A DNA stretch of 64,000 nucleotides. Source: Stappia indica (lineage in GTDB: Bacteria > Pseudomonadota > Alphaproteobacteria > Rhizobiales > Stappiaceae). Under the pieces are notes generated by a model. That model worked only from the letters and a program-made list of their open reading frames with translations. It was not told the origin of the DNA and did not search any database. How positions within the stretch are numbered: position 1 is the first letter of the stretch; each line of letters starts with the position of its first letter. Both the position numbers and the translations under genes were made by a program. The stretch spans positions 926,259 through 990,258 of the forward strand of contig NZ_JAIVMG010000001.1 in the NCBI RefSeq assembly GCF_020177335.1, read 5' to 3'. This document shows, one piece after another, positions 1-64,000 of this stretch.

Positions 1-713
1 ACGTGCGCCCGCATCCGCATATCGGCCTGGCCACCGTCACCTATCTGTTCGACGGCGAGATCCACCACCGCGACAGCCTCGGCTCGGACCTGCCGATCCG
101 GCCGGGCGACCTCAACTGGATGAGTGCCGGCAAAGGCATCGTCCATTCCGAGCGGGAGGATCCTGCGCGGCGCAAGACCCGGCGCAGGATCTTCGGCATC
201 CAGAGCTGGGTCGCGCTGCCCAGCCACGCGGAGGAAACCGCGCCAACCTTCGAGCATGTGGGCCGCGCGGACCTGCCGTTCTTGAGCGACAACGGCGCCA
301 GCGTGCGGGTCATTGCCGGGGAGCTTTACGGCGCGCGCTCGCCGGTGAAGACCGCCTCGGAGACCATCTACGCCGATATTTCGCTGGAGGCCGGACGCAG
401 CATCCCCATCGATGCCACCCATGAAGAGCGGGCGCTCTACACGGTGGAGGGCGAGGTGGAGATTTCCGGCGAACGGTTCGGCGCCGGCCAACTTCTCGTC
501 TTCAAGCCCGGTGATGCGATTACCGTGACCGCTGCCGCCGGTCCGGCGCGGTTCCTCCTGCTTGGCGGCGAACCGATGGATGGGCCCCGGCATATCTGGT
601 GGAACTTCGTTTCCTCCTCGAAAGAGCGGATCGACCAGGCGAAGGAGGACTGGAAGCAACGCCGCTTCGACACGGTGCCGGGCGACGAGACGGAGTTCAT
701 TCCGCTTCCGTAA
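1..713 (+). CDS. Pirin family protein, 5' end cut by the window
   Basis: This is the C-terminal majority of a pirin, a bicupin protein. Pirins bind a metal with His, His, His and Glu in the N-terminal cupin; some act as quercetin dioxygenases and others as redox-sensing cofactors. The visible sequence opens at the metal site [13 protein letters not shown] and continues to the second half of the site, IVHSE. The C-terminal cupin and the usual pirin ending [13 protein letters not shown] are present. About 50-60 N-terminal residues are missing because the gene begins upstream of base 1, so the GTG at 3 is not the real start. The 3' end overlaps the convergent next gene by 17 bp. The family call is secure; the substrate is unknown. 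Confidence 0.9.
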
Positions 714-1545
714 CCGGAGCCTCCGGAGAGGGCACGGCGAAGGGCGCGACCTGCGGACGCGGGCCGCGCTGACGCCGATCCGGCTTCCAGGCAAACGGCG
801 CGAACAGCTCCGCCGGCGCCAGAAGGTCGACAGTCGGGAAGTCGAGGATCACATTGAGACGCCGCACGTTCGCCGCATCATCGATCAGGCGCGGATCCTC
901 CGGCAGCACCTTGATATCCACCCCATGTTCGACAAGCCGCAAGGGGTGGCCGCGCTCCACCGCCTGTCGCAGCGCCGCCGGCAGCGGCCAGCCGTAGCGC
1001 GCGCCCACCGCTTCCAAGACGCGCAGCAGCGCCGCCCGCGCCAGGGACGCGGAGCGTGGGTTGTCGCCGTTCAGCTTGATCCGCACGCTGCCGAGCACCG
1101 CCTTGTCCAGCCCACGCAGGTTGACGAACAGGGAGGAGCTGCGCCCATCGGCTCCGGGCGCGCCGATGGCGACAAGATCGCTGGCGCAATACCAGGCGCC
1201 GGGCACGAGCGGATCCGGCCGCCAGTCCGACATCGGCACGCCAAGCCCGGTCAGCTCCGTGCACAAAGCCTCCGGCTTGCCCATGAACATCCGCTTGAAC
1301 GTCGCCGGCCGGTCCAGTTCCGGGCGGGTCAGCCGCTGCCGGTCGGTCTCCGGCAGGTTTGCCAGCGGATCGGCGCCCACTGGCGCTTCAACGGAGGGCT
1401 GGATCACCGTTGGCCCGCGCCGTGCCTCGCCGCGCATCCAGACGGCGGTGACAAGCGCGGCCACCGCCAGCGCCCCGGCGGCAATGCCCGTTACCCAAGC
1501 GCCTCCGACCCTGCTCCGTGGTGCATTTCCGGCATCCTCGCTCAT
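697..1545 (-). CDS. Single-pass membrane protein, DUF6030-like, function unknown
   Basis: The protein has about 282 residues. A short cytoplasmic N-terminus ([15 protein letters not shown]) is followed by one transmembrane helix ([19 protein letters not shown] region) and a soluble domain that is probably periplasmic. The domain contains '[19 protein letters not shown]' and a central part with FVNLRGLD. It resembles the DUF6030 family of Rhizobiales, recalled rather than searched. I prefer the ATG at 1545; an upstream in-frame TTG at 1614 would add 23 residues of non-conserved character. The gene converges on and overlaps the pirin gene, and it diverges from the M20 hydrolase gene. No catalytic motif is visible. 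Confidence 0.7.
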
Positions 1546-1727
1546 GCGGGCACGCGCCTGCACTGCACCGCCTGCCGCAGCGCGAACAAGGGCCTGAGAG
1601 CATGGGCACGACAACAGATAGCCGCCCGCGAAAACCCTTCGCGGTTCTGCTGGAAAGCGTGCGGTTGCTGGTGCACCATGGGTTGCCGATCACCTCGCAT
1701 CGGCCATTCATAGCACCGGGGGGCGAC

Positions 1728-2999
1728 ATGCTGGAGGCGCTTTTTCAGCGCATTGAGGACAAGCGGGCGGATCTTGTCGCGCTGACCCAGGCGTTGATCC
1801 GCATTCCCACCGTCAATCCGCCGGGGGAAGCCTATACCCCTTGCGCCGAACTGATCGGCACCCGGCTGGCCCGGCGCGGCTTTTCGGTCAGCTACCTGCG
1901 CGGCGAGGACACGCCCGGCGACAGCGCCCGCTACCCGCGCACCAATGTGGTGGCCCGGTATGCGGGGCGCGCGCCCGGTCCTTGCGTCCACTTCAACTCG
2001 CATATCGACGTGGTCGAGGCCGGGCATGGCTGGACCGTCGATCCCTTTGCCGGCATCGTTCGTGATGGCAAGGTGTATGGGCGCGGCGCCTGCGACATGA
2101 AGGGTGGGCTCGCCGCTTCGATCATCGCCGTGGAAGCCCTGATCGAGGCGATGCCCGACTTTCCCGGCGCCATCGAGATATCCGGCACGGTGGATGAGGA
2201 ATCCGGCGGCTTCGGCGGTGTCGCCTATCTGGCCAGCAAGGGACTGTTCTCGCCGCCGCGGGTCGACCATGTGATCATTCCCGAACCGCTCAACAAGGAT
2301 CGCATCTGCCTTGGCCATCGCGGCGTCTGGTGGGCGGAAATCGAAACCCGGGGCTCCATCGCCCATGGCTCCATGCCCTTTCTCGGCGACTGCGCGGTGC
2401 GTCACATGGGGGCCGTGCTGAACCGGTTCGAAACCGAGCTCTACCCCAAGCTGGCGGCAAAGCACACGGACATGCCGGTGGTGCCGGAAGGCGCGCGCTC
2501 CTCGACCATGAACATCAACAGTGTGCATGGCGGCCAGCCGGAAGGGTTCGAGGGCCTGCCCTCCCCTTGCGTGCCCGACAGTTGCCGGATGGTGATCGAC
2601 CGGCGCTACCTGATCGAGGAACAACTGGCCGATGTGAAGGCCGAGGTGGTCTCGATCCTCGACGATCTGACCCGGACCCGCGACAATTTCGATTATTCGA
2701 TCCGCGACCTGATGGAAGTGATCCCGACCATGACCGACCGGGAAGCACCGGTGGTCCGGGCTGTGGCCTCCGGTATCCGCGACGTGTTGGCCAAGACCCC
2801 GGACTATGTGATCTCGCCGGGCACCTACGATCAGAAACACATTGCCCGGATCGGCCATTTGCATGATTGCATTGCCTATGGCCCGGGCATTCTCGACATG
2901 GCCCACAGGCCGGATGAATTCGTCGGCATCGACGATATGGTGGACAGCGCCAAGGTGATGGCGCAGGCAAGCCTGGCACTCTTGACCGGCCGGATCTGA
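1728..2999 (+). CDS. M20 family amidohydrolase (ArgE/DapE-like deacylase)
   Basis: This is a cytoplasmic zinc-dependent deacylase or peptidase of about 423 residues. The family cleaves amides such as N-acetylornithine, N-succinyl-diaminopimelate or small dipeptides. The di-metal ligands can be followed: H92 in FNSHIDVV, D123 in GACDMKGG, the catalytic pair E157-E158 in VDEESGG, E185 in IIPEP and the late His in MAHRPDE. I chose the ATG at 1728 because the homologous region starts there (MLEALFQRIED) and a G-rich ribosome site precedes it. A longer in-frame extension back to 1518 has no family counterpart. A peptide-type binding protein follows 35 bp later in the same direction, so the likely job is hydrolysis of an imported amide or peptide. 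The exact substrate is not readable. Confidence 0.85.
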   Translation: MLEALFQRIEDKRADLVALTQALIRIPTVNPPGEAYTPCAELIGTRLARRGFSVSYLRGEDTPGDSARYPRTNVVARYAGRAPGPCVHFNSHIDVVEAGHGWTVDPFAGIVRDGKVYGRGACDMKGGLAASIIAVEALIEAMPDFPGAIEISGTVDEESGGFGGVAYLASKGLFSPPRVDHVIIPEPLNKDRICLGHRGVWWAEIETRGSIAHGSMPFLGDCAVRHMGAVLNRFETELYPKLAAKHTDMPVVPEGARSSTMNINSVHGGQPEGFEGLPSPCVPDSCRMVIDRRYLIEEQLADVKAEVVSILDDLTRTRDNFDYSIRDLMEVIPTMTDREAPVVRAVASGIRDVLAKTPDYVISPGTYDQKHIARIGHLHDCIAYGPGILDMAHRPDEFVGIDDMVDSAKVMAQASLALLTGRI

Positions 3000-3034
3000 C
3001 GGGCCGGATGGATCTTCAACGGGAGGTGATTGCA

Positions 3035-4537
3035 ATGATGGTGACTTTCAGCCGGCGGGCCGTGATGCTCGCGGGACTGGCGCTTGGTGCCGCCACAGCG
3101 GTTCTGCCCGGCGCGGTACAGGCGGCGCGCACGGACCTGACCCTTGGCATCAGGCTGGAGCCACCGCATCTCGACCCGACCGCCGGCGCGGCGGCGGCCA
3201 TCGACGAGATCACCTATGCCAATATCTTCGAGGGGCTGACGCGGATCGACGCGCAAGGCGCGGTCCAGCCCTGGCTTGCGAAAAGCTGGGAGATTTCCGA
3301 AGACGGCAAGACCTACACCTTCTCCTTGCGCGAGGGCGTCCGATTCCATGACGGCACCACGTTCGATGCGGAGGACGCGAAATTCTCGCTCGACCGCGCC
3401 CGGGGGGCGGACAGCACCAATGCGCAAAAGCCGCTGTTTTCCGGCATCGAGAGCGTCGAGGTGGTCGACCCTCTGACCCTCAAGGTCACCTTGAGCCAGC
3501 CGAACGGCGCCTTCCTGTTCAACCTTGGCTGGGGCGATGCGGCGATGGTCGCGCCGGAAAGCGCGGCCGGCAACAAGGCCAAGCCCGTCGGCACCGGTCC
3601 CTTCACCTTCAGCCAGTGGGTGCAGGGCGACCGCATCGTGCTGGCCAAGAACCCGGAGTACTGGGGCGAGCCGGTGCGGCTCGACAAGGCCACCTTCAAG
3701 ATCATCGCCGACCCGGCCGCCGCGCTGGCGGCGCTTCTCGCCGGTGACGTGGACGGGTTCCCGATCTTCCAGGCGCTGGAAAACCTGCCGATGCTGGAGG
3801 CCGATCCGCGCTTTACCGTCGATATCGGATCGACCGAAGGCGAGACCATTCTGGCCATGAACAACAAGGCCGGGCCGCTGGCGGATGTGCGCGTGCGCCG
3901 GGCGATCTCCCACGCGATTGACCGGCAGGCGATCATTGATGGCGCCATGTTCGGGGTCGGCACGCCGATCGGCACCCACTTCGCCCCGCATCACCCGGCC
4001 TATCAGGATCTTGTCGGCACCTATCCGCTCGACCTTGGCGCGGCCCGCGCCCTGCTGGCGGAGGCGGGTTATCCCGACGGCTTCAAGGCGACGCTGAAGC
4101 TGCCGCCGCCCGCCTATGCCCGCCGTGGCGGCGAGTTGATCGCCTCGGACCTGAAGAAGATCGGCATCGAGCTGGAAATCGTGCCGCTGGAATGGGCGCA
4201 GTGGCTGAGCGACGTGTTCAAGGGCAAGAACTACGACATGACCATCGTCTCCCATACCGAGCCGATGGACATCGGCATCTATGGCCGGGACGACTACTAT
4301 TTCCAGTACGACAGCCCGGAGTTCAAGAAGGTGATGGCCGAGCTTGAGGCGGCGACCGACACCGACACCCGCTACAAGCTGATGGCCGAGGCGCAGCGGC
4401 GCATCACCGAGGATGCGGTGAATGTCTACCTGTTCCAGCTCGCCAAGGCCGGGGTGTGGAATGCCAAGCTGAAGGGCATGTGGCAGAACGCCCCGATCCA
4501 GGCGAACGACCTCACCGGCGTCTACTGGGAAGACTAA
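3035..4537 (+). CDS. Periplasmic binding protein of a peptide/opine-type ABC transporter (SBP family 5)
   Basis: The product has about 500 residues, normal for DppA/OppA-type proteins. GGGAGG at 3021-3026 lies 8 bp before the tandem ATG codons at 3035 and 3038, so I place the start here rather than at the upstream ATG at 3008. The N-terminus FSRRAVMLAGLALG and cleavage near VQAART suggest export; the adjacent arginines could be a Tat signal. Family features include 'GLTRIDAQGAVQPWLAKSWE', the 'FHDGTTFDAEDAKFSLDRA' region and 'VGTGPFTF'. It follows the M20 hydrolase, probably as one transcript, and ends at a strong terminator. No permease or ATPase gene lies beside it, so its membrane partners must be encoded elsewhere. 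Confidence 0.88.
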   Translation: MMVTFSRRAVMLAGLALGAATAVLPGAVQAARTDLTLGIRLEPPHLDPTAGAAAAIDEITYANIFEGLTRIDAQGAVQPWLAKSWEISEDGKTYTFSLREGVRFHDGTTFDAEDAKFSLDRARGADSTNAQKPLFSGIESVEVVDPLTLKVTLSQPNGAFLFNLGWGDAAMVAPESAAGNKAKPVGTGPFTFSQWVQGDRIVLAKNPEYWGEPVRLDKATFKIIADPAAALAALLAGDVDGFPIFQALENLPMLEADPRFTVDIGSTEGETILAMNNKAGPLADVRVRRAISHAIDRQAIIDGAMFGVGTPIGTHFAPHHPAYQDLVGTYPLDLGAARALLAEAGYPDGFKATLKLPPPAYARRGGELIASDLKKIGIELEIVPLEWAQWLSDVFKGKNYDMTIVSHTEPMDIGIYGRDDYYFQYDSPEFKKVMAELEAATDTDTRYKLMAEAQRRITEDAVNVYLFQLAKAGVWNAKLKGMWQNAPIQANDLTGVYWED

Positions 4538-4577
4538 TTCGGATCCGAAAGCGTTCGCGAAACGGCCGCGACACAAC

Positions 4578-4617
4578 GAAAAACCCCGCCCGTGCAACCG
4601 GCACGAGCGGGGTTTTG
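4578..4617. terminator. Bidirectional intrinsic terminator between the binding-protein gene and ilvD
   Basis: A stem of AAAACCCCGC plus CGTGC pairs with GCACG plus GCGGGGTTTT around a short AACCG loop. The stem ends in A on one side and T on the other, so it can end transcription from both directions. It sits between two convergent genes (stops at 4537 and 4679), which fits. Confidence 0.85.
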
Positions 4618-4678
4618 CTTGTCAAGACAGGACGATCAGCCCCTGCGACGATGTCCCGTCGCAGGATATGACGCCCGC

Positions 4679-6523
4679 TCAGTCGACCTTGCGCACCGCG
4701 CCTTCGGCGGCAGAGGTGGTCAGCATGGCATAGGCCTTCAACGCCGTGCTGATCTTGCGGCTGCGCTTTTCCTGCGGCTTCCAGGCGTCCTCGCCCCTGG
4801 CCTCCATCGCGGCGCGGCGTGTGGCAAGCTCGGCGTCGGAGACGGCCAGATGGATGGTCCGGTTGGGGATGTCGATTTCCAGCGTGTCGCCTTCCTCGGC
4901 CAGCGCGATCAGCCCGCCTTCCGCCGCTTCCGGCGAGACGTGGCCGATGGACAGCCCCGAGCTGCCGCCGGAGAAGCGGCCATCGGTGACCAGCGCGCAG
5001 GCCGCGCCGAGCCCCTTCGACTTCAGATAGCTGGTCGGATAGAGCATCTCCTGCATGCCCGGTCCGCCGCGCGGCCCCTCGTAGCGGATCAGCACCACCT
5101 CGCCGGCAACGATCTTGCCGGTGAGAATAGCGCTCACCGCGGAATCCTGGCTCTCGAAGATCCGCACCTGGCCGGTGAACTTCAGGATCGTCTCATCGAC
5201 GCCCGCCGTCTTCACGATGCAGCCATCCTCGGCAATGTTGCCATAGAGAACGGCAAGGCCGCCGTCCTGCGAGAAGGCGTGGTCGCGGGTGCGAATGACG
5301 CCCGCTTCCCGGTCATCGTCGACGCTGTCGTAGCGGCAGTCCTGCGAGAAGGCGACCTGGCTGGGCACGCCCGCCGGTCCGGCCTTGTAGAACGAACGCA
5401 CCGTCTCGCTGGACGTACGCTTGATATCCCACTGATTCAGCGCGTCTTCCAGCGACGGGGCGTGCACGGTCGGCAGCGAGGTGTCGAGCAGCCCGGCCCG
5501 GTCCAGCTCACCGAGAATGCCCATGATGCCACCGGCCCGGTGCACGTCTTCCATGTGCACATTGGCGACGGACGGGGCCACCTTGCACAGCACCGGCACC
5601 TTGCGCGACAGCTTGTCGATGTCGGACATGGTGAAGTCGATCTCGCCTTCACGGGCGGCGGCCAAGAGATGCAGCACCGTGTTGGTCGAGCCGCCCATGG
5701 CGATGTCGAGGGACATGGCGTTGTGGAAGGCCGCACGACTGGCGATGGAGCGCGGCAGCACGCTGGCATCGTCCTGCTCGTAGTAGCGTCGGGCGATGTC
5801 GACGATCAGATGCCCGGCCTCGACGAACAGGCGGCGGCGGTCCGCATGAGTCGCCAGCGTCGAGCCGTTGCCCGGCAGCGCCAGCCCGAGTGCCTCGGTC
5901 AGGCAGTTCATCGAGTTGGCGGTGAACATGCCCGAACAGGAGCCGCAGGTCGGACAGGCCGAGCGCTCAATGGCCTGCACATCCGCATCGGACATGCTGT
6001 CATCGGCCGCCGCGACCATGGCATCGATCAGGTCGAGCGCCTTTTCGGTGCCGTCCGCCAGCTTGACCTTGCCCGCTTCCATCGGCCCGCCGGAGACGAA
6101 CACCACCGGGATGTTCAGCCGCAGCGCCGCCATCAGCATGCCTGGGGTGATCTTGTCGCAATTGGAAATGCAGACCATGGCATCGGCGCAATGGGCGTTG
6201 ACCATGTATTCGATGCTGTCGGCGATGATCTCGCGCGAGGGCAGCGAATAGAGCATGCCGTCATGGCCCATGGCGATGCCATCATCGACCGCGATGGTGT
6301 TGAACTCCTTGGCGACACCGCCGGCGGCCTCGACCTCACGGGCGACCAGCTGGCCAAGGTCCTTCAGATGCACATGGCCCGGAACGAACTGGGTAAAGGA
6401 ATTGGCGATGGCGATGATCGGCTTGCCGAAATCCCCATCCTTCATGCCGGTGGCGCGCCAAAGGCCGCGCGCGCCCGCCATGTTACGTCCATGTGTACTC
6501 GTTCTAGACCGGTAAGTCGGCAT
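4679..6523 (-). CDS. ilvD: Dihydroxy-acid dehydratase
   Basis: IlvD dehydrates 2,3-dihydroxy-isovalerate and 2,3-dihydroxy-3-methylvalerate to the keto acids that are aminated to valine and isoleucine. The 614-residue length is standard. The sequence starts with [22 protein letters not shown], typical of the long IlvD form. Cluster cysteines occur in [12 protein letters not shown] and [15 protein letters not shown], followed by [13 protein letters not shown]. The C-terminal swivelling domain has [12 protein letters not shown] and [10 protein letters not shown]. It is a lone leftward gene next to the branched-chain-type liv transporter, so supply and uptake of branched-chain compounds lie side by side, although a separate transcript is likely. 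Confidence 0.97.
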
Positions 6524-6538
6524 GTTCGCCCCAATGCG

Positions 6539-6551
6539 TTCGTATGACGAA
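6539..6551. promoter_or_regulatory. Short inverted repeat upstream of ilvD (possible operator)
   Basis: TTCGT-ATG-ACGAA is a perfect 5-bp inverted repeat starting 16 bp upstream of the ilvD start codon. It could be an operator or lie in the 5' leader. One short repeat in a gap of 219 bp can arise by chance, so this is weak. Confidence 0.2.
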
Positions 6552-6680
6552 TGGATGTCGACAGATGGGGTACGAAATCATGCCCCAAGACGCAAGGAAA
6601 TTGCGGGAAGATGAGCTCTGCGTTGCACGCAAAGCTCAGACCTACCCTGCCGCGCATTGACCCCAAACCTGCCCGTTTTC

Positions 6681-6714
6681 CGATCCCGGCACCTTGCAAG
6701 GGGCGCCGGGATCG
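6681..6714 (-). terminator. Hairpin downstream of livF, probable transcript end
   Basis: CGATCCCGGC at 6681 pairs with GCCGGGATCG at 6705-6714; a further imperfect pairing closes the loop. It lies 29 bp past the livF stop codon, between livF and ilvD. There is no run of T on either side, so it may stabilise the mRNA 3' end rather than terminate by itself. Confidence 0.4.
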
Positions 6715-6742
6715 GGCGCGCGGTATCGCGGGACGGCAATAC

Positions 6743-7453
6743 TCAAACGCTCAGATAGCGCTCACGCACGCTGGCATCGGCCTTCAGCTCGGCGCTGCTG
6801 CCGGTCCAGACCACCCGGCCCTTTTCCACCACCACATGCCGGTCGGCGAGGCTTTCCAGCGCATCGACGTTCTTGTCGACCACGAGGATCGACTGTCCCT
6901 CCCGCTTCAGCCGGGCAAGGCAGTCCCAGATCTCGCGGCGGATCAGCGGGGCCAGGCCCTCGGTCGCCTCATCGAGGATCAGCAGCTTTGGATTCGTCAT
7001 CAAGGCCCGGCCGATTGCCAGCATCTGCTGCTCGCCGCCGGAAAGCTGGTTGCCCATGTTGGCCCGCCGCTCGCGCAGGCGCGGGAAGAAGCCGTAGACC
7101 CGCTCCAGCGTCCAGCCGGGGGCGGCGCCGAACCGGTTGGCGCCGGTGGCAATGAGGTTTTCCTCCACCGTCAGGGTCGGAAAGATCTGGCGGCCTTCCG
7201 GCACCAGCCCCAGCCCGGCCTGAGCGATGCGGTAGGATGGCGCGCCGGTGAGGCCCTGCCCCTCGAAGCGTATCTCGCCGGCATCGGCGGCGATCATCCC
7301 CATCACCGCACGGATGGTGGTGGTCTTGCCCATGCCGTTGCGGCCCATCAGCGTCACCACCTCGCCCGCGTCAATGGCAAAGCTCATGCCGAACAGCACC
7401 CGGGCGGCACCATAGGAGGCTTCCAGCCCTTCGACTTCCAGAAGCACGCTCAT
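6743..7453 (-). CDS. livF: Branched-chain amino acid-type ABC transporter ATPase LivF
   Basis: LivF is one of two ATPases that drive uptake by a HAAT-family transporter from the cytoplasmic face. The protein has 236 residues. Walker A is GRNGMGKTT, the family-typical 'LGLVPEGRQIFPTLTVEENL' precedes the signature LSGGEQQMLAIGRAL, and Walker B is LLILDEATEGLAP. The start codon overlaps the livG stop by 4 bp, so the two are translationally coupled. It is the last gene of the operon. Confidence 0.93.
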   Translation of the reverse strand: MSVLLEVEGLEASYGAARVLFGMSFAIDAGEVVTLMGRNGMGKTTTIRAVMGMIAADAGEIRFEGQGLTGAPSYRIAQAGLGLVPEGRQIFPTLTVEENLIATGANRFGAAPGWTLERVYGFFPRLRERRANMGNQLSGGEQQMLAIGRALMTNPKLLILDEATEGLAPLIRREIWDCLARLKREGQSILVVDKNVDALESLADRHVVVEKGRVVWTGSSAELKADASVRERYLSV

Positions 7454-8205
7454 GCCGCGCCCTCCTCTCCGAGATACGCTTCGCGCACCTCGGCGCTCTC
7501 GCGAATCTCTTCTGGCGTTCCGGTGGCGATGATCCGGCCGTAGACCAGCACGGAAATGCGGTCGGCCAGCGCGAACACCGCTCCCATGTCATGCTCCACC
7601 AGCAGCATCGCGTAGCGTCCTTTGAGCCCGGTCAGCACCTCCACCAGCCGGTCGGTCTCTTCCCGCCCGGTCCCGGCCATCGGCTCGTCGAGCAACAGCA
7701 GTTTCGGCTCCGTCGCCAGGCTGATCGCCAGCTCCAGCGCCCGCTTCTCGCCATGGGAAAGAATGCCCGCCGGCGTGTCGGCCCGGTGGGCAAGCCCGAG
7801 CTCGCCGAGCCAGCGCTCCGCGCCTTCGTTGAGCGCCCGGTCGCGCGCCACATTGCGGATGAAGCGGAAGGAATGGCCCTGCTGCGCCTGCAGCGCCAGC
7901 GCCACGTTCTCGCGCGCGGTGAACTCGGGCAGAATCTCGGTGATCTGGAACGAGCGCGACAGACCGGAGCGGGCGCGCAGGTGCATCGGCCTGGCAGTCA
8001 CATCCTTCCCATCGAAGGTGATGGTGCCGCCATCGACGGCGAGCGCACCGGAAATCTGGCCGATCAAGGTGGTCTTGCCGGCGCCATTGGGGCCGATCAC
8101 CGCGTGGATTTCTCCCGGGAACACATCGAGATTGACGTGATCGGTCACCTTCAACGCGCCATAGGCCTTGTGTACGTCCTGAAGACGCAGGATCGGCTCA
8201 GTCAT
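7450..8205 (-). CDS. livG: Branched-chain amino acid-type ABC transporter ATPase LivG
   Basis: This is the second cytoplasmic ATPase of the HAAT transporter, 251 residues. Walker A is GPNGAGKTTLIGQISG. The LivG-type 'GLSRSFQITEILPEFTARENV' follows, with signature LSHGEKRALELAISLA, Walker B LLLLDEPMAGTG and the H-loop VEHDMGAVF. Two details differ slightly from textbook LivG: 'DGKDVTARPMHLRARSG' for the D-loop approach and the signature LSHGE. Both are common in alphaproteobacterial paralogues that carry amides, urea or aromatic acids, so the substrate may not be leucine. It overlaps livM by 8 bp and livF by 4 bp. Confidence 0.93.
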   Translation of the reverse strand: MTEPILRLQDVHKAYGALKVTDHVNLDVFPGEIHAVIGPNGAGKTTLIGQISGALAVDGGTITFDGKDVTARPMHLRARSGLSRSFQITEILPEFTARENVALALQAQQGHSFRFIRNVARDRALNEGAERWLGELGLAHRADTPAGILSHGEKRALELAISLATEPKLLLLDEPMAGTGREETDRLVEVLTGLKGRYAMLLVEHDMGAVFALADRISVLVYGRIIATGTPEEIRESAEVREAYLGEEGAA

Positions 8206-9172
8206 TGCGGCCTCCCTTGCCGAGAAGGCCGGTAATCCCGCCCCTGCCGAACAGGACGACGAGGATCAGGAACGGGCCGAACAGAAGCCGCCAGTGCTCG
8301 GTGATGTGGGACAGCAGCTCCTCCAGCACCAGAAAGCTGGCGGCGCCAACGATGGCACCGAGCAGCGAGCCGAGCCCGCCGAGCACCACCATGACGATCA
8401 GCTCACCGGACCGGTGCCAGGACATGTAGGCGGGCGAGACAAACTCCGCCGCGTTGGCAAGCAGAGCCCCAGCAAGGCCCGCCATCATGCCGGCGATCAC
8501 ATAGGCGGCGAGCCGGTAAGGATAGGGGTCGATGCCGACGGCGCGCAGGCGCATCTCGCTCTGCTTGGCGCCCTTCAGCACCCGGCCGAAGCGGGAGGCG
8601 ACGATCATCCGCGCCAGCAGATAGACCCCCAGCAGGCAGGCCAACACCACATAGTAGAAGCTGGTGCGGTCGCCAAGCGGGGCGAAGCCGAACACCTCGG
8701 TCCGGCCCCACATGGTGAGCCCGTCGTCGCCGCCATAGGCCGACAGCGAGGTGGCGGTGTAATAGGCCATCTGCCCGAACGCGAGGGTGATCATGATGAA
8801 ATAGACGCCCCGGGTCTTCAGGCTGATCGCCCCGGTGACGGCGGCGAACAGGCCGCAAGTGAGGAGCACCACCGGCAGCGACACGGTGACATCCCAGATG
8901 CCGTGTTCGGCGAGGATGCCGACCGCATAGGCGCCAAGGCCGAGATAGGCGGCATGACCGAAGCTGACCATCGCCCCCTGCCCGAGGATCAGCGACAGGC
9001 TGACGGCGGCAATGGCAAAGACCATCACCCGGATGGTGAAGAAGACGATGAAGGTGTCGCCCATGGCCGCCGCCGCGACGGGCAGCAGGGCAAAGGCGGC
9101 GAACACCGCGATGGCGGCAAGGCCCGTGCGAGACACGCCGCGAGATGAGTTCGATCCGGTCATGGGGGTCAT
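8198..9172 (-). CDS. livM: Branched-chain amino acid-type ABC transporter permease LivM
   Basis: This inner-membrane permease has 324 residues and about nine hydrophobic segments. The LivM family marks are 'SLSLILGQGAMVSFGHAAYLGLGAYAVG' in the first half and 'YRLAAYVIAGMMAGLAGALLA' plus 'VLGGLGSLLGAIVGAA' in the second. Its ATG overlaps the livH stop codon. It forms the membrane channel with LivH. Confidence 0.92.
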   Translation of the reverse strand: MTPMTGSNSSRGVSRTGLAAIAVFAAFALLPVAAAAMGDTFIVFFTIRVMVFAIAAVSLSLILGQGAMVSFGHAAYLGLGAYAVGILAEHGIWDVTVSLPVVLLTCGLFAAVTGAISLKTRGVYFIMITLAFGQMAYYTATSLSAYGGDDGLTMWGRTEVFGFAPLGDRTSFYYVVLACLLGVYLLARMIVASRFGRVLKGAKQSEMRLRAVGIDPYPYRLAAYVIAGMMAGLAGALLANAAEFVSPAYMSWHRSGELIVMVVLGGLGSLLGAIVGAASFLVLEELLSHITEHWRLLFGPFLILVVLFGRGGITGLLGKGGRND

Positions 9173-10092
9173 CCGCTGCGGGCCGGGAAGAGGCCGGTGG
9201 GCCGGAAGAACAGAACGCCAGCCATCAGCACGTAGATCAGCATGGAGGCGATGGCCGGGCCGACATCGTTGGCGGCCGACGGCGACAGCACCATCTTGGC
9301 GATATCGGTGGCAAAGCCGCGCCCCAGCGTGTCGACCAGCCCGACGATCAGCGCCGCGAGGAAGGCGCCGCGAATCGAGCCGATGCCACCGATGACGATC
9401 ACCACGAAGGCGAGGATCAGGAGATTGTCGCCCATCCCCGGCTCCACGACGAGGATCGGCGCGGCGAGAATGCCGGCGAACCCGGCGAGCATGGTGCCGA
9501 AGCCAAACACCAGCATGAACAGCCGGCGGATGTTGACGCCGAGCGCGCCGACCATCGCCGGGTTGGTCGCCCCCGCCCGCACCAGCATGCCGGCGCGGGT
9601 GCGGCTGACCAGCACATAAAGCAACAAGGCCACGCCGAGGCCGGCGCCGATCAGCGCGATCCGGTAGACCGGATAGAGCAGCCCGTCCATCAGCACGATA
9701 GAGCCGGACAGAAGGTCCGGCATCGGCAGGGACAGGGGCGCGGCGCCCCAGACCACCTTCACGCCCTCGTTGAGGAACATGATGACGCCGAAGGTGGCCA
9801 GCACCTGATCGAGGTGATCCCGGTCATAGAGGTGGCGAAACACCAGCAATTCCAGCAAGAGCCCGAGACCGAGCGCGCCGATCAGCGCCAGCACCAGCGC
9901 GCCCCAGAAACTGCCGGTGAGCGCATAGGCGGCCACCGCCAGATAGGCGCCAAGCATGTACTGAACCCCATGGGCCAGATTGATGAAATCCATCACCCCG
10001 AACACCAGCGTCAGGCCGGCGGCGATCAGAAAGAGGAGAATGCCGAGTTGCAGACCGTTCAGGGTCTGGACGGCAAGAAGGGTGGCGCTCAA
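9169..10092 (-). CDS. livH: Branched-chain amino acid-type ABC transporter permease LivH
   Basis: This inner-membrane permease has 307 residues. Family features are 'NGLQLGILLFLIAAGLTLVFGVMDFINLAHG' (opening segment), 'LVRAGATNPAMVGALGVNIRR' in the cytoplasmic coupling loop and 'ILVVEPGMGDNLLILAFVVIVIGGIGSIRGA' near the end. It is the first permease gene after the binding protein and is separated from it by a strong hairpin. Confidence 0.92.
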   Translation of the reverse strand: MSATLLAVQTLNGLQLGILLFLIAAGLTLVFGVMDFINLAHGVQYMLGAYLAVAAYALTGSFWGALVLALIGALGLGLLLELLVFRHLYDRDHLDQVLATFGVIMFLNEGVKVVWGAAPLSLPMPDLLSGSIVLMDGLLYPVYRIALIGAGLGVALLLYVLVSRTRAGMLVRAGATNPAMVGALGVNIRRLFMLVFGFGTMLAGFAGILAAPILVVEPGMGDNLLILAFVVIVIGGIGSIRGAFLAALIVGLVDTLGRGFATDIAKMVLSPSAANDVGPAIASMLIYVLMAGVLFFRPTGLFPARSG

Positions 10093-10136
10093 CGGCTTCG
10101 GCCTCGTCGGTTGCGCGGGAATGCGTTTGGGAACCT

Positions 10137-10169
10137 AAAAAACGCCGGTCCGGCACAGCCGGACCGGCG
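10137..10169 (-). terminator. Strong intrinsic terminator between the binding-protein gene and livH
   Basis: On the minus strand a perfect 12-bp GC-rich stem (CGCCGGTCCGGC with its complement, 3-nt loop) is followed directly by TTTTTT. It lies 13 bp after the stop of the binding-protein gene and 45 bp before livH. It should stop part of the transcripts, giving more binding protein than membrane complex, unless livH has its own promoter. Confidence 0.88.
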
Positions 10170-10181
10170 GAGCGCGATGGC

Positions 10182-11348
10182 TCACTTCATGCGGCATTCG
10201 CCGACATAGGCGTCGATCTTGTCGTCGAACACCTTTTCCACGGTCTGGGTGACGTACTTGCCGTCCTCCCGCTTCACCGCCTTGACGACATAGACGTCCT
10301 GGATCGGGAAGTGGTTGGTGTTGAACGAGAAGTCACCGCGCACGCTCTCGAAGGGCGCGTCCTTCAGCGCGGCCATCAGAGCGGCCTTGTCGCCCTTGCC
10401 GCCGGCCTTCTTCAAGGCGCCGTCGATCAGCCGGGCCGCGTCATAGCCTTGCGCCGCATAGAGCGAGGGGGCGTAGCCGTATTCCGCTTCAAAGGAGGCA
10501 ACGAAGGCCTTGTTCGCCGCATTGTCGAGATCCGGCGCCCATTGCGCGCCCGCCAGAAGACCGACCGCCGTGTCCTGCGTCGCCGGCAGGGTGGTCTCGT
10601 CAACGGTAAAGGCGGAGAGGAACGGCACGTTGCCGGCAAGACCGGCCTGGGCATACTGCTTGACCAGATTGACACCCATGCCGCCGGGCATGAACACGAA
10701 CACCGCATCCGGCTTGGCAGCGGCGATCTTGGTCAACTCGCTGGAAAAGTCGAGCTGGCCGAGCTTGGTGTAGATCTCGTCGACGATCTCACCCTTGAAG
10801 TGGCGCTTGAAGCCGGCGATGGAATCCTTGCCGGCCTGATAGTTCGGCGCCATCACGATCATGCGCTTGTAGCCCGCGTCCTCCGCGTGCTTGCCCATCG
10901 CCTCGTGGTTCTGGTCGTTCTGGTAGGAGGTGGTGAAGAAATAGGGCGAGCAGGCCTTGCCGGCGATCGGCGACGGTCCGGCATTGGCGCCAACGAAGAT
11001 GGTCTCGCTGCCGACAATCGGCTTGTAGACCGCCATCATCACGTTGGAGAAGACAACGCCGGCCATCATGTCGACCTTGTCGCGCTCCAGAAGGCCCCGC
11101 ACCTTGGTCAGCGCGCCGTCGGGCTTCAGTTCATCGTCGACCACCAGCACCTCGGTATCGAGGCCACCGAGCTTGTCGCCGGCTTCCTTCACGCCCAGCA
11201 GGAAGCCATCGCGCATCTGGATGCCGAGCACCGCCGGCGGGCCGGACAAGGTTGCCAGGAAACCGATCTTCAGGCTCTCCGCCTCGGCGGCAAGGCTCGA
11301 AACACCCAGAGCCACGGCGGCCAGCGCCGCAGTCATCTTCCGCTTCAT
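10182..11348 (-). CDS. Periplasmic binding protein of the liv-type transporter (Peripla_BP_6)
   Basis: A 388-residue exported protein that captures the ligand in the periplasm and delivers it to LivHM. The signal peptide is MKRKMTAALAAVALGVSSLAAEA with cleavage before ESLKIG. The mature start 'LKIGFLATLSGPPAVLGIQMRDGFLLG' and the later 'AQGYDAARLIDGALKKAGG' are typical of type I binding proteins. GGGGAG lies before the start. Its relatives include aromatic acid and amide binders as well as LivK, so the ligand is left open. Confidence 0.88.
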   Translation of the reverse strand: MKRKMTAALAAVALGVSSLAAEAESLKIGFLATLSGPPAVLGIQMRDGFLLGVKEAGDKLGGLDTEVLVVDDELKPDGALTKVRGLLERDKVDMMAGVVFSNVMMAVYKPIVGSETIFVGANAGPSPIAGKACSPYFFTTSYQNDQNHEAMGKHAEDAGYKRMIVMAPNYQAGKDSIAGFKRHFKGEIVDEIYTKLGQLDFSSELTKIAAAKPDAVFVFMPGGMGVNLVKQYAQAGLAGNVPFLSAFTVDETTLPATQDTAVGLLAGAQWAPDLDNAANKAFVASFEAEYGYAPSLYAAQGYDAARLIDGALKKAGGKGDKAALMAALKDAPFESVRGDFSFNTNHFPIQDVYVVKAVKREDGKYVTQTVEKVFDDKIDAYVGECRMK

Positions 11349-11471
11349 GTCATTCTCCCCTCAGGACTGCTTCCCATGCCGGAAGGCGGGCAAGACTTGT
11401 GTCCCTGGTTTGGTCCAGTGTTGTATTCGCGCCGTTTGCCGGTCGCGCGCCGCTCTGTCGGCAGCCAAATT

Positions 11472-11501
11472 AGTTTAGACCTGAAATATTTCCTCTGTGA
11501 A
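11472..11501 (-). promoter_or_regulatory. Candidate sigma-70-type promoter for the binding-protein/liv operon
   Basis: The minus strand reads TTCACA, 18 bp, then TAAACT, inside the only AT-rich part of the 342-bp divergent gap 11349-11690. It lies about 125 bp upstream of the binding-protein start. I saw no clear operator, riboswitch-like fold or small ORF elsewhere in this gap. Match to consensus is moderate (5/6 and 4/6). Confidence 0.3.
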
Positions 11502-11690
11502 GCCCCGACAGGTTGCGCGGACAAGTTAAGCATGCGGAAAGTGGAAATCGAATAGGTTTGACCCGGCCTTTCACAGGGTCGGACCCAACTTTCCTAGCGT
11601 CATCGACGTGGGCGGCGGCCGCCCTTCCCTGTCGAAACCGGCGCGCAGACGCGCTCATGCGAAGGGCCGAGGCACCAACGGAGGATGAAC

Positions 11691-12170
11691 ATGCCGCATT
11701 CGAAGCCCGGCCGTCGTTTCGCCATTGCCCTGCTTCCGGCTCTCGGGCTCGCACTGCTGGCGCCGCCCCTGGCGCGTGGCGATTCCGGTCCAGACGCGGA
11801 GCGCTGCGCCGCCGAGGCGGAGGCTTACGCCAACCAGGAGGCCCGCACCTCGGTTTCCGGCGAGGATGTGGCTGGGGCTGCGATGGATGGCGCTGTGGTC
11901 GGCGGGCTGGCCGGGCGCGGTCCGGGCGACTGGTCGGCACGCGGTGCCGCGCGCGGGGCACGGCTCGGCGGCGGGCTTGCGACCCTTGACGCCCTGTCGA
12001 ACAGTCGGGAGCAAGACTGGCAGGCGCTCTACGCCAAGGCCTATTACGCCTGCCTTGCCGGCGAGCCGCGCCCGCTCACCCGACAGGAACGCTGCGGCTC
12101 CTCGGCCATCGTCACCGGCGCCGGTCAGGGCCCGCTGATCGGCACCTCCTCGCGCCAGGACTGCCGCTAG
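11691..12170 (+). CDS. Small secreted protein with a glycine-rich segment, function unknown
   Basis: About 159 residues. GGAGG at 11680-11684 is spaced 6 bp from the ATG at 11691; an ATG at 11685 abuts the ribosome site and is less likely. A signal peptide (RRFAIALLPALGLALLAPPLARG) is followed by a mature protein with four or more cysteines. A glycine-zipper-like stretch near 'AAMDGAVVGGLAGRGPGDW' and 'GAARGARLGGGL' resembles segments in small envelope proteins that insert into or against the outer membrane. It lies between the divergent liv operon and the convergent DUF418 gene, with only 3 bp to the latter's stop codon. I do not recognise the family. Confidence 0.7.
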   Translation: MPHSKPGRRFAIALLPALGLALLAPPLARGDSGPDAERCAAEAEAYANQEARTSVSGEDVAGAAMDGAVVGGLAGRGPGDWSARGAARGARLGGGLATLDALSNSREQDWQALYAKAYYACLAGEPRPLTRQERCGSSAIVTGAGQGPLIGTSSRQDCR

Positions 12171-12173
12171 CCG

Positions 12174-13535
12174 TTAGCCGGTGCCGGCAACGGGCGCGCG
12201 CCCCTCGACCAGGCGACGCAGCAGCCATTCCAAGGGCCCCTGACGCCAGCGACGCAGCCACATAACCGCAAAGACGATCTGCGCCGCGTTGATGGCAAAA
12301 CCGATCAGCAGCAGTTCATGGTGCTCCAGGCTACCAAACAGCGCAAAGCCCATGCCGTAGAACAGGAGAAGACAGACAGCCGTCTGCATCACATAGGTGG
12401 TCAGCGCCATCCGGCCGACGGCGGCCAGCGCCACGGTGAGCCAGCGGGCGAAATCGAGCCGGACAGCCAGCGTCAGCAGCCCGACAAGTCCCAGACAAAA
12501 GGACAGCCGGCGCAGATTGTAGAAATAGGCATCCGCCTCGCCAAGCGACCACCCTTCCCAGCCCTCCAGCGTCGCGGCGCCGTGGATCATCAACCCGAGC
12601 ACGGTGCCCAGACCCAGGCCGCCAAGCGCGAGGGCGAGATGCCAGCGCAACGGCCAACCGGCACCGAAGGCGCCGAGCCGCAGCAAGGCCATGCCGAAGA
12701 ACATCATCGCGCCGATATCGAGAATATGATCGGCGAAGAACAGCGTCGTCTGCTCCTCATAGGTCTGCAGCGCCGTGGTGCGCAGCAGCACCGGATAAGG
12801 CGCCAGCCGCTCGCTGATCTCCACCAGCGCATAGCGCTCCAGCTCGGCCAGCATCTCGCGCTCCACCTCCGCGTCGGTGAGCCCGGCGGACGCTCCACCC
12901 TCGCCCGGTGCCGCATCGGCGCCAGCCTCGGCTTCCTGCGCGCGCAGATCCGCCACCTCGGCAACGCGCATCTTGTCGAGCGCATTCAGCGTGGATTCGG
13001 CCAGGCTCCAGCCGGTTCCATCCTTTACCGAGGAAATGGAAAACAGCACCAGGGCGATCAGCAAGAGCCGGCCACCAGACAGATTGCGAAAGGCGAACAG
13101 GAACAGGCCCAAAACGCCATAAACATAAAGCACGTCATGCGGCCACAAGAGCAGATAGCCGTGGATCAGCCCGAAGGCGATCAACCAGAGCAGCCGGCGA
13201 AAATAAAGATCCGCACCGCGCATCCCCTCCATCGAGGCCGCGTATTTCGCCGCGATCAGCACCGCCGAGGCACCGAATAGCATAGAGAACAGGCCGCGCA
13301 TGGTTCCGTCGACGAAGATGACGACAAACAGCCATGTGGCAATGTTCCTGGCGGTCTCAAGACCCCATTCCTCCGGCAGCGCGAAAGCAACGGCCGGCAT
13401 GCCGAACACGAAGATATTGCGCCAGAGGATCCCCAAAGCTGCCAGCCCGCGCAAGCTGTCCAGAACCGGCAGGCGGGAAAGCGGAATCGCCGCGGCGCCA
13501 ACCTCCGGCACCGAGGATCGGATACTTTGATTCAC
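12174..13535 (-). CDS. DUF418 family multi-pass membrane protein (YeiB-like)
   Basis: About 453 residues with roughly ten hydrophobic helices. The start 'RLPVLDSLRGLAALGILWRNIFVF' and the ending with 'RMALTTYVMQTAVCLLLFYG' are hallmarks of the DUF418/YeiB group, whose biochemical role is not established but which is distantly related to membrane acyltransferases. I choose the GTG at 13535, just before VNQSIRSS. The longer reading to 13616 would begin inside the tail of the upstream terminator and leave no room for a promoter. A hydrophilic, acidic loop (around EAEAGADAAPGEGGAS) is inserted between helices. Confidence 0.8.
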   Translation of the reverse strand: MNQSIRSSVPEVGAAAIPLSRLPVLDSLRGLAALGILWRNIFVFGMPAVAFALPEEWGLETARNIATWLFVVIFVDGTMRGLFSMLFGASAVLIAAKYAASMEGMRGADLYFRRLLWLIAFGLIHGYLLLWPHDVLYVYGVLGLFLFAFRNLSGGRLLLIALVLFSISSVKDGTGWSLAESTLNALDKMRVAEVADLRAQEAEAGADAAPGEGGASAGLTDAEVEREMLAELERYALVEISERLAPYPVLLRTTALQTYEEQTTLFFADHILDIGAMMFFGMALLRLGAFGAGWPLRWHLALALGGLGLGTVLGLMIHGAATLEGWEGWSLGEADAYFYNLRRLSFCLGLVGLLTLAVRLDFARWLTVALAAVGRMALTTYVMQTAVCLLLFYGMGFALFGSLEHHELLLIGFAINAAQIVFAVMWLRRWRQGPLEWLLRRLVEGRAPVAGTG

Positions 13536-13572
13536 TTTCGGATCTTTCAGGATGAATAAGTAACAATCAGGA

Positions 13573-13601
13573 TACTTACTTTCAAACTCTGACCATAACA
13601 A
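13573..13601 (-). promoter_or_regulatory. Candidate promoter of the DUF418 gene
   Basis: The minus strand has TTGTTA, 17 bp, TAAGTA in an AT-rich stretch between the terminator at 13617-13665 and the GTG start at 13535. Its position supports the shorter start. It is a consensus match only. Confidence 0.35.
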
Positions 13602-13616
13602 GGGTTTTGACGTCAT

Positions 13617-13665
13617 CCAAAAATAAAAAGGCCTCCCGCCCGGCGCGACGGCGGGGCGGAAGGCT
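13617..13665 (-). terminator. Intrinsic terminator after the short-chain dehydrogenase gene
   Basis: On the minus strand AGCCTTCCGCCC pairs with GGGCGGGAGGCCT and is followed by TTTTTATTTTT. It begins about 38 bp after the stop codon of the dehydrogenase gene, ending the leftward cluster that may start at 20206. Confidence 0.8.
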
Positions 13666-13702
13666 CAACGGCTTGAAAGGTCTCGGCTTCCGAGAGGTGC
13701 TG

Positions 13703-14470
13703 TCAGCGCGGCGCCATGCGGATGGCGCCGTCGAGGCGGATGGTTTCGCCGTTCATCATCGGGTTCTCGCAGATCGCGGCAACGAGATCGGCGTATTCCT
13801 CCGGCTTGCCAAGACGCGAGGGGAACGGCACCTGCTGGCCGAGCGAATCCTGAACCTCCTGCGGCAGACCGAGCAGCATCGGCGTTTCGAACAGGCCCGG
13901 TGCGATGGTCATCACCCGGATGCCCGATTTCGACAGATCGCGGGCAATCGGCAGGGTCGAGGCAGCAACACCCCCCTTCGACGCCGCATAGGCCACCTGG
14001 CCGACCTGGCCATCGAAGGCGGCGACCGACGCGGTGGAGACGATCACGCCGCGCTCGCCATCGGCGGTCACCGGCTCCAGGTCCGACATGGCTGTCGAGG
14101 AATGCGCAATGCAGCGGAAGGTGCCGACCAGATTGACGGCGATCACCTTCTCGAACATGTCCATCGGATGCGGCGCGCCCCGCGAGGTGGTCTTGGCCAC
14201 CGGTGCGATACCGGCGCAGTTGACGAGGATCCGCTCCACGCCGAACTTCTCCCGGGCCGCGGCAAAGCCTTTGGCGACACTGTCGTCACTGGTCACATCG
14301 ACGGCCACGAAGGCGCCGCCGATTTCCGCCGCCACCGCTTCGCCAAGCGTCACGTTCATGTCGAACAGGGTGACCTTGACCCCGGCCGCAGCCAGTCGCC
14401 GCGCCGTCGCCGCGCCCAGCCCCGATGCTCCGCCCGTGACAACGGCGGCGTACCCTTCTCCCAATTTCAT
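13703..14470 (-). CDS. Short-chain dehydrogenase, type II 3-hydroxyacyl-CoA dehydrogenase-like
   Basis: A 255-residue NAD(P)-dependent oxidoreductase. The dinucleotide site is VVTGGASGLGAATA, and the acidic residue after strand 2 (LFDMN) favours NAD. NAG is replaced by NCAG (LVNCAGIAP), and the catalytic Ser and Tyr-Lys are in STASVAAFDGQVGQVAYAASKGG. The pattern 'RGVIVSTASVAAFDGQ...QVAYAASK' and ending 'NPMMNGETIRLDGAIRM' match the HSD10/3-hydroxy-2-methylbutyryl-CoA dehydrogenase group, used in isoleucine or fatty-acid breakdown. Start: ATG 14470 with GGGGAGAAC upstream; 16 extra upstream codons are not homologous. It lies 92 bp after the cyclase gene and ends at a terminator. Confidence 0.88.
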   Translation of the reverse strand: MKLGEGYAAVVTGGASGLGAATARRLAAAGVKVTLFDMNVTLGEAVAAEIGGAFVAVDVTSDDSVAKGFAAAREKFGVERILVNCAGIAPVAKTTSRGAPHPMDMFEKVIAVNLVGTFRCIAHSSTAMSDLEPVTADGERGVIVSTASVAAFDGQVGQVAYAASKGGVAASTLPIARDLSKSGIRVMTIAPGLFETPMLLGLPQEVQDSLGQQVPFPSRLGKPEEYADLVAAICENPMMNGETIRLDGAIRMAPR

Positions 14471-14562
14471 GCGTTCTCCCCGAAATTTCCCGCGTCCGCT
14501 GTGATCGCGGCGCTCCACACTCCAGACAGGTGACAGGATGGCGCGGGATGGTCAAGCACCGG

Positions 14563-15927
14563 TCACGCCAGAACCACCAGATCAACGGGCCTGGCCACCC
14601 CGGCGATCTCGACGCCCGGCCGCTCCTCGGCGGGCGGACCTTCGTAGCCCTGATGCAGCGCCGCAGCGAAGGTTTTCCGATCCGTCAGGGCCGTGCTGTG
14701 CTGCGTCTTGTTGGCATCTTCCAGCTTCGCCGCCCGATTGACCGGATCGCCGATCACGGTGAATTCCAGCCGGTCATCCGCACCAACCACACCGACGGTC
14801 ACGGCACCGAACGCCAGGGCGGCGCCAAACCGCATGGTCTCCGGCCAGCCGAGCGTCTTCAACTCCGGGCCGAGCCGCTCGAACACCGGGACCAGGGCGC
14901 GGGCAGCGCGCACGCCGTCGGCCGCCGCCCGGTCGCTGGGCGCCACCGCGCCGAAGGTCGCCAGAATGCCGTCACCCAGAAACTTGTCGACCTGCCCGCC
15001 ATGGGCCGCGATCACGTGGAGCACTTCCTCCTGATAATGGGCAAGCACCCGCATCACCGTTTGCGGTTCAAGACTGGCGGCAATCTTGGTGAAACCGCGA
15101 ATGTCGACCATCAGCACGGCGACCTCCCGCACCTCGCCCTGACCGGCGGACAGCGCCACATCCGCATCGGTGATCGAGCGGGCAACCTCGGGGGCGAAGA
15201 ACCGCTTCAGATCCTCGGCGGCGGCGTGGTCGCGTACCGAATCGAACAGGATCTGCCGCCCCCGGTAGAGCGCCACCGACAGCAAGCCGGTCACGCCGAG
15301 GATGATCATCGCCTTGTCGAGCTCGGCGCCCAGCAGAATGGCATTGGAGGTGAGATATTCGACGTAATTGCGGGTGATCCGCATCGCCCCCATGTCGGAG
15401 AGGAGCGCATAGGCGACGAGTGCACCCCAGCCGATCAGGCCCGCCAGCCCGGTCGTCAGCACGAAGCGCGGATCGAAGCGCAGCGCGCGCAGCGCGATGA
15501 AGATGAACAGATACATCACCGTCGGCGCCTTCAGATAGAAGGTCGGATGCTGGCCGTACTGAATGTGGAAGGAGAAGATCAGACCGCAGAGCAAGGCGAT
15601 GTCGACGCCGATCGACACCAGCAGATACCAGTTCGGCAACTGGATCCGGTAGGACAGCGACAGGCGTAGCAAGGTGAAGAGGAAATAGGCGGCCAGCGCG
15701 ATGGGAACGAAGTTGAAGCCGCCGGCCCCTTCGGCACGCGGTGCCAGCGAATAGAGCACGGCGAAGAACAGCACCATCGCCAGCTGTACCCAGCCGATCA
15801 GCCGCTCCGCCCGCGCCTCACGAGCGTCGATCTCCGCCCGCACCCGCGCAGGAATGCCCTCCTCGGTTGGGCCGCCTCTCAGCACGTAGGCCAGACCCAC
15901 ACGTATCGCCGAAGCTCGTCCCGCCAC
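14563..15927 (-). CDS. Membrane-anchored class III adenylate/guanylate cyclase
   Basis: A 454-residue cyclase that should make cAMP (or cGMP) at the inner membrane. Residues about 44-220 form six hydrophobic helices with no large periplasmic domain. The catalytic domain spans about 265-425. Both metal-binding aspartates are present (D275 in VDIRGFT, D319 in KFLGDGIL). The transition-state pair is unusual: N397 is kept, but the Arg normally four residues later is Lys401 (PVNRAAKLE). The start is GTG at 15927, supported by AAGGAGG seven bases upstream. It follows the MBL-fold hydrolase and the cyclic-nucleotide-binding gene on the same strand. Helical anchors of this size may sense membrane or lipid signals, which is an inference. 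Confidence 0.88.
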   Translation of the reverse strand: MAGRASAIRVGLAYVLRGGPTEEGIPARVRAEIDAREARAERLIGWVQLAMVLFFAVLYSLAPRAEGAGGFNFVPIALAAYFLFTLLRLSLSYRIQLPNWYLLVSIGVDIALLCGLIFSFHIQYGQHPTFYLKAPTVMYLFIFIALRALRFDPRFVLTTGLAGLIGWGALVAYALLSDMGAMRITRNYVEYLTSNAILLGAELDKAMIILGVTGLLSVALYRGRQILFDSVRDHAAAEDLKRFFAPEVARSITDADVALSAGQGEVREVAVLMVDIRGFTKIAASLEPQTVMRVLAHYQEEVLHVIAAHGGQVDKFLGDGILATFGAVAPSDRAAADGVRAARALVPVFERLGPELKTLGWPETMRFGAALAFGAVTVGVVGADDRLEFTVIGDPVNRAAKLEDANKTQHSTALTDRKTFAAALHQGYEGPPAEERPGVEIAGVARPVDLVVLA

Positions 15928-16094
15928 CGGCGCGCCTCCTTGGCTGTACCGCGCCAGGCGGATGCCCGGCGGGCAGGTGCCCCCGATTTGTCGTTTTTAC
16001 GGTCAAGATCGGCCGCCGGCAAATCACGGCTTGCTCATGACGCCTTGGGGAAGCCCCCGAAGGAGCGGGTGGCCAAACACGTCGCGGCTCCGCG

Positions 16095-16925
16095 CTACGG
16101 CGTCAGCACCATCCCTTCCCTTCCGACCAGGACACCGGGATGACGCGCGCGCGCGGCCTCGCCGATCCGGTCGAGTGCATCGTCGTCGCGGCGCGGGTCG
16201 TGATGGAACAGAACCGGCGTGCGCACATTGGCGGCCAGCGCCAGCTCCACCGCCTTCTGCCAGGTGGAGTGGCCCCAGCCGATAAACCGCGGATATTCCT
16301 CGTCCGTGTACATGGCGTCGTAGATCATCACATCCGCGCCTTCGACGAACTCGCGCACCGCCCGGTCGATTTCCGGATTGCCGTGTTCGTGATCTGTGAT
16401 GATGCAGATCGATCGGCCCTGATATTCCATCCGGTAGCCGGTCGCCCCGCCCGGATGGTTCAGCGCCACGGTGCGCACGGTCAGGCCACCCGGACGCTCC
16501 AGGGTTTCGCCGGCGCGAAAATTGCGGAACGTCACCGCCCGCAGCTTGTTCGCGGCAACGGGAAAGATCGGCGGCGACATGATCCGGCAGATGATGTCCA
16601 TCAGACCGGAGCGGTCGGCGAAATGGCCCGCCCAGGCGGTGATCTCGAACCGATCGTCATAGGCCGGCGTGAAGAACGGCAGCCCGCAGATGTGATCCAG
16701 ATGGGTATGGGTAAAGAACAGGTCGAAGGTTCTCAGCGACCCGGCGTGCAGCGCGGCGCCCAGATTGCGCGCGCCCGAGCCGCAGTCGATCAGCGTGATC
16801 TCATTGCCCGCGCGCAGCTCGAAACAGGTGGTTTCGCCACCATAGCGCAGCGTATCGGCTCCGGGTGTCGGCGTCGAACCGCGCACACCCCACAACTTCA
16901 GGGAGAAGGTCAAGACCTCAAACAC
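16095..16925 (-). CDS. Metallo-beta-lactamase-fold hydrolase, possible cyclic-nucleotide phosphodiesterase
   Basis: A 276-residue cytoplasmic MBL-fold enzyme. The opening 'LWGVRGSTPTPG...RYGGETTCFE' belongs to a group related to PhnP, RNase Z and class II phosphodiesterases. The metal site is FFTHTHLDHICG (HxHxDH). Further ligands appear in 'LNHPGGATGYRM' and 'IITDHEHGNPE', and the last His in 'WGHSTWQKAVELAL' or LFHHDP. The start is GTG with only a weak ribosome site. It lies 34 bp after the cyclic-nucleotide-binding gene and before the cyclase gene, which suggests that it may degrade the signal made by the cyclase. Activity on another phosphodiester is equally possible. Confidence 0.85.
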   Translation of the reverse strand: MFEVLTFSLKLWGVRGSTPTPGADTLRYGGETTCFELRAGNEITLIDCGSGARNLGAALHAGSLRTFDLFFTHTHLDHICGLPFFTPAYDDRFEITAWAGHFADRSGLMDIICRIMSPPIFPVAANKLRAVTFRNFRAGETLERPGGLTVRTVALNHPGGATGYRMEYQGRSICIITDHEHGNPEIDRAVREFVEGADVMIYDAMYTDEEYPRFIGWGHSTWQKAVELALAANVRTPVLFHHDPRRDDDALDRIGEAARARHPGVLVGREGMVLTP

Positions 16926-16959
16926 CTTGTCTCGTGTCGCATCCGGATGTCATGCCACA

Positions 16960-17418
16960 TCAGGACTTCTCTGCGGAAGATTTTAGTGCCACCAGGTCCT
17001 GCGTCGTCCGCTCCAGCCGCTGGGCAAGCGTCCGCATGACCTCGAGGGACATGTCGGGAAATTCCTTCAGCAAACGAAGAAAATCGTCCTTTGAAACGGT
17101 CAGCACATCCATTTCCCCCGCCGCGACCACCGTCGCCGTGCGCGGCACATCGCACAGGATCGCGATCTCGCCGACAATGGAATGCTGTCCGAGCTGGGCC
17201 ACCGTCTTTTCACCATCGGGGGTGTTCACGCGGATATCCGCAGCCCCATCGAGAATGATGAAGGCCGAGTCCCCGTCCTCGCCCTGACTGCACAGGCGTT
17301 CGCCATCGGCAAAGCGGGTCCGCTCGCTGATGAAGGCGAGCAGCCGCAGCTTGGTCGCATCGATCCCGCGAAACAAGGGCACGCGCCGCAGCGCATCGAC
17401 TTCCGCATCCAGGGTCAC
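16960..17418 (-). CDS. Stand-alone cyclic nucleotide-binding domain protein
   Basis: A 152-residue cytoplasmic receptor. Start GTG 17418 is set by AAGGAGG just upstream. Residues about 12-128 form one Crp-type cNMP-binding beta barrel. The phosphate-binding cassette is G83-E84-IAILCDVP-R93-T94-A-T, which keeps the Glu and Arg that contact the ribose and phosphate of cAMP or cGMP. There is no DNA-binding helix-turn-helix; a short helix (SLEVMRTLAQRLERTTQDL) closes the protein, so it probably acts by protein contact. Its neighbours, the ABC-like membrane protein upstream and the MBL hydrolase and cyclase downstream, make those the likely partners. Confidence 0.88.
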   Translation of the reverse strand: MTLDAEVDALRRVPLFRGIDATKLRLLAFISERTRFADGERLCSQGEDGDSAFIILDGAADIRVNTPDGEKTVAQLGQHSIVGEIAILCDVPRTATVVAAGEMDVLTVSKDDFLRLLKEFPDMSLEVMRTLAQRLERTTQDLVALKSSAEKS

Positions 17419-17584
17419 GCTTCCTCCTTTCGGCGGCTCCGCGCCATATACGTCCGATCCTGCTTCGCCCGGCCCGGCAGCGCCGCCCGCCACAAGGCGC
17501 CGTTTGTCCGCCGGCCCCCCTCACTTTGCGTCATCCCGTTACCTGCCGTTCCTGCCATGCCGTTTCCCACGCCAGAGCTCCCGT

Positions 17585-20206
17585 TCAGTTGCCACCGGAT
17601 GCGGCAGCCACGAGACGGTTGCCGTCGCCTTGCGGATTCGCCCGGCCCTGATCCATGACAATACTCCCGTCGAACTCCGCCGCCACACTCAAGTTCGTCG
17701 CGCCGAACAACAACGTCCGGCCTTTCAGCTCCTCGCGGATGATCGCCCGCAGCGCCTGGTCATCCTCGCTCATGCTCGCCGCCGTCTCGTCGATGATGGT
17801 CACCGCCGCATTCTTCATCAAGGCACGCACCAGGGCGACGCGGCGACGCTGCCCGGCGGAGAGGCGCGAGCCGGACACACCGACGTGGAAATCCAGACCG
17901 GCGCGGGTGATCGGCTGGCGCAGGTCCATCTCGTCGACAAGGGAGCGGATCACCTTGTCGATCCGCTCGCGCGCGTCGCGTCGGTCGACCCGGGGCCGGC
18001 CGAACAGCAAATTATCCTCGATCGACATCGGCGCGATGAAACAGTCGCTGTCGAAGATGACAAACCGTTTGGTGTCGCCGGCCAGCCGCTTGTGAAAGGC
18101 GGCACGGGCCGAGACAATCCGCGACCGGGTCTCATCGTCGAGAACGCCGAGACGATGGCGGGCGGGGATCAGTTTGAACGCCAGCCCGATCAACCGCTTG
18201 CGGTCGGCTGCCTGCAGCGCGGCAGCGCCGCTGCCCGACTTGACGATGCGCGAAATCCGCTCGAATTCCGGCAACTCGTCCTGGGTGATGAAGGAGTAAT
18301 CCCCCAACAGGCCCGACCCGTCGCTGATGTTGGCAAACAGCTCGACCATGGTCTCGGCGATCCGCGCACCGATGTCGGTCAGGCTGGTTTCCAGGCCGCT
18401 TTCCTTGAGCGTGGCATAGACATCCGCATCCTCGACCAGACTGTCGATCGCCATGGACGGATCCGCGGGCGCGGCGAACAAGAGGTTTTCCGCCACGCTG
18501 GCGCTGTTGTTGAAGCTGTCGAGCCGCCATAATTCGACCAGTTGCGACAGATGGGCATCCTCGGTCACCCGGTCGGCAAGCGCCCGGCGCACAGCCAGGA
18601 TCCGCTCGGCGAACTCAGGGTAGCGCTCCGCGTCGAGCGGCGACTGCAGCCCCATGCGGAACACGTCCGCGGCAAGTCCCGTTTTCCCGATCAGGGCCAG
18701 CGCGCGGGCATCGAGCTCGGCGAGATCGGCACAGCCCACCGCGTCCAGATCCTCCCACCCGGCCTCGACGTCGTAATCGGGATTGGCGGTGAGATGCGCC
18801 TCGTTCAGGCGCCGGGCATTATGCGCCTGCGCCTCCGGTCCCCGCTCCGGCGGCCGCAAGGGCCGGTGGCGCAAACCATAGAACACGTTGTCGCGCACCG
18901 TACCGGTCCACACATGCACGGCGGCCCCCACATAGGCGATCTGCCGCCCCAACACCGATTCCGACAAGATATCGAGATTGGTCTCGCCGATCTTCACCCG
19001 TCCGCTGCCGGCCCCCAGAAGACCAGCGGCCAGCTGCATGACCTCCGCCCGGCCGGAGCCGTCCGGACCGACAACGGCCACCTGGGAGCCCTCCCCCACC
19101 TTGAAGGAGACCTCGAACACCTCCTGACCGGCCGCGCCTCCGGAAAAGCTGACCTTCTTCATGGTCAGGTCGCCCGCCAGCGTGACCTCCTCGTCCAGGG
19201 TCAGGCGGCTTGCCGGATAGATGTCCGGCGGATCGAAATTCTCGACGACGGTCTGATACTTGACGTCGACATCCGCCACCATCTGGTAATAGGCGAGCAA
19301 TTCCTTCCAGGGGCCGGCCAGATCCTTGTAGGCGGCGATCACGGCCAGCAGCGCACCAATGGACAACTCACCTTCGATCACCAGCCAGCCACCGATCATG
19401 TAGAACAGGAACGGCGTCAACTGGTTCATGAAGTTATTGAGAAACTTTATGAAATACTTCCAGTTGAAAATCTTGTAGCGGATCTTGTAGTTGGCATAAA
19501 ACCGATCGGACAGATCCGCCGAATGCCAGGCCGAGGCATCGTTGGCGTGGATCTCGGAAACGCCGCCGATGCTCTCGCCGATCTTGTCGGCGATCACCCG
19601 CACATTGCGCACCCGCTGGCGCGACAAGAGCACCACCCGGCGCTGAAGCTTGGGGATGATATAGGCCTGCATCGGATAGGAGGAGACGGCCGCAAGGCCC
19701 AGCAGCGGATCCTGCATGAAGATGAAGCCGATCTGCACGACCAGCATACCGCCCTGGTAGGCCGGGAGGGCCACCGCCTCGCCGATGAAGCCACCGACAT
19801 CCTCCACCTCGGAGGTGATCATCGGAATGATCTCGCCGGAACTGACCTTCTTGAAATGCGGCAGGCGGAAGCGCAGCACCCGCTGAAACAGCTCAAAGCG
19901 CAGCCGGCGCAGCATGCGTTCGCCCAGGCGCCCCTTGTAAACGTTGAGAAGCAGCTTGATGCCGTTGGAGACGACCACCAGGCCGAGAAAACTCATGCAC
20001 AACAGCACCAGATACGAGATCTGGTCGAATTCGAAGCCGTAGAATTCGCGCGGGAACGCCTCGCCCTGGATAGCGTCATTGACGATCTGCTTCGGCAATT
20101 CCAGCAGGATATAGCTGATCGGATAGGCCGCGACGGTGATCAGCAGAATGACCATCTGCTGGCGTGCACTGTACCGCCAGATAAAACTGAAAAGGCTTTT
20201 TTCCAT
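17585..20206 (-). CDS. ABC-transporter-like membrane protein with a degenerate, interrupted ATPase domain
   Basis: 873 residues. Residues about 15-310 are a type 1 exporter membrane domain with six helices and the usual cytoplasmic coupling region. An ATPase domain starts near 340 but is atypical. Walker A (379-388) reads GPDGSGRAEV, with Arg in place of the catalytic Lys. No Q-loop glutamine is visible at 423-435, and the H-loop near 832-840 (LLFGATNLS) has no His. Signature LSAGQ (782-786) and Walker B AVTIIDE (801-807) are intact. About 270 residues are inserted between the first half and the signature half. The motif after the Q-loop appears three times: TVRDNVFYG (436), SVAENLLFA (570) and SIEDNLLFG (728). 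It may be a regulated or non-transporting relative, or a weak exporter of the glycan made by the divergent operon. Confidence 0.8.
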   Translation of the reverse strand: MEKSLFSFIWRYSARQQMVILLITVAAYPISYILLELPKQIVNDAIQGEAFPREFYGFEFDQISYLVLLCMSFLGLVVVSNGIKLLLNVYKGRLGERMLRRLRFELFQRVLRFRLPHFKKVSSGEIIPMITSEVEDVGGFIGEAVALPAYQGGMLVVQIGFIFMQDPLLGLAAVSSYPMQAYIIPKLQRRVVLLSRQRVRNVRVIADKIGESIGGVSEIHANDASAWHSADLSDRFYANYKIRYKIFNWKYFIKFLNNFMNQLTPFLFYMIGGWLVIEGELSIGALLAVIAAYKDLAGPWKELLAYYQMVADVDVKYQTVVENFDPPDIYPASRLTLDEEVTLAGDLTMKKVSFSGGAAGQEVFEVSFKVGEGSQVAVVGPDGSGRAEVMQLAAGLLGAGSGRVKIGETNLDILSESVLGRQIAYVGAAVHVWTGTVRDNVFYGLRHRPLRPPERGPEAQAHNARRLNEAHLTANPDYDVEAGWEDLDAVGCADLAELDARALALIGKTGLAADVFRMGLQSPLDAERYPEFAERILAVRRALADRVTEDAHLSQLVELWRLDSFNNSASVAENLLFAAPADPSMAIDSLVEDADVYATLKESGLETSLTDIGARIAETMVELFANISDGSGLLGDYSFITQDELPEFERISRIVKSGSGAAALQAADRKRLIGLAFKLIPARHRLGVLDDETRSRIVSARAAFHKRLAGDTKRFVIFDSDCFIAPMSIEDNLLFGRPRVDRRDARERIDKVIRSLVDEMDLRQPITRAGLDFHVGVSGSRLSAGQRRRVALVRALMKNAAVTIIDETAASMSEDDQALRAIIREELKGRTLLFGATNLSVAAEFDGSIVMDQGRANPQGDGNRLVAAASGGN

Positions 20207-20486
20207 GGACCTACCGGATGCGAAACACCTAAGTCCCGCTCCTCATCGCGGGTCGGGCGGCGTATCATAACGCGCTGTTTTCAATGCGCCAGTTCTGACC
20301 GGCTCGAATGCCGGCATTTGCATGCGCGGGGCATCGACGTTGCAAGAATGCACCGTCACACCACCTTGCTACCAGTTGGTTGCGTGCCAGCCTTGCGTCC
20401 GTGTGCGGTGAGGGGTAGACAAAGACAAACATAAGGGGACGCGTGGTCGTGCGGCGAAAACGGTTACGCTGTTCAAACGGGCACGA

Positions 20487-21722
20487 ATGACGAAATCCTC
20501 CCCGAAAGTACTGATCTACAGCCACGATTCCTTTGGCCTGGGACACCTGCGGCGATGCCGAGCGATCGCGCATGCGCTGGCGCGCAGATTCTCCGACATG
20601 TCGGTGCTGATCCTCTCCGGCTCGCCGATCATCGGCAGTTTCGAGTTTCGCACACAGGTGGATTTCGTCCGCATCCCCGGCGTCATCAAGCTGCGCAACG
20701 GCGAATACACGCCGCTCTCGCTGTCGCTCAACATCGAGCACATCCTGGCGATCCGCTCCTCGATCATCGAGCACACCGCCCAGGTGTTCGATCCGGATAT
20801 CCTGATCGTCGACAAGGAGCCGCTCGGCCTGCGCGGCGAGATCCTCGGCACGCTCGAAATGCTCAAGCAGCGCGGCAACACCCGGCTGATCCTCGGTCTG
20901 CGCGATGTGATGGACGATCCGCAGATGCTGCGAGAGGAATGGACGCGCAAGAACGTCGATCCGGCCCTGAAGGACCTCTACGACGAAATCTGGATCTACG
21001 GCCCGCCGGATCTGCACAACCCGCTCGCCGGCATGGGTCTGCCCGCGGACGTGCATGGCAAGGCAATCAACACCGGATACCTGCGCCGGCATGTGCCGAA
21101 CGATGCGCGCATCACCGAGCCCCTGCCCTTCGATGACGAGCCGTATATTCTCGTCACGCCCGGCGGCGGCGGCGATGGGGTGGAGATGGTCGACTGGGTG
21201 ATGCGCGCCTATGAGGCCCGCAGCCAGCCGCTGTTCCCCGCGCTGATCGTGCTCGGTCCGTTCATGCCCGCGTCCGCCGCCACCGACTTCCTGGAGCGGG
21301 CGGAGCATCTGCGCGACGTGCACATCCTCCGGTTCCTGCCGACAATCGAGCCTTACATGGCTGGCGCCCGGGCGATCGTCGGTATGGGCGGCTACAACAC
21401 GTTCTGCGAGATCCTGTCCTTCGACAAGCCGACACTGATGGTGCCACGGGTGATTCCCCGGCGCGAGCAGTCGATCCGGGCGACGCGCGCGGAAACCATT
21501 GGCCTGCTCAAGGTGCTGCCCATCGACGAATATCCGGATGTGGACAAGATGATCGATGCGCTGGTGCAGTTGCCGCGCATGGCCCCACCCTCCGCCGCCG
21601 GCGTCAACAACCTTCTGGGCGGACTGGAAGTGATCGGCGACCGGGTGGAACGGATCCTTGAAGGCAGGGCCGATCTGGACGAGGCATCGCCGCTGGCCAC
21701 GGGGCTGACCAATACCGCATAG
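20487..21722 (+). CDS. MurG-like glycosyltransferase (GT-B fold, COG4671-type)
   Basis: A 411-residue glycosyltransferase, probably soluble or peripheral. It opens with IYSHDSFGLGHLRRCRAIAH, the Gly-rich loop of the acceptor domain, and closes with the donor-binding pattern 'GMGGYNTFCEILSFDKPTLMVPRV' typical of MurG-like enzymes. It starts an operon of five genes and is read divergently from the ABC-like gene across a 280-bp gap in which I see no clear operator. The first-acting sugar and acceptor cannot be read from the sequence. Confidence 0.82.
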   Translation: MTKSSPKVLIYSHDSFGLGHLRRCRAIAHALARRFSDMSVLILSGSPIIGSFEFRTQVDFVRIPGVIKLRNGEYTPLSLSLNIEHILAIRSSIIEHTAQVFDPDILIVDKEPLGLRGEILGTLEMLKQRGNTRLILGLRDVMDDPQMLREEWTRKNVDPALKDLYDEIWIYGPPDLHNPLAGMGLPADVHGKAINTGYLRRHVPNDARITEPLPFDDEPYILVTPGGGGDGVEMVDWVMRAYEARSQPLFPALIVLGPFMPASAATDFLERAEHLRDVHILRFLPTIEPYMAGARAIVGMGGYNTFCEILSFDKPTLMVPRVIPRREQSIRATRAETIGLLKVLPIDEYPDVDKMIDALVQLPRMAPPSAAGVNNLLGGLEVIGDRVERILEGRADLDEASPLATGLTNTA

Positions 21723-21865
21723 AGCGTGTCCGCCGGACGCGAGTCCCACGCCCCGCTCATCTTTCGGGCGCCGCCACCGGCCTCGCCGGTATCGACCTGG
21801 GCGGCGGCTCCCTCTCATATGTGACCTGCCCGCAGCGCGGGCCTTACCGGAGATCCTTGCTCCCC

Positions 21866-23110
21866 ATGTCCCGCCTCGCCATCATCATGAAGGGGTATCC
21901 GCGCCTGTCGGAAACCTTCATCGCGCAGGAAATCCTTGGTCTTGAGCAGCGCGGGATCCGCGCGCTGATCATCGCCCTGCGCAAACCCTACGACCCGTTC
22001 ATTCACGAGGTGCACCGGCAGATCTCCGCCGATGTGCTCTATCTGCCCGAATACCTGAAGGACGATCCGGCGCGGGTGGCGCGGGCGCGCAAATGGGCGA
22101 AGGCCCAACCGACCTATGCGGCCGCGCGCGCCCTGTTCGAGGCGGATTATGCCCGCGAGAGCAACGCCGGCCGGCAGCGGCGCTGGGGCCAGGCCTGCGT
22201 TCTCGCCCATGAATTGCCCGACGACATTGCCTGGATCCACACCCACTACCTGCACACCCCCTGTTCGGTGGCGCGCTATGCGGCGCATCTGTCGGGCCGG
22301 CGCTGGTCGTTTTCCGCCCATGCCAAGGACATCTGGACCAGCCCGGAATGGGACCTGCGCACCAAGATCGACGATGCCGCCTGGGGCGTGACCTGCACCA
22401 AGGTCAACGCCGATCACCTCAACGCCCTGTCGGCAACGCCGGGCAAGGTCGAGTTGCTCTACCACGGGCTCGACTTCTCCCCCTTCCCCGCGCCCTCCCC
22501 CACGCCGGCCAGCGCCGACGGCGGTACCGGCGGTCCAGTGCGGATCCTCTCGGTCGGCCGGGCGGTGGAAAAGAAGGGCTATGACGATCTGCTGACGGCG
22601 CTCGCCGCCCTTCCCGCCGGGCTCGACTGGCATTTCGATCATATCGGCGGCGGCGAGTTGGCCACCGCGCTGGCGGAAGAGGCGGACCGGCTCGGACTTT
22701 CCGCCCGCATCACCTGGCATGGCGCGCGTCCGCGCGAGGATGTGATTGCAGCCGCGCAGCGGGCCGATCTGTTCGTGCTGGCCTCGAAGGTGGCGAAATC
22801 GGGAGACCGGGACGGGCTCCCCAATGTGCTGATGGAGGCGCAGGCCATGGGGCTGTGCTGCCTCGCAACGCAGGTCTCGGCCATTCCGGAGTTGATCCGC
22901 GACGGGGAGACCGGCGTTCTGGTGCCGCCGGGCGATCCGGCCGCCCTTGGTGCGGCGCTTCAGCGGCTGATGCGCGATCCGGCGCAGCGCGACCGGCTCG
23001 GCCGGGCGGCGGCGGACGACGTGCGCGCCCGGTTCTCCAGCGCACCGGGGCTCGACCGGCTGGCCGAGCGCTTCCGCCCGCTGCTTGCCGAACCGGTCGC
23101 CGCCCAGTAG
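21866..23110 (+). CDS. GT4-family glycosyltransferase
   Basis: A 414-residue retaining glycosyltransferase with two Rossmann halves. The start MSRLAIIMKGYPRLSETFIA resembles exopolysaccharide transferases ('PRLSETFI'). The donor site has ILSVGRAVEKKGYDDLL and the EX7E region in LMEAQAMGLCCLATQVSAIPEL. An upstream in-frame ATG at 21821 adds a 15-residue non-homologous tail, so I use ATG 21866. It sits 143 bp after the first operon gene and 13 bp before the next one. Confidence 0.87.
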   Translation: MSRLAIIMKGYPRLSETFIAQEILGLEQRGIRALIIALRKPYDPFIHEVHRQISADVLYLPEYLKDDPARVARARKWAKAQPTYAAARALFEADYARESNAGRQRRWGQACVLAHELPDDIAWIHTHYLHTPCSVARYAAHLSGRRWSFSAHAKDIWTSPEWDLRTKIDDAAWGVTCTKVNADHLNALSATPGKVELLYHGLDFSPFPAPSPTPASADGGTGGPVRILSVGRAVEKKGYDDLLTALAALPAGLDWHFDHIGGGELATALAEEADRLGLSARITWHGARPREDVIAAAQRADLFVLASKVAKSGDRDGLPNVLMEAQAMGLCCLATQVSAIPELIRDGETGVLVPPGDPAALGAALQRLMRDPAQRDRLGRAAADDVRARFSSAPGLDRLAERFRPLLAEPVAAQ

Positions 23111-23123
23111 CAGGAGCCCCGCC

Positions 23124-24248
23124 GTGCGCATCGCCTTCACCGCGCCGATGAAACCGCTGGACGATCCGCAGCCCTCCGGCGACCGGACCACCGGGCGGCA
23201 GATCGTCGCCGCGCTCACGGCCGGCGGACATGAGGTCCGCACGGCCAGCCGGTTCCGCGCCTGGCGGTCGGAGGGCGGCGTTGCCGCACAAGAGGAGGTG
23301 GAGCGCCAGGCACTGACTGAGGCCACGCGGATCGGCGACGAGTGGGCGCGCGAGGGGTATCGTCCGGACCTGTTCCTTACCTACCACCTTTACCACAAGG
23401 CGCCGGACTGGATCGGCCCGGCGCTCGCGGATCGCTTCGGCATCCCTTACGTGGTGATCGAGGCCAGCCGGGCACCGAAGCGCCGAACCGGCGATTGGGC
23501 CCATGGCTTTGCCGCCGCCGATGCCGCCCTTGCCCGGGCCGATATGGTGGCAGCGCTGCACCGGGCAGATCACGCCTGCCTCGCCGAGGTCCTGCCCGAG
23601 GAGCGGCTGACGATCCTGCCGCCGTTCCTCGACACCTCGGCCTTCGCCTCCCATCCCCGGATCGAACGCGCGCCCGGCACGCCGCCGCGTCTTCTTGCCG
23701 TCGGCATGATGCGCGAGGGCGCGAAGGAACAATCCTACCGCTTGCTCGCCCAAGCGCTGTCCCGGCTCTCACACCTGCCCTGGACGCTGACAATCGCCGG
23801 CGACGGACCGCGCCGGGCCGCCATCGAAGCGCTGTTCCCGGCGACACGCTGCAGCTTCGCCGGTCTCGTGCCGGAGAGGGAAATGCCCGCGCTCTACGCC
23901 CGGCATGACGTTCTCGTCTGGCCGGCGATCCGCGAGGCCTTCGGCTTCGTCTTTCTGGAGGCGCAGGCGGCCGAGCTGGCGGTGGTCGGCGGCGACGCCT
24001 TCGGCGTTCCCGATGTGGTCGCCGACGGCCAAAGCGGGCTGCTGTCGCCGGAGGGAGACAGCACCGCCTTTGCCGCCAATCTGGAGACGCTGCTTGCCGC
24101 ACCGGAGCGGATTGCTCGGTTTGGCGCGGCCGGCCGGGCGTATGTCACCGCTCATCATGGGCTAGCCAGCGGCACCGCCCGGCTCAATGCGCTGATCGAG
24201 ACGGCCTTGCGCAACCGGGCGGGCCGCGCTACCGCTCCCCGGTCATGA
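23124..24248 (+). CDS. GT4-family glycosyltransferase
   Basis: About 374 residues. I use the GTG at 23124 (VRIAFTAPMKPLDDP) because AGGAG lies 7 bp upstream and homology begins there. The N-terminal half has 'MKPLDDPQPSGDRTTGRQIVAAL', a common start in two-domain transferases that act on lipid-linked or surface glycans. The donor half has 'IAGDGPRRAAIEALFP' and EAFGFVFLEAQA (EX7E). Its stop overlaps the next start by 4 bp (ATGA), so the downstream transferase is translationally coupled. Confidence 0.87.
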   Translation: MRIAFTAPMKPLDDPQPSGDRTTGRQIVAALTAGGHEVRTASRFRAWRSEGGVAAQEEVERQALTEATRIGDEWAREGYRPDLFLTYHLYHKAPDWIGPALADRFGIPYVVIEASRAPKRRTGDWAHGFAAADAALARADMVAALHRADHACLAEVLPEERLTILPPFLDTSAFASHPRIERAPGTPPRLLAVGMMREGAKEQSYRLLAQALSRLSHLPWTLTIAGDGPRRAAIEALFPATRCSFAGLVPEREMPALYARHDVLVWPAIREAFGFVFLEAQAAELAVVGGDAFGVPDVVADGQSGLLSPEGDSTAFAANLETLLAAPERIARFGAAGRAYVTAHHGLASGTARLNALIETALRNRAGRATAPRS

Positions 24249-25444
24249 GCTTTTCCGCATTCATCCATGTGCAGCATCTGCTTGGCACCGGCCATGTGGT
24301 GCGTGCCGCCGCCATCGGCCGGGCGCTGGCCGCGCGCGGCGTCCGGGTCACGCTGGCCACCGGCAACACGCCGCCGCCGACACTCGACCTTGCCGGGCTG
24401 CGCACCATCGCCCTTCCGCCCGTGCGCACCGCGGACGCCCGGTTCAACCGTTTCCTGACCCCGGAAGGGGTGGAGATCGACGACGCCTGGAAGGCGGCCC
24501 GGCGCGATGCCACGCTTGCGGCCTTTACCGCTGGCGATGAGGGCCGCCCCTTCGACCTGCTCCTCACCGAAACCTGGCCCTTTGGCCGGCGCCCCTTCGC
24601 CTTCGAGATGGGGCCGCTGCTGGAGGCGGCGCGGGCCCGCCCCCGCCCGTCACTGATCGCCGCCTCGATCCGCGATATTCTCGTGCGCAAGCAGGAACTG
24701 TGGAAGGAAGAGTGGATGGCCGATCAGGCGCTCGCCTTCTACGACCGGGTTCTGGTGCATTCCGATCCGGACTTCATTCGGCTGGAAGACAGCTTCCCCT
24801 TCGCCGACCGCGTTGCTGAGTTGGTGCGCTACACCGGCTTCGTCGAGGCATTCCGACCCGCAACCGTTTCCCGTTCGGGGCATCGCCTCCCGGATGCCGA
24901 AGAGGCCGACGGCACGGACGAGGTGATCGTCTCCTGCGGCGGCGGCGCTGTCGGCGAAGCGCTGCTCGATGCGGCGCTTGACGCTCGCCCCCTGTCACGG
25001 CGGGCCGGCGATTGCCACTGGCGGCTTCTCGCCGGGCACGGCATCGCCGAGGACCGGTTCGCCGAGCTCGCCGCCCGTGCCGGCCATGGCGTCATTGTCG
25101 AGCGGGCCAGAAGCGACTTTCCCGCCCTTCTCGGGCGAGCGCGGCTCTCGGTCAGCCAGGCCGGCTACAACACGGTGCTCGATATTCTCCATGCGGGGGT
25201 TCCGGCGGTGTTCGTGCCTTTCGCCCAGATCCGCGAGACCGAGCAGCAGCAGCGCGCCGAAGCGCTCGCCCGCCATGGCCGGGCGGTGGTGACCAGCGAG
25301 ACCGGCCTGACGGCGGAGCGCCTTGCCGCCGCCGCCGACGATGCCTTGTCCCTGCCCCGCCGTCCGGTAAAGGTCCGGTTCGGCGGCGCTGAGGCCAGCG
25401 CCGACCTTCTCCTTGCTGACCTTGAGGCCATGACGCCGCGATGA
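24245..25444 (+). CDS. MurG-like glycosyltransferase, second copy in the operon
   Basis: A 399-residue GT-B enzyme related in layout to the first gene of the operon. It has 'FIHVQHLLGTGHVVRAAAIGRAL' at the N-terminus and 'SQAGYNTVLDILHAGVPAVFVPF' for donor binding near the C-terminus, with 'EQQQRAEAL' after it, as in UDP-sugar transferases of the MurG kind. Start and stop both overlap neighbours by 4 bp. The pair of MurG-like enzymes probably adds two different sugars, which is an inference. Confidence 0.82.
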   Translation: MSFSAFIHVQHLLGTGHVVRAAAIGRALAARGVRVTLATGNTPPPTLDLAGLRTIALPPVRTADARFNRFLTPEGVEIDDAWKAARRDATLAAFTAGDEGRPFDLLLTETWPFGRRPFAFEMGPLLEAARARPRPSLIAASIRDILVRKQELWKEEWMADQALAFYDRVLVHSDPDFIRLEDSFPFADRVAELVRYTGFVEAFRPATVSRSGHRLPDAEEADGTDEVIVSCGGGAVGEALLDAALDARPLSRRAGDCHWRLLAGHGIAEDRFAELAARAGHGVIVERARSDFPALLGRARLSVSQAGYNTVLDILHAGVPAVFVPFAQIRETEQQQRAEALARHGRAVVTSETGLTAERLAAAADDALSLPRRPVKVRFGGAEASADLLLADLEAMTPR

Positions 25445-26304
25445 CCGCCGCCGATCCCGACTTCCTGCTGTTTCGCGACGGCCTCACCCGCCACCTCGAC
25501 TGGTTCGCGGCACGTGGGCACAGCGTGCCGTTCTGGTGGCGCGACGATGACGCCATCGAGCCGACCCCGGCGCTCGACCGGCTGCTTGCCATCGCCAACC
25601 GCCACGGCATCGAGGTGGCGCTGGCGGTCATCCCCCGGGACGTGCAGCCGGCGCTGGCCGAAAGGCTTTCCGGCGAGACACGTGCCAGCGTGCTGCTGCA
25701 TGGCTATTGCCACCAGAATTTCCAGGACAAGGCACGCGGAGAGAAGGCCGCCGAGCTTGGCAGCCGGAGGGATCCGGACGCGGCAATTGCCGAATTGCGC
25801 GAGGGCGCGGCCCGCCTGTCCGCCCTGTTCGCAGAGCGGTTTCAGCCGGTTCTGGTGCCGCCGTGGAACCGGATCGCTCCGCAGATCGCCCGGCGCCTGC
25901 CAGAGGTGGGGGTGCGGGCGCTGTCAACCTTCACCGTGTTCCACCCCCGCGCCTTTGCCCAGGTGCAGACCCACATCGACATGATCAAGTGGAAGAAGGA
26001 CCGGCGCTTCATCGGCTGGCGCAGCGCGGCGCTCCGGTTCGATTTTCAGCTGGCGCGCCGGCGCACCAACCCGGATGAGCCGATCGGCATCCTGTCGCAC
26101 CATCTGGCGCAAACCGATGCCTCGTTCGACTTCCTCGACCGGGTGTTCGAGATTCTGGGTGAGCATCCGGGCGCCCGTTTCGCCCGGATCGGCGAGTTGA
26201 TCCCGCCCCTGCCGGCGCTGACACTGCCGCCGGGACAGCCGGCGGTTAAGCCGTCGGTCCAGACTGCTGAAAAACGGCAAGGACACGTCCGGCGTCCCGG
26301 GTAA
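25441..26304 (+). CDS. Polysaccharide deacetylase-like protein (NodB fold)
   Basis: 287 residues, last gene of the glycan operon. The metal-site motif is FWWRDDDAIEP (Asp-Asp) and the second motif is LLHGYCHQNF, with His-x3-His. NodB-type enzymes remove N- or O-acetyl groups from sugars. No signal peptide is visible, so it may act on a cytoplasmic lipid-linked intermediate. The last 15 or so codons (from base 26258) lie inside a repetitive element, so the original C-terminus has been replaced by element-encoded residues after PPGQPAVKPSV. The core domain should be unaffected. Confidence 0.85.
   Translation: MTAADPDFLLFRDGLTRHLDWFAARGHSVPFWWRDDDAIEPTPALDRLLAIANRHGIEVALAVIPRDVQPALAERLSGETRASVLLHGYCHQNFQDKARGEKAAELGSRRDPDAAIAELREGAARLSALFAERFQPVLVPPWNRIAPQIARRLPEVGVRALSTFTVFHPRAFAQVQTHIDMIKWKKDRRFIGWRSAALRFDFQLARRRTNPDEPIGILSHHLAQTDASFDFLDRVFEILGEHPGARFARIGELIPPLPALTLPPGQPAVKPSVQTAEKRQGHVRRPG
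26236..26257. repeat. Left flanking direct repeat of element copy A
   Basis: This 22-bp segment, running from CAGCC through GGTTAAGCCG to CGG, recurs at 26786-26807 with 3 differences. It lies at the 3' end of the deacetylase gene and contains an imperfect palindrome around TTAA. It is read as one copy of a duplicated target site. Confidence 0.7.
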
Positions 26305-26785
26305 GCGTCAGCGCGACCCGGGATCGAAGAGCCGGAAGGCAAGCATTCCAATGGATTGGAGCCGAACGCCGTGGCTCCCTGATCCCGATCTCCGCTACGC
26401 TGCGTCCGGGAGGACGCCGAGTGGGGGGCGATGACCGGAGCAGAGAGCCCTTGCCTCTCTTCACGGCGTCATCCCGGCCCCCGAGCCGGGATCGGGGAGC
26501 CCAAAGACCCGCGTTTTCAATCACCCCGCCCCGAAAGGCCGTGGCCCTCCGGTCCCGGATCTTCGCTTCGCTTCGTCCGGGAGGACGCCGAGTGGGGGGC
26601 GATGACCGGAGCAGAGAGCCCTTGCCTCTCTTCACGGCGTCATCCCGGCCCCCGAGCCGGGATCGGGGAGCCCAAAGACCCGCGTTTTCAATCGCCCCGC
26701 CCCGAAAGGCCGTGGCCCTCCGGTCCCGGATCTTCGCTTCGCTTCGTCCGGGAAGACGCCCCTAAAGGACCTTTGTCATCACACC
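26258..26785. mobile_element. Intergenic mobile element, copy A (non-autonomous, MITE-like) with expanded core
   Basis: A 528-bp non-coding element between convergent genes. The left end GCTGAAAAACGGC (26266) and right end AAAGGACCTTTGTCATCAC (26764-26782) correspond to the ends of the element at 42018-42289. Both ends carry a related TGAmAAA-type terminal inverted repeat. The first 110 bp of the core also matches copy B. The rest is two near-identical 171-bp units. There is no transposase; open frames inside are repeat artefacts. Confidence 0.7.
26404..26745. repeat. Two tandem 171-bp units
   Basis: The units run 26404-26574 and 26575-26745, and the next period begins again at 26746 before diverging. 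I found one difference between the units (CAATCACCCC versus CAATCGCCCC). Each unit contains the palindrome CGGCCCCCGAGCCGGGATC and the phrase GGAGGACGCCGAGTGGGG. A related but diverged unit precedes them (26308-26403). The near identity points to recent duplication. Confidence 0.9.
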
Positions 26786-26807
26786 CAGCCAGCGGCTAAG
26801 CCGCCGG
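26786..26807. repeat. Right flanking direct repeat of element copy A
   Basis: This matches 26236-26257 at 19 of 22 positions. It includes the palindrome GCGGCTAAGCCGC, whose centre is the stop codon of the leftward methyltransferase gene. Confidence 0.7.
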
Positions 26808-27386
26808 CTTCAAGAGCCGCAGGCGCCAGGTGACGTTCTTCTTGTCCGAGGTCAGGCGGTAATCGTCGAGCACCTGCCAGTCGTCACCGTCGGTGGCCTC
26901 CCACAGCCGGGCGATCAGCCGGTTGGCGCCGGACTCCAGCCGCTTGGGCGAATACATCGAAATGGCAATGACACCGCCAGGAGCCAGGAACGGCACGAAG
27001 CGCGCGACCACCGCCGCCGGATCCTCGGCGAAGTGCAACACCTCGTTGAAGACGATGGCGGAGAAGGTCTCGCCCTCGGCGGGCGCGAAGGTGTGCATGT
27101 CGCCGGCGCGCAGCGAAGCGATCTGCGGATCGACCTCGGCGATGTTCAGCGCGGCCGGGGCCAGATCGACGCCGACATAATGCTTGATGCCCATGGGCTG
27201 CAGGCGCTCGTACAACAGGCCCTCGCCGCAGCCGATGTCCAGCACGCTGTCCATCGCATCGTTCAGCGCCAGCCACATGCCGATGATGCCATAGCGTCCG
27301 CTCTCGGGCAGGTCGCGCAGGAACGCCCAGCGCCCGGCCCGGTACTCCTCGTCCCATCCGGCGGAGGTGTTCGCGTTCTTGGCCAT
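26796..27386 (-). CDS. Class I SAM-dependent methyltransferase
   Basis: About 196 residues. SAM-binding motif I is VLDIGCGEGLLYERL, motif II is VGVDLAPAAL, and motif IV is FSAIVFNEVLHF. I choose ATG 27386, which has GGAG seven bases upstream; a GTG at 27431 would add 15 residues. It is the last gene of the leftward peptide-transport operon (the permease stop is 27450) and faces the glycan operon across the repeat element. The substrate is unknown; small-molecule or sugar methylation both fit. Confidence 0.85.
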   Translation of the reverse strand: MAKNANTSAGWDEEYRAGRWAFLRDLPESGRYGIIGMWLALNDAMDSVLDIGCGEGLLYERLQPMGIKHYVGVDLAPAALNIAEVDPQIASLRAGDMHTFAPAEGETFSAIVFNEVLHFAEDPAAVVARFVPFLAPGGVIAISMYSPKRLESGANRLIARLWEATDGDDWQVLDDYRLTSDKKNVTWRLRLLKPAA

Positions 27387-27449
27387 CTGCATTCTCCGGT
27401 TGGCGTCCTGGATCTCAGCCTTGCCGGTCACGGCAACTGCTGTTTCCCG

Positions 27450-28622
27450 TCACTTATAAGGGTCCGCGGCGTCACGCAAACCGTCGCCGAGGAAATTGAA
27501 CGCCAAAACGACGATAATGATGGGGATGACCGGCGCCATCAGCCAAGGATAGACCACCACCACGGAGATATCCTGCGCCTCGTTGAGCAGCACCCCCCAG
27601 GAGACCGCCGGCCGGCGCAGGCCGAGATTGAGGTAGGACAGTGCGGTCTCGCCAAGGATCATCGCCGGGATCGACAAGGTGGCCGAGGCGATGATGTGGC
27701 TGGTGAAGCCGGGCAGAAGATGCTTGCGGATCACCCGCGAGGGCCGCGCGCCCATCAGCGTCGCCGCCTTGGCGTATTCCTCCTCGCGCAGGGCCAGAAG
27801 CTTGGAGCGCACAGCGCGGGCCAGCCCTGGCCAGTCGAGCAGACCGAGAATGACGGTGATGCCGAGATAGATCCACACCGGCGACCAGGTCACCGGCAAT
27901 GCCGCCGACAGGGCCATCCACAAGGGCAGTTCCGGCAGGGAACGCAGGATCTCGATCAGCCGCTGGATCAGGCTGTCGATGACCCCGCCGAAAAAGCCCG
28001 CGAGCCCGCCGAAGAACAGCCCCAGCACGATCGAGATGGTCACGCCGATCAAACCGACCGTGAGCGACAGGCGCGCGCCATAGACCAGCCCGGAGAACAC
28101 ATCGCGCCCGAGCCGGTCGGTACCGAGCAGGAACAGCGTGCCGCCCTCGGCCGGGCAGACCAGATGGAAACTGCCCTCGACCAGCCCCCAGAACCGGTAG
28201 TCCGGCCCCTTGCAGAAGAACCGGAGCGGCTGCACGTCGGTCCGGTCTTCCTCGAACACCCATTTCACGGTTTCAAGGTCGATGCTGGAGGTCATCCCAT
28301 AGACGAAGGGGCCGACGAACGACCCTTCGTGAAACAGCCGCAGTTGCTGCGGCGGGGCATATAGGTGATCGTTGGACCGCTCGTTCGCGGAATAGGGCGC
28401 GATCAGCTCGGCGAAGGGGACGCACAGGTAGAACAGAAGCAGGATCACGCCGGACCAGACCGCCACCTTGTGACGGCGGAACTTCCACCACATGATCTTC
28501 CACTGCGAGGCCTGATAATAGGCCTCCTGCTCCGCCGTCAGCGTCTCGGCCTGGGCCGGATCGAACGGTTCGGGATTGACGTAATGCTCCACCGGGGCGC
28601 CGGCCTCGTCCTTCACGCTCAC
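27450..28622 (-). CDS. Oligopeptide-type ABC transporter permease (OppC/YejE-like)
   Basis: A 390-residue inner-membrane permease. After a cytoplasmic N-terminus and first helix (VWSGVILLLFYLCVPFAEL) comes a long periplasmic loop of about 110 residues (from APYSANERSN to LGTDRLGRD). That loop is longer than in DppC and is typical of the YejE-like subgroup. The membrane domain has 'LGTDRLGRDVFSGLVYGARLSL' and the EAA coupling loop 'EEEYAKAATLMGARPSRVIRKHLLP'. The start codon overlaps the stop of the upstream permease (ATGA). Confidence 0.9.
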   Translation of the reverse strand: MSVKDEAGAPVEHYVNPEPFDPAQAETLTAEQEAYYQASQWKIMWWKFRRHKVAVWSGVILLLFYLCVPFAELIAPYSANERSNDHLYAPPQQLRLFHEGSFVGPFVYGMTSSIDLETVKWVFEEDRTDVQPLRFFCKGPDYRFWGLVEGSFHLVCPAEGGTLFLLGTDRLGRDVFSGLVYGARLSLTVGLIGVTISIVLGLFFGGLAGFFGGVIDSLIQRLIEILRSLPELPLWMALSAALPVTWSPVWIYLGITVILGLLDWPGLARAVRSKLLALREEEYAKAATLMGARPSRVIRKHLLPGFTSHIIASATLSIPAMILGETALSYLNLGLRRPAVSWGVLLNEAQDISVVVVYPWLMAPVIPIIIVVLAFNFLGDGLRDAADPYK

Positions 28623-29644
28623 GACGCGGCCCTCCCGCCAAGGCGAATGCGCGGGTCGAGCACCGCCAGCAGCAGGTCCGACACCAGCATGCCGATCAGG
28701 GTGAGAATGGCGACGAACAGAAGGATGAAGCCGGCCAGGAACTGATCCTGCGACTGCAGCGCGTTCAAGAGCACCGGCCCCACCGTCGGCAGGTTGAGCA
28801 CCACCGACACGATCACCGAGCCGGACACCAGCGAGGGGATCAGGTTGCCAATGTCAGCGATGAACGGGTTGAGCGCCATGCGCAGCGGGTATTTCACCAG
28901 GAGCCGGGCTTCGCGCATGCCCTTTGCCCGGGCGGTGGTCACGTATTGCCGGTGCAGTTCATCGAGCAGGTTGGCCCGCAGTCGCCGGATCATCGCCGCC
29001 GTTCCGGCGGTGCCGATGACGATGGTCGGTACGATGAGATGGGCCAGGATCGACAGCATCTTGTCGACGCTCATCGGCCGGCCGATGTACTCTGGATCCA
29101 TCAGCCCGCCGATCGACAGGCCGAACCAGCGGTTCGCCAGATAGAGCATGATCAGCCCGAGCAGGAAGTTGGGCGTCGCCAGGCCGATGTAGCCGACAAA
29201 CGTAAAGCCGTAGTCGCCCCAGGAATACTGGCGGGTGGCGGAGTAGATGCCAATCGGGAAGGAGACGACATAGACGAACAGGATGGTCGCCATGTTGAGG
29301 ATGATCGTCATCGGCAGCGTCGGCCCGATCACGTCCGCTACCGGCTTTTCATACTCGAACGACCAGCCCCAGTTGCCCTGCAACAACCCGTCGAACCCAT
29401 GCGGGCCGGGCCACAGCCCGACCCAGATCAGGTAGCGCTCCAGAAACGGCCGGTCGAGCGCGAATTCCGCCCGCAGGAACTCCAGCTTTGCCACGGACGA
29501 ACTTTCGCCCGCCGCTTTCAGGGCGGCGATCTGGTTGGAAATATAATCACCGGCCGGAAGCTCGATGATGATGAAGGTCAGGAAGCTGATCACCAGAAGC
29601 GTCGGGATCATCGTCACCACCCGGCGCAGGATGTAGTAGAGCAT
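28619..29644 (-). CDS. Oligopeptide-type ABC transporter permease (OppB-like)
   Basis: A 341-residue inner-membrane permease. The start 'MLYYILRRVVTMIPTLLVISFLTF' and the EAA loop 'YVTTARAKGMREARLLVKYPLRMALNPF' identify the DppB/OppB family. ATG 29644 has AAGGA upstream; a TTG one codon earlier is not needed. A periplasmic loop with many charged residues (GESSSVAKLEFLRAEFALDRP) follows helix 1. It pairs with the next gene to form the channel. Confidence 0.9.
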   Translation of the reverse strand: MLYYILRRVVTMIPTLLVISFLTFIIIELPAGDYISNQIAALKAAGESSSVAKLEFLRAEFALDRPFLERYLIWVGLWPGPHGFDGLLQGNWGWSFEYEKPVADVIGPTLPMTIILNMATILFVYVVSFPIGIYSATRQYSWGDYGFTFVGYIGLATPNFLLGLIMLYLANRWFGLSIGGLMDPEYIGRPMSVDKMLSILAHLIVPTIVIGTAGTAAMIRRLRANLLDELHRQYVTTARAKGMREARLLVKYPLRMALNPFIADIGNLIPSLVSGSVIVSVVLNLPTVGPVLLNALQSQDQFLAGFILLFVAILTLIGMLVSDLLLAVLDPRIRLGGRAAS

Positions 29645-29745
29645 CAACCCGTCCTTGTTTCCCTCGGGACCGCCGTCCCGGCGAATGCGTCGTCGTTGTC
29701 GTCAAATCGCGGACATCGGAAGCGCGGCAGGCCGCGCCGCCAAGC

Positions 29746-31659
29746 CTATTTCACAAAGAATTCGTCCATGCGGTGAATGCCGAAATGGGCACCAGGATCC
29801 CAGCCGTAGATCCCCTCCTTCGGCACATTGCCCAGCCCCTTGACCACCACCGGCTGGCGCACCTCGGCGACAAGGCCGATGTGGATGGTCTCATCGGCAT
29901 GGATCTGCAGGATTTCCTGCCAGATCGCGGCACGCTCCTGCGGCGAGGCGGAGACCAGCCAGCGGTCGTAGAGCTCGACCAGCCGTGCGGCGGGCGCCCA
30001 GTCTGGCTTCTCGCCGGTCTTGCCCTCGGTTTCGTAGTAATCGCCCCACAGGGACCAGGAGAGGAAATCGCCGCGCACCGGAACGAAATCCTCCGGTGGC
30101 ATTTCCGAGGTCGGAATGCCGTTCTCAAAGCCGCTCCAGACCGACATGACCAGGAAACCGCTCAGCGCCCGCTCGCGCATGGTGTCGCGCTGGCTTGGCT
30201 TGGCGAACAGCTTGACGCCGATCTCCTTCCAGGTCTCGCCCACCAGTTCCAGCGCATCGAGCTGTTCCTGGCTTTCGCCACTGGCCTCGACGATGATTTC
30301 CAGCGGCCGGCCATCGGGCAAAAGGCGGGTGCCGTCGCCGCGCCGCTCGGTCAGCCCCATCTCGTCCAGCAGCGCATTCGCCGCCGCAAGGTCGAACTCG
30401 GCGTAGGCGTCGCGGTATTCCGGCTTGAACAGCGGGCTGCGCGACAGAACGGTGTCGTTGCCCGGCGTGCCGAAGCCGAGATAGAGCGCCCGGTTGATCA
30501 TCTGCCGGTCGATGCCGAGCGACAGAGCGCGGCGGAAGCGGGTGTCGCGCAGGGTCTTGCGCCAGACCGGATCCTTCACCGTCAGGTTGGGCAGCAGGGA
30601 GATTTCCGAGCCCTTGCTGATCGGCCAGAGCAGGGTCTTGTAGTCGCCGGTCTTCTCGCCCTGCTTGAGGATGGTGATGTCGGAAAAGCCGATATTGCGG
30701 GCCTGAAGATCGACCTCGCCCGCCTGGGTCTTGGCCGGGATGATCTTGCCGTCGGCCACGGTCATCACCACCCGGTCCGCATAGGGAAGCTGCTGCCCGG
30801 CGGTGTCGACCCGGTGGTAATAGGGATTGCGCTCCAGCACGAAGCGCCGCTCGCCGGCATCCTCGAACCGCACCCAGGGCTGCAGCGTCGGCAGATCCGG
30901 ATTGCGGGCATTGTACATGTCGTCTTGCTTGTTGAAGAGCGGCGCCCAGCCGCGCAGCTTGCGTACCGCTGCCTGTTTCTTGATCTCCGCCTCATCGGCG
31001 TATTTGGCATGGAACTGCTTCAGGTAATGCGCGGGGCGATAGATGAACGGCGGGCGCGACTTGGCCAGTTCCGGCTGGAACAGCGGATTGGGCGTGTCCC
31101 AGGTAAAGCGCACCGTGGTTTCGTCGAGCACCTCGAATAGCGGCGGTTCGCCCCCCGCCAGCATGAATGGTGGCAGACCGGAGGGTTGCAGTTCCGGGTT
31201 CAGCGCCACATCCTCATACCAGAAGCGGATGTCCTCGGAGGTGAACGGCGCGCCATCCGACCACTTGTGCCCCTCGCGCAGGTGCAAGGTGAACCTGCGG
31301 CCCTCCTCCACCTCGAAATCCTTGAGGATGTCCGGGACCAGATTGAGCTCCTCGTCATAGCCAACGAGGCGGGCATAGCCCCAGACATTGATCAGCCGCA
31401 CGTCCTTGGAGCGACCGATCAACGTATCGATATCGCCGCCCTGCTGGCCCGTGACCCGGCCCTTGGCCTCCAGGTCGACCACCAGAGGCTCGCTCGGCAG
31501 GCGCTCGCCCACCGGCGGCAGGTCCTTGCCGACCCGCGCCTCCAGCATGGGCGTCTCCTTGAGATCGAGCGCCAGCGCCGGCGACAGAGCGAAGCCTGCC
31601 CCGAAGGCAAGCGCAGCCCCGACAAGGGCGCCGGCGGAAAGAGGAAAACGGCAGCTCAT
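29746..31659 (-). CDS. Large periplasmic binding protein of the peptide transporter (SBP family 5)
   Basis: About 637 residues, longer than DppA and close to YejA size. The signal peptide is '[30 protein letters not shown]', cut before LDLKET. A strong GGGAGG-type ribosome site lies 6-8 bp before ATG 31659, which overlaps the ATPase stop codon (ATGA). Landmarks are 'HLREGHKWSDGAPFTSEDIRFWYEDV', 'FRRALSLGIDRQMINRALYLG' and the C-terminal 'YGWDPGAHFGIHRMDEFFVK'. A 98-bp gap with a small GC hairpin (29722-29737) separates it from the permeases. Size suggests long or modified peptides, but this is not proven. Confidence 0.88.
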   Translation of the reverse strand: MSCRFPLSAGALVGAALAFGAGFALSPALALDLKETPMLEARVGKDLPPVGERLPSEPLVVDLEAKGRVTGQQGGDIDTLIGRSKDVRLINVWGYARLVGYDEELNLVPDILKDFEVEEGRRFTLHLREGHKWSDGAPFTSEDIRFWYEDVALNPELQPSGLPPFMLAGGEPPLFEVLDETTVRFTWDTPNPLFQPELAKSRPPFIYRPAHYLKQFHAKYADEAEIKKQAAVRKLRGWAPLFNKQDDMYNARNPDLPTLQPWVRFEDAGERRFVLERNPYYHRVDTAGQQLPYADRVVMTVADGKIIPAKTQAGEVDLQARNIGFSDITILKQGEKTGDYKTLLWPISKGSEISLLPNLTVKDPVWRKTLRDTRFRRALSLGIDRQMINRALYLGFGTPGNDTVLSRSPLFKPEYRDAYAEFDLAAANALLDEMGLTERRGDGTRLLPDGRPLEIIVEASGESQEQLDALELVGETWKEIGVKLFAKPSQRDTMRERALSGFLVMSVWSGFENGIPTSEMPPEDFVPVRGDFLSWSLWGDYYETEGKTGEKPDWAPAARLVELYDRWLVSASPQERAAIWQEILQIHADETIHIGLVAEVRQPVVVKGLGNVPKEGIYGWDPGAHFGIHRMDEFFVK

Positions 31660-33545
31660 AGAATAGCCTCCCTGGCCGGCTCGGGCCGTGTAGCGGATGC
31701 GCCGGGCGCGCAGACGAAATGACCGGGCTTCATTTCGACGAGCACCGGCGCGGTGCCGTCGGTCAGGCGGAACGGTTCGGGCCACAACGACGGCTCGGAT
31801 GCGCGCTGCTCGTCGAGCGCGGCAAAGTCGAGCGGCGCGTCAAGATCCGGCTCGGGCACCGAGCGCAGCAGCGCGCGGGTGTAGGGATGCAGCGGCTCCT
31901 CGACCACGCTTCGGGTTTCCCCGATCTCCACCACGCGCCCCCGACACATCACCGCAACCCGGTCGGCGATATAGTCGACGACCGCCAGATTGTGACTGAC
32001 GAACAGATACGTCAACCCCAGTTCCGACTTCAGGTCCTTGAGAAGGTTCAGGATTTGCGCCTGAACCGACACATCGAGCGCCGAGGTCGGCTCGTCGCAC
32101 AGAATGAACTCCGGATTGAGCGCCAGCGCCCTTGCGATGCCGATGCGCTGACGCTGGCCGCCGGAGAAGGAATGCGGATAGCGGCGCAGGAAACGCGGGT
32201 CGAGCCCGACCAGCCGCATCAGCTCGCGCACCCGTTCGGCCCGCTCCGCCGGCGTTCCCACCTCATGGATGATCAGCGGCTCCAGCAGGATATCGTTGAC
32301 GGTCATGCGCGGGTTCAGCGAGGAGAACGGATCCTGGAAGATCAGTTGCACCCGCTTGCGATAGTCGAGCAACGCCGGCCCGGACAGCCCGGCCACATCC
32401 ATCGGCCCGGCGCCGGTATCGTAGTGAATCGTGCCGCCGTCAATGTCGATCGCCCGCAGGATCGCCTTGGCCGTGGTGGTCTTGCCCGACCCGGATTCCC
32501 CGACGAGCCCCAGGCATTCGCCCCGCCGCACGGTCAGGTTGATGTCGTCCAGCGCCAGAAGCTCATGCGCGCCTCCGCCGAACAAGCCGCTCTTGCGGGT
32601 CAGGAAGGTCTTGCTGACATGTTCGAGGCGCACCAGCGGCGCCCCCTTGGCCACCCCGTTCGACCGCCCCCCTGCCAGAAACCCTTCCGCATGGGGCTCG
32701 ATCGGGCGGATCGGCACCAGCCGTTCCCCCGGTTCCATGCCGATGCGCGGCACCGCGTTGAGCAGCGCCTTCAGATAGGCATGTTGCGGATTGGCGAACA
32801 GGGCGCTTGCCGCACCCTTTTCCATGATCCGGCCATGGTAGATCACCACCACCTCGTCCGCCATATTGGCGACGACACCGAAATCATGGGTGATCAGCAG
32901 CACGGACATGCTGAGTTCGCTCTGCACGTCCTTGATCAGCTTGAGGATTTCCGCCTGGATCGTGACATCAAGCGCGGTTGTCGGCTCGTCGGCGATCAGC
33001 AGCGCCGGATGACAGATCATCGCCATGGCGATCATCGCCCGCTGCCGTAACCCGCCCGACAGCTCGAACGGATAGGAATTCAGCGCCCGGGCGGGATCTG
33101 GAAAACGGACCAGCCGCAGCATGTCCCGGGTCAGTTCGCGCGCCTCGGCCGCGTTGACGCCGCGATGCAGCTCGGCCGCCTCGCCGATCTGGTCACCGAT
33201 GGTGTGCAGCGGCGACAGGGAGGTCATCGGTTCCTGGAAGATGATGGCGATGCGGTTGCCGCGAATGGCCCGCATCTCCTCTCCCTTGCGGTTCAGCGCG
33301 GCAATGTCCACCGCGGTACCGCCGGCCATGTCGTTGAACAACAATCGGCCGCCGGTGATTTCCGCCTTCTCCGGCAGCAATCCCATGATGGCCTGGGAAA
33401 TCACCGTCTTGCCCGAACCGGATTCGCCGACCAGCGCCACCGTCCTGTTCTCGGGAACGGAGAACGACACGTTGTCGACCGCGCGGGCACGCCCCTCACT
33501 CGTCACAAAGTCGACGCTCAGGCCGTCGACCGTCAGCACATCCAC
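31656..33545 (-). CDS. Dual ATPase of the oligopeptide ABC transporter (DppD-DppF fusion, YejF-like)
   Basis: About 629 residues with two complete ATPase domains in one chain. Domain 1: Walker [10 protein letters not shown], signature [12 protein letters not shown], Walker [13 protein letters not shown]. Domain 2: Walker [10 protein letters not shown], signature [12 protein letters not shown], Walker [13 protein letters not shown]. Each is followed by the oligopeptide-type C-terminal extension ('[15 protein letters not shown]'). I place the start at GTG 33545, which lies 9 bp after GGGGAGG; GTG 33554 abuts it. It is the first gene of the operon ATPase - binding protein - permease - permease - methyltransferase. 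Confidence 0.9.
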
Positions 33546-33724
33546 GTAAACCACCCTCCCCGGCGAATTTTCCGGCCATTATAGGTGTCGCCGCACCAAT
33601 CGAAAGGCCCCATGCCCGTCCAGACAGTGCGCAGGGCAGATCACACTTCCATGTCTTGCAGTTGACAGCGCCCTTGCCAAGTACGGTCTTTCAACAAGGT
33701 GTCAAAAACCTGCACGGCATCGGG

Positions 33725-33759
33725 AAAAAACTGGCCGGATCCGGAAGAGCAGCGGCCAG
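33725..33759 (-). terminator. Intrinsic terminator after the second adenylate cyclase gene
   Basis: On the minus strand CTGGCCG pairs with CGGCCAG around a 15-base loop and is followed by TTTTTT. It lies 15 bp past the cyclase stop codon and separates it from the peptide-transport operon. Confidence 0.75.
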
Positions 33760-33773
33760 ATCGGGAACAACAC

Positions 33774-35675
33774 CTATTCCGCCGCGCCGACCGACGAGGC
33801 CGCGGGCAGATCGCCAATGAGCGGCGAGGCCCTGTCATCGACCCGCCAGACGGTCACCGCCCCGCTGCGCCCGCGCAGGCGATGAGTGCCCGCAGGAGAC
33901 GAGGCAATCCCCCCACCCGCCCGGCGGATGGTGTCCTCGCTGGCGAGAATCACCACCTCATCGTCGGGGCTGACATCCCGGCCCAGCGACTGCAGCCGCT
34001 CGCACAGATTCACCGCGTCGCCGACCACCGTGTAGTTCCAGCGATCGAGCGCGCCGACATTGCCGACGACCACCTTGCCGCTGTGAATGCCGATGCGCAG
34101 TCGCATCGGCGGCTCGCCCCGCTCGGCGCAGGCCCGGTTGTCGGCCCGAAGCGCGGAGGCCATGCCGACACAGGCGCGCACCGCCGCGCGGGCATGGTCG
34201 GGCCGGGCATCCGGCGCGCCCCAGAAGGCGAGCATCCCGTCGCCAATGAACTTGTCGACGGTCCCCCCTTCCCGCTCCACCGCCGCCACCAGCAGTGCGA
34301 AATGCTGGTTCAGCGCCTCGGCGGTCTCCACCGCTGTCAGGTTCTCCGACAAGGAGGTGAAGCCGACGATATCGGTGAACACGAGGGTGATTTCCATTTC
34401 CCGCGCCACCATCGCCTGATCCATGCCAAGACGCATCAGCTTGCGAAACAACGACCGGGGCACATAAGTGTTCATCGCCCGCAGGCCGACCACCATGGCA
34501 TTGAAGGCCTGATAGACCTGATCCAGCTCGCGAATGCGGCTTTGCGGCAGCGGTTTGACCCGGTCGAATTCCAGCGCCCCGATGTATTGCGCGCGCTTGG
34601 CGATCTCCTCCAGCGGCCGCGCGGCCCGGCGCAGCAACAGCACCGCCAGAACCAGCGCGATGACGATCGAGACAAGCCCGACGGTCGCCGAGCCGAACAG
34701 GCGCCGTATCTCGCGCGAGATGGTCGAGGCCTCGTAGTACTGCCCGACGATCCACACATCCGGGCCATAGCCCTCCAGCCGCTTGGTCATCGACAGGTGG
34801 TCGGGGCCATCGTCATGGGATTCGATGTCGCGCACATCGACCCCCAGGGCACTGGCCTTTTCGAAGGTCTCCATCAACTCGCCCGTCGCCAGGCCGCTCA
34901 AGACCGAATCGCCCAGCTCGGAGATGGTGGCCGGCAGGTCGATCGACTTGCCGGTCAGCGCCCGCACCAGCGCCAGATCGGAATAGGCGATCACCTCATC
35001 GCCATTGGCCAGGATGAAGACCGTGGCGTCGTCGCCGCCGTCGAGCTGGCGCACCGCGTTGCCGATCTCCTCCGTCGACACCGCCGCCGTCAGGTATCCG
35101 GACAGCATGCCGTTGTTCACCAGCGGCACGGTGACATTGGCATAGAGTTCACCGCTCGCCTGCACCAGGGGCCCCCAGGTCGCGCCGGATCGCGCGGTGA
35201 CCTTCGGCAGGACGTAGCGCTCGGAAACCTCCGGCACCTGTTGCCGCTGGAACGGCCAGAGCCGGCCGGTCTCACCGCGATAGATGCCGAACTCCTCGCC
35301 GCTGACATCGGTGATCACAAGCACGTCGATCACCATGTTGGAGTAGACCGCGGCAAGCAGGGACGGCTTCAACTGCTCGAATTGATCCAGACCGATCTCA
35401 CGGTTGTCAAAGAGGTTCTTCAGCTCCAGCACCGCGCCGGCGGCAAGATCGAGATGGTCGCTGACCTGCTGCGCCAGGGCATTGGTGGTGAGCACCGCCT
35501 TGTCGTTCAGCAGAGAAAAGGTGTTGCGGATATTCGCGGTGACGGCGAGACCAAGCACCAGCAACATCGACACGGTCAAAAGCGCGCCGAAGGCCGTGCT
35601 GACAAGCGCGGTCATCGAAATGCCGCGCACGCTCTTCACGCTCTTGGTGCCGAACACTGTCAGCCGTTTCAACAT
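33774..35675 (-). CDS. Adenylate/guanylate cyclase with periplasmic sensor and HAMP-like linker
   Basis: 633 residues. Helix 1 is at about 22-48 and helix 2 at about 315-340; between them lies a periplasmic sensor region of about 260 residues with a Cache-like look. A HAMP-like segment (RRAARPLEEIAKRAQYIGALEF) leads to the cyclase domain. Both metal Asp residues are present (VFTDIVGF and FIGDGMLAFW), and the transition-state Asn and Arg are normal (DAVNLCERLQ), unlike in the cyclase at 14.6 kb. It is expressed alone: divergent from the alpha/beta hydrolase and ended by its own terminator. It should convert a periplasmic cue into cAMP or cGMP. Confidence 0.9.
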   Translation of the reverse strand: MLKRLTVFGTKSVKSVRGISMTALVSTAFGALLTVSMLLVLGLAVTANIRNTFSLLNDKAVLTTNALAQQVSDHLDLAAGAVLELKNLFDNREIGLDQFEQLKPSLLAAVYSNMVIDVLVITDVSGEEFGIYRGETGRLWPFQRQQVPEVSERYVLPKVTARSGATWGPLVQASGELYANVTVPLVNNGMLSGYLTAAVSTEEIGNAVRQLDGGDDATVFILANGDEVIAYSDLALVRALTGKSIDLPATISELGDSVLSGLATGELMETFEKASALGVDVRDIESHDDGPDHLSMTKRLEGYGPDVWIVGQYYEASTISREIRRLFGSATVGLVSIVIALVLAVLLLRRAARPLEEIAKRAQYIGALEFDRVKPLPQSRIRELDQVYQAFNAMVVGLRAMNTYVPRSLFRKLMRLGMDQAMVAREMEITLVFTDIVGFTSLSENLTAVETAEALNQHFALLVAAVEREGGTVDKFIGDGMLAFWGAPDARPDHARAAVRACVGMASALRADNRACAERGEPPMRLRIGIHSGKVVVGNVGALDRWNYTVVGDAVNLCERLQSLGRDVSPDDEVVILASEDTIRRAGGGIASSPAGTHRLRGRSGAVTVWRVDDRASPLIGDLPAASSVGAAE

Positions 35676-35836
35676 GCTTGACCGATTACCCTTCGCTCGC
35701 CGTTGCCACTGCGGGTAGCATACTCCGGTTTTCAGTCCAAACGTGATTCACCGAGGCGCCCCCTCCTCCCGGCTGTACTCAATCCCCGCGAGCGGTTAAG
35801 CAGCCATGACGAGCATGCCCTGCCGCCGGAGCCACA

Positions 35837-36670
35837 ATGACCGTGATCGACTACGAAGCAGAATACAACAACCGGGCTCTGGTGCCCGAGCATCCGTCGC
35901 TGATCGAGGGCTGGCGCCGGGATGCGGCCGCCTACCGCAATGAAGCGAACGCGGAACTGGATATTTCCTACGAGCTTTCGCCGCGCGCCGCCTATGACCT
36001 GTTCCTGCCCGCTGGCGGACTGCCGTCACGAGGCGTCATCGCCCTGTTCCTGCATGGCGGCTACTGGCAGGCGCTCGACCGCAGCTTCTTCTCGCACATG
36101 GCGCGCGGGCCGGTGGCTCATGGCATTCCCACGGTGATCGGCAACTACGACTTGTGCCCGGATGTACGTATCGGCGACATCACCGAGGAAATCCGCCGGC
36201 TGATCGCCCATCTGTGGGACCGCTACCGCAAGCCGGTCGTCGTCTATGGCCATTCGGCTGGCGGTCACCTTACCGCCGAGATGCTGGCCACAGACTGGCG
36301 CCAGCGCGGTCTGCCGCCGCGCCTCGTGCCCGCCGGCCTTGCCATATCTGGCCTGTTCGACCTTCAGCCGCTGGTGAGCACATCGCTCAACACCAATCTC
36401 CGGCTCGACCGGCAGGAAGCCATCGCCGCCTCGCCGATTGCCCGGATCGCACCGGCCGGCACGGCCCTGATCGCGGCGGTGGGCGGCGATGAATCCTCCG
36501 AATTCCTGCGGCAATCGCGGATCATCGCCGACATCTGGGGACGCGGCGGCGTCGACACCACACTCGACATTCGCCCGGGAGAGAACCATTTCACCGTGAT
36601 CGCCCCGCTGGCCGATCCAGACAGCGACCTGACCGCCGCGCTGGTGGCCCAGGCCCGGAAGATCTGCTGA
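35837..36670 (+). CDS. Alpha/beta hydrolase, kynurenine formamidase/arylformamidase-like
   Basis: 277 residues. The oxyanion motif is FLHGGYWQALDRS, the nucleophile elbow is YGHSAGGHLT and the C-terminal His is in GENHFTVIAPL. The N-terminal 'EYNNRALVPEHPSLIEGW' is characteristic of bacterial alpha/beta hydrolases annotated as kynurenine formamidase-like or carboxylesterase. GGAG lies seven bases before the ATG. No tryptophan-breakdown gene is adjacent, so the formamidase role is not supported by context. Confidence 0.82.
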   Translation: MTVIDYEAEYNNRALVPEHPSLIEGWRRDAAAYRNEANAELDISYELSPRAAYDLFLPAGGLPSRGVIALFLHGGYWQALDRSFFSHMARGPVAHGIPTVIGNYDLCPDVRIGDITEEIRRLIAHLWDRYRKPVVVYGHSAGGHLTAEMLATDWRQRGLPPRLVPAGLAISGLFDLQPLVSTSLNTNLRLDRQEAIAASPIARIAPAGTALIAAVGGDESSEFLRQSRIIADIWGRGGVDTTLDIRPGENHFTVIAPLADPDSDLTAALVAQARKIC

Positions 36671-36813
36671 ACGCCCCCCAATTCCCCGCCGCAAAATATG
36701 ACACCGGTCAATGCACCGCCCCGTCCTCGCCGACATCGTGGTGGTCAAGCCATTGCCAAGCGGGCGCCCCGGACCTTCCGGGCTTGCCCTGCCGCCGAAA
36801 CAAGGAGCCCTTG

Positions 36814-39459
36814 ATGCGTCCCGACACCCCCGCACCGGTTCGCCTGGAAGATTACCGACCGACGGATTTCGCGATCGACACCGTGTCTCTGGACATTCGC
36901 CTCGCCCCGAAGGCGACCCAGGTGCGCGCGCGTCTTGCCATCCGGCGCCGTGACACCGCCGCGCAAGGCACCCCGCTGGTACTCGACGGCGACGAACTCG
37001 ATCTTGTCAGCCTGGCGCTCGACGGCCGTCCGCTCGCCGCTGACGAGTACACCGCCGCGCCGGACCGGCTGGAGATCCGGGCGCTGCCCGAAGGCCCCTT
37101 CGTGCTGGAGATCGAGACCCGGCTCGATCCGGATGCCAACACCAAGCTGATGGGGCTTTACCGCTCAAGCGGCACCTATTGCACCCAGTGCGAGGCCGAA
37201 GGCTTTCGCCGTATCACCTATTTCCTCGACCGGCCCGACTGCCTGTCGGTCTACACCACCCGCATCGAAGCGCGCGAAAGCGACGCCCCGGTGCTCCTGG
37301 GCAATGGCAATCCGGTGGAGGCTGGACGGATCGAGGGCACGGATCGCCACTATGCGGTCTGGCACGACCCGCACCCCAAACCCGCCTATCTGTTCGCCAT
37401 GGTCGCCGGCGACCTTGCCCGGGTCTCCGACCGCTTCACCACCGCCGACGGGCGCGATGTCGCGCTCAACATCTACGTGGAACACGGCAACGAAGGCGCC
37501 TGCGACTGGGCGATGGACAGCCTCAAGCGCTCCATGCGCTGGGATGAAGAGGTCTTCGGGCGGATCTACGATCTAGAGGTGTTCAACATCGTCGCCGTTT
37601 CCGACTTCAACATGGGCGCGATGGAGAACAAGGGGCTGAACATCTTCAACGACAAGTATGTTCTCGCCAGCCCGGACACTGCCACCGATCAGGATTACGC
37701 CGGCATCGAGGCGGTGATCGCCCATGAGTATTTCCACAACTGGACCGGCAACCGGATCACCTGCCGCGACTGGTTCCAGCTTTGCCTGAAGGAGGGGCTG
37801 ACCGTCTTCCGCGATCAGGAATTCTCTTCCGACATGCGCTCGCGCCCGGTCAAGCGCATCGCCGATGTGCGGCTGTTGAAGTCGCATCAGTTCCCCGAGG
37901 ACGCCGGCCCCCTCGCCCATCCGGTGCGCCCGCGGCTCTATCACGAGATCAACAACTTCTACACCGCCACCGTATATGAGAAGGGCGCCGAGGTGGTGCG
38001 GATGCTGAAGGCTCTTCTGGGGCCGGAGGACTTTCGCGCCGGCATGGACCTGTTCTTCGACCGGCATGACGGTGAAGCCACCACCGTGGAAGCGTTTCTC
38101 GCCTGTTTCCAGGAGGCGAGCGGCCGCGATCTTGCCCAGTTTTCCCTGTGGTACGAGCAGGCCGGTACGCCGACCCTGACGGTTGACAGCAAGTACGAGC
38201 CCGAGGCCCGGCGCTTCACCATGACGGTGCGCCAGAGCGTTCCGCCGACCCCGAAGCAATCGGCCAAGAAGCCGATGACGATCCCGCTCAAGGCAGCGCT
38301 GATCGGCCCGGACGGGACGGAGATGACCGGTTTGAGCGTCGCCGGCGCGGAAATGACCGGCGACACCCTGCACATTCGCAACCCGTCGCACATGATCGTC
38401 TTTTCCGACGTGCCGGCCCGTCCGGTGCCGTCGTTGCTGCGCGAGTTTTCCGCGCCCGTGCACCTGAAATCGGATCTGTCCGACGCGGACCTTCTGTTCC
38501 TCGCGGCCCGGGACACCGACCCGTTCAACCGCTGGCAGGCGTTGCAGTCGGTGGCGCTCAGTGCGCTGATCAAAGCGACCCAGGCCGCCGCCAGCCAACG
38601 GCCGATCACGGTCGATCCGGCGCTGGTGGAGGCGTTCGGCGCCAACATCGCCGATGACAGCCTCGATCCGGCCTTCCGCGCGCTCTGCCTGCAGTTACCT
38701 GGCGAAACGGACCTTGCCCGCGAAATCGGCAAGGACGTCGATCCGGAGGCGATCTGTCAGGCACGGCGACAGGTGCGGGCAACCATCGCCGACGCACTGG
38801 CCGAGACCATGCTGGCCACCTACACCGCCATGACCAGCCCCGGACCGTTCTCCCCCGATGCGGCGGCGAGCGGGCGCCGCGCCCTGCGCAACGTGCTGCT
38901 GGAGTATCTCGGCCATGGAACAGGCGGGCAGGATGGCACCTTGGCACAGGCCCATTTCGATGCTGCCGACAACATGACGGACCGGGCGGCGGCGCTCGGG
39001 GTTCTCGTCCACGCCCGGCTGCCCGGACATGAGGAGGCGCTTGCCGCATTCGCGGACCGGCATGCAGGCACGCCGCTGGCCCTAGACAAGTGGTTCACCA
39101 TCCAGGCCACCGCCCCCTTTGGCGATGCGCTGGAAACGGTGAAGCGGCTGACCGCCCACCCCGGCTTCTCGATGGGCAATCCGAACCGGGTTCGGGCTCT
39201 GATCGGCGCCTTCGCCACCGGCAACCAGAGCCAGTTCAACCAGGCCGATGGCGCCGGCTTCGACTATCTGGCCGAGGTTGTGCTTGGCCTCGACAAGACC
39301 AATCCGCAGGTGGCCGCGCGTCTTGCGTCGGCGTTCCGTTCCTGGCGGGCGCTCGAACCGGAACGGCAGGCCCGGGCGGAGGCGGCGCTGCGCCATGTGG
39401 CCGCCACCGGCGAGCTGTCGCCGGATGTGCGCGACATCGTCGACCGTTGCTTGCAATAG
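36814..39459 (+). CDS. pepN: Aminopeptidase N (M1 zinc metallopeptidase)
   Basis: An 881-residue cytoplasmic exopeptidase that trims N-terminal residues from peptides. The substrate-anchoring motif GAMEN is at 268-272. The zinc site is H304-EYF-H308 with third ligand E327 (LKEGLTVF). The start MRPDTPAPVRLEDYRPTDF and full length match the proteobacterial PepN type with a long helical C-terminal domain. ATG 36814 is preceded by AAGGAG; the upstream ATG at 36784 is out of the conserved region. A strong terminator follows. Confidence 0.95.
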   Translation: MRPDTPAPVRLEDYRPTDFAIDTVSLDIRLAPKATQVRARLAIRRRDTAAQGTPLVLDGDELDLVSLALDGRPLAADEYTAAPDRLEIRALPEGPFVLEIETRLDPDANTKLMGLYRSSGTYCTQCEAEGFRRITYFLDRPDCLSVYTTRIEARESDAPVLLGNGNPVEAGRIEGTDRHYAVWHDPHPKPAYLFAMVAGDLARVSDRFTTADGRDVALNIYVEHGNEGACDWAMDSLKRSMRWDEEVFGRIYDLEVFNIVAVSDFNMGAMENKGLNIFNDKYVLASPDTATDQDYAGIEAVIAHEYFHNWTGNRITCRDWFQLCLKEGLTVFRDQEFSSDMRSRPVKRIADVRLLKSHQFPEDAGPLAHPVRPRLYHEINNFYTATVYEKGAEVVRMLKALLGPEDFRAGMDLFFDRHDGEATTVEAFLACFQEASGRDLAQFSLWYEQAGTPTLTVDSKYEPEARRFTMTVRQSVPPTPKQSAKKPMTIPLKAALIGPDGTEMTGLSVAGAEMTGDTLHIRNPSHMIVFSDVPARPVPSLLREFSAPVHLKSDLSDADLLFLAARDTDPFNRWQALQSVALSALIKATQAAASQRPITVDPALVEAFGANIADDSLDPAFRALCLQLPGETDLAREIGKDVDPEAICQARRQVRATIADALAETMLATYTAMTSPGPFSPDAAASGRRALRNVLLEYLGHGTGGQDGTLAQAHFDAADNMTDRAAALGVLVHARLPGHEEALAAFADRHAGTPLALDKWFTIQATAPFGDALETVKRLTAHPGFSMGNPNRVRALIGAFATGNQSQFNQADGAGFDYLAEVVLGLDKTNPQVAARLASAFRSWRALEPERQARAEAALRHVAATGELSPDVRDIVDRCLQ

Positions 39460-39486
39460 GCCTGACGAACTCAATTTGACGCTGCG

Positions 39487-39536
39487 TCCCGCCGGATTTT
39501 GCGCCGATGCGCAAAGCCCGGCGGGATTTACTTTTG
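39487..39536 (+). terminator. Intrinsic terminator of pepN
   Basis: TCCCGCCGG plus TTTTGCGC pairs with GCGCAAA plus CCGGCGGGA, with a small mismatch, and is followed by TTTACTTTTG. It begins 28 bp after the pepN stop. Confidence 0.85.
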
Positions 39537-39537
39537 A

Positions 39538-39545
39538 TTAACCAT
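39538..39545 (+). promoter_or_regulatory. Possible CtrA half-site (TTAACCAT) before the PAS kinase gene
   Basis: The octamer TTAACCAT is the known half-site recognised by the cell-cycle regulator CtrA in alphaproteobacteria. It sits in an AT-rich gap, about 125 bp upstream of a PleC-like kinase gene. No second half at the usual 7-bp spacing is present, so this is only suggestive. Confidence 0.3.
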
Positions 39546-39669
39546 ATTTTTCCTGAGAGACTCTAGACAAATCAGACGAATACGATTCAAATGAAATTGA
39601 TTCGAGGGCGCCTCGCGCTCACCTTTGCGGCTAATTTGCGGCTTAATCGACACATCGGGAGCTACCACG

Positions 39670-42009
39670 ATGGCGCGCGCCTTTGTCGGCACTGCGTCCG
39701 CGCGTCGATTCGCGGACTTGATCCGGAAACACCGGAACAGTAAGTCGCTGACCGGCCACATCCGCTTGCTGGCCCAGCCAGCCTATCAGCGCCTGTTACT
39801 CGCCGAACCGATCTTCCGCCGCACCATTCCGATCCTGTGCGTCGTCTTCGTGGCCACCCTTGCCGTCTATCGCGCGCTCATCCTGTCCTATGAGCATCAG
39901 GAGACCGACCGGCGCGCGCAGGACGACCTGACGATGATCGCCACCACCCTGGCCGCCCGTCTCAGCCTGTCCGAAACCGCCCTGCCCGAACAGGGCTTCC
40001 GCACCGCGCTTCAGGCAGAGCTCGCCGACAGCCTGCCACCGCGCGCCACCAGCGACGCACGCCAGATCCTGGTCGCCGATCCGGATGGCAAGGTGGTTGC
40101 CAGCGCACCGATCCGCACCGATTGGGAAGGAATGCTTCTCGCCGACATTCTCGGCGCCGGGCAGCCGCTGACCGTCTTCGGTGCCCGCGCCGGCGTACTG
40201 ACGATTGCTGCCGACACCGACGAGGAGGCCTATGCCACCGTCCACCACCTGAACGGCCGGCTCGGCATGGTGGCGCTGACCCAGCCCAAGGACATGATCT
40301 TCGCCGACTGGCGCGCCAGCGTCTCGGCCAATGTCACCTTGTTTGTCGGCACCGCCTCGGTGCTGCTGGTGCTAATCTACGCCTTCTTCGCCCAGGCAAC
40401 GCGGGCCGAACAGGCGGACCAGATTTACGCCGCGACCCGGGCGCGCATCGACCTGGCGCTGAGCCGGGGGCGCTGCGGCCTGTTCGACTGGGATCTGTCG
40501 CGCGGCCGCATCTTCTGGTCGGCCTCGCTCTATGAAATGCTGGGCATGCCCGCGCGGGACGATATTCTCGGGTTTGCCGAGATTTCCGCCCTCACCCACC
40601 CGGACGACGTCGATCTCTACAAGCTGGCGGAAAGCCTGCTGGAGACCGGCGAGACCACCGTCGACCAGATGTTCCGCATGCGCCATGCCAATGGCGAATG
40701 GGTCTGGCTCAGGGCCCGGGCGGAGGTGCAGAGCGAGCCGGGGATTTCCGAGCCGCACCTGATCGGCATCTGCATCGACGTCACCGAGCAGAAGCAGCTC
40801 GCCGAGCAGAGCCGCACCGCGGACCTGCGCCTGCGCGATGCGATCGAGACGATTTCCGAGGCCTTCGTTCTGTGGGACACGGAAAACCGGCTAGTGATGT
40901 GCAACTCCAACTACCAGACCCTGCACAACCTGCCAAACGCGGCGATCCGGGCTGGAACGCCCTATGCGCAGGTCATGGCCTCCGCCCGCCAGACGGTGGT
41001 GTCGGCAAGCCCGACCATCGGCAGCGACGGCAGCGATCCCTCCTCCAGCTACGAGGCTCAGCTTGCCGACGGGCGCTGGCTGCAGATTTCCGAACGGCGC
41101 ACCAAGGACGGCGGTTTCGTCTCCGTCGGCACCGACATCACCGCCCTGAAGCGGCATGAGGAAAAGCTGATGGAGAGCGAACGCCGGCTGATGGCCACGG
41201 TCGCGGACCTCCGCCAGTCGCGGCAGAAACTTGAGGTTCAGGCGCAGCAACTGGTCGAGCTTGCCGAGAAATACTCCGAGGAGAAGACCAAGGCCGAGGA
41301 GGCCAATCAGGCCAAGTCCGAATTCCTCGCCAACATCTCACACGAACTGCGCACGCCGCTGAACGCCATCATCGGCTTTTCCGAGATCATGGATCAGGGC
41401 ATGTTCGGCCCGCTCGGCTCCGACAAGTATCGGGAATACTGCACCGACATTCACGACAGTGGCCGCTACCTGCTGAATGTGATCAACGACATTCTCGACA
41501 TGTCGAAGATCGAGGCCGGGCGCATGGAGCTGAAGCGCGAAGAGGTCGACCTCGTCAGCATCGCCGCCGATGCCACCCGTATCATCTCCGCCGCCGCTGC
41601 GGAAAAGACCATCACCGTGGAGCGTCAGACAGAGGACAACCTCGCCCTTGTCGGCGACCGCCGGGCGATCAAGCAGGTGCTGTTGAACCTGCTCGCCAAT
41701 GCGGTGAAATTCACCCCCGATGGCGGCTCGGTCACCCTCGATGCCCGCCGGGATACCGACGGCAAGGCGGTTACCGTCACCATCTCCGACAATGGCATCG
41801 GCATCCGCCAGACCGACATCGCCCGGCTCGCCAAGCCGTTTGTCCAGGTCGAGAACCAGTTCACCAAGACCCACAAGGGCTCGGGCCTCGGCCTTGCCAT
41901 CGCCCAGTCTCTGGTGAAGATGCATGGCGGCGACATGGTCATCCAGTCGGAAGTGGGCAAGGGCACCCGCGTGACCGTGTCCCTGCCGGTCCACCCGCAG
42001 GACGCCTGA
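39670..42009 (+). CDS. PAS-domain sensor histidine kinase, PleC/DivJ-like
   Basis: 779 residues. Helices at about 52-72 and 221-241 bracket a 150-residue periplasmic region. Two PAS domains follow (about 262-375 and 390-495), then a coiled coil (500-545). The phospho-accepting His558 is in NISHELRTPLNAIIGFSEIM. The segment 'GMFGPLGSDKYREYCTDIHDSG' is typical of the PleC/DivJ/PdhS group that controls cell-cycle phosphorelay. The ATPase domain has NLLANAVKFTPDGG, ISDNGIGI and HKGSGLGLAIAQSL. GGGAG lies eight bases before ATG 39670. The stop codon lies within a 23-bp direct repeat at the edge of an inserted element. Partner DivK or CtrA-pathway genes are not nearby. Confidence 0.88.
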   Translation: MARAFVGTASARRFADLIRKHRNSKSLTGHIRLLAQPAYQRLLLAEPIFRRTIPILCVVFVATLAVYRALILSYEHQETDRRAQDDLTMIATTLAARLSLSETALPEQGFRTALQAELADSLPPRATSDARQILVADPDGKVVASAPIRTDWEGMLLADILGAGQPLTVFGARAGVLTIAADTDEEAYATVHHLNGRLGMVALTQPKDMIFADWRASVSANVTLFVGTASVLLVLIYAFFAQATRAEQADQIYAATRARIDLALSRGRCGLFDWDLSRGRIFWSASLYEMLGMPARDDILGFAEISALTHPDDVDLYKLAESLLETGETTVDQMFRMRHANGEWVWLRARAEVQSEPGISEPHLIGICIDVTEQKQLAEQSRTADLRLRDAIETISEAFVLWDTENRLVMCNSNYQTLHNLPNAAIRAGTPYAQVMASARQTVVSASPTIGSDGSDPSSSYEAQLADGRWLQISERRTKDGGFVSVGTDITALKRHEEKLMESERRLMATVADLRQSRQKLEVQAQQLVELAEKYSEEKTKAEEANQAKSEFLANISHELRTPLNAIIGFSEIMDQGMFGPLGSDKYREYCTDIHDSGRYLLNVINDILDMSKIEAGRMELKREEVDLVSIAADATRIISAAAAEKTITVERQTEDNLALVGDRRAIKQVLLNLLANAVKFTPDGGSVTLDARRDTDGKAVTVTISDNGIGIRQTDIARLAKPFVQVENQFTKTHKGSGLGLAIAQSLVKMHGGDMVIQSEVGKGTRVTVSLPVHPQDA

Positions 42010-42017
42010 GGCGTCCC
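41995..42017. repeat. Left flanking direct repeat of element copy B
   Basis: This 23-bp segment contains the palindrome GGACGCC-TGA-GGCGTCC, whose centre is the kinase stop codon. It recurs exactly at 42290-42312, and the identity extends 3 bp further left (CAC). Confidence 0.85.
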
Positions 42018-42289
42018 CAAACAGCTGACAAAAGGCTACGGCACTTTCCGCGTCATTCCGGGCAAGCCTCAAGCGCGACCCAGGATCGGAGAGCCAGAAG
42101 ACTGGCATTTCCAATAGACTGGAACCGAAAGGCCGTGCCTCCCCGATCCCGGCTCGGGGGCCGGGAGGACGCCGAGGCGCGGGGCAACGACTTCCACCAT
42201 ACGCAGGAGCTCCGTCATCCCCGATCCCCGCATGATAGACGAGTTCACCGCAATGAGTTGATGACGCACTGAAAGGGCTTTGTCATCAC
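42018..42289. mobile_element. Intergenic mobile element, copy B (non-autonomous, MITE-like)
   Basis: A 272-bp non-coding insertion between the convergent kinase and glnE genes. The left end GCTGACAAAAGGC (42024) and right end AAAGGGCTTTGTCATCAC carry an imperfect terminal inverted repeat (TGACAAA). The core has long similarity to 26308-26403 and shares GGAGGACGCCGAG with the tandem units of copy A. It is flanked by an exact 23-bp direct repeat. No protein is encoded. Confidence 0.75.
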
Positions 42290-42312
42290 CCGCAGGACGC
42301 CTGAGGCGTCCC
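42290..42312. repeat. Right flanking direct repeat of element copy B
   Basis: An exact copy of 41995-42017, including a second copy of the kinase stop codon and its surrounding palindrome, 50 bp before the glnE stop. Confidence 0.85.
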
Positions 42313-42362
42313 GCCGCGCGTCCTGCCAATCAGCCGCACTTCCAGTCCAGCCAGTCGCTGGT

Positions 42363-45347
42363 TCAGCCGGTCGCTTCCTTCTCCGCTTTCACCGGACCGA
42401 CGATCCGCTCGAAACAGGCGCGGACGTCCCCTTGCATTTCCGCCAGGCGATGTTCCAGATGGGCGAAATCCGGTGCCTCGCCAGCATGAACCAGGAGATC
42501 GCGCACGCCTTTGGGCACCTCTTCGGCCCTGAACCGGCCTTCCAGCGCCAGACGCTGCACCTGGGTCAATGCATGATAGGTCCGGCCGGCCGGCAGCAGC
42601 ACTTCCGCATCCTCCGGCGCCAGGAAGCCGGAACGCAGGCAGCGTTCCAGCGCGGTTTCGGTGGTCTGTGACAGGATGCCGGAATCCGCGGCAGCGTTGA
42701 CCAGTTGCAGGAACTGGGCAATGAACTCGATGTCGACCAGACCGCCGGCGACCTGCTTCAGATCCCAGATGTCCTTGCTGCCCTTCTCCGCTTCGATCCG
42801 GGCGCGCATCGCCGCCACCTCGCCGGCCACCGCCGCACGGTCGCGCGGCCGGGCCAGCGTCTCGCGAATGGTGGCCTCGATCCGGGACTGGAACGCCGGG
42901 GTGGAAGCGCAGATCACGCGGGCACGGGTCAGCGCCATGTGCTCCCAGGTCCAGGCATCCTTGACCTGATAGTCCTCGAAGGCGGAAAGGCGGGTGGCCA
43001 GCGGCCCGGCATTGCCCGAGGGCCGCAGGCGGAAATCGACCTCGTAAAGCCGCCCTTCGGCGGTCGGCGCGGAGAGCGCCGCCACCAGCCGCTGGGTCAG
43101 GCGAATGAAATACTGCCCCGGTGCCATCGGCCGCTTGCCGTCGGTCGCGGTCACCGCCTCGTCATGCTCATAGAGCAGGATCAGGTCGAGATCGGACGAG
43201 GCGGTCATCTCCCGCCCGCCGAGCTTGCCCATGGCCAGCACTGCCCAGTCCGCGCCGGGCAGACGTCCGTGGTTCTCCGCCACATGGTCGATCACATGCG
43301 GCAGCAGGCCGGCGACGATCTGCTCCGCCAACCGGGCCAGCGCCTCGCCCACCTGATTGGGAGTGAGAGTATCGGAGAGAAGCCGCAGGCCGATCAGGAA
43401 CTGTTGTTCCTGGGCGAAGATCCGCGCCCGATCGAGCGCGTCCTCGTAGAAACGAGCCAGCTTCAAGGTCCGCTCCAGACCGGCGGCAAATTCCGGCGAG
43501 GTCGGCATCGGCCCGAAAAACGCCGGATCCAGCACCGCGTCGAGCACATGCACCCGCCGCGACACCACTTCGGCCAGGCGCGGCGCCGCGCCCATCACCG
43601 TTGCCAACAGCTTCAGGAGTTGCGGATTGGAGCGCAGCAGGGAGAAGAGCTGCACACCGGCCGGAAGTTTCGACAGGAAGCCATCGAAGGCAAGCAGTGC
43701 CTGATCGGCATTGTCGGTGCCGGCCAGTGCGTCAAGCAACACCGGATGCAGCTCGGTGAGCCGTTCGCGGGCCTTGGACGAGCGCACCGCCGGATAGCGG
43801 CCGAAATGCCAGGCGCGGATGATCCGCGCCGCCTCGCGCGGGCGCTTGTAGCCGAGCCGCGACAGGGTCTCCAGGGTGCCCGGGTCGTCATCGTCGCCGG
43901 TGAACACCAGATTGCCGAGTTCAGACGCCAGTTCCGGCTCGTTCTCGAACAGCGCCGAATAGTGGGTCTGCACCGTCGACAACTGAGCACGCAACGCCGC
44001 TTCGAATTTCGCCAGATCGGCAAAGCCCATCAGCCGCGCCACCCGCATCCGCTCGGCGTCGTCGGCGGGGAGGATGTGGGTCTGCTCGTCGTTGAGCATC
44101 TGGATGCGGTGTTCCACATGGCGCAGGAACACATAGGCGGCGGTCAGCTCGTCGCGGGTCTCACCGGAAATCCACTCCAGCTCCGCCAGGGTCGCCAGCG
44201 TCTCCAGCGTGCGCTTGCCGCGCAGTTCGGTAAGCCGCCCGCCGGCGATCAGTTGCTGCGTCTGGGCGAAGAACTCCACCTCACGGATGCCGCCGCGCCC
44301 GAGCTTGACGTTGTGGCCGGCAACGGCGATCTGACCATGGCCCTTGTGCACATGGATCTGACGCTTGATCGAGTGCACATCGGCTATCGAGGCATAGTCG
44401 AGATACTTGCGCCAGATGAACGGGGCAATCTCCTTCAGGAACGCCTCGCCCGCCGGCACATCGCCGGCACAGGCCCGCGCCTTGATCAGCGCCGCCCGCT
44501 CCCAGTTCTGACCAAGGCTTTCGTAGTAAACTAGGGCCGCCGGGATCGACATGGCCAGCGGCGTGGCCCCCGGGTCCGGCCGCAGCCTGAGATCCGTGCG
44601 GAACACGTAGCCCTCCGCCGTACGGTCGCCCATGATCTTGACCAGCCGCTTGGTCAGGCGGACGAATTCCACCGGCGCCTCGGCGCCGCCGGTGATCGGC
44701 GCATGCTCAGGATCATAAAGGACGATCAGATCGATGTCGGAGGAGTAATTCAGCTCGAAGGCGCCGTATTTGCCCATGGCGAGGGCCACGAAACCGCACC
44801 CCTTTTCCGGCCGATCCGGATCATTTGGGGCGAAGCGACCGCGCCGTTCAAGATCCCACAGGCAAAAGCGGATCGCGGCGGTCAGCGCCGCATCGGCGAA
44901 GCCGCTGAGCGCGGCGGTCACCGCCGTCAGGTCGAGCGCCCCGCCGATATCCGCCAGCCCGAGGGTCAGCGCCAGATCCTTCTTCAGCGCGCGCAGGCGC
45001 GCCATCAGGTCCCCCTCCTCCTCGCAGCGCAGCGCTTCGGCCGCCGCAATCAGCGATCGCACGCGCTCGGCCGGCACGCTGGTGAGGATCTCCCCAAGGC
45101 GCGGCGGATCGGAGCAGGCAAGATCGCGCAAGTAGGGCGCGTTCGACAGCACGCCGCCGAGGAAGGTTTCCGCCTTGTGCCGGCTTTCCTTACCGTCCAG
45201 CATGGCCAGCGCCGGCTCCAGATCGGCAAGGGTCGCCTCGGCCACCGCCGCGTCCCGCGCCTCCGGCAGGACGGTCAGCGCCGCCATCAAGGGCGCCATC
45301 GCACCCGCACCTTGCGTCTCACCCACCATCTCCAACGCCACCTTCAT
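42363..45347 (-). CDS. glnE: Bifunctional glutamine synthetase adenylyltransferase/deadenylylase
   Basis: A 994-residue cytoplasmic regulator of nitrogen assimilation. GlnE adds AMP to glutamine synthetase when nitrogen is plentiful and removes it when scarce, under control of PII. Both nucleotidyltransferase domains keep the G(G/A)...D-x-D pattern: 'MGKYGAFELNYSSDIDLIVLYD' in the N-terminal half and 'MGKLGGREMTASSDLDLILLYE' in the C-terminal half. The start overlaps the upstream kinase gene by 29 bp; ATG codons at 45347 and 45329 are both possible. It is last in the leftward run degP - response regulator - kinase - glnE, an order common in Rhizobiales. Confidence 0.95.
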   Translation of the reverse strand: MKVALEMVGETQGAGAMAPLMAALTVLPEARDAAVAEATLADLEPALAMLDGKESRHKAETFLGGVLSNAPYLRDLACSDPPRLGEILTSVPAERVRSLIAAAEALRCEEEGDLMARLRALKKDLALTLGLADIGGALDLTAVTAALSGFADAALTAAIRFCLWDLERRGRFAPNDPDRPEKGCGFVALAMGKYGAFELNYSSDIDLIVLYDPEHAPITGGAEAPVEFVRLTKRLVKIMGDRTAEGYVFRTDLRLRPDPGATPLAMSIPAALVYYESLGQNWERAALIKARACAGDVPAGEAFLKEIAPFIWRKYLDYASIADVHSIKRQIHVHKGHGQIAVAGHNVKLGRGGIREVEFFAQTQQLIAGGRLTELRGKRTLETLATLAELEWISGETRDELTAAYVFLRHVEHRIQMLNDEQTHILPADDAERMRVARLMGFADLAKFEAALRAQLSTVQTHYSALFENEPELASELGNLVFTGDDDDPGTLETLSRLGYKRPREAARIIRAWHFGRYPAVRSSKARERLTELHPVLLDALAGTDNADQALLAFDGFLSKLPAGVQLFSLLRSNPQLLKLLATVMGAAPRLAEVVSRRVHVLDAVLDPAFFGPMPTSPEFAAGLERTLKLARFYEDALDRARIFAQEQQFLIGLRLLSDTLTPNQVGEALARLAEQIVAGLLPHVIDHVAENHGRLPGADWAVLAMGKLGGREMTASSDLDLILLYEHDEAVTATDGKRPMAPGQYFIRLTQRLVAALSAPTAEGRLYEVDFRLRPSGNAGPLATRLSAFEDYQVKDAWTWEHMALTRARVICASTPAFQSRIEATIRETLARPRDRAAVAGEVAAMRARIEAEKGSKDIWDLKQVAGGLVDIEFIAQFLQLVNAAADSGILSQTTETALERCLRSGFLAPEDAEVLLPAGRTYHALTQVQRLALEGRFRAEEVPKGVRDLLVHAGEAPDFAHLEHRLAEMQGDVRACFERIVGPVKAEKEATG

Positions 45348-46752
45348 TCCCCTGCTTTCCCGCCTTCGCCTTGCCCAGCGGCAGCTCCAGCGCCGCCCTC
45401 AACCCCGGCGCGGCGTCCTCCAGCACGAGCCGCCCGCCATGCAGCCGGGCCACCGCGTTGACGAGACTGAGCCCCAGTCCCGACCCGGGCAGGTTGCGAC
45501 TGGCCTCCAGCCGGACGAACCGCTGCACGGCTCGCGTCCGGTCGGCCTCGCCAATCCCCGGACCATGATCGCGGACCGACAGCCGCACCTCGTCGCCGGT
45601 CCGCGCCACCGCCAGTGTCACCTTTAGCGGATCCGCCCCTTCCGGCGTACCGTATTTCAACGCATTCTCGATCAGATTGATCACCGCCTGAACCAGCAGC
45701 TCGCGATTTCCATGCAGACCGAGGCCAGACGCGGCCTCCACGGTGAGGCTGCCGCCCGCATCCTCCACCACGGGGGCGTAGAGTTCCGCCACCTCAGCGA
45801 CAAGTTCTCCCGCATCGAGATCAACAAGCGCCGCGTCGGAGGAGCCCGCCTCGATGCGCGCAATCCGCAGAAGCGCATCGAAGGTGCGGATCAAGCCGTC
45901 GCAATCCTCGATGGTGCGAGACAGGGCATCATCACTTGGCGCGCCCTCCCCGCCCTGGCGCATCGCCTCCTCCAGCCGGTTGCGCATCCGCGTCAGCGGC
46001 GTCTTCAGGTCATGGGCGATGTTGTCGGAGACCTCCTTCAGCCCCTGCATCAGCGCCTCGATGCGCTCCAGCATGGCGTTGAGGCTGACCGCCAGCCGGT
46101 CGAATTCATCGCCGCTGCCATCGACCGGCAACCGCTCCGACAGATCCCCTTGCATGATCCGCTGACCGGTGGCCGACATGGCGTCGATGCGTTTCAGCAC
46201 CCGGCGGCTGACGAACACCCAGGTCACCAGCCCGAGCGCGGCGATCACGAACAGCCAGAAGCGCATGGCCTCGGACAGAAGATCGCGGAAAAACTGATGC
46301 TCGCGCAGGTCCCGGCCGACCAGCAGGCGGAAACCGCCGCTGAGCTGGAACACCCGGACAAAGGCCTCGCGCTTGGCGCCGCCGCCGAACGGCGCGTAGG
46401 AGACCCGCTGCAACTCACCGCTTTCACCGGAGAAAACCCGCTCGCCGAGCCCTTCCACATTGCCCGCCAGCACGTTGCCGGCGAAATCCGTGACCAGATA
46501 GAGGCTCGCACCGGGCTGGCGCGCCCGCGCGTCGATGGTGGCGACAAGGCCGCGAATGCCGCCGGTGCGGTAGCGCTCGGCCAGACCGGAGATTTCCGCA
46601 TCGACCGTTTCCACCACCTGCTCATGCAGCAGCGAGGCGGTGTTCTGGGAGAGGTAGACGATCACCGCACCGGAGGCGAGCGTCAGCGCCGCCAGATAGA
46701 TCAGCGCCAGCTTGAACGCGGTGGTGCGGAACAGCTTACCGAGAGATGTCAC
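45319..46752 (-). CDS. Sensor histidine kinase of an EnvZ/QseC-type pair
   Basis: About 477 residues. Two membrane helices (about 14-34 and 155-180) frame a periplasmic region of about 120 residues. A HAMP domain leads to the phospho-accepting His in 'NIAHDLKTPLTRMRNRLEE'. The ATPase domain has LIENALKYG, VRDHGPGI and LPGSGLGLSLVNAVARLHGG. I choose the GTG at 46752 (VTSLGKLFRTTAFK), which overlaps the regulator gene by 17 bp; 30 upstream codons look non-coding. It is coupled to the regulator and overlaps glnE. Confidence 0.88.
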   Translation of the reverse strand: MTSLGKLFRTTAFKLALIYLAALTLASGAVIVYLSQNTASLLHEQVVETVDAEISGLAERYRTGGIRGLVATIDARARQPGASLYLVTDFAGNVLAGNVEGLGERVFSGESGELQRVSYAPFGGGAKREAFVRVFQLSGGFRLLVGRDLREHQFFRDLLSEAMRFWLFVIAALGLVTWVFVSRRVLKRIDAMSATGQRIMQGDLSERLPVDGSGDEFDRLAVSLNAMLERIEALMQGLKEVSDNIAHDLKTPLTRMRNRLEEAMRQGGEGAPSDDALSRTIEDCDGLIRTFDALLRIARIEAGSSDAALVDLDAGELVAEVAELYAPVVEDAGGSLTVEAASGLGLHGNRELLVQAVINLIENALKYGTPEGADPLKVTLAVARTGDEVRLSVRDHGPGIGEADRTRAVQRFVRLEASRNLPGSGLGLSLVNAVARLHGGRLVLEDAAPGLRAALELPLGKAKAGKQGNEGGVGDGG

Positions 46753-47416
46753 GGATCGTGTACCCGGCGCCTCGGATGGTGTGCAGCAGCGGCTTGTCGA
46801 AGTCCTTGTCGATCTTGCCCCGCAGCCGCGAGATATGCACATCGATCACATTGGTCTGCGGGTCGAAGTGATACTCCCACACATGCTCCAGCAGCATGGT
46901 CCGGGTCACCACCTGACCGGCGTTCTGCATCAGATATTCCAGCAGCTTGAACTCACGCGGCTGCAAGGGAATGTCCTGCCCACCGCGCGAGACGGTGTGG
47001 CTCAGCCGGTCCAGCACCAGATCGCCGACGGTGTAGCGGGTCTCCACCTCCTGCTGGCGCGGCCTTCGGCCAAGCGCCTCGACCCGGGCCAAAAGCTCAG
47101 AGAAGGCATAGGGCTTGGGCAGATAGTCGTCGCCGCCGGCACGCAGGCCGGTCACCCGGTCATCGACCTGGGCCAGCGCCGACAGCACCAGCACCGGGGT
47201 GTGGTTGCCTTCGCCGCGCAAGGTGGAGACCACCGACAGACCATCGCGCTTGGGCAGCATCCGGTCGACCACCAGAACGTCATAGGGCGCGGTCGCGGCC
47301 AGCTCATAGCCCGCCTCGCCATCGGCGGCATGGTCGACCACATGCCCCGCCTCGCGCAGGGCCTTGGCCAGATAGTTGGCCGCTTCGACATCGTCTTCGA
47401 CAATCAAAATACGCAT
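46736..47416 (-). CDS. OmpR-family response regulator
   Basis: 227 residues. The receiver domain starts MRILIVEDDVEAANYL, with the phosphorylated Asp in VLVVDRMLPKRDGL and the conserved Lys in DDYLPKPYAFSEL. The winged-helix DNA-binding domain has 'LQPREFKLLEYLMQNAGQVVTRTMLLEHVW' and 'VIDVHISRLRGKI'. ATG 47416 is the natural start; a 44-codon extension upstream has no family counterpart. It pairs with the kinase encoded next, downstream of the periplasmic protease gene, so an envelope-stress or envelope-state signal is likely. Confidence 0.9.
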   Translation of the reverse strand: MRILIVEDDVEAANYLAKALREAGHVVDHAADGEAGYELAATAPYDVLVVDRMLPKRDGLSVVSTLRGEGNHTPVLVLSALAQVDDRVTGLRAGGDDYLPKPYAFSELLARVEALGRRPRQQEVETRYTVGDLVLDRLSHTVSRGGQDIPLQPREFKLLEYLMQNAGQVVTRTMLLEHVWEYHFDPQTNVIDVHISRLRGKIDKDFDKPLLHTIRGAGYTIRDISR

Positions 47417-47574
47417 GATGGTCTGGATTTCACCGTTGCTGGCGGGGTGGACGTGGACGGCGCGCAAACCGGCCCGCCGGAGAAGCTCTCCGCGCGCACC
47501 GGTCGCCATATCGGATCCTGCCCGATTTAACACAGAAAGGTTGACCAATTTCCAGCCGGGCGAAGACCCGAACG

Positions 47575-47602
47575 GATCACCCCGCCAGATGGCGGGATGA
47601 TC
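47575..47602 (-). terminator. Hairpin downstream of degP
   Basis: GATCACCCCGCCA pairs with TGGCGGGATGATC across a 2-base loop, with one wobble or mismatch. It lies 26 bp after the degP stop and before the response regulator gene. A T run is present only on the plus strand, so termination of the leftward transcript is uncertain. Confidence 0.5.
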
Positions 47603-47627
47603 CCTGTTTTCAAGTCAGGTCGCCGGA

Positions 47628-49160
47628 TCAGCCGCGAGCAACCGGCACCGCCACGAAGCGGGTGGCGGCATCGCCGCGCTGGACACGCATCAGCACCGCC
47701 TTGCGACCCTTTTCATCGGCAGCGAGCACCGCCTCGGCCACATCGCGCGGGGCGTTCACCTCGCGGCCGGCGATCTCCAGGATCACGTCACCACGACGCA
47801 GGCCCTTCTCGCTGGCGGTGCTGTCGGGCGCCACATCGGTAACGACCACACCACGTTCTCCGGCACCGACCGCCTTGGCGGAGGCGAGTTCAACCCCGAG
47901 CTCCTCAACAAAGGCCGAGCCCTTGTCCCCGGACTTGCCAGCGCGGGCAGCCAGCTTGCCCGGCTCCTTCAATTCGCCCAGCGTCACGACGACGGTCTTC
48001 TCCTTGCCATCGCGCCAGATCGACAGGTCGACCTTGCTTTCCGGCGGGTAGCTGGCGATCTTGCGCGCAAGATCGCGCGGCCCGTCGACAGTCTTGCCAT
48101 CGACCTTCAGGATCGTGTCGCCGGACTGAACGCCCGCCGCCAGCGCCGGGCTGTCATCCTGAGCCTCGGCGACGATCGCGCCCTTGGCCTCGGTCAGACC
48201 GATGCTCTCGGCGATATCCTCGGTCACCGGCTGGATCTGCACGCCGAGCCAGCCGCGCACCACCGTGCCATCGTCGCGCAGGTCAGCAACAATATCCGTT
48301 GCCGTGGACGCGGGAATGGCGAAGGCGATGCCGACGTTGCCGCCGGAGGGCGAGAAGATCGCCGCGTTGACGCCAATCACCTGGCCCTTGGTGTTGAAGG
48401 CCGGGCCGCCGGAATTGCCCCGGTTGACCGGTGCGTCGATCTGGATGAAGTCGTCATAGGGACCGGCGCCGATGTCGCGGCCACGGGCCGAGACGATGCC
48501 GGCGGTCACCGAGCCGCCCAGGCCGAACGGATTGCCGACCGCGACCACCCATTCGCCGACCTCCGGCGCGTCATCGGCGAATTCCACGTAGGTGAACTTG
48601 GTGTCCGCATCGACCTTCAGCAGTGCCAGATCGGTGCGTTCGTCCGAGCCGATAAGGCGGGCGTCGTACTCATGCCCGTCATCGGTGACGATGGTGAACT
48701 CCGTGCCGTTTGAGACCACATGTTCGTTGGTCACCAGATAGCCGTCATCAGTGATGAAGAAGCCCGAGCCCTGGCTCTGGCCGAAGCGCTTGGGACCGCC
48801 GCGCTCCCCGCCCTGGCCGCGCCCATCCTCACCGAAGCGGCGGAAGAAACGGTAGAGCGGGTGGTCGGACGGCAGGTTCTCAAAGCCCGGCATGCCACCC
48901 GGGGCCGACATCATCTTCGGCTGAACCTCGGTGCGCACCCGCACACTGACCACCGCCGGTTTCACGCCGGCAACCACTGCGGCAAAGCTCTGCGGCGCGG
49001 CGGCATCGACGCGCACCGGATCGGCCAGAGCGAACTGGCCCGGAACGAGGGTCTGGGCGGTCAGGGCGCCGGCGAGACCCAGCGCGACCGCACCAGCCAG
49101 CACGCTGGCACCGCGCGAGCGGGAGCGGCGGGGCGCCTTGATTTCACGAATGTCACGCAT
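47628..49160 (-). CDS. degP: Do-family periplasmic serine protease (DegP/HtrA)
   Basis: 510 residues. A signal or anchor segment (SVLAGAVALGLAGALTAQTL) precedes the protease domain. The catalytic triad is His in YLVTNEHVVSNG, Asp in ERTDLALLKV and Ser in NRGNSGGPAFNTKG. Two PDZ domains follow, the first starting near 'RGWLGVQIQPVTEDIAESIG' and the second ending at the C-terminus. It degrades or refolds misfolded envelope proteins. It sits between the cytochrome c maturation genes and a two-component pair, as in other Rhizobiales. Confidence 0.94.
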   Translation of the reverse strand: MRDIREIKAPRRSRSRGASVLAGAVALGLAGALTAQTLVPGQFALADPVRVDAAAPQSFAAVVAGVKPAVVSVRVRTEVQPKMMSAPGGMPGFENLPSDHPLYRFFRRFGEDGRGQGGERGGPKRFGQSQGSGFFITDDGYLVTNEHVVSNGTEFTIVTDDGHEYDARLIGSDERTDLALLKVDADTKFTYVEFADDAPEVGEWVVAVGNPFGLGGSVTAGIVSARGRDIGAGPYDDFIQIDAPVNRGNSGGPAFNTKGQVIGVNAAIFSPSGGNVGIAFAIPASTATDIVADLRDDGTVVRGWLGVQIQPVTEDIAESIGLTEAKGAIVAEAQDDSPALAAGVQSGDTILKVDGKTVDGPRDLARKIASYPPESKVDLSIWRDGKEKTVVVTLGELKEPGKLAARAGKSGDKGSAFVEELGVELASAKAVGAGERGVVVTDVAPDSTASEKGLRRGDVILEIAGREVNAPRDVAEAVLAADEKGRKAVLMRVQRGDAATRFVAVPVARG

Positions 49161-49259
49161 GTCGGTTCTCCACGTCTTGGATCGAAACTCGTCAGGTCCG
49201 GTGGCTGCGTCCTTGCGCCGCCGGTCCCTGTTGTCCCGTCCTATATGGAGACCGCCGCC

Positions 49260-50546
49260 TTACCGCTGCCTGTCGGCGGGATTAAGCTTTTGTAATGTTG
49301 CCGATACCGGCTCTTCCTCTTCCAGCCGGGTCACCACCAGGGCGCCGGCCTCCAACGTCCGGTGCACCGGGCATTTGTCGGCAATTTCCTGCAGGCGCTG
49401 ACGGGTGGCCGCGTCGAGGCTGCCCTCGATCCGCAGCACCCGGTCGAACCGGTCGATGCGCCCGCCCTTGCCCTTCAGATCCTCGTCGCACTCCATGCAG
49501 TCATCGGCATGAACCTTGGCGTGATAGACCCGCGTGGAGATCCGGTCGACGGCAATCCCCTTGCGTTCGGCATACATGCGCAGGGTCATCACCGTGCAGG
49601 CGCCGAGCGCGGTCGACAGGTAGTCATAGGGCGACGGGCCGCTGTCGAAACCGCCCACTGCCTCTGGCTCATCGGCCAGCATCCGGTGCGCACCGCTCGT
49701 GACCATCGCCTGGAACTTGCCCTGCCCGGTTTCGCTGACGAGCACGCCGGGGCTCGCCTCCTCTTCCGCCTCAGACGCCTCGCTGGCGAGATAGCGGGCG
49801 GCCCACGCGGCGATCACCCCGGCGGCATAGATTGCATCCGCCGGATTGCTGAGCAGGTGATCGGCGGTGTCGAGCGAGACGAAGCTTTTCGGATGCTTCG
49901 CCGCCACGAACAGCGCGGTCGCGTTGTCGATGCCGACGATCTCGTCCCGAGGCGCGTGCATGACGAGCAGAGCCTTCTTCAGATGCTCCACCTTGCCGCG
50001 CACGCTGTGGCCGGCGATGTCATCGAGGAACTGCCGGCGGATGGTGAAGCTGCGGCCATCGAGCGTGACGTCCGCCTCGCCTTGCACGCGGATGGTCTCC
50101 AGATCGCCGCGGAAATTATGCACCACATGCTCGGCATCGGCCGGGGCGCCGATGGTCGCCACAGCCACCGCTTCGGGAATTTCGCTCGCCACCGCCAGCA
50201 TCGCCGCCCCGCCCAGCGAATGACCGATCAAGAGGCGCGGCGCCTCGTAATTGGCGCGCAGGAAGGCCGCCGCCTTCAGCAGATCGCCGACATTGGAGGA
50301 AAAGTTGGTGGAGGCGAAGTCGCCGCCCGAACCGCCAAGGCCGGTGAAGTCGAACCGCAGGACGCCAATCCCCTCGCGGGTCAGGGCCTCAGAGATCCGC
50401 CGCGCCGCCACCAGATCCTTGGAACAGGTGAAGCAATGGGCGAACAGCGCATAGGCGCGGACCGGGCCGGTCGGCAGGTCCAGACGGGCAGCCAGTTCCG
50501 CGCCTTGTGCGCCGGGGAAAGTCAGTCGAATGGGGGTCGCGGACAA
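49260..50546 (-). CDS. Alpha/beta hydrolase fused to an OsmC-like peroxidase domain
   Basis: 428 residues in two parts. Residues 1-255 form an alpha/beta hydrolase with nucleophile motif IGHSLGGAA, Asp near MHAPRDEIVG and His in DTADHLL. Residues about 275-415 form an OsmC/Ohr-type domain with the redox cysteines in LGACTVMTLRMYAERKG and ADKCPVHRTLE. The fusion is a known bacterial architecture and may combine ester hydrolysis with organic hydroperoxide reduction. It lies between degP and ccmH in the leftward direction but breaks the usual ccm-degP adjacency. Confidence 0.9.
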   Translation of the reverse strand: MSATPIRLTFPGAQGAELAARLDLPTGPVRAYALFAHCFTCSKDLVAARRISEALTREGIGVLRFDFTGLGGSGGDFASTNFSSNVGDLLKAAAFLRANYEAPRLLIGHSLGGAAMLAVASEIPEAVAVATIGAPADAEHVVHNFRGDLETIRVQGEADVTLDGRSFTIRRQFLDDIAGHSVRGKVEHLKKALLVMHAPRDEIVGIDNATALFVAAKHPKSFVSLDTADHLLSNPADAIYAAGVIAAWAARYLASEASEAEEEASPGVLVSETGQGKFQAMVTSGAHRMLADEPEAVGGFDSGPSPYDYLSTALGACTVMTLRMYAERKGIAVDRISTRVYHAKVHADDCMECDEDLKGKGGRIDRFDRVLRIEGSLDAATRQRLQEIADKCPVHRTLEAGALVVTRLEEEEPVSATLQKLNPADRQR

Positions 50547-50647
50547 ATCGGTCTCTCCCTGTTCACGCGCGCCGGAGGATCAATGCGCCGCCGGGCAAGG
50601 CTAGGTCGGAACTCAAGAAGGGGGAACAAAAGCGGCGGGCCGGCGGC

Positions 50648-51142
50648 TCACTTGCCGTCGGCACCCTTGTCCAGCAACCGGTCCAGCGCGGCCTGCTCTT
50701 CGGCGCTCAACCCCGTGGGCTCACCCACCGTGCCGGCGACCGTGCGCCGCCGCGCGTTCATCACCAAGACGAACGCACCGATCAACAGCATCGCCGGCGC
50801 GATGGTCCACAGAAGCAGCGTGTGCATGGAAAAGCGCGGCTTCAGGAGCACGAACTCGCCATAGCGCGAGACGAGGAAATCGATCACCTCGCCATTGCTG
50901 TCACCGGCGACAAGACGCTCGCGCACCAGAATGCGCAGATCCTTCGCCAGCGGCGCGTCGCTGTCGTCGATGGACTGGTTCTGGCAGACCAGGCAACGCA
51001 GGTCCGCCGATAAATCGCGGGCCCGCTGCTCCAGAACCGGATCGGACAACACCTCATCGGGCGCCACCGCCCGGGCAGGAACCGGACCGAGCAGGGCAAC
51101 CGTCATCATCGCCAGAAGGCAGGCGGACAGAATGCGCATCAT
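50648..51142 (-). CDS. ccmH: Cytochrome c maturation protein CcmH (CycL)
   Basis: 164 residues. The signal peptide ends near PARAVAP; the thiol-redox motif is [11 protein letters not shown] (CxxC), and one membrane helix lies at about 105-125 ([19 protein letters not shown]). CcmH presents reduced apocytochrome c to CcmF for heme attachment in the periplasm. It follows ccmF by 8 bp and ends the ccmIEFH run. Confidence 0.94.
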
Positions 51143-51150
51143 CGCCCCCC

Positions 51151-53127
51151 CTATTCCGCTGGAACCATGCGCTGGCGCGCCGGCTTCGGAGCTCCGACGC
51201 GCAAGCGCCGGTCGAACAGCGACAGCGCACCGCCAAAGGCCATCACCAGACAGCCGAGCCAGATCAGCGTCACCAGCGGCTTGTGGTAGACGCGGATATC
51301 CGCGCCGCCGTCGTCATGCACCTCACCGATCGACACATAGACCTGCGAAAACCCGAAGGTGACGATGCCCGCTTCGGTGGTCGGCATCTTCCGGGCGGTG
51401 TAGAGCCGCTTGGCCGGATCGGTTTCGGCCACCTTGACGCCGCCCTTGAGGATGTCGAAATGGCCGACGTCGTCGATGTAGTTGGGGCCGGTGCGACGGG
51501 CGAGACCGCCGAAGGTCAGGGTGTTATCGGCGACCGTCACGCTCTCGCCCGGCCGGATCGTCACCACCTTTTCCACCTGGAAAGCGGTGGCGGCCACAAG
51601 ACCGAGCACGGTGACGCCGATGCCGATATGGCCGAGCGCTGCGCCCCAGGCGGCGCCCGGCAGCCCGACCAGCCGGCGCAGGCCGGTCGACAGGCCCACC
51701 TGGGCGAAGCGGGCGCGGGAGAGAATTTCCGCCGCCGCCCCGGCGATCACCCAGATGCCGAGACCGAAGCCGAGCGCAGCCAGAATGCGATCCACCCCTT
51801 GCAGCCAGGCAACCAGCAGCGTTGCCGCCAGCGCCAGCCCGAGGGCGGCATAGAGCCGCTGCGACACCGCATAAAGATCCCCGCGTTTCCAGGCCAGCAG
51901 CGGCCCGAACGGCATGGCGATCAGCAGCGGCACCATCAGCGGGCCAAAGGTCAGGTTGAAGAACGGCGGGCCGACCGAGATCTTCTCACCGCCGACCACT
52001 TCCAGCGCCAGCGGATAGAGGGTGCCGACGAAGACGGCAACGGCGGAGACCGTCAGCAGAAGGTTGTTCAGCACCAGCGCGCCCTCGCGGCTGACCGGCG
52101 CGAACAGGCCGCCCTGTTTCAGCAGCGGCGCCCGCCAGGCGTAGAGCGCCAGCGAGCCGCCGACGAAGATCGTCAGGATGCCGAGGATGAAGGTGCCGCG
52201 CATCGGATCGGTGGCGAAGGCATGAACGCTGGTCAGCACCCCGGAGCGCACCAGGAAGGTGCCGAGCAGCGACAGGGAGAAGGTCAGGATCGCCAGAAGC
52301 ACGGTCCAGACCTTCAGCGCGCCGCGCTTTTCCAAGACGATCGCCGAATGCAGCAGCGCGGTGCCGGACAGCCAGGGCATCAGCGAGGCGTTCTCCACCG
52401 GATCCCAGAACCAGTAGCCGCCCCAGCCCAGCTCGTAATAGGCCCAGTAGGAGCCCATGGCGATGCCGAGGGTCAGGAACATCCAGGCCAGCAGTGTCCA
52501 GGGACGGACCCAGCGTGCCCAAGCCGCATCGACCCGGCCGAGGATCAGCGCGGCGGCAGCGAAGGAGAAGGTGATGGAAAAGCCGACATAGCCGACGTAG
52601 AGCAGCGGCGGATGGATCGCCAGACCGACGTCCTGCAGGATCGGGTTGAGATCGTTGCCTTCCATCGGCGCCGGCGACAGGCGCAGGAACGGATTGGACG
52701 TCACCAGCAGGAACAGCAGGAACGCAAAGCTCACCATGCCCTGAACGCCCAGGGTCGCGGCCCGCAGTTCGGTGGGAATGTTGCGTCCGAAGGCGGCGAC
52801 CAGCGCGCCGAACAGCACCAGGATCAGCACCCACAGCAGCATCGAGCCTTCGTGGTTGCCCCAGACGCCGGTCAGCTTGTAGAGGAACGGCTTGGCCGAA
52901 TGCGAGTTCTCAACGACGTTCAGAACGGAGAAATCGGAGGTCGCATAGGCCATGGTCAGCGCGGCAAAGGAGATGCCGACGAACAGGAACATCATGCCCG
53001 AGACCGGCGGAGCCACCGCCATCATCCGGTCATTGCCGGTCACCGCGCCCCAGACCGGCAGCACCGACTGAACCAGCGACAGGATCAGCGCGAGAATCAG
53101 CGCGTAGTGTCCGATTTCAACGATCAT
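51151..53127 (-). CDS. ccmF: Cytochrome c heme lyase subunit CcmF (CycK)
   Basis: 658 residues with about 15 membrane helices. The heme-handling tryptophan-rich signature is [19 protein letters not shown]. Family landmarks include '[22 protein letters not shown]' at the N-terminus and '[17 protein letters not shown]' before the large C-terminal periplasmic domain. It transfers heme from CcmE to apocytochrome c together with CcmH. Confidence 0.96.
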
Positions 53128-53200
53128 CCCGGCCGTCTCCCCAGTGGTGCGCGCACCTTAGTCATTGGCGCCAAGGTCGCGGCGCCGTTTGCAGCGAAGG

Positions 53201-53638
53201 TCATTCCTCGCCCTGCCAGACGCCCTTGCCCTTGAGCGCCTCGGCGACTTCCTTCGGCATGTAGTTCTCGTCATGCTTGGCGAGAACGCTGTCGGCATGA
53301 AACCAGCCATCCGGCTTCATCACGCCTTCGGCAACCACACCCTGCCCCTCGCGGAACAGGTCCGGCAACAGGCCCACATAAACCACCTGCACCGTCTCTT
53401 CCGTGTCGGTCACGGAGAAGCGAACCTCCGCCCCGTCCCGGCGCTCGACGGTGCCATCGGCGACAAGACCGCCGAGGCGAATGCGCTGGCCGTCCGGATG
53501 CGTCTTGCCGACAATATCGCTCGGGCTCTGGAAAAACACGATCTGGTCGTTGAGGGCAAACAGGATCAGCCCCACCGCCACGGCCAGCACGCCGCCGGCG
53601 GCCGCGATCATCGAAAGGCGTCTTTGCTTGCGGGTCAT
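53201..53638 (-). CDS. ccmE: Heme chaperone CcmE (CycJ)
   Basis: 145 residues. A membrane anchor ([23 protein letters not shown]) is followed by an OB-fold domain with '[13 protein letters not shown]' and '[20 protein letters not shown]'. The covalent heme-binding His is in [13 protein letters not shown] 53638 is the family start; longer readings are not conserved. Confidence 0.96.
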
Positions 53639-53714
53639 GGTGTTCTCGTCCCCGTCATCTCGTCTGGTTGTACCGGCCGCCGGATCGCTCCGGCGAAGTC
53701 CCGGCCGATCCGGC

Positions 53715-54899
53715 TCAGGATCCGATCCCGAGCTCCTCGGCCAGGCCGCGCAGTTTCGCCTGCGCCACCGGATCATCCTTTAGCGCAACAAGCGCCCGGT
53801 CCTTGACTTCGCGCAAGCGGGGGCCATCGCCCATCACCGCCAGCGCCCGCATCAGCCGCATCCATTCCTCGGCGGTGCCACCCTCCGCGCTCAGGCGGGT
53901 GTCGAGCTGGTCGACCATGCCCCTGATCATCTCGGCGCGGTCGCTGGCGGACATCTCGGCGGCGGCGGCCATGGCCTCGCGATCCGGTCCCGGCAGCGCC
54001 GGCGACGGCGGAACCTCGGCACCGAGCTTCGCCATTTCCATGCGCACCGCCTCGACCCAGGCTTCGCCGCCCTTTGCCTCGGCCAAGAGCGCCTTCCAGG
54101 CGGTAATGGCCTCGTCCTTGCGGTTTTCCTGGCCAAGCGCCAAGGCAAGGAAGAATCTGGGTTTGACCGCCTTCGGGTCAAGCGCAACGGCACGGTCGAA
54201 TGCGGCCCGCGCCTCCGCCGTGACGATGCCCTCGGCAAGGATCACCAGCGCTTCGCCAAGATCGGTTTCCCGGCGCTCGTCCGAGCCCACGAGCCGGATG
54301 GCATTGCGATAGGCGACGACCGCATCCCCGGTCCGGCCAAGGCGCATGTAGACCGGCGCCAGCACGTCCCAGCCACGTCCATCATTGGGATTGTCGGCCA
54401 GATGCTGCTCCACCTTGGCGACAAGCGCCGCCATCGAGCGGTTCTGCTGCGTGTCCTCAAGCCGCGCGGACAGCGGCTGGTCGGCGAGGTCCGGCGACCC
54501 GAGCGCCAGATAGGTGAAAAGAGCGGCGGCGGGAATGGCGATGACCACCGCCACCTGCAACAGGCCGCTCGCGCCGCGCCGTGCCGGGCTTCCGGGCAGG
54601 GAGGCCGCAGCGTCCGCCTTGTCTTTCGTGCCGGTCGCCGCGTCTGCCGCACCGGAGGCCTCCGCCTCGCGGCTGGCCGCCAGCAGCCGCCGGGCGATCT
54701 CGGTGCGGGCGGCGGTTGCCGCCTCCTCCGACACCAGCCCCCGGTCGAGGTCGCGCTCGATCTCGTCGAGCTGGGCGCGGTAAACCTCCGCGTCATGGGC
54801 TGCGGCGGGCGCATGCCCGCGTCGTCCGCGGGCCAGCGGGACCAGCACCGCAAGCGCGGCGGCGACGGTCAATAGCGCAAAGGCGATCCATAGGGTCAT
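53715..54899 (-). CDS. ccmI: Cytochrome c assembly protein CcmI (CycH)
   Basis: About 394 residues. Helix [22 protein letters not shown] opens the protein, followed by a cytoplasmic coiled segment ([22 protein letters not shown]) and a second helix ([21 protein letters not shown]). The periplasmic part contains TPR repeats, including '[25 protein letters not shown]'. CcmI binds the C-terminus of apocytochrome c and hands it to CcmFH. The ATG at 54908 three codons upstream is an alternative. It is the first gene of ccmIEFH. Confidence 0.92.
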
Positions 54900-55009
54900 A
54901 CCGGGCATATAGACCGCGCATTTGCGGTTTTCGCAAGAGCCGGCACCCTGTGACAGGCGGTCGCGGGGAAAGAAGTTGACCGCCGGGTGCGCTCACCTGG
55001 GCGAACCGG

Positions 55010-56419
55010 TCAACCGGTGGCCCGCGTCTCTTGTGTCCGCGAAGACAGGGCGGCCTTGCGGCTGCGACGCAAGAGGTCGGCATAATCCTTGCCGAAATGG
55101 GTTTCGCACAGGCAGATCGCGGTATCGACGGCGGCGAGATGGGCCGAAAGCCGGGCCTCAGGCGAATCGGCCAGGGCGCCCAGCAAGGCCCGGGTCTTGA
55201 TCTCCAGCGTCTGGTCCAGCGCCTGCCGGGTGCGGGCGGTGATCTCATTCGCCGCCAGGCTTTCCGCCGCATCGCGCATCCGGCTGAGCAGCAACACCCC
55301 GCGCTTGGCCTCCTCGATGGTCGGCGTATCGATCTGCGGCTGACCATCGCCATCGAGCTGCGGCACCGCCAACGCACGGCGGATGTTGCTGGCCGCCGCC
55401 TCCAGCTCGCCGGTGATGAAGCGGGACAGGGAGCGGCGTGTCGCCGCGATCCGCCGGTGCCACTCCGGCGCCTCCTCCAGCTCAAATTGCCGATCGAGGG
55501 TCTTGACCAGCGCATGATAGCCACCGAGCGCCTCGAACAGCACCGTGTTGGAAAAGCCGCCACACACAATCGCGGCGAACCGTTCCGCCTCGGAAAACGC
55601 CATTTCCGCGAAGGCCGCATAGGGCGAGGCCGCGATCTTCCTGAGGCTCGGCGTCTCCGCCAGATTGCTTGCCAGCAGCAACAGGGCTTCCGGCGCCTCC
55701 ACCCGGCGCAGCACCACCGCCGCGATCATGATCGCGTGATCGCGCTTGCGGTCGGTCACCGCCTTGATCCGCCGGAGCGACGGGCTGCCCGGCTTGAAGT
55801 CCCAGACGGTGAGGCGTTCCGGCAGGCTTTCACGCAGCGGATCGAGCCAGGAAATACCGTGGAAGGCCTCCATCATGTCCGCCAGATCGCGCAGCGCCCG
55901 TTCGCCGCCCACCTGCATGGCCAGCCGCTGGCGCGCCCGGTCATCGACCCGTGCGGCTGCGATTTCCTCATCGATCCGCGGCATCACCAGATCACGCAGG
56001 TCCTCGGCAAGCGTCGCCACCTCTTCCGGCTCCACCTCCAGCCGCAACGCCCGCTCGCCGGCCGAGGCAAAAGCCTCCGGCGCCACATCGCGTTGCAGCC
56101 AGGTCCAGATCAGCGGCAGGCTCGCCCGGGTGATCCGGCCGCGCTCCTTGTGCGGCAGGTTCTCATCGACCAGGAGATCGGCGATGGGCGCAAAAAACAT
56201 CCGCTGCAGCCAGTCGCGGCGCGGCTGGCGCGGCAGCCGGTCCACCTCTCCGCGCCGGGACGCCGCGATACAGGCATCGAGGATAAGATCGATATGCGGA
56301 TCGTCCGTGCCACGCGCCCGCGCATTCTCCAGCCCGCGCATCAGCGTGCGCAGCGCCTGCACCGACAGCGCGTCGAGATAGGATCGGATTTTCACACTCA
56401 ATTGGTGCCGGTCCGGCAT
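55010..56419 (-). CDS. Conserved-looking, mainly helical protein, function unknown
   Basis: 469 residues, no signal peptide or membrane helix, and rich in Ala, Arg, Leu and Glu with predicted helical character throughout. Distinct segments include 'RDWLQRMFFAPIADLLVDENLP', 'GGERALRDLADMMEAFHGISWLDPL' and 'VVLRRVEAPEALLLLASNLAETP'. The last looks like a repeat-type helical domain. I do not recognise a family or a catalytic motif. It sits between the lipoprotein gene and ccmI, on the same strand, with its own upstream gap of 164 bp. Confidence 0.75.
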   Translation of the reverse strand: MPDRHQLSVKIRSYLDALSVQALRTLMRGLENARARGTDDPHIDLILDACIAASRRGEVDRLPRQPRRDWLQRMFFAPIADLLVDENLPHKERGRITRASLPLIWTWLQRDVAPEAFASAGERALRLEVEPEEVATLAEDLRDLVMPRIDEEIAAARVDDRARQRLAMQVGGERALRDLADMMEAFHGISWLDPLRESLPERLTVWDFKPGSPSLRRIKAVTDRKRDHAIMIAAVVLRRVEAPEALLLLASNLAETPSLRKIAASPYAAFAEMAFSEAERFAAIVCGGFSNTVLFEALGGYHALVKTLDRQFELEEAPEWHRRIAATRRSLSRFITGELEAAASNIRRALAVPQLDGDGQPQIDTPTIEEAKRGVLLLSRMRDAAESLAANEITARTRQALDQTLEIKTRALLGALADSPEARLSAHLAAVDTAICLCETHFGKDYADLLRRSRKAALSSRTQETRATG

Positions 56420-56559
56420 CGGCTTCCGCTCGACGACAACAGGGTTTGGAAATGAGGTATGACCTTCGCAGAAAAGGATTAATCAATGCTTGGCAGCGCC
56501 CCGGGCCATACACGGGCCGGCGCCGGAGACGCCTGCCCGCGCCCGTCCAGCGACAAAAA

Positions 56560-56569
56560 GTTACGTAAC
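56560..56569. promoter_or_regulatory. Perfect palindrome GTTACGTAAC upstream of the unknown helical protein gene
   Basis: A 10-bp perfect palindrome 141 bp upstream of the start at 56419, in the 164-bp gap. It could be an operator for a dimeric regulator. A single palindrome without a partner site is weak evidence. Confidence 0.25.
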
Positions 56570-56583
56570 GTCAGATACTAAAC

Positions 56584-57036
56584 TCAGGTAATCGGCTGCC
56601 AGCCGCCGCCCTGACCGCGACAGGCGGAGCCGCGCATCGAGCGCTCCCCGTCCTTCAGAAGCAGCACATGGGTGTAATCCCGGCACAGGATATTGTTGAC
56701 CTGATAGTTCGGACCGGCGATCACCCGGCCACGCACACCGCTCGACCGGTTGCTCCAGTCAATCGTCTCACCTGTACGATTGGCGCCAAGCGCATTGCGC
56801 AAGGCGGTGGCCGCTGCCCGGCGATCCGCGTCCGACAATGCCTGCCCCGCATCGGTCTTCAAGAGGTCGGCGAGCGCGAGATCGGCCTCGCTCTGACGCA
56901 GAGGCTGCTCGCGAAAGGCGCTTCCGAGAAAGCCCCCGCCGACGACGATCGAACCATCCGACGGATCGCCCGTCCCGGTGCATCCTGCCATCAGTCCCCC
57001 CGCGACGACCACCGCGCCGAGCCTGCCCCAGATCAT
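56584..57036 (-). CDS. Small lipoprotein, RT0821/17-kDa surface antigen-like
   Basis: 150 residues. ATG 57036 has GGGGA upstream; a GTG at 57060 is possible but adds nothing recognisable. The lipobox is GGLMAGC, so the mature protein should be lipid-anchored at the outer membrane. The C-terminal region 'NRSSGVRGRVIAGPNYQVNNILCRDYTHVLLL' resembles the RT0821/Lpp0805 and 17-kDa antigen group, with a Gly-rich stretch before it. Role unknown; such proteins are thought to stabilise the envelope. Confidence 0.8.
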   Translation of the reverse strand: MIWGRLGAVVVAGGLMAGCTGTGDPSDGSIVVGGGFLGSAFREQPLRQSEADLALADLLKTDAGQALSDADRRAAATALRNALGANRTGETIDWSNRSSGVRGRVIAGPNYQVNNILCRDYTHVLLLKDGERSMRGSACRGQGGGWQPIT

Positions 57037-57208
57037 GTCTGTTTTCCCCGTCCAGCTCACGTCAATTCCGTTCCTGACCCGCGCCGCCGCGCAAGCCCCA
57101 CCCTAGAGCAACAGGCCCAATGGCTCCATCCATCAAATCTCGGGATCGGCGCCCAAGCGCCGGCCTGCGGCGGGAGAATGACCGCATCGGCCATCCCGTA
57201 GCGCAAGG

Positions 57209-58639
57209 TTACCCATGCCTTTGTGGCCGAACTGCGTCATCGAGGGCGGGCAACACCAGCCGCGCGCACAAGCCGCCGGACGGCGCCGGCTCCAGGGTGA
57301 AATTCCCCCCATAGAGCCGCGCCAGATCGACGACGATCGACAGACCCAGCCCGGTTCCCGGCACCGTTTCATCGAGCCGCCGTCCCCGCTGCAGCGCCTC
57401 GGTGCATTCCTCCGGCGTCAGCCCGGGACCATCATCGATCACCCGGATGACGAGGGTCTGGCGCGCGCCGCCATCCGGCTCCAGCCCGGCCTCGACCCGC
57501 ACCCGGCCACGCGCCCATTTGCAGGCGTTGTCGATCAGATTGCCCGCCAATTCCTCAAGATCATGCTCCTCGCCGCGAAAGCGCGGGGCACCCGCGACCT
57601 CAAGCGCGAAATCGAGATCCCGGTCGCGGTAGATCTTCGACATGGCGCGAATGAGCCTGGCGAGCACCGGCTCCACCTCGGTGGCCGCGCCGATCACCCG
57701 GCGCTGCGCCGCCATGCGCGCCCGTTCCAGATGATGGTCGACCTGGGTGCGCATCAGCACCGCCTGTTCGGACACCTTGTCGGCGAAGGCGCCGGGATGG
57801 CCGCGCGCCTCGTTGACAATCACGCTGAGCGGCGTCTTCAGCGCATGGGCCAGATTGCCCACATGGGTACGCGAGCGTTCGACCACCTCCCGATTGGAGC
57901 GCACCAGCGCGTTCAGCTCCACCGCCAGCGGCGCCAGTTCCGGCGGCAAATCCTCATCGACCGCCTCCGCATCCCCCTGGCGAACGGCAGCCAGCGAGGC
58001 GCTGAGCGCCGCCAGCGGTCTGAGGCCGATCCGCACCTGCAGGAAGATGGCCGCGACCAGCCCGAGCCCCAGCACGAACAGCGTCAGCGCCACCCGCCCG
58101 GCGAAGGTCGCCACCCGGGCGTGCAGCTTGGCCGCATCCCCGGCGACGGCGATCAGGTAGGCCACCCCTTCGCCAAAGATGATCTTGCGCTGCAACAGGC
58201 GCAGCTCCCCCCCACGCGGACCGGAAATGGTGGAGCGCAGATCGCCGGGACCGGACAGGGGCGGCAACTCCAGCCGGTCGCCGAACAGCGACTGCGAGGC
58301 ATAGATCATCTCGCCGCTGCGGGCGTTGGTGACGCTCCAGTACCAGCCAGAGGCCGGCAGGTCGAATCGCGGCTCGCCGAGATTGCCCGGTTCCGCCGGC
58401 TCTTGCGGCGTGCCGGCGGCCATTTCGCCGACGATCGCCTTCACATAGACGTCCAGCCGGGCATCGAAGGACCGTTCGCTGTCCTCCCGATAGAGCGCGA
58501 CCAGCACGAACCCGGCCACCGCCAGCGCCAGCACCGACCAGATCGCCGCAACGGTGATCAACCGGGTCGACAGGGCGCGCTTGCCGGATCGGTGCCGCTT
58601 GGTGGCCTGCGCCTCAGGCATCGGCGGCGGCATCCCCAT
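57209..58639 (-). CDS. feuQ: Sensor histidine kinase, FeuQ/PhoQ-like
   Basis: 476 residues. Two membrane helices (about 24-46 and 185-205) flank a periplasmic domain of about 140 residues. The HAMP linker precedes the phospho-accepting His in 'NLAHALKTPLSVIVNEARGH', and the ATPase domain has NLIDNACKWARG, IDDGPGL and VPGTGLGLSIVVDLARLYGG. In Rhizobiales, FeuQ pairs with FeuP and responds to low osmolarity and controls cyclic glucan export. Identification rests on the regulator's sequence, the PepSY-like gene just upstream of it and the neighbouring cycHJKL genes. PhoQ-like is the safe general name. It overlaps the regulator by 26 bp. Confidence 0.7.
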   Translation of the reverse strand: MGMPPPMPEAQATKRHRSGKRALSTRLITVAAIWSVLALAVAGFVLVALYREDSERSFDARLDVYVKAIVGEMAAGTPQEPAEPGNLGEPRFDLPASGWYWSVTNARSGEMIYASQSLFGDRLELPPLSGPGDLRSTISGPRGGELRLLQRKIIFGEGVAYLIAVAGDAAKLHARVATFAGRVALTLFVLGLGLVAAIFLQVRIGLRPLAALSASLAAVRQGDAEAVDEDLPPELAPLAVELNALVRSNREVVERSRTHVGNLAHALKTPLSVIVNEARGHPGAFADKVSEQAVLMRTQVDHHLERARMAAQRRVIGAATEVEPVLARLIRAMSKIYRDRDLDFALEVAGAPRFRGEEHDLEELAGNLIDNACKWARGRVRVEAGLEPDGGARQTLVIRVIDDGPGLTPEECTEALQRGRRLDETVPGTGLGLSIVVDLARLYGGNFTLEPAPSGGLCARLVLPALDDAVRPQRHG

Positions 58640-59291
58640 CGGAGATCCGGTAGCCGAGCCCGCGCACGGTCTCGATCAGATCGGCATCGACCTTCTTGCG
58701 CAGCCGGCCGACGAACACCTCGATGGTGTTGGAATCCCGGTCGAAGTCCTGATCGTACAGATGTTCGATCAGCTCGGTGCGCGAGACGATCCGGCCCTTG
58801 TGGTGCATCAGGTAGGAGAGCAGGCGGAACTCGTGCGAGGTGAGCTTGATCGTCATGCCATCGCGGGTGACCTTGCCGGCGCGAATGTCGAGGCGGATCG
58901 CGCCGACGCTGATTTCGTTGCTGGCGTGGCCGGCAGCGCGGCGCAGCAGGGCGCGCAGGCGGGCAACCACCTCCTCCATGTGGAACGGCTTGGCGACATA
59001 GTCGTCGGCGCCGGCGTCAATGCCGGCCACCTTGTCGCTCCAGCGGTCGCGCGCGGTGAGAATCAGCACCGGCATGGCGCGACCGTCCCGACGCCAGCGC
59101 TCCAGCACGCTGAGGCCATCCAGCACCGGCAGGCCGAGATCGAGAACCACCGCGTCATAGGGCTCGGTATCGCCGAGGAAATGCCCCTCCTCGCCGTCAT
59201 GAGCGGTATCGACCACATATCCGGCTTCCGTCAGGGCCTCGACCAATTGCCGGTTCAGGTCCCGGTCGTCTTCCACCACCAGCAAACGCAT
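58614..59291 (-). CDS. feuP: OmpR-family response regulator, FeuP/PhoP-like
   Basis: 225 residues. The receiver domain begins MRLLVVEDDRDLNRQL, with the phospho-Asp in AVVLDLGLPVLDGL and the Lys in DDYVAKPFHMEEV. The winged helix has 'LTSHEFRLLSYLMHHKGRIVSRTELIEHLY' and 'SNTIEVFVGRLRKKV'. The segment 'DGEEGHFLGDTEPYDAVVLDLGLP' matches what I recall of FeuP. It is the second gene of a three-gene run (PepSY protein, regulator, kinase). It presumably activates envelope-adaptation genes, such as a glucan exporter that is not in this window. Confidence 0.72.
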   Translation of the reverse strand: MRLLVVEDDRDLNRQLVEALTEAGYVVDTAHDGEEGHFLGDTEPYDAVVLDLGLPVLDGLSVLERWRRDGRAMPVLILTARDRWSDKVAGIDAGADDYVAKPFHMEEVVARLRALLRRAAGHASNEISVGAIRLDIRAGKVTRDGMTIKLTSHEFRLLSYLMHHKGRIVSRTELIEHLYDQDFDRDSNTIEVFVGRLRKKVDADLIETVRGLGYRISDGDAAADA

Positions 59292-59354
59292 TGTTGACGC
59301 GATCCTTCGTTTGGAAAAAGTACCGCCGCAGCGGCGTTCGGGTTCATAGCCCGA

Positions 59355-59690
59355 TCAGTTCAGCACCTGACCGGTGCGGGCATCGACCACCCGGGTGACC
59401 AGCCGTTCGCCGCTCAAGACCGACAGACGGTACACCAGCCGCCCGCCCTGCTCACACAGTTCGGCACGGACGATCTCCCCCCGCACCGCCCCGGCGATGG
59501 CGCCAAGGGGTTGCGCCTGACCGTTGGCGACGGCCGCGCGGGCCTGGGACGGACTGAGGCAGGCGGCCATGGCGGCCTGCGGCACGGCCAGAACGGCGAC
59601 GGCGGCCAGCACGACGGCGGCGACCTGCCGGCGAAACGCCGGGGCGAAGCCACTGCGCAAGCGGCGGAAGGGGAGAGCGATCCAGAACAT
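59355..59690 (-). CDS. Small periplasmic PepSY-like protein, possible FeuN-type inhibitor
   Basis: 111 residues. A basic N-terminus and hydrophobic core end in a signal cleavage at AAMAACLSPSQ. The mature part of about 68 residues has the PepSY-like pattern 'GRLVYRLSVLSGERLVTRVVDARTGQVL' and two cysteines. It lies 63 bp upstream of the FeuP-like gene. In Sinorhizobium, FeuN is a small periplasmic protein encoded upstream of feuPQ that restrains FeuQ, so this is a positional and structural candidate. Similarity beyond size, export and position cannot be checked here. Confidence 0.75.
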   Translation of the reverse strand: MFWIALPFRRLRSGFAPAFRRQVAAVVLAAVAVLAVPQAAMAACLSPSQARAAVANGQAQPLGAIAGAVRGEIVRAELCEQGGRLVYRLSVLSGERLVTRVVDARTGQVLN

Positions 59691-59781
59691 GCGGCGACCT
59701 TAGCGATTCCTGCCTGAATAGCATATGAACGGAATGCTCATGTCGAGCCGACGCCGGGCAGTCTCAGGCACGCCCCCCGCC

Positions 59782-60201
59782 CTACCGGCCGCCGCCGCCC
59801 GGCCCCTTGCCCGCCCGGGTCGCCCGCACCGCCCCTTGCAGCCCATCGACCAGAAACAGGCTGACGAGAATGCCCCCGGCCCAGTCATCGAGCGGCGCCG
59901 GCAGAGCGGCGACATCCCAAGTGAACCCGAAGATGCTGTCGGCGATCACCGCCGTCCACCACAGGCCGAGCGGCAGCACGAACAGCAGCCGCCCGAGCCG
60001 GGCGGCGGTGAAGAAATGCCCCTGCTCGGCCAAAAGCACTGCGCGCGCCTCCGCCCGCGCCGCCAGTTCGCCGCGAATGGCCTCAGCCGCCAGATCGGCC
60101 GACAGGCGCGCTGCCTCGCTCCGCGCCTCCACCCGGCGGTCCAGATGGGCAAGCAGCAGCCGCGCCAGCGGTTCGGCGACGAGCCGAAGCAGCCCGATCA
60201 T
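59782..60201 (-). CDS. Putative holin-like membrane protein of the phage/GTA module
   Basis: 139 residues. ATG 60201 overlaps the endolysin stop by 4 bp, so it is the coupled downstream partner; the longer reading to 60351 overlaps the lysozyme gene in another frame. It has an amphipathic Ala/Arg/Glu-rich N-terminal half, then two clear hydrophobic segments ('LGRLLFVLPLGLWWTAVIAD' and 'DDWAGGILVSLFLVDG') and a Gly-rich tail. The 'LGLWWTAVIADSIFGF...LPAPLDDWAG' pattern is common in phage and GTA holins with three membrane segments. It probably controls release of the endolysin. Confidence 0.65.
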   Translation of the reverse strand: MIGLLRLVAEPLARLLLAHLDRRVEARSEAARLSADLAAEAIRGELAARAEARAVLLAEQGHFFTAARLGRLLFVLPLGLWWTAVIADSIFGFTWDVAALPAPLDDWAGGILVSLFLVDGLQGAVRATRAGKGPGGGGR

Positions 60202-60413
60202 CGGCCGTCCCCATCCCGACGCCAGCCCGCCGGGCCATCGGTCACATGCCGCAGGAGGATGTTGCCAAGGTTGAGGGCGATCACCACCCACAGCGCCGAT
60301 TGCGGCGCCAGATGACTGGTCCAGTCCACGCCCGCAAGATAGTGCAGACATTCCAGAAGCAGCGCCGCGCCGGCGGCGAGGCCATTGAGCACGAGGGTCT
60401 TCCAGCCACGCAT
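60198..60413 (-). CDS. Possible independently translated small membrane protein inside the endolysin gene
   Basis: An in-frame ATG at 60413 is preceded by AAAGGA at a 6-bp spacing. Translation from there gives a 71-residue protein with two hydrophobic segments, ending NILLRHVTDGPAGWRRDGDGR. Stand-alone phage proteins of this size and start (MRGWKT...) are known to me, usually encoded next to lysozyme genes. The endolysin frame may have fused to it, with the old start site still usable. Confidence 0.5.
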   Translation of the reverse strand: MRGWKTLVLNGLAAGAALLLECLHYLAGVDWTSHLAPQSALWVVIALNLGNILLRHVTDGPAGWRRDGDGR

Positions 60414-61208
60414 GAGAGGTCCTTTCCGGAACGGGGAAGTGAAGAGATCAGGCAGCCGTCCACGCAGCCGCCAGACCAGCCAGCCGGCAAGGAGGGCCGC
60501 AAGGAGCCCCGCCCCGGCCAGCCAGAGGGAGCGGTTGCTGCCCACAGCCAGCAGTGCGGCGGCGCCGGCCGGCAGCAGCGCGACCAGGCCCTTGCGACGC
60601 AACAGAGGGCGACGCAACAGGGGGCGACGGAACGAGCGGCGGGGCGCGGCGGTTTTTGTGCGCTCTCCCGCATCCCCTGCCGGACGGGCGGTGCTTTGAG
60701 TTTCGGACGTGGCGACATCCGTGCCATCGCCGTAATCACCGGTAAGCAGGAGCCTTGCCTCCTCCCGGCGGCGCCGGACCAGCCCGGCCAGGCGACGACC
60801 GCCGGCGGTGGCGTAGTTTTCCGCAAGGATCCGCGCCGCGCCGGTCACGTCGCCCGCCGCCAGCGCGCGCGCCCAGCGCCAGTTCAGCGCGCCGGGCCCA
60901 AGGTTGTAGGCAACCGAGCAGCACGCATCGAAGCGGTGCTGCGGCATGGCGCCGAACCGGGCGAGGACCGCCGCGCCGTACTCTTTCTCCACGAGGCGGG
61001 CCAGCAACGCCTCGCAGTCCTTGCGTGAGATGCGATCGCCGATGGCGAGCGGGCGGCGATGCCGTTCACGCCACCAGGCGCGGAACACGGCGGAGCGTTC
61101 GGTGAAACCGTAGCCGATGGTCACCACCCCCGCCGGATCCCGGTAGGCGCGGGTCACGAGCCCTTCATGCCGCGCGATGAACGCGGCGCCCCTGTCGCTG
61201 AGACGCAT
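60198..61208 (-). CDS. GH24 endolysin (phage-type lysozyme) with C-terminal membrane domain
   Basis: 336 residues. The lysozyme domain (1-150) has the catalytic triad pattern E-x8-D-x5-T in RHEGLVTRAYRDPAGVVTIG. It hydrolyses peptidoglycan beta-1,4 bonds. The linker (about 165-200) is basic and repetitive (RRPLLRRPLL). Two hydrophobic parts follow: one at about 205-245, and a C-terminal 71-residue segment beginning MRGWKTLVLNGLAAG that resembles a separate small phage membrane protein. That segment has its own ATG and ribosome site, so two products are possible. AAGGAG lies upstream of ATG 61208. It follows the GTA-type tail gene by 51 bp. Confidence 0.85.
   Translation of the reverse strand: MRLSDRGAAFIARHEGLVTRAYRDPAGVVTIGYGFTERSAVFRAWWRERHRRPLAIGDRISRKDCEALLARLVEKEYGAAVLARFGAMPQHRFDACCSVAYNLGPGALNWRWARALAAGDVTGAARILAENYATAGGRRLAGLVRRRREEARLLLTGDYGDGTDVATSETQSTARPAGDAGERTKTAAPRRSFRRPLLRRPLLRRKGLVALLPAGAAALLAVGSNRSLWLAGAGLLAALLAGWLVWRLRGRLPDLFTSPFRKGPLMRGWKTLVLNGLAAGAALLLECLHYLAGVDWTSHLAPQSALWVVIALNLGNILLRHVTDGPAGWRRDGDGR
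60594..60638 (-). repeat. 15-bp tandem repeat in the endolysin linker
   Basis: Two near-identical 15-bp units, GCGACGCAACAGAGG and GCGACGCAACAGGGG, plus a degenerate third, encode the RRPLL repeats of the linker. The unit length keeps the frame, so slippage would change linker length only. Confidence 0.75.
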
Positions 61209-61259
61209 CGTATTGGTTCTCCTTGTGACGTGACCGGAGGTTCTTGCGTGAGATCGGGG

Positions 61260-64000
61260 CTAGAGCTGCAGGATCGCCGTTGCCGGCAGCCCGTCGCCCA
61301 CCATGGCGGAGAGTTGGCGCAGCCGCAGGGTGAAGCTGCTCTGCACCGCGCCGAAGAGCGCCAGTTCCTCCGCTGGATCGAGGCGCAGGCTGGAGGTTTC
61401 CACCTCGCGGCTCAACAGCAGCACCGCGCCGGGACCCAGCAACTCGGCCCGATACGCCTCGCGCTCCTCGCCCAGCGGCACGTCCGTGCCGATCCAGCCA
61501 TCGCCGGCGGTCCGGGTGCGGCGGATCCACGTGAAGAGGACCGCGCCATCGGCCTGGCGGCGCGCCTTGAGGTGCACCGGTGAGAACGGCATCAAGCCCA
61601 GGCCGGAGGCGGTGTGGCTCAGGTCCGCCCGCGCCGGACTGTCGAGCGGTGCCCCGGAGGGCACCGCCGTGTACTCGAACGGCAGCCCCAGTTCATCGCG
61701 CGACAACGGCAATGCCACCAGCGCCTCGTTCAGCAGCAGAACGCCGGCACCTTCGGGCGCGCCCGCCGCCGCCCCTGCATCGGTGCCGAGCAGCCCGCGC
61801 AACAGATCCGTCAGCAGGTAACGGCGCGGCCCGATCAGCTCGGCGGTCTGGAACTGGATGACTTCGATACCCACGCCCGGGACATGCACCGCCAGCGAGT
61901 TCGCCCCGCCCAGCACATCCAGCGGCGCGCGGCTGGAAAGCGTGCCGCCATGCAGCTCCACCTCCAGGCTGGCGGCCCGGTCCCAACGGCCGACCGGCCC
62001 GGGGGCCAGCGCGGCCTTGGTGGTGCCGAGGATCGCCGGCGCGTCGATGCGCGCGTGCAAGGACGGCGGGGCGCCAGCCTGCGCCCGGTAGACATCGAGC
62101 GCACCGGGCCAGGGCACGGCGAAGGCGGCCATGCGCGGAGCGTGCGGGGCCGGATCGTCCGGCAGGGGCGGCAGATCGAGGATCAGGAGCTCCGCCGCGC
62201 CGATGGCACCGCGCACCGCACGTGGCCGCGCCTCCCCGCCCCGGGCCTTGCCGTCGGCGCGCGGCGGCGGCATCACCCGGCGGGCGCGCAAACGTCGAAG
62301 CAGCCCCTCCTCCACCGCCTCGATGCGCATGTCGACCGGCGCCGCGCTGCCCAGTACCGGATCGGCCGCAAGGGTGACCACATCGCCCGGCTCAATGTCG
62401 AGCCGCCCCGGCGGCAGGGCAAGGGTCACTTCCTCCCGCTCACTCCAGCGCCGGGCCAAAAGCCGGTCGGCCAGTGCCCGGGCGCGGCCCGGGTCGAGCG
62501 AACCACCCAGATCGAGATCCTCCACCCGGCGGCTGTGGCCTTCGCGCCGGCGCGAGGACACCAGAAAGCGGCGGTGATCGCGGCCACTGTCGCGGGCGGC
62601 AACGCGGACTTCCGCCGGCAGGTCCGCATCCTGCGCCCGGCGGATGGAAACGAGCGGCGCGCCAGCCTCCGGCTCGGCGATCCCGTCCGCAGCAAGGCTT
62701 GCCACCGGCGGCGACCAGGCCGGGCGAAAGGCGATCACCGCGCCCTGATCGACGGCCACCGCGCCCAGCGCATCGAGCAGCGGCATCAGCACCGAGCGCA
62801 AGGTGACCGGGCCGGCCACCGTCATGCCATCGAGGGTGCCGGAGAGCCCGGCACAGCGGAACACGTCCGCCGGCACGCCGAAATCCTCCGCCAGCAGACG
62901 GATCATCCCCTCCAGCGACACCCCGCCGAGCCGACCGGTGAGCCAGTGGCCGGTGCGCCAGTTGTCGCCATCGCTCCACAGGTCGGTCTTCACCGGAAAG
63001 GCCGGATAGGGCCGCGCGTCCCAACTCCACAGATAGATCCGGTCCGCATCGACCATCGGCCCGCCATAGACCGGCGAGAGCGGGTTGTCGCCGATGCCAA
63101 GGCGCGGATGATCGTCGCTCCACCAGGACAGCACCGCCTCCAGCGCCCGGCGCTGGATCAGGTCGTCGCGCCCACCATTGGAAAAATGCGGCAGGGCCGA
63201 TTCAGAAGATTTGGCGTCGTGAAACACATTCGGCTGGTTGGCCCCGGCATCGACCGCCGGCACGCCGAGTTCCGACAGCCAGATCGGCTTGGACATGGGC
63301 ACCCAGTCGGTCGGCGCCCCCAGCTCCACCCCGCCGACCCGCTCCACATGCGGGTTCGACCACCAGCCCTTCAGGTCCTTGGCGCGGAACACCCAGGGCT
63401 TGGCATGGGCGCCATCGGTGATCGGCGTGCGCAGGCCCGCCGCTCGGTCCTCGGGGCTGGCGTAGTACCAGTCATGATCCTCGCCGCCGGCCACATGGGC
63501 GCGCAGGGCGTCGAGGTCGTACGGATCCGTCCGCCCGTCCGGGTCGCCGCCGTGGCGCTGGTCGGCAAGCGGGAAGTAGGCGTCGATCGCCACCGCGTCG
63601 ATGGCCGGATCGGCCCAGAGCGGATCGAGCGGAAAGCGCAATTCGCCCGCCTCCGGCACGTCGCCGCCATATTCGGTCCAGTCGGCGGCATAGGTCACCT
63701 TGGCCGTACCGAGCAGTCCCTTCACATCGCCGGCCAGCGCCTTCAGCGCGGTGACGAAGGGATAGACACCCGGGCCGGAGCGCAGCCGGGTCAGGCCGCG
63801 CATTTCCGAGCCGATCAGGAAGGCATCGACCCCGCCGGCGGCGAGCGCCAGATGGGCATAGTGCAGGATGAAGCGCCGGTAGGACCATTCGGCCGGGCCG
63901 ACATAGCGGATGGTGCCCGCCGGCCAGGTGGAAAACTGCCCCGGCGCCGCGCTGCCGGCGAACGCCGCCACCTCGGCGGCGGCCACCGCGCTGCCGTCCG
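61260..64000 (-). CDS. Phage/GTA tail host-specificity protein with glycoside-hydrolase TIM-barrel-like domain, 5' end cut
   Basis: More than 913 residues are visible and the start lies beyond base 64000. The first part ('SYRRFILHYAHLALAAGGVDAFLIGSEMRGLTRLR', then TYAADWTEYGG and IAIDAYFPLADQRHGGD-like text) is the GTA TIM-barrel-like domain found in gene 15 of Rhodobacter-type gene transfer agents. It is followed by a phage-tail Gp44/D-like domain and a long C-terminal region of beta character. It would sit at the tail tip and interact with the recipient surface. It is followed by endolysin and holin-like genes on the same strand. Confidence 0.85.
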   Translation of the reverse strand, partial: DGSAVAAAEVAAFAGSAAPGQFSTWPAGTIRYVGPAEWSYRRFILHYAHLALAAGGVDAFLIGSEMRGLTRLRSGPGVYPFVTALKALAGDVKGLLGTAKVTYAADWTEYGGDVPEAGELRFPLDPLWADPAIDAVAIDAYFPLADQRHGGDPDGRTDPYDLDALRAHVAGGEDHDWYYASPEDRAAGLRTPITDGAHAKPWVFRAKDLKGWWSNPHVERVGGVELGAPTDWVPMSKPIWLSELGVPAVDAGANQPNVFHDAKSSESALPHFSNGGRDDLIQRRALEAVLSWWSDDHPRLGIGDNPLSPVYGGPMVDADRIYLWSWDARPYPAFPVKTDLWSDGDNWRTGHWLTGRLGGVSLEGMIRLLAEDFGVPADVFRCAGLSGTLDGMTVAGPVTLRSVLMPLLDALGAVAVDQGAVIAFRPAWSPPVASLAADGIAEPEAGAPLVSIRRAQDADLPAEVRVAARDSGRDHRRFLVSSRRREGHSRRVEDLDLGGSLDPGRARALADRLLARRWSEREEVTLALPPGRLDIEPGDVVTLAADPVLGSAAPVDMRIEAVEEGLLRRLRARRVMPPPRADGKARGGEARPRAVRGAIGAAELLILDLPPLPDDPAPHAPRMAAFAVPWPGALDVYRAQAGAPPSLHARIDAPAILGTTKAALAPGPVGRWDRAASLEVELHGGTLSSRAPLDVLGGANSLAVHVPGVGIEVIQFQTAELIGPRRYLLTDLLRGLLGTDAGAAAGAPEGAGVLLLNEALVALPLSRDELGLPFEYTAVPSGAPLDSPARADLSHTASGLGLMPFSPVHLKARRQADGAVLFTWIRRTRTAGDGWIGTDVPLGEEREAYRAELLGPGAVLLLSREVETSSLRLDPAEELALFGAVQSSFTLRLRQLSAMVGDGLPATAILQL

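Follow-up and report, generated by a model that had tools for sequence, protein, structure and literature searches.

The window analyzed here, a stretch of 64,000 nucleotides, contains two short elements, A and B, each standing between two copies of a palindrome located at the end of a gene. This arrangement raises the question of how a palindrome came to be doubled around an element at each of these sites, and by which enzyme.

Two elements between doubled palindromes

Element A (26260..26785, plus strand, 526 bp) is MITE-like and has a terminal repeat at each end. The left terminal repeat (26260-26274, CAGACTGCTGAAAAA) has one mismatch to the end of the IS1182-type insertion sequence (IS) described below, and the right one (26770-26785) reads GGTGTGATGACAAAGG in reverse complement. 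The initial annotation had placed the start of this element at 26258; judged by the terminal repeat, its first base is 26260 (CAGACTGCTG), and we have corrected the start to this position. A tandem array with a 171 bp unit (26368..26760, 2.3 copies, 95% matches) is present within element A, and it is plausible that the element is older than this inner array. Element B (42018..42289, plus strand, 272 bp) is also MITE-like; its left terminal repeat (42018-42032, CAAACAGCTGACAAA) has two mismatches to the IS1182-type end, and its right end, up to 42289, reads ...CTTTGTCATCAC. The palindrome copies at locus A, 26236..26257 on the left (22 bp, CAGCCGGCGGTTAAGCCGTCGG) and 26786..26807 on the right (CAGCCAGCGGCTAAGCCGCCGG), are unlike at 3 of 22 positions, and those at locus B, 41995..42017 and 42290..42312 (23 bp, CCGCAGGACGCCTGAGGCGTCCC), are identical over 23 bp, or over 26 bp if the preceding CAC is counted. 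Direct reading of these flanks agreed with the repeats as first described, i.e., 22 bp with three differences at A and 23 bp exact at B.

Both loci lie between convergent genes, and the palindromes, which had been reported to coincide with stop codons, do so at both. At locus A, the gene on the left (25441..26304, plus strand) encodes a protein of 287 aa with no Pfam or NCBIfam match, and its frame crosses the left palindrome and stops within element A; the gene on the right (26796..27431, minus strand) encodes a methyltransferase-domain protein of 211 aa, and its stop codon (26796-26798) is held in the right palindrome copy. At locus B, the TGA (42007-42009) of a gene encoding a PAS-domain sensor histidine kinase (39625..42009, plus strand, 794 aa) forms the centre of the left copy of the duplicated palindrome, and the gene on the right (42363..45347, minus strand, 994 aa) is that of glutamine synthetase adenylyltransferase (glnE). 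The palindromes at A and B have no T tract, and terminator scans of the two loci found none at these palindromes. Neither element contains a transposase gene or has room for the 461-aa transposase described below, and the four open reading frames (101-129 aa) that overlap element A have no Pfam match. No Rfam family was found at the gathering threshold over 26200-42320, and a reading of A and B as structured RNA was dropped on this ground.

A genome-wide family and its empty sites

A and B are members of a genome-wide repeat family, with at least 48 and at least 69 BLAST matches, respectively, and the end sequences that the two were first seen to share recur across the genome. Our searches scored the best 40 of 91 and the best 40 of 95 candidates, and the family is therefore probably larger than counted here. 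The family set comprises 51 copies, with one locus on contig C21 (L004, L012) outside these 51. By rough gene calls, the neighbouring genes are convergent at 28 copies, co-directional at 19 and divergent at 1, with 3 copies intragenic, i.e., the setting of the family is the 3′ ends of genes and not strictly convergent pairs. The convergent setting first proposed therefore holds for A and B themselves but not for the family as a whole.

Both ends are recognizable in 15 copies, which served as the end-complete test set, the other 36 of the 51 being without a recognizable end on at least one side. Twelve of these 15 reach a flanking-repeat score of at least 10 (two of them exactly 10), as compared with 3 of 210 when pairs are mismatched; at a score of at least 12, the figures are nine of 15 and 1 of 210. 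Among random window positions, 14 of 1000 reach a score of 10. The two copies in the window score 14.5 and 26, and the three end-complete copies below the threshold are L024, L026 and L034. When the end limit was loosened to 10 mismatches, only 15 of 40 copies passed, among them L019, an artefact with misplaced ends. Palindrome copies are identical or near-identical within one locus only, and the flanking repeats of the family are locus-specific and not due to chance. Folding of 14 left and right palindrome pairs showed that those of L030, L038 and L051 differ solely at unpaired positions and that the pair at L047 has a two-sided stem change. We make no claim of purifying selection on the stems, as differences within stems are present at A (all three), L020, L034, L036, L040 and L045. 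The palindrome of L020 (GGTCATCTGACC), as at A and B, has no T tract.

Comparison with a sister genome (G013), which is 94-96% identical in the genes adjoining A and B, provided empty sites for both elements: at each site the element is absent and the palindrome is present once, as CAACCGGCGGTTAATCCGCCGG at site A (L108) and as CCGCAGGACGCCTGAGGCGTCC at site B (L078). Both flanks could be located for 22 family copies; for the other 29 of 51, they were not both in the G013 stretches examined. At 16 of these 22 sites, G013 has no element (a gap of less than 70 bp), with the flanks overlapping at seven of the 16 (A, B, L019, L020, L022, L047 and L051) and not overlapping at nine, and at the remaining 6 of 22, G013 carries 89-1310 bp of its own sequence. 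Set against the empty sites, A and B are insertions with duplication. The target-site duplication proposed in the initial annotation is thereby upheld at both loci, with further empty sites for other copies.

An insertion sequence that duplicates hairpins

The partner IS is, by sequence, a member of the IS1182 family: the L057 protein (461 aa) scores 478.1 bits against NF033551 (cut-off of 270) and contains the Pfam domains DDE_Tnp_1_6 and DUF772. The ends of the L057 IS are CAGACTGCTGACAAACCC and CAGACCGCTGACAAACCC, an exact copy of the palindrome AAGCCGGGCAAAGCCCGGCTT stands on either side of it, and the end consensus from 51 IS copies is likewise CAGACTGCTGACAAACCC. The left-end consensus of the elements, CAGACTGCTGACAAAGGG / CAGACTGCTGACAAAGGGCAA (27 copies, the ends having been picked by a pattern that was itself derived from the elements), is identical to the IS1182-type end across 15 bp, and their right-end consensus, GAGTGTGATGACAAAG, matches the IS end in part. 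ISs with CAGACTGCTGACAAA ends occur in many alphaproteobacteria, including a member of the same genus, G005. This genome contains the L057 protein at the start of a contig (89% identity across 153 aa), together with two IS copies that have internal deletions but keep both ends. The window's own genome (G000, a 40-contig draft) gave no L057 match and, for NF033551, only a fragment of 22.8 bits. In draft assemblies such as this one, IS copies frequently go missing at the ends of contigs. The suggestion that the enzyme would be supplied from elsewhere thus gains a candidate source in an IS1182-family IS with a matching left end, but one whose right end matches only in part and whose transposase was not found in the draft genome itself.

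Our sample of this IS covered 54 of 80 loci, chiefly alphaproteobacterial; a hand-made list excluded the other 26, all of which are short (<4.2 kb) and end at or near the IS, with approximately 10 other short loci being retained. Both IS ends, to within 5 mismatches of 15, were present at 51 of the 54 loci, of which 50 were testable and one had too little flank. This analysis demonstrated that 40 of the 50 testable IS copies stand between duplications of 17-28 bp (mismatched-pair control, 3 of 761), 39 of them exact and one with two mismatches, and that the 40 duplications are 40 different sequences. A stem score of at least 7 was reached by 36 of the 40 vs. 0.5% of shuffles, with four scoring below 7. 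The best stem starts within 2 nt of the duplication start in all 40 cases; in 38, its end also lies no more than 3 nt from the duplication end. Hairpin spans range from 15 to 27 bp save one of 9, and duplication length correlates with hairpin span (0.76). In addition, 38 of the 40 duplicated targets are preceded by 8 bases with at least four A or followed by 8 bases with at least four T. In Rhizobium ecuadorense, for example, the hairpin is present on both sides of an IS beside leuD and once in a relative, G082 (98% identical). Duplication is absent from the other 10 of the 50 IS copies, whose two sides mostly carry unlike hairpins; in nine of these 10, a stem lies within 1 nt of both ends, and it is weak at L218 and L229. 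The target is a hairpin at the 3′ end of a gene, for the autonomous IS usually edged by A or T tracts, and the autonomous IS makes the same hairpin-length duplication as the elements, with which it has its left-end sequence in common.

This behaviour does not appear to extend to the whole of the IS1182 family. Two IS1182-type ISs from the same bacterial family as the window (L059 and L060) have TATTCCGTTGAAAAACTC ends and no duplicated hairpin by eye, leaving a family-wide trait unsupported, and at L058 and L063, the IS ends were not found. Hairpin duplication seems to be a trait of a subgroup.

Mechanism and relation to known systems

We consider it highly probable that A and B belong to one MITE-like family, in which the target palindrome is doubled and which is moved in trans by an IS1182-type transposase that chooses hairpin shape and joins at the feet of the hairpin. 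The elements are short, have no transposase gene, share their left end with the IS, are flanked by an IS-like target-site duplication, and have empty sites, as expected of MITEs. On the evidence of the shared end sequence, the transposase of the IS would mobilize A and B in trans, probably picking its target by hairpin shape. While the reaction proceeds, the target would be extruded as a hairpin or cruciform, joining would take place at the two 5′ feet of this hairpin, and gap repair would follow, leaving the whole hairpin copied on both sides of the element. Duplication length would follow the hairpin because joining occurs at its two feet, and, because a complete hairpin stands on each side, neither neighbouring gene would lose its 3′ end or terminator, and the element itself would be shielded from read-through. 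Of the original proposal, target-site duplication at terminator-like palindromes, the duplication stands and is as long as the hairpin; its restriction to convergent gene ends does not. Going further, we lean towards a lineage of DDE transposases that measures shape, copies each hairpin in full regardless of length or sequence, and leaves the element and each neighbouring gene bordered by a complete hairpin or terminator; its non-autonomous derivatives would have carried this through genomes and turned single bidirectional terminators into separated pairs.

The nearest alternative would keep the enzyme and dispense with the extruded hairpin: a symmetric transposase dimer could act on double-stranded inverted repeats, the stagger being set by the half-sites. 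A symmetric target with a variable stagger would give the same products, and sequence data are blind to extruded vs. linear DNA. However, 40 duplications that are all different, with spans of such a range, are hard to reconcile with a rigid dimer, and the IS1272 model, in the available text of PMC5678879, likewise invokes a stem-loop; we regard the dimer as possible but rather doubtful. Transcription termination might instead attract the transposase, either through RNA polymerase pausing there or through the A/T tracts that terminators carry, with hairpins duplicated because of where they lie. The A/T tracts at nearly all duplicated IS targets and the prevalence of elements at gene 3′ ends are in keeping with this, but termination alone would not set the edges and length of the duplication, which track the stem, and neither the terminator scans at A and B nor the palindromes of A, B and L020 point to terminators with a T tract. 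We therefore judge this explanation unlikely.

That another enzyme family moved the element is, in our view, very unlikely. IS1634-like transposases, for example, also make long duplications, the right end of the elements agrees only in part with the IS1182-type end, and the 40-contig draft yielded no IS1182 transposase gene, but the agreement of the left-end consensus over 15 bp argues against a different enzyme, as does the fact that elements and IS both abut a hairpin and both give the same unusual duplication. Finally, there may have been no insertion at all: the palindrome pairs could be independent terminators, one for each of two convergent genes, that resemble each other through chance or selection and enclose an old repeat. 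Unlike pairs do exist, at the IS copies without duplication, but near-identity is confined to the copies of each locus, and G013 has one palindrome and no element at both sites, which refutes this account for A and B and leaves it with next to no credence.

Target-site duplications normally have a length fixed by the enzyme, and ISfinder reportedly lists long duplications for IS1182. A length that tracks the target hairpin indicates a DDE transposase guided by structure when choosing its targets, with many natural sites at which to test this. Insertion would be unusually benign, since the split hairpin is rebuilt on both sides, and this may explain the build-up of elements at gene 3′ ends. Paired hairpins with CAGACTGCTGACAAA ends are a marker for finding further cases, and past insertions of this kind may account for some of the paired terminators of alphaproteobacteria.

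REP/BIME, ERIC and RPE-type repeats are short, intergenic, high-copy and palindrome-rich. The A/B family is equally so, but unlike these repeats, it has terminal repeats, empty sites and a matching IS, by which we class it as a transposon derivative. It has no Rfam match at the gathering threshold. Compared with the IS1182 family as defined by NCBIfam NF033551, the partner IS belongs to it, whereas A and B have no transposase gene. The MITEs of Methanosarcina acetivorans (160 and 169 bp), whose partner is ISMac2 of the IS1182 family, are likewise short and non-autonomous, but their host is archaeal and their direct repeats, as the table columns of the available text read, are 4 and 0 bp and thus shorter than a whole hairpin (PMC3852290). 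Targeting of palindromic sequences is attributed to some IS1182 members (Siguier et al., as stated in PMC5678879), and the available text of the same paper describes IS1272, an IS1182-family relative, as choosing stem-loops by structure, not sequence, in a stem-loop replacing transposition that deletes the target stem-loop without duplication. Path (b) in its Fig. 13 legend, a hypothetical alternative, would duplicate the whole stem-loop. Among the titles and abstract openings searched, hairpin-length duplication for an IS1182-type IS or MITE is found only in this PMC5678879 model, although earlier mentions in ISfinder, TnPedia or subscription papers are possible. Thus, within these sources, palindrome targeting by some IS1182 members is already known, and duplication of a whole hairpin is met before only as a hypothetical path, of which the loci described here would be natural examples: where IS1272, as described there, loses its target stem-loop, the hairpin at A, at B and at most copies of the IS is kept and duplicated.

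Flanking palindromes of elements A and B and their empty sites

The window, which corresponds to C1:926259-990258 of a 4.66-Mb draft genome, carries two MITE-like elements, A (26260-26785) and B (42018-42289). Element A lies between flanks at 26236-26257 and 26786-26807 that match at 19 of 22 positions, and element B between identical 23-bp flanks at 41995-42017 and 42290-42312. The flanks of A and B are unrelated in sequence, and each contains a palindrome located at a stop codon, i.e., on the TAG of a minus-strand methyltransferase gene at A and on the TGA of a plus-strand histidine kinase gene at B. Direct reading therefore bears out the initial annotation, which had described locus-specific direct repeats (with 3 differences at A, exact at B) and palindromes sitting on gene stop codons. 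Neither palindrome has a T tract, and terminator scans of both loci found no terminator at them; the single match at A is inside the element, with 0.8 expected. Element A is longer than most copies of its family because of a 171-bp tandem array (26368-26760, 2.3 copies, 95% matches). Four ORFs of 101-129 aa that overlap A gave no Pfam match.

The genes neighboring A and B are present in each of the 14 genomes examined from the genus, our own included. G013, a sister genome with 94-96% identity in this region, lacks the element at both sites and has a single palindrome at each, reading ...GGGACAACCGGCGGTTAATCCGCCGGCTTCAAG at A and ...CACCCGCAGGACGCCTGAGGCGTCCGGCCGCGCG at B; the comparison with element-free orthologous loci that had been proposed thus yields one palindrome copy at each. 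At the A site of G013, the two convergent genes both have their stops in this palindrome, where they overlap as TTAA, and a frame shift ends the left gene inside the palindrome. In our genome this plus-strand gene (25441-26304) has another frame near its end, which crosses the left palindrome and continues into the element, which supplies its last codons and stop. No element is present in the 330 bp viewed at the A locus in the 12 other genomes of the genus. At the B locus, the downstream gene differs in several of them, and in one (G003) the downstream sequence resembles a related repeat core.

A repeat family with shared ends

BLAST searches of our genome returned at least 48 matches with A (40 of 91 candidates scored) and at least 69 with B (40 of 95 candidates scored), and we read 51 copies, many of them degenerate. 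The shared ends, for which a genome search had been proposed, recur in copies across the genome. Where recognizable, they read CAGACTGCTGACAAAGGGCAA on the left and ...CTTTGTCATCACACTC on the right (27 and 26 copies, respectively, with at most 8 mismatches of 21, some probably by chance). Copies with both ends complete mostly have two copies of a locus-specific palindrome, one outside each end, as at L030 (GGCCCGCTTGAGCGGGCCTT / GGCCCGCTTGCGCGGGCCTT), L038 (ACCCCGTCGCCGGTTTCCGGCGGCGGGGT / ACCCCGTCGCCGGCCTCCGGCGGCGGGGT) and L051 (CGGCGCGCCATCGGGCGCGCCG / CGGCGCGCCATCAGGCGCGCCG). We scored the likeness of left and right flanks in the 15 copies whose two ends each have at most 8 mismatches. The score is at least 10 in 12 copies, compared to 3 of 210 mismatched flank pairs, and at least 12 in 9 copies, compared to 1 of 210; a score of 10 is reached at 14 of 1000 random window positions. 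The three copies below 10 are L024, L026 and L034. With the limit loosened to 10 mismatches, 15 of 40 pass, with L019 among them as an artefact of misplaced ends. In copy L047 (contig C10), one hairpin copy is changed on both stem sides with pairing kept, as judged against the other hairpin copy and the empty site in G013.

Using 18 stretches of G013 taken by synteny, we located both flanks for 22 of the 51 copies. The element is absent (gap <70 bp) for 16 of these, and in 7 of the 16 (A, B, L019, L020, L022, L047 and L051) the flanks overlap, which is what duplication predicts. By script boundaries the overlap is only 9 bp at L019 and 3 bp at L022, yet the duplicated stretch of L022 matches at 26 of 26 positions. 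Flanks do not overlap in the other 9 empty sites, and for 6 of the 22 copies G013 carries 89-1310 bp of other sequence between the flanks. The L030 insertion is common to both species, and its hairpins in G013 are identical over 20 bp.

By rough gene calls, the location between convergent genes initially described for A and B extends to 28 of the 51 copies but not to the 19 between co-directional genes, with 1 divergent and 3 intragenic; among adjacent gene pairs in the same stretches, element-bearing pairs included, 62 of 303 are convergent and 53 of 303 divergent. In a survey of insertion sequences, in the part available to us, IS1182 is one of ten families with an excess of copies between convergent genes (PMC9208149).

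With one element copy, we found matches in 32 of 61 genomes. Among the matches listed from beyond the genus (L236-L243 and others), most are confined to the core, approximately positions 31-168 of 202, and lack the ends. This pattern points to possible capture, between IS-type ends, of a repeat with a wider alphaproteobacterial distribution.

A probable IS1182-type partner and hairpin-length duplications

The repeated left end of the family led us to IS1182-type insertion sequences. A profile scan (NF033551) of our genome and 60 relatives gave matches above cut-off in 4 of 61 genomes, and in our own nothing above cut-off, only a 22.8-bit fragment. One copy, L057 of Rhizobium ecuadorense (G059, a relative from the same order), has the ends CAGACTGCTGACAAACCC / CAGACCGCTGACAAACCC, is flanked by two exact copies of AAGCCGGGCAAAGCCCGGCTT, and encodes a 461-aa protein scoring 478 bits for IS1182 transposase (NF033551), with domains DDE_Tnp_1_6 and DUF772. 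Within our genome, three sites lie within 1 mismatch of CAGACTGCTGACAAA, and all are element left ends, one being that of A. Of the 14 genomes searched in the genus, G005 alone carries the L057 protein (89% identity across 153 aa, where a contig begins), with only weak matches in G007 and G010 and none in our draft genome. The initial view that the enzyme is supplied elsewhere is thus supported by an IS1182-type transposase in relatives whose IS ends match the left end of the elements, with no counterpart found in the draft genome itself. In G005, other contigs begin with more fragments of the protein, and the two such ends examined (L294, L303) adjoin a hairpin. This genome also contains two shortened copies (L297, L298), non-autonomous derivatives in which the central part of the transposase gene is missing. 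Both are bounded left and right by end-like sequences, and each has a similar pair of hairpins that are unlike left versus right.

Searching species genomes with the L057 protein yielded 532 relatives, from which we kept 80 loci and examined 54, of which 51 have both IS ends and 50 were testable. Some genomes, e.g., Mesorhizobium sophorae, contribute several copies, each at a different locus. Duplications of 17-28 bp flank 40 of the 50, called at a score of at least 12 that 3 of 761 mismatched pairs reach; the two copies are identical in 39 cases and differ by 2 mismatches in one, and no two of the 40 share a sequence. A stem score of at least 7 is found in 36 of the 40, compared to 0.5% of shuffles. 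All 40 stems start within 2 nt of the duplication start, and 38 stop no more than 3 nt from its end; hairpin span correlates with duplication length (0.76), and A or T tracts lie beside 38. Of the 10 copies lacking a duplication, 9 have stems no more than 1 nt away from each end (weak ones at L218 and L229); the left and right stems mostly differ, as recombination between IS copies would leave them.

The R. ecuadorense copy lies beside leuD, a gene that we identified by eye through its protein. We searched 40 genomes of that genus, its own included, and read 30 loci, with 10 matching genomes left out. G082, 98% identical, has a single hairpin with the same T tract behind it, and in the 28 sequences viewed from other genomes (one more locus gave none) the hairpin is never followed by the IS end.

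Proposed mechanism and comparison with known systems

In the available parts of its description, the IS1272 model has the transposase pick stem-loops by structure and delete its target, and a figure legend adds an alternative path whereby the stem-loop would be duplicated through joining at its 5′ feet (PMC5678879). Our data fit this path, since the duplication is the stem-loop, foot to foot. The target-site duplication at palindromes proposed initially agrees with the empty sites in G013 and with IS duplications of the same kind. As the palindromes at A and B have no T tract, the transposase seems to read shape rather than termination. Judging from sequence, A and B were probably mobilized in trans by such an IS1182-type transposase, supplied by a relative or by a copy since lost, and the two hairpins would leave each neighboring gene its 3′ hairpin.

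It has been noted before that some IS1182 members target palindromes (via PMC5678879, in the part consulted), and IS1182-derived MITEs are already listed in Methanosarcina acetivorans, with duplications of 4 and 0 bp as we understood the table in the portion available (PMC3852290). In the literature searched, we found no report of hairpin-length duplication by this IS subgroup or by a MITE family. A second IS1182-type subgroup from the same bacterial family (L059, L060; ends TATTCCGTTGAAAAACTC) has, by eye, no hairpin duplication in its flanks. In IS1272, itself an IS1182-family member, the stem-loop target is deleted, according to the sections available (PMC5678879), whereas at A, B and 40 of the 50 testable copies of the partner insertion sequence it is duplicated.
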